Below are positions 1 through 23,328 of a stretch of 23,328 nt of DNA, one piece after another. Positions within the stretch are counted from its first letter, which is position 1. Each line of letters begins with the position of its first letter. The DNA comes from a virus. The notes beneath the pieces are model-generated. The model searched no databases, was not told the DNA's origin, and worked only from the letters and a program-made list of their open reading frames with translations. A program made the position numbers and the translations under genes. Where the stretch lies: positions 1 through 23,328 of IMG/VR virus record IMGVR_UViG_3300027896_002287, one strand, 5' to 3'.

Positions 1-1271
1 ATTTGAACAAAAAGAGAAAAGAAATGCTTATTGTTAGACATGATATATTTCCTTATGTAGGCTCTTATAAAGCAATTATAAATGCTATAAATTATTTTGG
101 TTATAATGATTTGGAGTTATATGAATATTATAGAAATATTGATATAAACTCACCAAATTTCTTTAAACTATTTAAGGTAGAAATACCTGATATATTTGAC
201 AATAGTGTATCTGGGTGGACTGTAAAGGATTTTATTGCACATACAATGCCTAATCCTAGTTTTGAAGAGACAAATTTATTTAATTTAACTTATAATATAA
301 CAGACAAACAAGGCAATAATGTTTTATTATACTCTTTACAAGATGTTATAATAAAATTACAGGGATTAAAGAATTGGTTAGAAAGAAAAGTTATACCTAT
401 AACACATAGAATATTAGATATTACTGGTAGAGCCGATTTTGTTGGTGGTAATTATATTACACATAAATCTTTTTCAGTTAAAAGTTTTAATACATATGAT
501 TCTATGACACCAATTGATTTTAATATAAATGAAGCTTATTTAATGCCTGTTAATAGTGGTTCTACTGTTTATAATGTGGTAATTGATTTTGTAGCGTCTA
601 AAATAGGCTCATTACCTTCTGAATTTAGTGTTGTTATAAGAACATATGAAACTTTTAAGGAATGGAATCCATTTACTACTTATAATTTGGGTGATAAGGT
701 TATCTATTATAGTATTATTTATATGTCTATTATTAGCACCAATATGTTATTGGATCCTAGAACTTACGATAATTTACCTATTTGGAGTCCTAATGTTGAG
801 TATTTTGATGGTAATATGGTTAATTATAATAAATATGCTTATGAATATTTAGGTACACAATCTTCATTTGTGCAATTTGGAACTATGTCAGTTCCTACAC
901 CTGCTCAAACTAATAGTTGGTTAAGTATAAGTAATTGGGTTCAGCAAGATTTAATTCCTGTTCAGAGTATAACAGAATACAGATATATTGACTCGGTAAC
1001 TTATTCAAATACAGTTAATAATACATTATTTTATACTGCATCGGTTGCACCTGATTATTTAACACCATCACCGTCATATAATTTTAGTATAGATTCTAAT
1101 ATAGATCCATTTATAACAATTGAGGTTTGTAGTAGTAATGGTTATGGAGCATCATATACTTCTAAGAAAAATTATGAAATTAGGGGATTAAATGATTTAT
1201 ATGCTGGAGTAACATCTATAGAATCTATTGGTCCTTTTTCTCCAATTTCTCCGATTAATACACCAATATAA
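1..1271 (+). CDS. C-terminal part of a tail/baseplate-type structural protein (5' end outside window)
   Basis: The reading frame is open to the left edge, so the visible TTG at base 3 is probably not the start and about 422 residues of a longer protein are seen. I cannot name the family. Two consecutive segments (about residues 220-285) follow the pattern W-x5-Y-x2-GD-x-V-x-Y-x4-Y (for example WNPFTTYNLGDKVIYY and WSPNVEYFDGNMVNYNKYAY). This resembles the small aromatic-rich carbohydrate-binding modules (CBM5/12-like) often found in phage tail and fibre proteins. The rest is beta-rich with many Asn, Thr, Tyr and Ser, as is usual in virion proteins. The last 100 bases overlap the convergent endonuclease gene, and the final residues (about INTPI) lie opposite the endonuclease's likely native end, so the C-terminus may have been rewritten by that insertion. 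Structural role is inferred. Confidence 0.6.
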   Translation, partial: LNKKRKEMLIVRHDIFPYVGSYKAIINAINYFGYNDLELYEYYRNIDINSPNFFKLFKVEIPDIFDNSVSGWTVKDFIAHTMPNPSFEETNLFNLTYNITDKQGNNVLLYSLQDVIIKLQGLKNWLERKVIPITHRILDITGRADFVGGNYITHKSFSVKSFNTYDSMTPIDFNINEAYLMPVNSGSTVYNVVIDFVASKIGSLPSEFSVVIRTYETFKEWNPFTTYNLGDKVIYYSIIYMSIISTNMLLDPRTYDNLPIWSPNVEYFDGNMVNYNKYAYEYLGTQSSFVQFGTMSVPTPAQTNSWLSISNWVQQDLIPVQSITEYRYIDSVTYSNTVNNTLFYTASVAPDYLTPSPSYNFSIDSNIDPFITIEVCSSNGYGASYTSKKNYEIRGLNDLYAGVTSIESIGPFSPISPINTPI

Positions 1272-2143
1272 TCAGTAAGTGTTTCTTCGGTGTTCTCTTT
1301 GTATGAGATAACTAATAAAGGAATATTGTTATTTAGACAGAATTCCTTTTTTATGTTATCTTTTATAATTTGCATTTTGAATGATTTTTCACCTCCAAAA
1401 TAATCTATTGATTCGTAATGTTGTTTTCCATTGTATTCAATACAAATATTATAATCTAATAAATAAAAATCAAATAATAATTTATTTATAAACTTGCATT
1501 TTTTGAATCCAAATTGTTGTTTATATTTTATATTATTTTTCTCTAATAATTCTTTTATTGTTATTTCTCCTTTTGAACATTTACATATTGGACAACCCTT
1601 ACCAAGAAGATGATTATTTGGATTTTGTTCAAAAATTCCATGTTTATTACAAAGTATTTTTACTTTTATATGACATCCTGTGTAATCTACATTTGTGTAA
1701 TCATACAAATCGTTATGTATTAATTTGGATTTACTAATAAAGTGTTCTGTATCTTTTTTGAAATTAAGAGCACATTTAGGACAACCTTGTTTATTTAAGT
1801 GTTTCCTAGCTGATTGTATAAACTCTCCGTGTATTTTGCACATGATTTTAATCTTTTTATTTGAGCCAATATAATCTACTAAAGAATAATCATATAAATT
1901 GCCATGTATTGATTTTGCTTGCTCTATATAATATAAAGTGTCTTTGTGATATTTACCTGCACATTTTGGACAATTATATCCACTTACATGACATTTAGCT
2001 ATTTGTTCAAATATACCGTGCTGATCACAAATTATATTAACATTTATATTTGAGCCAATATAATCTACCAAAGAATAATCATATCTATCTCCATGAGTTA
2101 ATTTTGCTTTAATAATAAAATCTTCCGTTGTTAATTTTCTCAT
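1172..2143 (-). CDS. Homing-endonuclease-like protein: three Zn-finger modules plus PD-(D/E)XK/Vsr-like nuclease
   Basis: 323 residues. Three tandem modules (about residues 9-62, 72-125 and 135-188, spaced exactly 63) follow FI-x-K-x-K-x2-H-x4-YDY, then C-x2-HG-x-F-x-Q, a His, and CPxC, giving one Cys/His metal site per module. Residues 190-282 form a nuclease domain with GE at 192-193, FDFYLLDYNICIEYNG (D225, E236) and QH at 241-242, then a final VISYKE strand. This matches the Vsr-like EDxHD nuclease family typified by I-Bth0305I, free-standing phage homing endonucleases, so a mobile DNA-cutting role is likely. The paralogue at 4535-5236 ends about 15 residues after VISYKE. Here roughly 25 more residues are read antisense through the end of the left-edge structural gene. 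A TTATATATA element lies 4 bases before the ATG. Family assignment is from motifs only. Confidence 0.8.
   Translation of the reverse strand: MRKLTTEDFIIKAKLTHGDRYDYSLVDYIGSNINVNIICDQHGIFEQIAKCHVSGYNCPKCAGKYHKDTLYYIEQAKSIHGNLYDYSLVDYIGSNKKIKIMCKIHGEFIQSARKHLNKQGCPKCALNFKKDTEHFISKSKLIHNDLYDYTNVDYTGCHIKVKILCNKHGIFEQNPNNHLLGKGCPICKCSKGEITIKELLEKNNIKYKQQFGFKKCKFINKLLFDFYLLDYNICIEYNGKQHYESIDYFGGEKSFKMQIIKDNIKKEFCLNNNIPLLVISYKENTEETLTDYIGVLIGEIGEKGPIDSIDVTPAYKSFNPLIS
1858..1895. repeat. Direct repeat copy 1 inside endonuclease gene
   Basis: This 38-base segment matches bases 2047-2084 with a single difference (t/c near position 1880). The offset is 189 bases, exactly 63 codons and one finger module, and it encodes the YDYSLVDYIGSN core of module 2. 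Confidence 0.9.
2047..2084. repeat. Direct repeat copy 2 inside endonuclease gene
   Basis: Partner of 1858-1895, encoding the same YDYSLVDYIGSN core in module 1 of the endonuclease. Near identity at DNA level over an in-frame module length points to a recent duplication or gene-conversion event. Confidence 0.9.
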
Positions 2144-2147
2144 AAAG

Positions 2148-2156
2148 TATATATAA
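2148..2156 (-). promoter_or_regulatory. Putative late-type promoter element TTATATATA
   Basis: Read on the minus strand, TTATATATA ends 4 bases before the ATG of the endonuclease at 2143. A second copy, TAATATATA (2169-2177, minus), lies 25 bases upstream of the ATG. It belongs to a set of near-identical elements in front of most transcription units in the window. Confidence 0.4.
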
Positions 2157-2206
2157 AATAATTATTTCTATATATTATTATTTTATATAAGGAAGAATTA
2201 TAAAAA

Positions 2207-2215
2207 TTATATATA
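2207..2215 (+). promoter_or_regulatory. Putative late-type promoter element TTATATATA
   Basis: The element lies 7 bases before the ATG at 2223 and 16 before the alternative ATG at 2232. The divergent intergenic region 2144-2222 thus has one such element for each direction and no visible Shine-Dalgarno site. Confidence 0.4.
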
Positions 2216-2222
2216 AAATAAA

Positions 2223-2834
2223 ATGATAATTATGAATAATTTAAACAAAATGGATTGTGAAAAAATAATTGATATAGTTAACGCTGAAATTAATATTAAA
2301 GGTATTAATGGTGATTTATTAAAAATGGAAGTAATAGATAATATTCTAAACAAAGAACCAACTTATGACGACTTCATATATAATTTGGATAAAATTAATG
2401 ATATACCTGAATTAGAAGATGATCAAATTTTAAAATTAAAAGAAAAATTAAAAGAAATTGAATTAAAGTTAAAAAATAAATCTAAACCAAAAACAATCGC
2501 TATTTCTGGTGAGGCGCATAATATTATAAAAAAATATTGTTTGACTATAAATGAAAATATAGGAGAATGGTCGGAAAAAATGCTTATTAATTTAATTTGT
2601 CTTCCGGCAAAATCAGAACAAAAAGTTTATTTAATAGATTATAATACACATTCTGTTGGTGGAAAATTATATCAATGTCACTCTTGGGTAATTGAAAATG
2701 ATATAAATAAATTTTTATATGAAAATAGGCTTAAAGGAGATTTTTATTTGTATTACAAAGAATCAATAAATATTGATCCAACTACATTAGGAGCCAGTAA
2801 TTTTAAAACTAAAATAACTGGATTTTTTGCATAA
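2223..2834 (+). CDS. Unknown phage protein with coiled coil and RHH-like C-terminal motif
   Basis: 203 residues, function not recognised. The N-terminal 65 residues are acidic and helical. Residues 66-90 are a Lys/Glu-rich coiled coil, followed at 88-125 by a strand-helix-helix motif (KTIAIS, then IKKYC, then GEWSEKM). The same motif occurs near the C-terminus of the convergent neighbour at 2871-3464 (PVSVKM, IKKHC, EDWLDM). The shape, a short strand followed by two helices, resembles ribbon-helix-helix DNA-binding domains, but this is inference. A further 70 residues rich in Tyr, Asn and Leu follow. ATG 2223 is chosen because it is the first after the upstream TATA-type element; ATG 2232 is equally possible. 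The gene ends just before a strong bidirectional terminator. Confidence 0.7.
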   Translation: MIIMNNLNKMDCEKIIDIVNAEINIKGINGDLLKMEVIDNILNKEPTYDDFIYNLDKINDIPELEDDQILKLKEKLKEIELKLKNKSKPKTIAISGEAHNIIKKYCLTINENIGEWSEKMLINLICLPAKSEQKVYLIDYNTHSVGGKLYQCHSWVIENDINKFLYENRLKGDFYLYYKESINIDPTTLGASNFKTKITGFFA

Positions 2835-2835
2835 T

Positions 2836-2876
2836 AAATAATTAAAAGCCGCTAATTTAGCGGCTTTTAATTATTT
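2836..2876. terminator. Bidirectional rho-independent terminator
   Basis: A perfect 19-bp stem with a 3-base loop (att): a GC core agccgcta/tagcggct flanked by A-runs on one side and T-runs on the other. It lies between the convergent genes ending at 2834 (+) and 2871 (-), and overlaps the stop codon of the latter. It works as a terminator in both directions. Confidence 0.93.
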
Positions 2877-3464
2877 ATTATATTGTATGTCACCAAATCT
2901 TGTGATTATTCTGTTAACCTCGTTTAAGGCTATCATATCTAACCAATCTTCTATTATAAGATTATGTTCTCTACAGTGCTTCTTGATTTTTTCATAAGTA
3001 AATCCGTCCATTTTTACAGATACTGGTTTGTATTGCTTAATTTTAGCTAACTTACCGGATTTTTCTAACATCTTCTTTAGTTCGATATTTTCAGCAATAA
3101 GTTTCTTCTTCAAATCCTCATCTTCTTTATCCTTAGAAAGTTTTTCTTCAACCTGTAAAAATATACAAGCATCTTCTAAAAATTTCTTGTTGATATTATC
3201 ATTAATAATATTCTTTTCTTCTTCGGTAAGTTCGTCATCTGTATCTTCTACTTTGTCCGATGTATGAACTGTGTCTGCCTTAGCTAAGAATTCATTGATC
3301 TGATCTTCTGTTAAATCTCCTATTCCCTTTACTAAGTTCCATTGTTCTTCTTGTTCTATGATTACTTCAGATGTTGTAATAACATCTTCTAAAATAGGTG
3401 CTTCTAAAATAGGTGTCTTGACCGATTTAGATTTTTTTGCTTTAATTTTATTATCCATTTTCAT
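2871..3464 (-). CDS. Unknown acidic coiled-coil phage protein with RHH-like C-terminal motif
   Basis: 197 residues, not recognised. A Lys-rich start is followed by a Pro/Ile/Leu tandem (PILEAPILED, residues 18-27, from a perfect 15-base DNA repeat). Next come a strongly acidic stretch (70-90) and a coiled coil (100-140). Residues 146-183 share strand-helix-helix residues with the convergent gene 2223-2834: Lys-Pro-Val-Ser-Val, IKKHC, and a Trp followed by Met. Two in-frame start codons exist (ATG at 3464 and 3458); the first is used here. The gene has its own upstream TTATATATA element and a terminator in front, so it is probably a monocistronic unit that ends at the bidirectional hairpin. 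DNA or scaffold binding is possible but unproven. Confidence 0.72.
   Translation of the reverse strand: MKMDNKIKAKKSKSVKTPILEAPILEDVITTSEVIIEQEEQWNLVKGIGDLTEDQINEFLAKADTVHTSDKVEDTDDELTEEEKNIINDNINKKFLEDACIFLQVEEKLSKDKEDEDLKKKLIAENIELKKMLEKSGKLAKIKQYKPVSVKMDGFTYEKIKKHCREHNLIIEDWLDMIALNEVNRIITRFGDIQYNK
3386..3415. repeat. Perfect 15-bp tandem duplication
   Basis: The unit cttctaaaataggtg occurs twice back to back (3386-3400, 3401-3415) inside the gene at 2871-3464, in frame, and doubles a five-residue PILE(A/D) unit of the protein. Confidence 0.9.
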
Positions 3465-3473
3465 GTTTTCTTT

Positions 3474-3482
3474 TATATATAA
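3474..3482 (-). promoter_or_regulatory. Putative late-type promoter element TTATATATA
   Basis: Minus-strand TTATATATA, 9 bases before ATG 3464 and 15 before ATG 3458. It sits directly behind the terminator 3488-3512 in the direction of transcription, so the two together separate the genes 3527-4306 and 2871-3464 into distinct transcription units. Confidence 0.4.
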
Positions 3483-3487
3483 AAAAT

Positions 3488-3512
3488 AAAACCCCTCATT
3501 TAGAGGGGTTTT
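3488..3512 (-). terminator. Rho-independent terminator after 259-residue gene
   Basis: A perfect 10-bp stem aaaacccctc/gaggggtttt with a 5-base loop, followed on the minus strand by a T-rich tract. It lies 15 bases past the stop of the gene at 3527-4306. A T-run on the plus side means it could also act in the other direction. Confidence 0.88.
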
Positions 3513-3526
3513 TTATATTATTAATC

Positions 3527-4306
3527 TTAGACTCCCTGTGGTCCTTGTGGACCTTGTGTTCCGTCTTGTGAATCGTCCTTCTTTTTTGCTTTTTTATCAG
3601 CCTTTGCTATTACCAAAGTGTTAGCAGTTGTGTCTGCTACAAAAGCAGGTACTCTACCCCATGGCTTACCTTCTACGTAAACTCCTGCATCAAATGTACT
3701 TGCCCAATCTTGAATATCTTTGTTCCAAGTTTTTGCGTGAGTATCGTAATAAGATACAACTCTTGAGATAAATCCAATTTTTCTTAGAATTTCTGCGAAC
3801 AAATAAGTATCGTGAGTTAATCCTTTAACAGTGTGTTTAGCGATTAAATGATACATATAAGTTATTTCAGTTGCATCCGATGTGTAAGTCTTAACTTCAT
3901 TATCATTTTTAGATTTACCTTTACTCATTTCCCAATTACCTAACATATTTGTTAGTTCGATAGCCAAAAACACAGTATCAACGCTATATTCCAATTTAGC
4001 AACCAAAAGATTAGATAAAAAGTTATATTGTTTTCTGTTAAGATAGAAATTATATGACATAGTTTTCAACCTTTCTACATATTCCTTCCATGCTGATTGT
4101 GCTGTAAAATATAGCATATCTTTCTCTGCCTCAGTCTTTCCTAAGCCGTGGTTGTTTTCGACAAATTTTGTTAATTCTTCAAGTTTTGAATCCAAGAACT
4201 GTTCGTCCTCGATAGATATAGATCTTAAAGTTTGTTCATTCTCAAATGTGGAAATTTGTGGTTTAACCACCTGAGTTTCATATTCTGGTTTTTGATTTTC
4301 GTTCAT
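3527..4306 (-). CDS. Unknown helical phage protein with short collagen-like C-terminal tail
   Basis: 259 residues, family not recognised. The N-terminal 35 residues are polar and probably disordered. Residues 35-200 are mostly helical and rich in Tyr, Leu and Lys. A Lys-rich linker (KADKKAKKKDD) leads to the C-terminal GTQGPQGPQGV, three Gly-x-y triplets of collagen type. The same Gly-Thr-Gln/Gly-x-Gln vocabulary appears in the fibre gene at 22471. This suggests a virion-surface protein with a trimeric tip, but three triplets are too few to prove a triple helix. The ATG at 4306 is preceded by a related but inexact element (CATATATAAG) about 26 bases upstream. A strong terminator follows. It belongs to the minus-strand gene block that the downstream endonuclease cassette has split. 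Confidence 0.7.
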   Translation of the reverse strand: MNENQKPEYETQVVKPQISTFENEQTLRSISIEDEQFLDSKLEELTKFVENNHGLGKTEAEKDMLYFTAQSAWKEYVERLKTMSYNFYLNRKQYNFLSNLLVAKLEYSVDTVFLAIELTNMLGNWEMSKGKSKNDNEVKTYTSDATEITYMYHLIAKHTVKGLTHDTYLFAEILRKIGFISRVVSYYDTHAKTWNKDIQDWASTFDAGVYVEGKPWGRVPAFVADTTANTLVIAKADKKAKKKDDSQDGTQGPQGPQGV

Positions 4307-4348
4307 ATTGTTAATTTTAATGTTTTAACTTATATATGCTTATTGTAG

Positions 4349-4378
4349 TTTGTTTTATTTTTTATAAAATAAAACAAA
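4349..4378. repeat. Perfect 13-bp inverted repeat at edge of endonuclease cassette
   Basis: Arms tttgttttatttt and aaaataaaacaaa with loop ttat, lying between the divergent starts at 4306 (-) and 4408 (+). It is A/T-rich with no GC core except one pair, so it is weak as a terminator. It could be a regulatory hairpin or mark the edge of the inserted cassette. Confidence 0.6.
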
Positions 4379-4394
4379 AATGGAGGACAAAAAT

Positions 4395-4403
4395 TAATAT
4401 ATA
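4395..4403 (+). promoter_or_regulatory. Putative late-type promoter element TAATATATA
   Basis: Exact TAATATATA, 4 bases before the ATG at 4408 of the small Zn-finger gene that leads the endonuclease cassette. Confidence 0.45.
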
Positions 4404-4407
4404 TTAT

Positions 4408-4554
4408 ATGAGGAAATGTAAATATAGAAATTGTATCGAAGAAATAAAAGGCAGATCGAATAAGTGTTATTGTGATAATAAATGTCAAAGAAATGAGAAA
4501 AAGTATAGATATAGATTAAAAAATAAATTAAATAATGAGGAGATTAACAAATAA
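4408..4554 (+). CDS. Small Cys-rich putative zinc-finger protein
   Basis: 48 residues. The Cys pattern CKYRNC, then CYCDNKC, followed by a basic RNEKKYRYRLKNK tail, resembles small single zinc-finger proteins of phages and could bind nucleic acid. ATG 4408 is preferred over the in-frame ATG 4336 because the latter would add residues read through a non-coding inverted repeat and because TAATATATA lies 4 bases before 4408. The last 20 bases overlap the start of the endonuclease gene at 4535, so the two are probably co-transcribed and translationally coupled. It may be a cassette passenger or a partner of the endonuclease. I do not know its function. Confidence 0.6.
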   Translation: MRKCKYRNCIEEIKGRSNKCYCDNKCQRNEKKYRYRLKNKLNNEEINK

Positions 4555-5236
4555 GGAATTTATAGAAAAGTCTAAATTAATGCATAGTAATAAATATGAT
4601 TACTCTAGAGTTAGTTATTTGGGTAGTAAAGCAAAGGTTATAATTTTGTGTAAACAACATGGCGCATTTTCGCAAACACCTAATTCACATTTGAAAGGTA
4701 GAAATTGTCCTGAATGTAGTTCGATTAAATCGGCAACTTCTATTTTTATAGAAAGAGCCAATTTCGTTCATAATAAAAAATATGATTATACTGGTATAAC
4801 ATATATAAATGCTAGAACAAAAATTAATATAAAATGTTATATACACGGTGAATTTAAGCAAATTGCTAATAATCATCTGAAAGGGAATGGGTGTCCGATT
4901 TGTAGAAGTTCTAAAGGCGAACTAAAAATAATAAAATTACTGAAAGATAATAATATCGAATATAACCCTCAATATACTTATGAAGATTGTAGGTATAAAA
5001 ATAAACTACCATTTGATTTTTATTTACCTAAATATGGTATATGTATAGAGTATAATGGAGAACAGCATTATCAAATAATAGAAGGTTGGGGAGGTATTGA
5101 AAATTATAATTTAAGAAAATTAAGAGATGAAATAAAAAAAGAATATTGTCGGTTAAACAATATTCCTTTAATAGTTATTTCGTATAAAGAAATCGATAAT
5201 TTACATTTTGGAGATATAATTAGCAATATAATTTAG
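4535..5236 (+). CDS. Homing-endonuclease-like protein: two Zn-finger modules plus Vsr-like nuclease
   Basis: 233 residues, clear paralogue of the gene at 1172-2143. Two finger modules (about residues 9-61 and 71-123) carry YDYS/YDYT, C-x2-HG-x-F-x-Q and CPxC signatures; a third, present in the paralogue, is missing. The nuclease domain (127-220) has KGE, FDFYLPKYGICIEYNG (D161, E172), QH at 177-178 and ends in VISYKE. By family knowledge (EDxHD nucleases such as I-Bth0305I) this is a likely free-standing homing endonuclease acting on phage DNA. The ATG lies inside the preceding small gene (20-base overlap). Its 3' end overlaps the end of the minus-strand gene 5201-5341 by 36 bases, the same convergent arrangement as the other endonuclease. 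It interrupts an otherwise minus-strand block. Confidence 0.82.
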   Translation: MRRLTNKEFIEKSKLMHSNKYDYSRVSYLGSKAKVIILCKQHGAFSQTPNSHLKGRNCPECSSIKSATSIFIERANFVHNKKYDYTGITYINARTKINIKCYIHGEFKQIANNHLKGNGCPICRSSKGELKIIKLLKDNNIEYNPQYTYEDCRYKNKLPFDFYLPKYGICIEYNGEQHYQIIEGWGGIENYNLRKLRDEIKKEYCRLNNIPLIVISYKEIDNLHFGDIISNII

Positions 5237-5341
5237 ATATTTTTCTATACATTCAGTTGGATCGAAACTTCCACCAAGTTTGGCTTTTGATTCAGAAATT
5301 TGTTGCCTTTTGAATTCCTCGTAATTTATTAATTTTTCCAT
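5201..5341 (-). CDS. Small gene (46 aa), possibly truncated by endonuclease cassette
   Basis: This short frame fills the gap between the endonuclease and the gene at 5393-5830. It begins MEKLINYEEFKRQQISES, continues KAKLGGSFDPTEC and ends YISKM. Composition is like neighbouring genes, and it has the same orientation and block position as the minus-strand genes on either side of the cassette. The last 36 bases are antisense to the endonuclease's end, so the original C-terminus may have been replaced or shortened. No function is recognised. The start is preceded by an A-rich leader without a clear Shine-Dalgarno site, 51 bases after the stop of the upstream gene. It could also be an intact, naturally small protein. 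Confidence 0.55.
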   Translation of the reverse strand: MEKLINYEEFKRQQISESKAKLGGSFDPTECIEKYLNYIANYISKM

Positions 5342-5392
5342 AGTTATTATTTTTTGTTATTTATTGTATTGTTATGTTCTAGATTAGTTTAC

Positions 5393-5830
5393 TTAGCTAA
5401 TAAAATCATTTTCAAAATCATTACTTACCATCTTTTCTGCGGTGATTTCTGCTAACTGATTAGCCTTAGAGATTTTTTCGATACCGTATTTCTTAATTAA
5501 CGTAGAGAAAGTATTGATGTCGGTCTTGATCAATTTTACCTTTGCGGTTTCGATATTAAAATGAATCTTATCTAGTTCTTGTTCGAATAATATATTAATT
5601 GATTCGTCCTCAAACTTATGTAAAAGCAATTCATTTAGACTAACCAAAATATGTTTATTTAATAGGAACTCATATTGCTCCGATAATTTTGATATTTTAA
5701 TTAAAGTTTTTTGTGTATCGCATCCTATAAACTGGAATGATATTTCGTTAAAACATTTTTGGGAGGCTATCTCCATAAAAATATTTACAGTTTCGTCAGA
5801 AACCTCGTAGAATTTGTTCTCTTTGCTCAT
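5393..5830 (-). CDS. Unknown phage protein (145 aa)
   Basis: The protein is soluble with mixed alpha/beta character and no signal peptide, membrane segment or zinc motif. Blocks that look conserved in style are FQFIGCDTQKTLIKISKLS (about residues 32-50), YEFLLNKHILVSLNE (53-67) and the DKI...TDINTF...KYGIEKISKANQ region (86-124). I do not recognise a named family with confidence. It sits in the minus-strand block downstream of the tape-measure candidate and a small membrane protein, suggesting a role in virion assembly, but this rests on position alone. A partial TATA-type element (GTATATAAT) occurs about 25 bases before the ATG. The start is the first ATG in the frame. Confidence 0.7.
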   Translation of the reverse strand: MSKENKFYEVSDETVNIFMEIASQKCFNEISFQFIGCDTQKTLIKISKLSEQYEFLLNKHILVSLNELLLHKFEDESINILFEQELDKIHFNIETAKVKLIKTDINTFSTLIKKYGIEKISKANQLAEITAEKMVSNDFENDFIS

Positions 5831-5875
5831 TGTTATTGTTTTTGTTTCAAATTATATACAACAATGAAACAAAGT

Positions 5876-6325
5876 TTAGAAAGAATTCATACTTTGAACA
5901 ATAAAGTAGAAGATTACTGAAATTATTGCAATAACGCCAATACCTTTTAGGTAACTATAAACTTTCTCTATTAAAGTATCCGATTTAAATAAAGAAAATC
6001 CGTATATAACTAAAAAACTATATTTTGTTAATTTAGTTACACCATAAAATGAATACATTTCATTAAGACCTTTTGAGTTAAGGTAGGATGCTAACACGGT
6101 TGATTGTTCTTTTAGTGTTTTTTCAAATTGTGTTTCTAGAAATGATCTTGATAGATTGTAGTTTTCGTTCATTTCGTTATCCTCTTCCAAATTTATTACA
6201 GTGTACATCCTACTAGCATTATCAACTCTTACATTGAATAAATTTTCCAACTCAACTTGATTCGCTTTTAGTGTTTTTCTGTAAAGAAGGAATAGTTTGA
6301 TCTTTTTAAAAAATGATATTTTCAT
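5876..6325 (-). CDS. Small membrane protein, C-terminally anchored
   Basis: 149 residues. The N-terminus is basic and amphipathic (KISFFKKIKLFLLYRK). The middle is polar and helical (50-95). There is a hydrophobic strand around 104-115 (FLVIYGFSLF) and a strong transmembrane helix at about 129-146 (GVIAIISVIFYFIVQSM), three residues from the end. This fits a tail-anchored membrane protein with its bulk in the cytoplasm. No family is recognised. It lies 16 bases downstream of the tape-measure candidate, so it is probably co-transcribed with it. Possible roles include lysis control or tail-host membrane contact, both speculative. Confidence 0.68.
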   Translation of the reverse strand: MKISFFKKIKLFLLYRKTLKANQVELENLFNVRVDNASRMYTVINLEEDNEMNENYNLSRSFLETQFEKTLKEQSTVLASYLNSKGLNEMYSFYGVTKLTKYSFLVIYGFSLFKSDTLIEKVYSYLKGIGVIAIISVIFYFIVQSMNSF

Positions 6326-6341
6326 ATTAATTATATTCTTT

Positions 6342-9227
6342 TTATTGCATATGTTTTTTGTTTTTAATAGAATTATTAGAACCTCTTAATTCATCTATAA
6401 AAGTAACAAATGTATTACAGCTTTTAACCATACTGCCAAGATATATATTAGTTTGTCTCTGTTCCGCTACTAAATCATCAATAGTTGCTCCTCCAGTTGT
6501 AGCAGAACCATTCTTAACTGAATTTATAGAGCCAAAACTCTTGTTGTTAGCAGCACCAGCACCACCTAATTGATCCATTATATTGACAAATATACCAGTT
6601 TTAGCTTCTAATTCATCCATCATTTTAGTAAATTGATCCTTATCCATTAGTGATAATAATACTACACTACCGCTTAATGTTTTTAATGAATCTAATTTTT
6701 GTAAATCCAATGAATTTATAGAAGTGCTTAATGATTTAACACTTTTACTTAAAGCATCATAACCATTAGCTATTTTAGATAATCCATATGTTATACCAAT
6801 TACATTTAAGAATGATAAAGGTCCAATATCTTTTGCTTGTAAATATTCAACCAAATCTACATAAACTTTAATGTTATCTGACATAGATTTCATATATCCT
6901 TCAGGGATTGAATTACCAAAACTACCTTTATTAAGCACATTTGCTGAATCAACCATTGCACCTGCAATGGAAACTATTGCATTATTTATTGCTGAGAAAT
7001 CATCATTTCCATACCAATGACTATTTTTATCTAAATAATCAAATACAGGTGCAAATGCTGATAATGCTCCACTTATACCTGCTGACCAATCAGCAGTTGG
7101 TCCACCTGTCCAAATATTAGGGACTGACATGAAGAATTTACCAACTTGAACTATAGCTGATGATATATTAAGCATAGCTTTTATCATATCTTCCGGGGCA
7201 GGTCCGCTTCCAAATAATCCGGAAGATTTAGCTAAAGCATCAAATACAGGCGCAAATGCCCCTATTGCACCACCAACTCCTGCTGCCCATTCTGCTGTAG
7301 GTCCACCAGTCCATATATTAGGAACTGACATAAAAAATTTACCCGCTGTAACAATACCACTTGACACAGTTGTTATAGCATCTGCGAAATCTTGTGCAGA
7401 TGGTCCCTTAGAAAATAATCCAATTATACCTCTATCAAACAAAGTTTTAAATACAGGCGCAAATGCTCCTAATGCTAATGATATACCTTCCGCCCATTCT
7501 TTTGTTGGACCACCACTATATGTTCCTTTGCCTAATATTGCGGAAGCATCTACAATAGATTGTGCTATAACAAGAACACCTAATGCTCCGGCTGCTAAGA
7601 CAGCCAATCCTAATCCAAATGATCCTACTATAAATGCACCCAACATCATAGTTCCCACACCAAATGCTGCAAGTGATAATGAAACTCCAGTTGACCAAGC
7701 TAATGTAGGATAATTACCATAACTACCAGCGCCTAATATATAAGATGCCGCTACTATAACACCAGAAAGAATCAATACAGCGGCTCCTCCAGCTAATAAG
7801 GCTACTGCGCCTATGCCTGACATTGCTATAATACCAAGTACAACAGCAGATAATCCAAACGCAACTAAACTTAGTCCTACACCAGCAGCCCATTCTAATG
7901 TCGGATAATTATCATATTTGCCTAAAGCAATTAATTGTGATGATAATGCAAGAACACCAGCTAATATAACAATAGCAATGCTACCTTCGGCGATAGCTTC
8001 TAAACCAATTTTAGCTAATACCCATGCTGTACCACCCATTATTACTGATGATATTCCTAATGCTAAAGACATAATAACCATATTACCCAATATTCCCGCA
8101 TCCACTGGGACTACCATTTGTAATGCCCATGATGATACTGCAATAGCTAATGCTAATAGTGGTAATATTGCAGTCATTAGTAGCGCATCTTTAATTGATG
8201 TGGTTTTAACTGCAAGTGCTAAAGAAGGTAATGCTAAAGACATTACAGCTAGCGTTGCGGCGATTATAATAGCTGTTAAGCCCTGATTAAATGAAATAGG
8301 TACTATGAGTGCCATAATCCAGGATGATGCTGTAATTGCTAAAGCAAATGCTACTAAAACGAGTGGCATTTTTGTCATATCTTTAGGCTCTATATTTTTG
8401 ATCCCATTAGCTATTTTTTCTATACCATATGCCATTACAGTAAATGTAGCTGCTATTAATATAGCTGTTAATCCTTGCCATATTGATATTGGTAGTATTA
8501 ACCCCATGATCCAAGATGATGCGGTAATAGCTACTGCCACTGACACTAGAACAAACGGCATTTTTTTGATAGCTTCTGGTTTGATTTTCTCAAATCCGGA
8601 TGCCATTTTTTCTATATTGAATGATATTGCTGCAAATGTGGCAGCTATTAATATGGAAGTTATTCCTTGTTTTATTGATATTGGATGTACTAAACTTAAT
8701 ATCCACGAAGCTGCTGCAATAGATGCTGCCATAGTTACGACAACGAAAAATAGATTTTTCATTTCGGCTGGCTTCAAACCTTTCATTTCAGATATTTTAA
8801 CAAAAGCCATTGCTACTAACGGCAAAGCTACGGATAAGGCTATTACCGAAAGGAAATCAACAGTGCCTATTAATTTAAATGCTAATCCTATAGCTAATAC
8901 ACCAGCAGCTATTAGTAATACAGTAGAAACTCCTTCTTTGACTTTTTCTTTTTTCTCACCTATATTTTGAAAAAAAGGTGATTGAGATTTCTTTTCTCTA
9001 GAAATATTTAATAAAGTTTCTTGATTCTTTAGTATTTTTTCTGTATCTTTTTTAATAGCAGATAACCCTACTTTAATGGACTCTATTTGTTTGCCAAAAT
9101 TACCACTTTGTAACACTTGTGCAGTATTTGAACTAGCAGTTTTTTTACTTTTAAGAGCATTTGCTAACTCTTCAAGCCCAATAGTTATATCATTCAGTGC
9201 ATTTAATATTTTCTTGTCCATTTTCAT
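6342..9227 (-). CDS. Putative tape measure protein, built of ten ~65-residue hydrophobic repeats
   Basis: 961 residues (959 if ATG 9221 is used). Residues 1-98 are polar and coiled-coil-like. From about 100 to 770 the chain is very rich in Ala, Gly, Ile, Leu and Val. Repeats recur every 64-67 residues, marked by a Ser-Trp-type position at 175, 239, 303, 367, 431, 496, 563, 630, 697 and 762. Early copies read ASSWIM...PIS...QGLTAI; later ones read GGPTAEWAAGVGGAIGAFAP. The C-terminal 190 residues are polar. Length, hydrophobicity, repeats and location beside the sheath fit a tape measure protein, which sets tail length and may enter the host envelope. An integral membrane protein is the alternative. 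TAATATATA overlaps the first ATG, so if that element is the promoter the ATG at 9221 is the real start. Confidence 0.65.
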   Translation of the reverse strand: MKMDKKILNALNDITIGLEELANALKSKKTASSNTAQVLQSGNFGKQIESIKVGLSAIKKDTEKILKNQETLLNISREKKSQSPFFQNIGEKKEKVKEGVSTVLLIAAGVLAIGLAFKLIGTVDFLSVIALSVALPLVAMAFVKISEMKGLKPAEMKNLFFVVVTMAASIAAASWILSLVHPISIKQGITSILIAATFAAISFNIEKMASGFEKIKPEAIKKMPFVLVSVAVAITASSWIMGLILPISIWQGLTAILIAATFTVMAYGIEKIANGIKNIEPKDMTKMPLVLVAFALAITASSWIMALIVPISFNQGLTAIIIAATLAVMSLALPSLALAVKTTSIKDALLMTAILPLLALAIAVSSWALQMVVPVDAGILGNMVIMSLALGISSVIMGGTAWVLAKIGLEAIAEGSIAIVILAGVLALSSQLIALGKYDNYPTLEWAAGVGLSLVAFGLSAVVLGIIAMSGIGAVALLAGGAAVLILSGVIVAASYILGAGSYGNYPTLAWSTGVSLSLAAFGVGTMMLGAFIVGSFGLGLAVLAAGALGVLVIAQSIVDASAILGKGTYSGGPTKEWAEGISLALGAFAPVFKTLFDRGIIGLFSKGPSAQDFADAITTVSSGIVTAGKFFMSVPNIWTGGPTAEWAAGVGGAIGAFAPVFDALAKSSGLFGSGPAPEDMIKAMLNISSAIVQVGKFFMSVPNIWTGGPTADWSAGISGALSAFAPVFDYLDKNSHWYGNDDFSAINNAIVSIAGAMVDSANVLNKGSFGNSIPEGYMKSMSDNIKVYVDLVEYLQAKDIGPLSFLNVIGITYGLSKIANGYDALSKSVKSLSTSINSLDLQKLDSLKTLSGSVVLLSLMDKDQFTKMMDELEAKTGIFVNIMDQLGGAGAANNKSFGSINSVKNGSATTGGATIDDLVAEQRQTNIYLGSMVKSCNTFVTFIDELRGSNNSIKNKKHMQ

Positions 9228-9235
9228 ATATATTA
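9227..9235 (-). promoter_or_regulatory. Putative late-type promoter element TAATATATA
   Basis: Exact minus-strand TAATATATA. Its last base is the A of the ATG at 9227, and the next in-frame ATG (9221) lies 5 bases after it, the same spacing as at the fibre gene. This argues that translation starts at 9221. Confidence 0.45.
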
Positions 9236-9275
9236 AATAAAAACGACTCTTAATAAATTACATTGCTTTAGTATT

Positions 9276-9284
9276 TAATATATA
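9276..9284 (+). promoter_or_regulatory. Putative late-type promoter element TAATATATA
   Basis: Exact plus-strand TAATATATA, 21 bases before the ATG at 9306, in the 78-base divergent region between the tape-measure candidate and the three-gene plus-strand operon. Confidence 0.45.
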
Positions 9285-9305
9285 ATTTATAAAAATCGGG
9301 CAGAA

Positions 9306-9734
9306 ATGATCAAAAAATGGTTCAAACATTATATTCTAAAAGAGTCTATAAAGGAAATCGAGTTAAACAAGATTTTAGATAGAATTTCTGATGGTGAAAT
9401 CCTATCTAAGAGAGAGGATAGTTTTTTGGATTTATATAATCAAACAGTGGATAGTGATTATATGGATTATTCTTATTTATCTAGAAATTTGGCGTGTAAT
9501 AAAATTTCAGATTATATTGATAAAAAAAAGAAGGTTTATTGTGATTTATGCGACAAAGATGGTAAAATATCCGAGTTAATAATAAAAGTAGAAAAAAAAG
9601 AGTATAAATTGACATTAAGGCATGGTGTATTTGTATTAGAAGATAGATTCTTATATAATATAACATATAATATAACAAAGGATGAATATTCTTTAACAAG
9701 CCAGGATGAATATTTTGAGGAGATATTAGTATGA
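9306..9734 (+). CDS. Unknown phage protein, first gene of a coupled three-gene operon
   Basis: 142 residues, no family recognised. The N-terminus is basic and amphipathic (MIKKWFKHYILKES), followed by helices with LDRISDGEILSKRE. A short Cys pair CDLCDKDGK (about residues 79-87) is followed by a Lys-rich beta region with Tyr/Asn/Thr alternation (YNITYNITKDEY). One Cys pair is too little for a zinc-site call. The stop codon overlaps the next start as ATGA (9731-9734), typical of translational coupling. ATG 9306 is the first start after the TAATATATA element and is preceded by the purine-rich gggcagaa. Confidence 0.68.
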   Translation: MIKKWFKHYILKESIKEIELNKILDRISDGEILSKREDSFLDLYNQTVDSDYMDYSYLSRNLACNKISDYIDKKKKVYCDLCDKDGKISELIIKVEKKEYKLTLRHGVFVLEDRFLYNITYNITKDEYSLTSQDEYFEEILV

Positions 9735-10012
9735 AAATAAAGAATTTTAAGAGATTTGTGGAATCTATATCAGGAACTGAACTTATTGGTAATTTAGGTC
9801 CAGGATTCCCAAGCGATAAATCACCAAATACTATTGATAAACACGATACGACTGTATTGTACAGTGATGTAACTGGTGAAATGTATACAGAAGATGATTA
9901 TAATGATCTTTATGGTGATTATTTGAAAACTGGTAAAAAACCATTAACTTCTGGTTTTAATCAAGAAAATCTAGATGAAGTTTTAAAAAATAATAAAGGG
10001 GGAAATGCATAA
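9731..10012 (+). CDS. Unknown small protein with T4-CTS-like N-terminus
   Basis: 93 residues. It begins MKIKNFKRFVES, similar in pattern to the T4 capsid-targeting propeptide (MKTYQEFIAE, then Ala), where the prohead protease cuts after Glu. The equivalent cut here would follow Glu11. The remainder is acidic and rich in Asp, Tyr, Gly and Asn (GPGFPSDKSPNT, YTEDDYNDLYGDYLKTGKK), probably extended. The start overlaps the previous gene by 4 bases (ATGA), and its own end overlaps the next start by 8 bases, so all three genes are translated as a coupled set. A packaged internal head protein is one possibility; the function is unknown. Confidence 0.68.
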   Translation: MKIKNFKRFVESISGTELIGNLGPGFPSDKSPNTIDKHDTTVLYSDVTGEMYTEDDYNDLYGDYLKTGKKPLTSGFNQENLDEVLKNNKGGNA

Positions 10013-10424
10013 ACACATTAAAACAGCCGAAGAAATAAAGGTTCAAAATCCTATTAAAAATGGTAATGATATTCACATAGAACAATTAACCATTACCGAT
10101 AAAATTGCATTGTGGATAACAAATAAGGTGGGTACATTTCCCTTTTTTATATTCACTATTTTATTATCAATGTCGCCATTCTTAATACCTAGTTTAATGC
10201 CAGCTGTGCAATTTATATCTTCCGCATTTTTACAATTAATATTATTACCTTTAATTATGATTGGACAGAATTTACAATCTGCACACTCTGAAGCTAGAGC
10301 AGAGGCTACTTATATGACAGCAAAAAGATCTGAAGTTAATATAGAGAATATACACAAGCATTTAGAAAACCAAAATGAAATACTTAAAGAAATTTTAGAA
10401 AAATTAAATGAGGATAAAAAATAA
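10005..10424 (+). CDS. DUF1003-like membrane protein
   Basis: 139 residues. A polar N-terminus (about 1-35) is followed by two closely spaced hydrophobic helices (about 43-62 and 66-88), then GQNLQSAHSEARAEATYMTAKRSE and a C-terminal coiled coil (HLENQNEILKEILEKL). The arrangement of DKIA, two membrane segments, a Gln-Asn motif and a charged helix with a late His-Leu matches the DUF1003 family of bacterial inner-membrane proteins, whose biochemical role is unknown. The start is preceded by a good Shine-Dalgarno-like run (aaagggggaa), one of the few in the window, within the 8-base overlap with the previous gene. A bidirectional terminator follows. It is unusual as a structural-region phage gene. 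Confidence 0.68.
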   Translation: MHKHIKTAEEIKVQNPIKNGNDIHIEQLTITDKIALWITNKVGTFPFFIFTILLSMSPFLIPSLMPAVQFISSAFLQLILLPLIMIGQNLQSAHSEARAEATYMTAKRSEVNIENIHKHLENQNEILKEILEKLNEDKK

Positions 10425-10432
10425 TAAAGATT

Positions 10433-10476
10433 AGACAAAAAAAAATTGACCCAAAAGGTCAATTTTTTTTTTGTCT
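10433..10476. terminator. Bidirectional rho-independent terminator
   Basis: Stem agac-A9-ttgacc against ggtcaa-T10-gtct, with loop caaaa and one unpaired T. It lies between the convergent genes ending at 10424 (+) and 10488 (-), giving a T-run in both directions. Confidence 0.9.
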
Positions 10477-10487
10477 TTTATCTTAGA

Positions 10488-13400
10488 TTAAACACCTGTT
10501 GCTGTTATAAATCCTCCAGATGCAATTGCTCCAGTTTTAAGAACTGATACGTTATTTACTATCATAGCCATTCCCTTAATTGGTTCAACGTATGTGTCTA
10601 ATACACCAATTTGATTGTCTATCAATGTTGTAGTATTATTTTCTGCATCACACTTGTTAAAGTAGTTATATAAACCATTTCTAGCAACATAACCTGCGCA
10701 GATAACATCCGCTCTTAATTTAATTTCTGCTCTTACGTCAGGTGTATTAAACTTCCATTGGAACTGTAGAAGCATTGCTGCTAATTCTCTTTCAAGTTCG
10801 ATTAATACCTCTCTAACATGTAAGAATGATAATGCTGATTTGTACAATACTTGTGCGGTATTTTCTGTCTCAATACACCATCCTCTGTTTTTCTTGATAA
10901 CAATCGGATTCATCATAGCACCATTCAAGTTTATTATGTCTTGTGAATCGAAGTCCATTTCAACACCTGCTATGTTTGTGATTCTACCATCAGTGATACC
11001 TGCTGCAATTGTCCACGGAACTATTGAAGATACGTTTGAATTATGCTTTCTCATAAATGTTGTAGCTACGTACATTGCTGGTGGTACATCAATTGGTCTA
11101 CCATTATCGTCTGCAACCATGTAAGGCATGAAATAACCAACTGCTGATGTACCTCTACCTTCACCAAAGCTATATAAGAATGATGGATTACTATCTAAAT
11201 CACCACCTTGTGCAATGAATGAAGTTTGTAATACACCTTCTGCATCAACAAATGATGGTGAACTTGATTTTCTGAATGATTTCATTGAAGGGATATTAAG
11301 GAATCCTAAACAATCCAATCTTTCTCCACAAATATCAACTAATTGTTGTTTAGATAATTCAGTTAAACCTAAACCAAATGAATCGATCAAGTATCTGAAA
11401 TCTAATGCTTCTTTATTTGTTATACTTCTGAATAAAGGTGTTCCCTTTGCTACTAAATTAAGTATAGAACTTTGTCTTGCTTCTGTACCATCTGGCAATG
11501 AAGCTTCACGGATTCTAAATCCTTTCATTGTTATGGCTTTGTAAGTAGTAACATAATTATCCAAAGATGAATATCTCATTGTCTGATAATCTCCACCTAT
11601 TAAACTCGTAGCAATTCTAGTATCACAAGTTAATTCTACTAATGTAGTGTCACCTGAATATACTCTCTTAGTTATTATTCTTGCTAATCTTTTTGGAACT
11701 TGACCCGCAACTAATAAACTTTCGTCTACGTATGCTTCAAGATAATCTCCAACCTTAACATTAGCATATCTTGAACCAAGTACTAATACTTTGTTTGCTA
11801 CTTGTGTGTAGTTTGCTGGTATTACTATTTCGACAGATTCTTGATAATTTGATTTACCAGAATTGACTTTTATAGTTTGATTGTAGTCCAATATTATTGC
11901 TGGATTACCTGCCCAAGTTGATAATGAACTATCCGTTATTTTTACTGATAAATTATTAGAACCATCTATGAACATAGATAAGTAATATTTAGTAGCAGCA
12001 TTGTATATTGTCGAAACACTGTATAATGTTTCTGCTGTTACTGAACCTTCTATTGCGTATGCATAATTGAATGTGTTGTCAAGTCCGAAAACGCTATTTG
12101 CAACATTTGTTGTGTTTTTTATAACATGTGCGCCTTTATTCAATATTGAATCCGGAACAGATATTGTGTTATATGTTTCTTTATCAAATTGTGTACCACT
12201 TGATGTTCCTGATAGAACAATATATGAAGTACCACTTACTTCTGCAAAACTAAGAGAAGTTAATGTATAAGGATTCACATTTCCGTAGAAATAATCACCT
12301 GTGTTTATTATACCAGAATAGAAATTCTTGTAAATTTCAGAGTATTTAGCTACAATACCATAAGAAGCAGAGCCTGCTAATGGGTTACTAGGTAATGCAC
12401 CAGTAGTTATCATCTTACAATCAGAGAATATCTGCTCATTATCCAATGAGTACATAACAAATGCTGTTTGCATACTTGTTACTGCAACATTAAATGCTGT
12501 TTCTGATAAACCTAAATTTGTTTGTATTGTAAATGATTTATTTGCTGTTGTTGAAGTAACAATAGGTCCTACTGACATTCCATTAAGACTTACTTTTATA
12601 TAACCACTACCAAAGTCCATCATTATTACAGATTCGTTTACATTTACAGATTCTAAAATATTTCTGTAAGAATTAAATCTTTTGATTTTTCTGTATTGTG
12701 CGTAATTAGATGCAGAAGGTACAGCCGCAGTAGATAAAAATTCTACTTTGAAAGTGTTATTAACTCCTAAAGAAGTAATCGTATAATCACTACCATATGC
12801 CAAATCGATATATGATGCTGTTGCCACGTTAACATCAGAGAAAGTCATTGATAACATTCCGCCATTTTGTGTTGTTAATGACATGTAACCAAGTACAATA
12901 TCAGTTGCGTCAACTGCTGGATAAGTATCTGTTGCAGGTGTAGTTACTGCTGTAATTGTTCCAGTTGTATCTAACTTAAATGCGGCATAATAATTTTTAG
13001 TAGTTGAGAATGAACCATAATCGCCCGCATTTATTTTAAATGATGCAGTAGCTGCTACTAATACTTTATTACCACCTATTATTGTGTAAGGCGTAGTATC
13101 TGTACCATTAAATGCAAAACTATTCCAGTTATAAGCAACACTTGCGCTTGCGCTATCAAATGTAGTGCCGTTTTTTCTGAAAATACCTGTAACAATATCT
13201 TCTGAATACCAGTCAGTTCTGTCTGTGTTTAATATGTCTGTACTTCTGAAAGTACCAGAACCATCTAAACCTATAACATTAGCAGGAGTATCTAATTTAG
13301 TGTCCATATATGTTACTGATTCAGTAATAGTATCTTTGTAAGATAAAAATTCGACATCAGTTATACCTGAATCAATAAGACTATTATCAGTAACAAGATT

Positions 13401-14336
13401 GTTACCTATTAAGTCAATTTTGCCATTAGGAAAATCTGTTTCAAACAAATCAATGTTAAATGCGCAGAATAAACCAGTTTTGGTTGTATCTTTGTTTATA
13501 ACAGTTTCGATGAAAACATTTTGATTATTAATATCCTTGAAATAAGGTATTAAACTTAAACCTTGATAATATTTTAATAATGTTACATTAGCATCATTCG
13601 TGAAATTACTAACTTGAGTTTTTATCAAACCAGTTGAGTCGAAATATTTTGTCCATTTTGGATCTACTGATAAAGCTTGATAGTTAGACCAATCACCTGC
13701 TACTACCACAACATCTACCATATAATCAGATACAAAATCTGTTGGATATACATAAGTAGGTATTAATTCTACTGAACCATACCAATTTATCATAGAAACA
13801 TCATAACCTGTAATTGTACTTTTAAATACAAAAGCTGTTATGTAATTACTAGACATGTTTGTTAAATTCAAAACTCTATCTTCATAATTTGGATTAGTCG
13901 AAACTAATGTTAAGAATGAATCAGCATCCGTTTTCCAAAAACCTGTGTTGTTGAAAAATCTTCTATATGCACCAGTTTTCACTACATCATTTGTTTTATC
14001 AGTAGTTACTGATAGAGATTTGTATTCTATCTTATCTAGTGTATCATCTGTTGCTAACAAATTTATAGCATAAACAGGACTTGACTGAATCATTTGAGCG
14101 ATTGTTCTGTGGAAGAACGAACCTTTTCTCTCTAAGTTTCTATCAATTGTACCGAAAATATTCTGTAAATCAGTTGTATTTGTAATAAGGATTGGTGTGT
14201 TTACAGGACCAGTCTTAGAAACACCGATTACTGTGTTTACTATGCCTTGAACTGTTTGGCTTGCAATAACACTTATGTCGTATTCCTCGATGAAGATACC
14301 TGGTCTCTTATATTTACCAATTTGTAGTGATGCCAT
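10488..14336 (-). CDS. Contractile tail sheath protein, unusually large
   Basis: 1282 residues, about twice the size of T4 gp18 (659). The N-terminus (YKRPGIFIEEYDISV, from residue 9) and the stretch VIGVSKTGPVNTPILITN are typical of the myovirus sheath core. The C-terminal 300 residues also look sheath-like: PSFLYSFGEGRG, PAMYVATTFMRK, SSIVPWTIAAGI, GWCIETENTAQ and a closing helical region with LHVREVLIELEREL. Between about residues 300 and 900 lies a very long beta-rich Ser/Thr/Asn/Tyr insertion with no nucleotide or catalytic motif, probably extra domains on the outside of the sheath. The protein forms the contractile tube around the tail core and drives DNA injection. TAATATATA lies 27 bases before the ATG, and the convergent terminator 10433-10476 closes the unit. 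Confidence 0.88.
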   Translation of the reverse strand: MASLQIGKYKRPGIFIEEYDISVIASQTVQGIVNTVIGVSKTGPVNTPILITNTTDLQNIFGTIDRNLERKGSFFHRTIAQMIQSSPVYAINLLATDDTLDKIEYKSLSVTTDKTNDVVKTGAYRRFFNNTGFWKTDADSFLTLVSTNPNYEDRVLNLTNMSSNYITAFVFKSTITGYDVSMINWYGSVELIPTYVYPTDFVSDYMVDVVVVAGDWSNYQALSVDPKWTKYFDSTGLIKTQVSNFTNDANVTLLKYYQGLSLIPYFKDINNQNVFIETVINKDTTKTGLFCAFNIDLFETDFPNGKIDLIGNNLVTDNSLIDSGITDVEFLSYKDTITESVTYMDTKLDTPANVIGLDGSGTFRSTDILNTDRTDWYSEDIVTGIFRKNGTTFDSASASVAYNWNSFAFNGTDTTPYTIIGGNKVLVAATASFKINAGDYGSFSTTKNYYAAFKLDTTGTITAVTTPATDTYPAVDATDIVLGYMSLTTQNGGMLSMTFSDVNVATASYIDLAYGSDYTITSLGVNNTFKVEFLSTAAVPSASNYAQYRKIKRFNSYRNILESVNVNESVIMMDFGSGYIKVSLNGMSVGPIVTSTTANKSFTIQTNLGLSETAFNVAVTSMQTAFVMYSLDNEQIFSDCKMITTGALPSNPLAGSASYGIVAKYSEIYKNFYSGIINTGDYFYGNVNPYTLTSLSFAEVSGTSYIVLSGTSSGTQFDKETYNTISVPDSILNKGAHVIKNTTNVANSVFGLDNTFNYAYAIEGSVTAETLYSVSTIYNAATKYYLSMFIDGSNNLSVKITDSSLSTWAGNPAIILDYNQTIKVNSGKSNYQESVEIVIPANYTQVANKVLVLGSRYANVKVGDYLEAYVDESLLVAGQVPKRLARIITKRVYSGDTTLVELTCDTRIATSLIGGDYQTMRYSSLDNYVTTYKAITMKGFRIREASLPDGTEARQSSILNLVAKGTPLFRSITNKEALDFRYLIDSFGLGLTELSKQQLVDICGERLDCLGFLNIPSMKSFRKSSSPSFVDAEGVLQTSFIAQGGDLDSNPSFLYSFGEGRGTSAVGYFMPYMVADDNGRPIDVPPAMYVATTFMRKHNSNVSSIVPWTIAAGITDGRITNIAGVEMDFDSQDIINLNGAMMNPIVIKKNRGWCIETENTAQVLYKSALSFLHVREVLIELERELAAMLLQFQWKFNTPDVRAEIKLRADVICAGYVARNGLYNYFNKCDAENNTTTLIDNQIGVLDTYVEPIKGMAMIVNNVSVLKTGAIASGGFITATGV

Positions 14337-14363
14337 AATAATCTTTAATTTTTATATTTAACA

Positions 14364-14372
14364 TATATATTA
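14364..14372 (-). promoter_or_regulatory. Putative late-type promoter element TAATATATA for sheath gene
   Basis: Exact minus-strand TAATATATA in the 70-base gap between the coiled-coil gene and the sheath gene, 27 bases before the sheath ATG. This would let the sheath be expressed separately from the two genes upstream. Confidence 0.42.
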
Positions 14373-14406
14373 TTATCGAAAAGCACTTTTTGGCAACTTT
14401 TATAAA

Positions 14407-15000
14407 TTACTGTGTTGGTGGTGTATCGAGTTTTGTTATACGTTTTTTGGAAGTTTGTAAAGCTGTAACTCTATTTTTCATTTCATCAGCGGAAGCCTTT
14501 TGTAGGTTAGCTATTTCCTTTTTAATTGCTGTAAGATTATCAAGCTGTGCCTTCATATCATTATTTGCCGTTTCAATATCTGTGTTGGCAGAAGTAACAT
14601 CACCTGTTCCTGCAGCTACCTCGGATTGTTTATTAGCAATATCTTGTTTTTTCTGTGATAGCGTGGTATTAGCATTTTTCAGTTGTCTATTCTTTTTGCA
14701 TATTTCACCCCATATATTAAATAACGGGTTGAAAAAAACTAATTTAGATTTGACATTAGATGGTTTAATAAATTTAGCGGCAACTAACTTATTATAAAGA
14801 TCAACAGGTGTAGATTCTTCCGAAGGTGTGACATCATCCTTGTAAGTCATGTAAATATTTGCTAAAATACCTTTTCTTGTATTAAAATCCTTAACCCATT
14901 TTTCTGTATCATTAAAAGAAGTCATATCGGATGCCACTTCTACTGGTGGATTTTCTTTTTTAATATCAAATGCCTCGTTAAACCTTTTTATGTATTTCAT
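14407..15000 (-). CDS. Coiled-coil protein with CTS-like N-terminus
   Basis: 197 residues. It starts MKYIKRFNEAFD, close in pattern to the T4 capsid-targeting propeptide, with a possible prohead-protease cut after Glu9 (FNE, then Ala). The middle (residues 45-100) is mixed; residues 100-190 form a long Lys/Asn/Gln/Ala coiled coil with no aromatics. The gene overlaps the stop of the 809-residue J-domain gene by one base (TAATG), so translation is probably coupled and the two products may act together. Its neighbour carries a similar VNEAF sequence near its own start. No family is recognised; an internal head protein or a tail assembly helper are both possible. Confidence 0.68.
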   Translation of the reverse strand: MKYIKRFNEAFDIKKENPPVEVASDMTSFNDTEKWVKDFNTRKGILANIYMTYKDDVTPSEESTPVDLYNKLVAAKFIKPSNVKSKLVFFNPLFNIWGEICKKNRQLKNANTTLSQKKQDIANKQSEVAAGTGDVTSANTDIETANNDMKAQLDNLTAIKKEIANLQKASADEMKNRVTALQTSKKRITKLDTPPTQ

Positions 15001-17429
15001 TATCTAATTGTTAAAGTTGTGTTTTTTAATGCAGTTTCTAATTCACTAAATACAGTAGCTATATTAGGAATTCTAATATCCTGCTCTACTATAGTTTTAT
15101 CTAATTTATCCAAATCTGGGCTTATAATAGGCGTGTATGTACCCTTTTCATCTTTTTTAGAAAGAATATACATAGCACCTACCTTAACTCTAGCTGTACC
15201 TTTTCTCTGAGGTGTATATACATTCTCATTTGGAATTTCTGTAAGTTTATTTATATCTCTGCTAACCATTATGAATTCTTTTGTTTCATTTAATGGAGTT
15301 TTGCCTAAATCTATCAATCCTATATTAACAGGTGTATTAGATTTAGTTCCTGCTAATACTGGTTGATATTTTATGCCACAATATGCGACAGGGATTGATT
15401 CATTATCATTCTGCCATTTAAGTAGTATTTTTTTATCCTGTTTCATTATTATTTCACAAATAAACTTTCTATCCTTAGTTTTCTGTTCTTTTTTACTGAA
15501 ATAATTACAATGTATAGCTATAAATTCTCCGACATTTGTGTTGCTTTCATCTATCGGCGAAACTTCTCTCCAATCTACATTTCCTGTTGCAACTATTGCA
15601 TCTGGTTTCTTACCACCACCGCCATCAGAAGGTACTTTACCCGCAGCAGACTCTAATCCAAAATACTTAGTGAGTAATGCAGATCTATTTTTATCGTAAC
15701 TATGTAATGTATTTTCATCTATCATATTTCTGATAAATTCTAACAAAACATTACCTGGTTGATTAGGTTTACCATCAGACCTTTTGATAACTCCATTATT
15801 AAATACTTTTTTTAATTCTTCTCTTTCGATAAAACTAGCAATTTCTTCCGAGAATTTATTGAAAACCAGTTTAGATACCCATGGTCCATAACCAGGTCCT
15901 TCTTCTTTGCCTGGTACCTTAGCATCTCCCTTACCCACATAAATATATTCTCTGTATGTAGAATTAGAGATTTTACCACCTGGTCTACCAGATGGTATTA
16001 TAGGTACTGTATATAATTTATAAGCTTTTCCGAAAAGATTGGCTATTTTGATTATTCTATCTTTAGCGTGTTCACCACTTTTATCAACTAAATCAATTTG
16101 AAATTTAGCTTTTTCGAACTTTTGTTGTTCTTTTTTAGATTCCTCTTTACTAACTTCCCATTCTTTATGTTCACCTTCCTTAAAATTGCGATCCCATACT
16201 TTCTTAACACTATCCTTAGTATTATCTTCTTCGTCCGTAATATCAGTAGATATAGTTTTGCCTTTTTCTTCGGGTGGAGTATGTGTAATATTAGCATGTT
16301 CAGTTGGTTCCACTGCTGGTACCACTTCATCAGCCTCATTTATAGACATGAAATCGGAATAACTTAATAATATATTTAAGGATTCATAAATCTCTTTCAA
16401 TTTCTTATTATATTTAATTGAAATGTCTTTGAATTTTTCAATATCGGCAGTATCACCACCTGTATCAGGGTGATATTTTTTGCTTAATTTTCTATAAGTA
16501 TTTTTTAACTCTTGTCTATTTGTACATCCCTTAAAGTAATCTTCGCCTTTTTCTTCAGGTTTAGCTTTAGTCCTTCTTTGGTATTTTTTACCATTATGTG
16601 TAAATGTATCTCCTCTATCATCATCGCCACTACCATCACCAGTAGGTTCTTCTTCTGTTTTTGGTTCTTCTGTTTTTGGTTCTTCAGTCTTTGGCTCTTC
16701 ATTAGGCTCTTCACCTTTGGTTCCCACTTCTTTAGATCCTTCTATTCCCAATTTTTTGTCTTGTTCAGCTTGACCTTGTGCAGCTCCAGCTTGACCTTGT
16801 GCAGCTCCAGCTTGACCTTGTGCAGCTCCAGCTTGACCTTGTGCAGCTCCGGCTTGACCTTGGCTTTGTGTTGATCCTATCTGTGCTTGTGCGCCAGTTC
16901 CTAGTTCTTTATCTTCGTCTGCTTTAAGTCTTTTCTTCTTATCTTCCTCTGATTCTGTTGGTAAAACAATAGCTTTAAGTTCTTCCTTAAATTTTTCTAA
17001 TTTGCTTATAAGAGTTTTTTTATCACCGGCACCCAATTGAACATCATCTGATAATATTTTAATGAAAGCTAGCGCCTCATCTATCAATCCTTTAGCTTCG
17101 CCTTGTCCAACAAGGTGTTCAATTTTTTGCCTATCTGATGTTTCTGTTTCGTGAACTGTTTTATAAATTTCTTCCAATAAAAATTTGGCAGTTATATTAG
17201 TTATTGTTGCTTGATCTTCTGGACTCATACCTTTTGCTACTAAAGCCATTAATTCCTTTTCAATAGCTTTGGCTATTGAACCAACTCTAGCATAGTTGAT
17301 GCCTATTTTGGCTTCTCTAATTACAGAATTTACTAATCTACCTAAAAGTGAACCACCCCAAGTAATATCATTTACAAATGCCTCGTTAACAGTGCCTAAA
17401 AAAGCTGCTCTAGTGTTTATATACCTCAT
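15000..17429 (-). CDS. Large phage protein with a central DnaJ-type J-domain
   Basis: 809 residues. Residues 1-20 contain VNEAF (possible prohead cleavage after Glu16). Residues 20-160 are helical. A disordered region follows: Ala/Gly/Gln heptads (GQAGAAQ, about 190-222) and Glu-rich PKTEE pentads (245-262). Residues about 296-350 are a J-domain with YFKGCTNRQELKNTYRKLSK and the diagnostic HPD at 320-322, which in DnaJ proteins stimulates Hsp70 (DnaK) ATPase. A second INEAD motif (363-367) follows. The C-terminal half (400-809) is globular, Lys/Glu-rich and unrecognised. It could recruit host DnaK during head or tail assembly, or be a head-internal protein. It is coupled to the next gene by TAATG. 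TAATATATA lies 20 bases before the ATG. Confidence 0.78.
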   Translation of the reverse strand: MRYINTRAAFLGTVNEAFVNDITWGGSLLGRLVNSVIREAKIGINYARVGSIAKAIEKELMALVAKGMSPEDQATITNITAKFLLEEIYKTVHETETSDRQKIEHLVGQGEAKGLIDEALAFIKILSDDVQLGAGDKKTLISKLEKFKEELKAIVLPTESEEDKKKRLKADEDKELGTGAQAQIGSTQSQGQAGAAQGQAGAAQGQAGAAQGQAGAAQGQAEQDKKLGIEGSKEVGTKGEEPNEEPKTEEPKTEEPKTEEEPTGDGSGDDDRGDTFTHNGKKYQRRTKAKPEEKGEDYFKGCTNRQELKNTYRKLSKKYHPDTGGDTADIEKFKDISIKYNKKLKEIYESLNILLSYSDFMSINEADEVVPAVEPTEHANITHTPPEEKGKTISTDITDEEDNTKDSVKKVWDRNFKEGEHKEWEVSKEESKKEQQKFEKAKFQIDLVDKSGEHAKDRIIKIANLFGKAYKLYTVPIIPSGRPGGKISNSTYREYIYVGKGDAKVPGKEEGPGYGPWVSKLVFNKFSEEIASFIEREELKKVFNNGVIKRSDGKPNQPGNVLLEFIRNMIDENTLHSYDKNRSALLTKYFGLESAAGKVPSDGGGGKKPDAIVATGNVDWREVSPIDESNTNVGEFIAIHCNYFSKKEQKTKDRKFICEIIMKQDKKILLKWQNDNESIPVAYCGIKYQPVLAGTKSNTPVNIGLIDLGKTPLNETKEFIMVSRDINKLTEIPNENVYTPQRKGTARVKVGAMYILSKKDEKGTYTPIISPDLDKLDKTIVEQDIRIPNIATVFSELETALKNTTLTIR
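16645..16695. repeat. 15-bp repeats encoding PKTEE units
   Basis: Approximate in-frame copies of ggttcttctgttttt (with variants such as ggttcttcagtcttt) encode the Pro-Lys-Thr-Glu-Glu series in the disordered linker before the J-domain. Confidence 0.75.
16768..16862. repeat. 21-bp minisatellite encoding GQAGAAQ heptads
   Basis: Four full copies of a 21-base unit (starting gcttgaccttgtgcag) lie at 16768, 16789, 16810 and 16831, differing at one base (last base of copy 4), followed by an 11-base partial copy. All are in frame within the 809-residue gene. Near identity suggests recent expansion and probable copy-number variation. Confidence 0.93.
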
Positions 17430-17449
17430 TAAAATATAACAATTTCAAG

Positions 17450-17458
17450 TATATATTA
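17450..17458 (-). promoter_or_regulatory. Putative late-type promoter element TAATATATA for J-domain operon
   Basis: Exact minus-strand TAATATATA, 20 bases before the ATG at 17429, in the 125-base divergent region 17430-17554 that also holds the plus-strand element at 17526. Confidence 0.45.
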
Positions 17459-17525
17459 AATACTTATTTATCATTTTTAAATAAATCAAAAATCCATACT
17501 TATGAAAATTACATGAATAAAAATT

Positions 17526-17534
17526 CAATATATA
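17526..17534 (+). promoter_or_regulatory. Putative late-type promoter element CAATATATA
   Basis: One-base variant of the common element, 20 bases before the ATG at 17555 and mirroring the minus-strand copy at 17450-17458, which has the same 20-base spacing to its own gene. Confidence 0.4.
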
Positions 17535-17554
17535 CTTTATAATAAAAATTTATT

Positions 17555-17839
17555 ATGAGATTCAAACAATTCAAAGTAGGAGATAGGATTATCAACAATC
17601 ATATCGAAGTCGATAACATTTTACTAAAGAATAATCTAGGTTGGCTATGTGATGCCGAGATCGAAAATGCAGACATCGAAGTCAAAAATAAAACAATCAT
17701 ATGGAATAACGGAATTTTTTATGCTGGGCACTGGGTGTATGGTATATGGAAAGACGGTTTCTTTCATGGTGTATGGGATAACGGCATATGGGAGGGTGGT
17801 AATTTCAACGGTACTTGGAAGAGTGGTATTAAAAAGTAA
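17555..17839 (+). CDS. Small Trp/Gly repeat protein
   Basis: 94 residues. The N-terminal half is ordinary (MRFKQFKVGDRIINNHIEV). From about residue 48 there is a regular pattern of alternating Trp/Phe and Gly: IWNNGIFYAGHW, YGIWKDGFFHGVW, DNGIWEGGNFNGTW. Each half-unit of about five residues has the form W/F-x2-G. This is a beta-strand ladder repeat, somewhat like MORN or pentapeptide repeats, and probably folds as a small solenoid or sheet that binds a surface or partner. Small proteins of this look occur in phages, but I know no assigned role. It has its own upstream element, and the next gene follows after 38 bases. Confidence 0.72.
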   Translation: MRFKQFKVGDRIINNHIEVDNILLKNNLGWLCDAEIENADIEVKNKTIIWNNGIFYAGHWVYGIWKDGFFHGVWDNGIWEGGNFNGTWKSGIKK

Positions 17840-17877
17840 ACAATCCGAAAGGATATAAAAAAAAACACGCTTTTTTT

Positions 17878-18336
17878 ATGAAAAAGAAAAAAGTAATAAC
17901 AAAGGAGAGAGATACTTCACTAGTTATATACAACTCTAATAGGATTAGAGTTAGCAAAGAATTAAATAACCAATTATTCTTTGAAATTGAAAATGAATTA
18001 ACATCAGATCTATCGGAAGCAATAGCAATGTTTATAAATTTCGGCTTAAATGACATAGAATTTTTGAATACAACATTTAATATTGATACAAACAATATAG
18101 CACCAGACAAAACATTATATTGGTTATCTGGTGGTGATAGAGAATGGGCAACAAAACAAAATTATAATAAATCTTGGTCTGAAGTATATCTATCATATCA
18201 GGAAGAATTTGGAACTTCAATTATAAATATAATAAATAAAGCCAAAACATTTGGTGATATTAAAAATGAGTTTATTAAAAAATTGAACTTACCTACTTTG
18301 TACGAATTTTCCTTAGAAAAAGGATATATAAAATAA
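17878..18336 (+). CDS. Unknown phage protein (152 aa)
   Basis: A very basic start (MKKKKVITKERD) is followed by an alpha/beta protein. An acidic helix-rich segment (ELTSDLSEAIAMFINFGL, about residues 41-58) precedes the Trp-containing YWLSGGDREWATKQ and a C-terminal helical part. No family is recognised. There is no TATA-type element or Shine-Dalgarno site next to the ATG. The start is preceded by an A9-CACGC-T7 tract that could pair and hide the start codon. It is probably co-transcribed with the Trp/Gly repeat gene and closed by the terminator at 18336-18372. Confidence 0.65.
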   Translation: MKKKKVITKERDTSLVIYNSNRIRVSKELNNQLFFEIENELTSDLSEAIAMFINFGLNDIEFLNTTFNIDTNNIAPDKTLYWLSGGDREWATKQNYNKSWSEVYLSYQEEFGTSIINIINKAKTFGDIKNEFIKKLNLPTLYEFSLEKGYIK

Positions 18337-18372
18337 AAAGAAAGACCTACTGAAAAGTGGGTCATTTTCTTT
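18336..18372 (+). terminator. Rho-independent terminator with GAAA tetraloop
   Basis: The stem gacctact/agtgggtc (one G-T pair) is closed by a gaaa loop at 18344-18363. It extends outward through aaaagaaa/ttttcttt with one bulge and ends in a T-rich tract. It follows the stop at 18336 and is directly followed by TAATATATA at 18373. Confidence 0.85.
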
Positions 18373-18381
18373 TAATATATA
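18373..18381 (+). promoter_or_regulatory. Putative late-type promoter element TAATATATA
   Basis: Exact element, beginning at the end of the terminator tract and ending 4 bases before the ATG at 18386. The terminator, element and start codon are packed into 50 bases. Confidence 0.5.
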
Positions 18382-18385
18382 CAAT

Positions 18386-18601
18386 ATGGAAAATAGAAGT
18401 ATTTGTAAAAACGCATGGTGCAGAGCATCATATGTATTTGAGGGAGATATACCACCGGGTGAATGTCCTAAATGTGGTAGTTTTCACAAAGATACATCAG
18501 GTGGTGTATCTTGGACAGACCAATGGAGAACTTATAATGAACCAAGATATGATTCTAAAGAATTAGGTAGTGCGTGTCAAATAAAAACAAGAGGATTATA
18601 A
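18386..18601 (+). CDS. Small zinc-ribbon protein
   Basis: 71 residues. Cys7 and Cys12 (CKNAWC) pair with Cys27 and Cys30 (CPKC) in the order of a zinc ribbon or rubredoxin-like knuckle, with IPPGECPKCGSF forming the second knuckle. The C-terminal part is Trp/Tyr/Asp-rich and polar. No specific function is recognised; small zinc ribbons of this type often bind nucleic acid or proteins. The start is fixed by the close upstream element; no Shine-Dalgarno site is visible. The next gene follows after 4 bases, so they form a two-gene unit. Confidence 0.72.
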   Translation: MENRSICKNAWCRASYVFEGDIPPGECPKCGSFHKDTSGGVSWTDQWRTYNEPRYDSKELGSACQIKTRGL

Positions 18602-18605
18602 TAAA

Positions 18606-19451
18606 ATGATAGGACATATATTCGATATTGATGTTTTGATAACAATCGATTCAAAACCTTGGGTTATTGATAAGAATAACCCCAATATTCCTTTGCTTAA
18701 ATTGAATAAATCAGATTTCAATCTGATTAAAAATGGTGTATATAAAAGTCAAGGTAATAAATTAGAATACAATGGTAAAATATTTTGGTTACCTAATGTA
18801 TTATTTAATAAAATAAAAGTTATTGCTAAGAATAAGAAAATTAGTATTGCGGATATAGCTATATCTATGCAGGAATTCTTAAATAAGGATATTATAGAAA
18901 ACATTAAATATGATATTAACTATGAGGCTATTTCGCATTTAAAGAATAAGAGTGATGATGTTTATTTAATATGTTCTATTAATACAGAGAGAAATTATAA
19001 GATAATGATTGATAGGTTATTAGAAAAATTGGCAGATGAAGGTATTTTAATTAAGAAATTCTATTATTTGAATGAGACATTTTATAATGGCGCTAATGAT
19101 AATGTTATATTCAAAAAAGGAACAATATGTTTACAGCATTTGGTTGGCTATGAAATTAAAAATGAAGTTTTTATTGATAAACCAACAAATAAATATTCTA
19201 AATTATATTTCTATGATGATGATTTTGATACATTAAAAATGACAAGTGAAATTAATTCATTTTTAAGGACAATTCTATTAAAAACTGAATTGGGTTTAAG
19301 AGAAGTCGTAAAGGAAGATATTGTTGATGATAAGGCAATTCTTGTTGTAAATAAAATCGCTAGTAATAAATATAATAAATTTATTACTAGCGAAGTTAAA
19401 TTGTCTTTATCTAATGTTAAAAAGTTTGAAAACTTTAAACCTAAGATTTAG
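18606..19451 (+). CDS. HAD-superfamily-like protein (putative phosphatase)
   Basis: 281 residues. The N-terminal FDIDVLIT (residues 6-13) has the D-x-D of HAD motif I, where the first Asp is the nucleophile. The usual DxDxT/V pattern is kept only loosely. LICSINTERNY (about 121-131) fits motif II (hydrophobic strand then Ser/Thr), and LYFYDDDFDTL (about 200-210) fits the acidic motif IV. A 30-90 insertion rich in Lys and Asn could be the cap. If active it would hydrolyse a phosphate ester; the substrate is unknown, and phage HAD proteins include 5' nucleic-acid phosphatases. It starts 4 bases after the zinc-ribbon gene. Its stop overlaps the convergent gene by 11 bases. Confidence 0.55.
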   Translation: MIGHIFDIDVLITIDSKPWVIDKNNPNIPLLKLNKSDFNLIKNGVYKSQGNKLEYNGKIFWLPNVLFNKIKVIAKNKKISIADIAISMQEFLNKDIIENIKYDINYEAISHLKNKSDDVYLICSINTERNYKIMIDRLLEKLADEGILIKKFYYLNETFYNGANDNVIFKKGTICLQHLVGYEIKNEVFIDKPTNKYSKLYFYDDDFDTLKMTSEINSFLRTILLKTELGLREVVKEDIVDDKAILVVNKIASNKYNKFITSEVKLSLSNVKKFENFKPKI

Positions 19452-19456
19452 GTTTA
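19436..19456. terminator. Short hairpin spanning both convergent stop codons
   Basis: Perfect 9-bp stem taaacctaa/ttaggttta with loop gat. It contains the TAG of the HAD-like gene (19449-19451) and, on the other strand, the TAG of the gene at 19441. It is AT-rich with two GC pairs and no long T-tract, so it is at best a weak bidirectional terminator. Confidence 0.5.
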
Positions 19457-20070
19457 TCCTTATCCTTATTTTTTAAAGCATTAGAAATCATGTCATTTAA
19501 TTTTCTTGAATCCATTATTGTCCCAGCATCTGAATCTGTTTCTTTATCTTTATCTTCTATTACTACTTTTACTTCAACCTCATTAATTCCAAGATCTTTT
19601 CTTATATCTTTATAGAATTTTTCAATATCCGTTTTTTGTGTATTAGAGAATTTAATATTCTCACGCATTTGTCCCATGGTTTGATTAAGAACTTCGTACT
19701 CTCTAGCACCATTACTACCATTATCTATTGCTCTCATTTGAGATATAAAAGTTTTTCTAGTCATCTTAGTTAAGAATAGCGTTTCTGCGTAAACTAATGC
19801 GTCTTCCTGCACTTTATTTTTAATATAAGGGTGTTCTATAACACTGGGTACATCACCTAAAAATAGGTCTACAAGTGAGCCTAATACATTACTGGCTCTT
19901 TCCCTTACTTCTTCAATATCTGAATCATAATTATATATTTGTATATCACCAAGTTCCGGTAGATCATCTACTTTAGCCAGATACATATTAACATCTAAAT
20001 CTTTATTTTCTTCTTGAATTTTATTAAATTCCTCTTGAAGACTATTTATTTTTTCATTTTTCTTTTCCAT
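19441..20070 (-). CDS. Unknown protein next to terminase; candidate small terminase subunit
   Basis: 209 residues from ATG 20070, chosen because the product then begins MEKKNEKINS after an A-rich leader. The ATG at 20100 would add ten residues and a longer overlap with the upstream gene. It is acidic and helical: a coiled coil (1-30), the motif AKVDDLPELGDIQIYNYD (about 32-49), a helical core (50-150) and a charged C-terminus with KNKDKDKPKS. The same motif occurs in the small upstream gene 20054-20245. Size, helical content and location opposite TerL suggest a small terminase subunit, which recognises DNA and regulates TerL, but no helix-turn-helix is obvious and orientation is divergent. 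The function is inferred and weak. Confidence 0.62.
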   Translation of the reverse strand: MEKKNEKINSLQEEFNKIQEENKDLDVNMYLAKVDDLPELGDIQIYNYDSDIEEVRERASNVLGSLVDLFLGDVPSVIEHPYIKNKVQEDALVYAETLFLTKMTRKTFISQMRAIDNGSNGAREYEVLNQTMGQMRENIKFSNTQKTDIEKFYKDIRKDLGINEVEVKVVIEDKDKETDSDAGTIMDSRKLNDMISNALKNKDKDKPKS

Positions 20071-20245
20071 ATTTATTTTTTTGTTTTTCCAAATAATCAT
20101 CTATACTTTTTTTAAGCCTGGATTTTTGGTAATCATATATTTCTACTTCGCCAAGTTTTGGAAGATCCTCCACTTTACTCGTTTGGTATGATTCTGTGTC
20201 GAAAATCCTTTGTCCATTGGTTCTATCTGATTTTGTATATTGCAT
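20054..20245 (-). CDS. Small protein sharing a motif with its downstream neighbour
   Basis: 63 residues. Residues 24-38 (KVEDLPKLGEVEIYDY) match KVDDLPELGDIQIYNY of the adjacent gene at 10 of 16 positions. DNA similarity extends over about 49 bases (20129-20177 against 19927-19975), so one arose from the other by duplication. The N-terminus is polar (MQYTKSDRTNGQRIFD), and the C-terminus is a charged helix (LKKSIDDYLEKQKNKYGKEK). It may be an N-terminal remnant of a duplicated gene or a working small partner. It lies 21 bases after the minus-strand copy of the promoter-like element and overlaps the next start by 17 bases. Confidence 0.6.
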   Translation of the reverse strand: MQYTKSDRTNGQRIFDTESYQTSKVEDLPKLGEVEIYDYQKSRLKKSIDDYLEKQKNKYGKEK

Positions 20246-20263
20246 GGTACACTAGATTATTTA

Positions 20264-20275
20264 TTATATATATTA
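20264..20275. promoter_or_regulatory. Putative bidirectional late-type promoter
   Basis: Overlapping copies of the element on both strands: TTATATATA (20264-20272, +) is 18 bases before the TerL ATG at 20291, and TAATATATA (20275-20267, -) is 21 bases before the ATG at 20245. One 12-base core can serve both directions. Confidence 0.5.
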
Positions 20276-20290
20276 AAATACACAATTCGT

Positions 20291-22447
20291 ATGGCAACAG
20301 CTAGAAAACAAGATGAAGATGATAACAAAAAATTTGTATTCACCTCAAAAAATATAGATGAACTAACCGAGCAGGCAAGTAATGGAGTTATATTAAAAAG
20401 ATACCAAAATCCTTGGTTAAAACAAGAAGTGGGAGTTAGAAGAGCTGGATTAACATTTGTGGGAACAGATGAAGAAACAGAAGAATATTTTAAATGTGCC
20501 TTTGATATACATTATTTTGCGGAAAAATATTGTAAAATTAAAAGAGAAGATGGTTCTATTGGACCAATAAAACTTAGACCATATCAGAAAGATATATTAG
20601 ATTTATTTAAAAGTAATCGTGTGATATTATGTGCGGCAAGACAGTCTGGAAAAACAATCAATGCGGCTATAACAATTTTACACTTTATATTATTTAATAA
20701 TGATAAAAATGTAATGATTGTGGCTAATTTAAGAGATACAACAATTGAAATTATTGATAAGATTAAATCTATCTATGTTCTTTTGCCTTTCTTCTTAAAA
20801 GTAGGTATAAAAATATGGAACCAAAAAACAATAGTTTGTCAAAATGGATGTAAAATAAGAACTGCTGCTAGAAGTAAGACACCCGCAATTGGTTTTGCGA
20901 TAGATTTTCTATATCTAGATGAATTTGCACATATTCCCTCAAATATTATCGGACCTTATTATACCGCTGTGTACCCTACTGTTGCTGCGGTTGAAAATTC
21001 TAAAATAATAATAACATCAACACCTAAAGGAATGAATTTATTTCATAAATTGTTGATAGATGCGCAAAGACCTGAAAGTGATCCATTAAGTACAAACTTC
21101 AAATCAAAAATGATATATTGGTATGAAGTTGAAGGTAGATTCGTAACATATTTTAGATTATATGATAATAAATTATTCCAGGCTCAACCAGAAAGTATAA
21201 CTAAAGAAGAGATATTTGAACAAGTTTCTGCCGCTTTTCCACTTGGTAAAGTAAGTATGGTGTATAATCCGGATCTAGAGAAAGATGTTATAAGTATTTT
21301 TAACGAACATTATACATCAGAGGAAGTGAAGAAATTTATGTTTGTTAAGAATGATAGAGAATATTTCATGCACGAACTAGCATTTGTTACTACATGGAAA
21401 GAGGAAACAATGAAAGAAATCGGTGGTGAAGATGCGTTTAATCAGGAGTTTAATTTAAGATTTGTCGATGGATCCAGATCATTATTAAATGAGGCTTTAA
21501 TTGATGCGTTAATTAAGAATAAAACTGGTTATGTTCATTATCCTTCTTTTGAGTTTGATAGAAGGCTGAGATTCAGCTATGATGATTTACAATTTGTTGA
21601 TGATTTGAATATATATTCACCTTTGGATAGAAATAAAATAAGAGGTATTTATTCTATTGATATATCAGAAGGATTAGGACAAGATTATTCTATAATAAAT
21701 ATATTTAAGATAGTTCCTAAACCAATGGAAGTAATAGAAGCACATAAAAAAGAATTTGTGTTTTTATCAGATTTCTTTTGTTTACAACAATTTGGTATGT
21801 ATAGATCAAATCTTATATCAGTTAAGCAATTAGCAGAATTATTTTATGTATTATCACATGAATATTTTAATCCAGAAAATTTTAAGACAGTATTGGAATA
21901 CAATACTTATGGCGGAGAATTTTTAGCACATTTACCTCACTTATTTGATGGGCACAATGAATACGGTTCAAGTATTTTCTTTAGATATAAACACAGAATA
22001 GATTCAGAAGAAGAAAGAATTGGTATAAAAGTTGGTTCTAATAAAGAGATATTGGTTAAAGATTATCAAGATAATATGAATAAAAAGAATTTTATAATAA
22101 ATAATGTAACTAATATTGATGAGATAACAACTTTTGTTAAACATATAACACCTTCTGGTAATATTAGATATGCTGCTGATACTGGTAATGATGATACAGT
22201 TATGTCAATAGTAAATGCTTCTAGTGTATTTGCTAAATTTGCTTTTAGAGAAATGGTTGAGTCTTATGCGCATGAATTTGCAGATCCTGCCACATTAGCT
22301 TATTTTAATGATATTTTAAAAAATAGAGAATATACTGATATGTTATCGGATTATTCATCTTTATTAAATGTTAGGAAGAATAGATTTATTCCAAATAGAG
22401 ATAATAATAATAATGGGTACAATACTAATAATTGGTACAGTAAATAA
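20291..22447 (+). CDS. terL: Terminase large subunit (TerL), DNA-packaging ATPase and nuclease
   Basis: 718 residues, within the range of myovirus TerL proteins (T4 gp17 is 610). ATPase half: Walker A CAARQSGKT (114-122, Lys121), Walker B FLYLDE (206-211, Asp210 and catalytic Glu211) and coupling motif ITSTPKG (241-247). Nuclease half, RNase H-like: first Asp in YSIDISEG (D457), acidic residue in VLEYNTYGGE (E536) and the third site ADTGNDDTV (D634/D635). All catalytic residues look intact. The protein docks on the portal, pumps DNA into the prohead and cuts concatemers; portal and capsid genes are not in the window. ATG 20291 is chosen over the in-frame ATG 20240: the extra 17 residues would be translated through the promoter-like element, and MATARKQDED is a normal start. 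Confidence 0.96.
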   Translation: MATARKQDEDDNKKFVFTSKNIDELTEQASNGVILKRYQNPWLKQEVGVRRAGLTFVGTDEETEEYFKCAFDIHYFAEKYCKIKREDGSIGPIKLRPYQKDILDLFKSNRVILCAARQSGKTINAAITILHFILFNNDKNVMIVANLRDTTIEIIDKIKSIYVLLPFFLKVGIKIWNQKTIVCQNGCKIRTAARSKTPAIGFAIDFLYLDEFAHIPSNIIGPYYTAVYPTVAAVENSKIIITSTPKGMNLFHKLLIDAQRPESDPLSTNFKSKMIYWYEVEGRFVTYFRLYDNKLFQAQPESITKEEIFEQVSAAFPLGKVSMVYNPDLEKDVISIFNEHYTSEEVKKFMFVKNDREYFMHELAFVTTWKEETMKEIGGEDAFNQEFNLRFVDGSRSLLNEALIDALIKNKTGYVHYPSFEFDRRLRFSYDDLQFVDDLNIYSPLDRNKIRGIYSIDISEGLGQDYSIINIFKIVPKPMEVIEAHKKEFVFLSDFFCLQQFGMYRSNLISVKQLAELFYVLSHEYFNPENFKTVLEYNTYGGEFLAHLPHLFDGHNEYGSSIFFRYKHRIDSEEERIGIKVGSNKEILVKDYQDNMNKKNFIINNVTNIDEITTFVKHITPSGNIRYAADTGNDDTVMSIVNASSVFAKFAFREMVESYAHEFADPATLAYFNDILKNREYTDMLSDYSSLLNVRKNRFIPNRDNNNNGYNTNNWYSK

Positions 22448-22456
22448 TTTTATATT

Positions 22457-22465
22457 TAATATATA
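22457..22465 (+). promoter_or_regulatory. Putative late-type promoter element TAATATATA
   Basis: Exact element, ending 5 bases before the ATG at 22471 of the fibre gene (TAATATATA-ggaat-ATG), in a 23-base gap after the terminase stop. Confidence 0.5.
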
Positions 22466-22470
22466 GGAAT

Positions 22471-23328
22471 ATGGCAAGGTTTAATTATTTAGATTACATT
22501 AAGATTCCTAACGCAGGTGATACTAAATTATCTATAAAAGATAAAGAAGGTATCATTGTTTGGGCATTATCTCCGTTTAAAATAGAATCGATAGTTGTTC
22601 AAAATAACAATATAAAGGTTTCTTTTTTAACAGATTTTTTACTTATAGATTTTAATAGTAATGCTGAAGCTATTGTGGCTTTGCCTAAATTATTATATTA
22701 TCTTGATTATTTGAGAAATAAAGTACCGTTTGAGGTTGATAAAGATGTTAAATTATATGTTGATGATGCTATAGCTGGTGTTACATTTCCGGCTCCATCA
22801 TTAGATAGTGTTACAGCTAAAGGTAATACTAGTAGTATACCATTAATAATTTACAATATTAATAATAATTTAACTTTAACTAGTAAAGAACTTATTTACA
22901 ATAACGGTACTTTTTCTGGATATCTTAGTGCTACAATTAGTAGCACACAATCTTGGAATTTACCTGATAATAGTGGTACAATTGCATTATTAAGTGATAT
23001 AACAGGTGTTGCTACTGGATTGCAAGGAAATCAAGGCACACAGGGTACTCAGGGTGTACAAGGGCAAGGCACACAGGGTATTCAAGGAACAGAAGGTTTA
23101 CAGGGTATTCAAGGAACACAAGGAACACAGGGTGTTCAGGGGTTACAAGGTGTTCAGGGAACTTTGGGTGCCAAAGGCGATCAAGGTGGTTATGGACCAG
23201 CAACACCGGCAGGGTTATTATGGAGAGGTATATGGGTTTCAGGCACTTCTTACTTAGTTAATGATACAGTTGGTTCCGCATCAGCCTCATGGTTCTGTTA
23301 TAATGCAGTAACCTCAACTATTCCGCCT
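22471..23328 (+). CDS. Tail fibre protein with collagen-like region (3' end outside window)
   Basis: 286 codons are visible and the frame is open at the right edge. Residues 1-110 form an N-terminal beta-rich domain (MARFNYLDYIKIPNAGDTKL), probably the part that attaches to the virion. A fibre signature, WNLPDNSGTIALLSDI, follows (about residues 162-177), a repeat-type motif common in tail fibres. Residues 183-240 are Gly-x-y collagen-like triplets dominated by Thr-Gln, Val-Gln and Ile-Gln, which trimerise in phage fibres. After this, WRGIWVSGTSYLVNDTV resembles the W-x-G-x-W...Y...V carbohydrate-binding pattern seen also in the left-edge structural gene. It is thus a likely receptor-contact protein. 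The start follows the element TAATATATA by 5 bases with only a short GGAA as possible Shine-Dalgarno. Confidence 0.82.
   Translation, partial: MARFNYLDYIKIPNAGDTKLSIKDKEGIIVWALSPFKIESIVVQNNNIKVSFLTDFLLIDFNSNAEAIVALPKLLYYLDYLRNKVPFEVDKDVKLYVDDAIAGVTFPAPSLDSVTAKGNTSSIPLIIYNINNNLTLTSKELIYNNGTFSGYLSATISSTQSWNLPDNSGTIALLSDITGVATGLQGNQGTQGTQGVQGQGTQGIQGTEGLQGIQGTQGTQGVQGLQGVQGTLGAKGDQGGYGPATPAGLLWRGIWVSGTSYLVNDTVGSASASWFCYNAVTSTIPP
23017..23191 (+). repeat. Collagen-like Gly-x-Gln repeat region
   Basis: Degenerate 9-base units (gg-n-nnn-ca-a/g) encode about 19 Gly-x-y triplets such as GTQ, GVQ and GIQ. The register is broken once: GVQ-GQ-GTQ at about 23052-23075 lacks one residue, a three-base deletion that would kink the triple helix. 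Confidence 0.88.

Follow-up and report, generated by a model that had tools for sequence, protein, structure and literature searches.

Leaderless phage mRNAs and gp55 promoters are already known as separate phenomena. The late promoters of phage T4 (TATAAATA; gp55, gp33, and gp45) resemble the promoters proposed here in having an AT-only element of 8-9 bases, no -35 block, a gp55-family sigma factor, probably the host RNA polymerase, virion genes among their targets, and a leader peak at similar distances. They differ in their consensus (TATAAATA), in the clamp-binding tail of T4 gp55, which the ~121-aa sigma here lacks, and in spacing. None of 32 T4 TATAAATA promoters lies 4-6 bases from its start codon (18 lie at 15-31), whereas about half of the recognised sites here do; the short-gap class is therefore not general to gp55 promoters.

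Leaderless genes of Actinobacteria, Deinococcus-Thermus, and archaea carry a TA-like signal ~10 bp upstream of the start codon (PMC3160421), and this criterion, a -10-like element at that distance, is met here. The likeness lies in a -10-like box fused to the start codon without a Shine–Dalgarno (SD) sequence; the difference is that here the box would serve as a late element specific to the phage, and the phages are those of Bacteroidota. Leaderless genes are rare in that phylum (1/37 Bacteroidetes/Chlorobi genomes; PMC3160421), and 5.5% of the mRNAs of F. psychrophilum are leaderless (PMC9723704). The late promoters of the giant phage phiKZ (TATG; PMC5312081) are likewise short and resemble a start-codon context, but phiKZ and AR9, also a giant phage, possess their own multisubunit RNA polymerases, of which no beta' was found here; AR9 leaders run from 26 to 491 nt (PMC5312081). 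The middle and late mRNAs of Thermus phage P23-45 are reportedly leaderless, a phage-wide leaderless expression of later genes similar to that proposed here. Its gp39 acts on sigma-A (PMC7403470), and its promoters are host sigma-A extended -10 promoters rather than those of a gp55-type sigma. In the open-access literature searched, which leaves out most subscription journals, we found no report that combines gp55 promoters with leaderless mRNAs and no promoter analysis of the clade described below; nor did that literature yield anything on TAATATATA in phages or on gp55 and late promoters in Bacteroidetes.

The window, that is, the whole stretch of DNA analysed, is the entire IMG/VR record IMGVR_UViG_3300027896_002287 (23,328 bases, ~30% GC), a fragment of a T4-type, contractile-tailed myovirus that includes the genes for the tail sheath (10488-14336) and the terminase large subunit (TerL; 20291-22447). 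Its closer TerL relatives are IMG/VR contigs (72-75% identity, e.g., G003 and G004). The best named relatives are the uncultured huge phages LR745206 (634,780 bases, 59%) and LR756502 (642,428 bases, 57%), followed at ~40% identity by LR756504 and the 735-kb LR756501. All five genomes larger than 634 kb belong to the Mahaphage clade, with predicted replication in Bacteroidetes (Al-Shayeb et al. 2020, PMC7162821), and we take the LR accessions used here to be those genomes. By TerL identity the window phage is close to these >600-kb "Mahaphage" genomes, the membership of the named accessions being inferred. The comparison set consists of the window and nine related genomes, taken whole or in large part (2.25 Mb, ~2,955 called genes). 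Its members larger than 500 kb are all uncultured, and no description of their late-expression timing was found in the open-access literature searched.

Our main reading is that TAATATATA marks gp55-type late promoters, roughly half of which yield leaderless mRNAs. We regard this as likely, with a probability of about 0.82, the transcript 5' ends, recognition by gp55, and late expression being inferred from sequence. TAATATATA would act as the -10-like box of a late promoter that is specific to the phage and of the T4 gp55 type. Host RNA polymerase, directed by the phage's small sigma of the gp55 family, would melt this box and begin the RNA at an A 4-6 bases beyond it. Where an ATG occupies that position, as at about half of the recognised sites, the mRNA would be leaderless. 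Otherwise, +1 would fall in an A-rich triplet and the ATG would follow at a distance of 11-27 nt; the leader between them is rich in A and lacks an SD, as is typical of Bacteroidota, and leaders of ~2-10 nt would be avoided. For hundreds of genes in uncultured huge phages, this supplies a defined promoter, a sigma candidate, and a predicted +1. Fusion of a gp55-type promoter to the start codon, which is absent in T4, would occur here in phages of a phylum that does not use SD sequences and is poor in leaderless mRNAs.

An earlier note, made from the window sequence, had listed elements upstream of genes, with element-to-ATG distances (gaps) clustering at 4-5 and about 18-21 bases; all of these elements were found in place and both clusters held. 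The short-gap sites, predicted to be leaderless, are TTATATATA at 2148..2156 (minus strand; gap 4, HNH endonuclease gene 1172-2143) and TAATATATA at 4395..4403 (plus strand; gap 4 to ATG 4408), 9227..9235 (minus strand; gap 5 to ATG 9221), 18373..18381 (plus strand; gap 4 to ATG 18386, a zinc-ribbon-like protein), and 22457..22465 (plus strand; gap 5 to ATG 22471, a collagen-repeat protein). The ORF at 4408 encodes only 48 aa and is the weakest of the element-linked genes in the window. The gene at 18386 keeps a gap of 4-5 in nearly all relatives, at identities down to 39%; a terminator-like hairpin (18344..18363, plus strand) lies directly 5' of its element, and several relatives have similar hairpins in the corresponding place. 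The HNH endonuclease gene has a second, stacked element, TAATATATA at 2169..2177 (minus strand), with a leadered gap of 25.

The leadered sites include TAATATATA at 9276..9284 (plus strand; gap 21 to ATG 9306), which is also leadered in the relatives L044, G003, and G004 (70-71% identity). The tail-sheath element (TAATATATA, 14364..14372, minus strand; gap 27 to ATG 14336) and that of a J-domain protein (TAATATATA, 17450..17458, minus strand; gap 20 to ATG 17429) have leadered counterparts in all relatives compared. A weak variant, CAATATATA at 17526..17534 (plus strand), lies 20 bases from ATG 17555 and reads A/GAATATATA in relatives. Between the divergent TerL gene and a 63-aa ORF, two elements overlap: TTATATATA at 20264..20272 (plus strand; gap 18 to TerL ATG 20291) and TAATATATA at 20267..20275 (minus strand; gap 21 to ATG 20245).

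Two exceptions in the window, with gaps of 7 and 9, are TTATATATA at 2207..2215 (plus strand; gene 2223-2834) and TTATATATA at 3474..3482 (minus strand; gene 2871-3464). They vanish if the next in-frame ATG is the start (2223 to 2232, gap 16; 3464 to 3458, gap 15). As such a second ATG rescues only 7 of 51 exceptions with gaps of 7-14 in the relatives, this is offered merely as a possibility for these two genes. The matches at 6442-6450 and 7734-7742, which the note had placed inside genes, are indeed intragenic, with no gene start nearby.

The element itself is shown by its enrichment. TWATATATA occurs 18 times in the window against 6.15 ± 2.94 in dinucleotide-preserving shuffles (~three-fold), and no shuffle reached 18; some seeming duplicates are one palindromic site counted on both strands. 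Across the relatives, the core reads [T>A][A>T]ATATATA and the extended consensus is ~TT[T>A][A>T]ATATATA, with almost no substitutions tolerated at positions 3-9 of the TAATATATA 9-mer. A strand bias is also shown: in the 2.25-Mb set, TAATATATA clusters in sense orientation within the 60 bases that precede genes, and LR745206 has 145 sense upstream matches from 191 copies versus 48 antisense. Every huge-phage relative examined showed this sense-strand enrichment, which bears out the count proposed in the earlier note. Strong conservation is confined to the element and the +1 region, with a weak A/T bias elsewhere, and no conserved -35 block lies upstream.

Other candidates were tried and rejected. 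The T4 consensus TATAAATA showed neither enrichment nor a comparable positional preference here; the consensus in these phages is not that of T4. The sigma-70 consensus is at chance level in the window (123 vs. 122.6 ± 10.7). As carriers, Tenacibaculum phage PTm1 and Sphingomonas phage PAU both lack the element.

Bimodal spacing is likewise shown. In called genes, gaps of 4, 5, and 6 occur 134, 67, and 25 times, gaps of 7-14 are almost missing, and a broad peak spans 15-31. The bins 4-6, 7-14, and 15-31 hold 226, 21, and 243 genes, compared with 3, 6, and 69 in the antisense control and 2.2, 5.7, and 11.7 in mononucleotide shuffles. Since the choice of start codon could bias a gene-based count, the spacing was recounted without called starts, using every triplet downstream of the 673 TAATATATA copies in the 2.25 Mb that opens an ORF of ≥50 codons. 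ATG was found 147, 78, and 25 times at gaps 4, 5, and 6 and 27 times in total at 7-14, followed by the same broad second peak at 15-31. GTG and TTG together account for only 8 occurrences at gaps 4-6 versus 250 for ATG, which fits a requirement for AUG at the 5' end. The bimodality repeats at the TerL, sheath, and gp55 neighbourhood loci, some of which overlap the main set, and again in three more records of huge phages. Plotting this distance had been proposed in the earlier note; the plot is bimodal with a near-empty valley at 7-14. Two of its statements needed amendment: a gap of 4, rather than 5, dominates the short spacings across relatives, and its leaderless class is joined by a second conserved class, leadered by ~11-27 nt.

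The position of +1 can only be inferred. At long-gap sites, the fraction of A steps up at +5 after the element in every gap class from 19 to 28 (0.52 to 0.88, 0.37 to 0.70, 0.48 to 0.76, and 0.33 to 0.70 in classes 21-28), the step being weaker or shifted in class 29-32. Another A-rich stretch, around -12 to -18, travels with the ATG. At short-gap sites, the base 5' of the ATG is T or C in 81% of cases and G in 1%, and this preference moves with the ATG over gaps 4, 5, and 6. Because the A-step is locked at +5, exactly where a gap-4 ATG sits, +5 is the probable +1, which refines the earlier prediction based on a 5-base gap. Since the A-step and the ATG-linked pyrimidine point to the same place, +1 is likely the A of the ATG at short-gap sites and the A at +5 at long-gap sites; no RNA data support this assignment, which rests on sequence alone. 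SD-like motifs stay at background in all classes (0.9% vs. a background of 5%), and the reported rarity of SD sites therefore held. In Bacteroidota, SD sequences are unused and upstream signals are A-rich, with A at -12/-13 promoting initiation (PMC6847099).

Conservation of the spacing classes is shown by orthologues. Reciprocal best hits were considered if they were less than 85% identical and if each partner had a TAATATATA-type element. Of the 484 such pairs, 422 keep their class, against 252 ± 11 (maximum 293) when labels are permuted within genomes. The permutation should be taken as a guide and not as an exact test, because one gene may recur in several pairs, which are therefore not independent; with that reservation, the classes are very likely under selection.

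A second motif, TATATTTG, is accompanied by a TT(T/G)(G)-rich, TTG-like block ~20 bases upstream and precedes early-type genes. This arrangement resembles the primary sigma promoter of Bacteroidota, and it meets the Bacteroidota sigma-A criterion of a TTG-like -33 block with TAnnTTTG at -7. Its gaps peak at 3-6 and ~16-31, bimodal like those of TAATATATA. Because two unrelated motifs share both distances, the best explanation is a constraint on the leader, which must either be missing or span at least ~11 nt, and the pattern can be regarded as a natural measurement of the leader lengths that host ribosomes accept (none, or ~11 nt and more).

Gene content was assessed in LR745206 from the first 25 families per class only. 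Leadered TAATATATA genes encode the tail sheath, portal, major head, head closure, and head decoration proteins, endolysins, and some replication proteins, to which the window and its relatives add TerL. TATATTTG genes include DNA ligase, RNase H, polynucleotide kinase (PNK), and ATPases, with no virion families among the first 25. This content supports late timing for TAATATATA and early timing for TATATTTG. The leaderless class includes DNA methyltransferases, an RNA ligase, an endolysin, a baseplate wedge protein, a NUDIX protein, and a DNA polymerase exonuclease; as its genes are mostly non-structural or unknown, this class may be middle rather than late.

A gp55-family gene in relatives is also shown, and the search for one that the earlier note had proposed was successful in most huge-phage records searched (10/12). 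The protein, of 121-134 aa, matches at 1.4e-7 to 8e-10 the family phrog_234 ("late sigma transcription factor"), which T4 gp55 itself matches at 2.9e-69, and its gene lies ~9-19 kb downstream of TerL where checked. Matches to phrog_234 were obtained in 12 of 14 records, those in PAU and PTm1 being weaker, whereas 14 control bacteria and archaea gave none. In W04 (735 kb), the element is present and a phrog_234 match is missing. The window has no gp55-family gene; it probably ends before its own copy, since that of its near relative G003 lies ~10.7 kb past TerL. The 121-aa protein and T4 gp55 have an N-terminal motif, Y(V/L)NNK(E/D)L, in common. The C-terminal clamp-binding tail of T4 gp55 is missing from the 121-aa protein, and the T4-type clamp family phrog_223 gave one weak match in 14 records. 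A PDB sequence search with the gp55-like protein returned chance matches only, and its AlphaFold model (mean pLDDT 47) was too poor for fold comparison. No multisubunit phage RNA polymerase is detectable: beta' (PF00623) was found in 0/14 records versus 14/14 controls. Use of the host polymerase is thus probable, though inferred, as only beta' was searched for and not single-subunit RNA polymerases.

The main rival explanation is that the promoter is real, with its leaderless geometry, and is read by a longer phage sigma or a host sigma instead of gp55. In its favour, a second sigma of 194-233 aa with regions 2 and 4 (ECF-like, phrog_1740) is encoded in W01, W02, W03, and G001, PAU and PTm1 lack the element despite their gp55-family genes, and W04 shows the opposite, the element but no phrog_234 match. 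Against it, TAATATATA lacks a conserved -35, unlike the targets of region-4 sigmas and unlike the TTG...TATATTTG class, and gp55-family genes were found in 10 of 12 huge-phage records searched, while the longer sigma was strongly matched in the larger records only. We consider such an alternative reader unlikely.

It is equally doubtful that short-gap sites start slightly upstream or yield leaders of 1-6 nt, and so are not strictly leaderless. DNA alone does not reveal the precise +1, and gaps of 4, 5, and 6 are all present. Yet the pyrimidine 5' of the ATG tracks the ATG over those gaps, the leadered +5 A-step coincides with the gap-4 ATG, and GTG and TTG are nearly missing there. An AU-rich ribosome-binding or processing signal acting on the RNA is very unlikely. 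Bacteroidota do lack SD sequences and use A-rich upstream signals (PMC6847099), but one would expect a single optimum distance instead of two peaks and an empty valley; positions 3-9 are near-invariant, and the promoter-like TTG...TATATTTG shows the same two distances, two motifs with one pattern. Chance in AT-rich DNA (the window has ~30% GC, and TATATA is palindromic) combined with biased start-codon choice is all but excluded by the shuffles, antisense and start-free counts, further contigs, and orthologue conservation.

Gp55-type late promoters with two leader classes therefore remain the preferred reading, supported by every sequence-level test that the earlier note had proposed, with 5' ends, gp55 recognition, and late timing still inferred. 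A bolder version, unlikely and not excluded by the evidence, is that the promoter-to-ATG distance acts as a dial of translation with two heritable states. Late genes with a leader, such as those for capsid and sheath, would use standard Bacteroidota initiation, and leaderless genes would depend on a ribosome state shaped by phage bS21 and IF3; the late sigma and the modified ribosome would then define a separate gene-expression channel. Genes for bS21 and IF3 occur in 8/14 and 4/14 records, respectively, which possibly hints at a link to translation initiation that is suggested and not shown.

The element can also improve the annotation of start codons. For the 959-aa gene that ends at 6342, the earlier note had left the start at either 9221 or 9227, and comparison with relatives favours the former: L044, G003, and G004 have no ATG matching 9227 and start at the codon matching 9221, which makes 9221 the probable start. 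This gene belongs to the leaderless class in those three relatives and is leadered in LR745206, with the same start codon.

Among relatives, the loci L176-L255 included, a putative late sigma factor (the gp55-like protein) is far better conserved than the terminase large subunit (88-100% among the 80 loci kept vs. ~57%), and it retains a conserved C-terminal GxHS[LI]. Might this end possibly substitute for the clamp-binding tail of T4 gp55? We raise this only as a question. In one related contig, L218, the gp55-like ORF (~3001-3363) apparently lacks an ATG at the usual start, reading ...LIYLNNKDL, which suggests that translation of the sigma begins there at a codon other than ATG.

At 18344-18381, and also in several relatives, a terminator-like hairpin can be found immediately 5' of a predicted leaderless promoter; terminator, promoter, and start codon therefore fall within ~45 bases. 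Such hairpins accompany ~6% of leaderless sites, as opposed to ~1% of leadered ones. A leaderless promoter is likewise predicted for the collagen-like repeat protein (22471-23328).

The gene adjoining that of the tail sheath (15000-17429, - strand) encodes an 809-aa DnaJ (J) domain protein (PF00226, 3e-7) with GQAGAAQ repeats; its predicted late promoter is leadered and conserved, and the product is possibly a virion protein or assembly co-chaperone.

Two homing-type HNH endonuclease genes (1172-2143, -; 4535-5236, +) belong to one family. The former possesses two stacked late elements and overlaps the 3' end of an opposite-strand gene (3-1271). No obvious late element was seen at the gene for a putative phage metallopeptidase (5393-5830, -; PF18894, 1.7e-5), which is conserved in many relatives. 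A small W/G-repeat protein (NGIWEGGNFNGTW...) is encoded at 17555-17839. Lastly, the overlapping ORFs at 20054-20245 and 19441-20100 (both -) have a repeated segment in common (KVEDLPKLGEVEIYDY / KVDDLPELGDIQIYNY), from which we infer an apparent partial tandem duplication.
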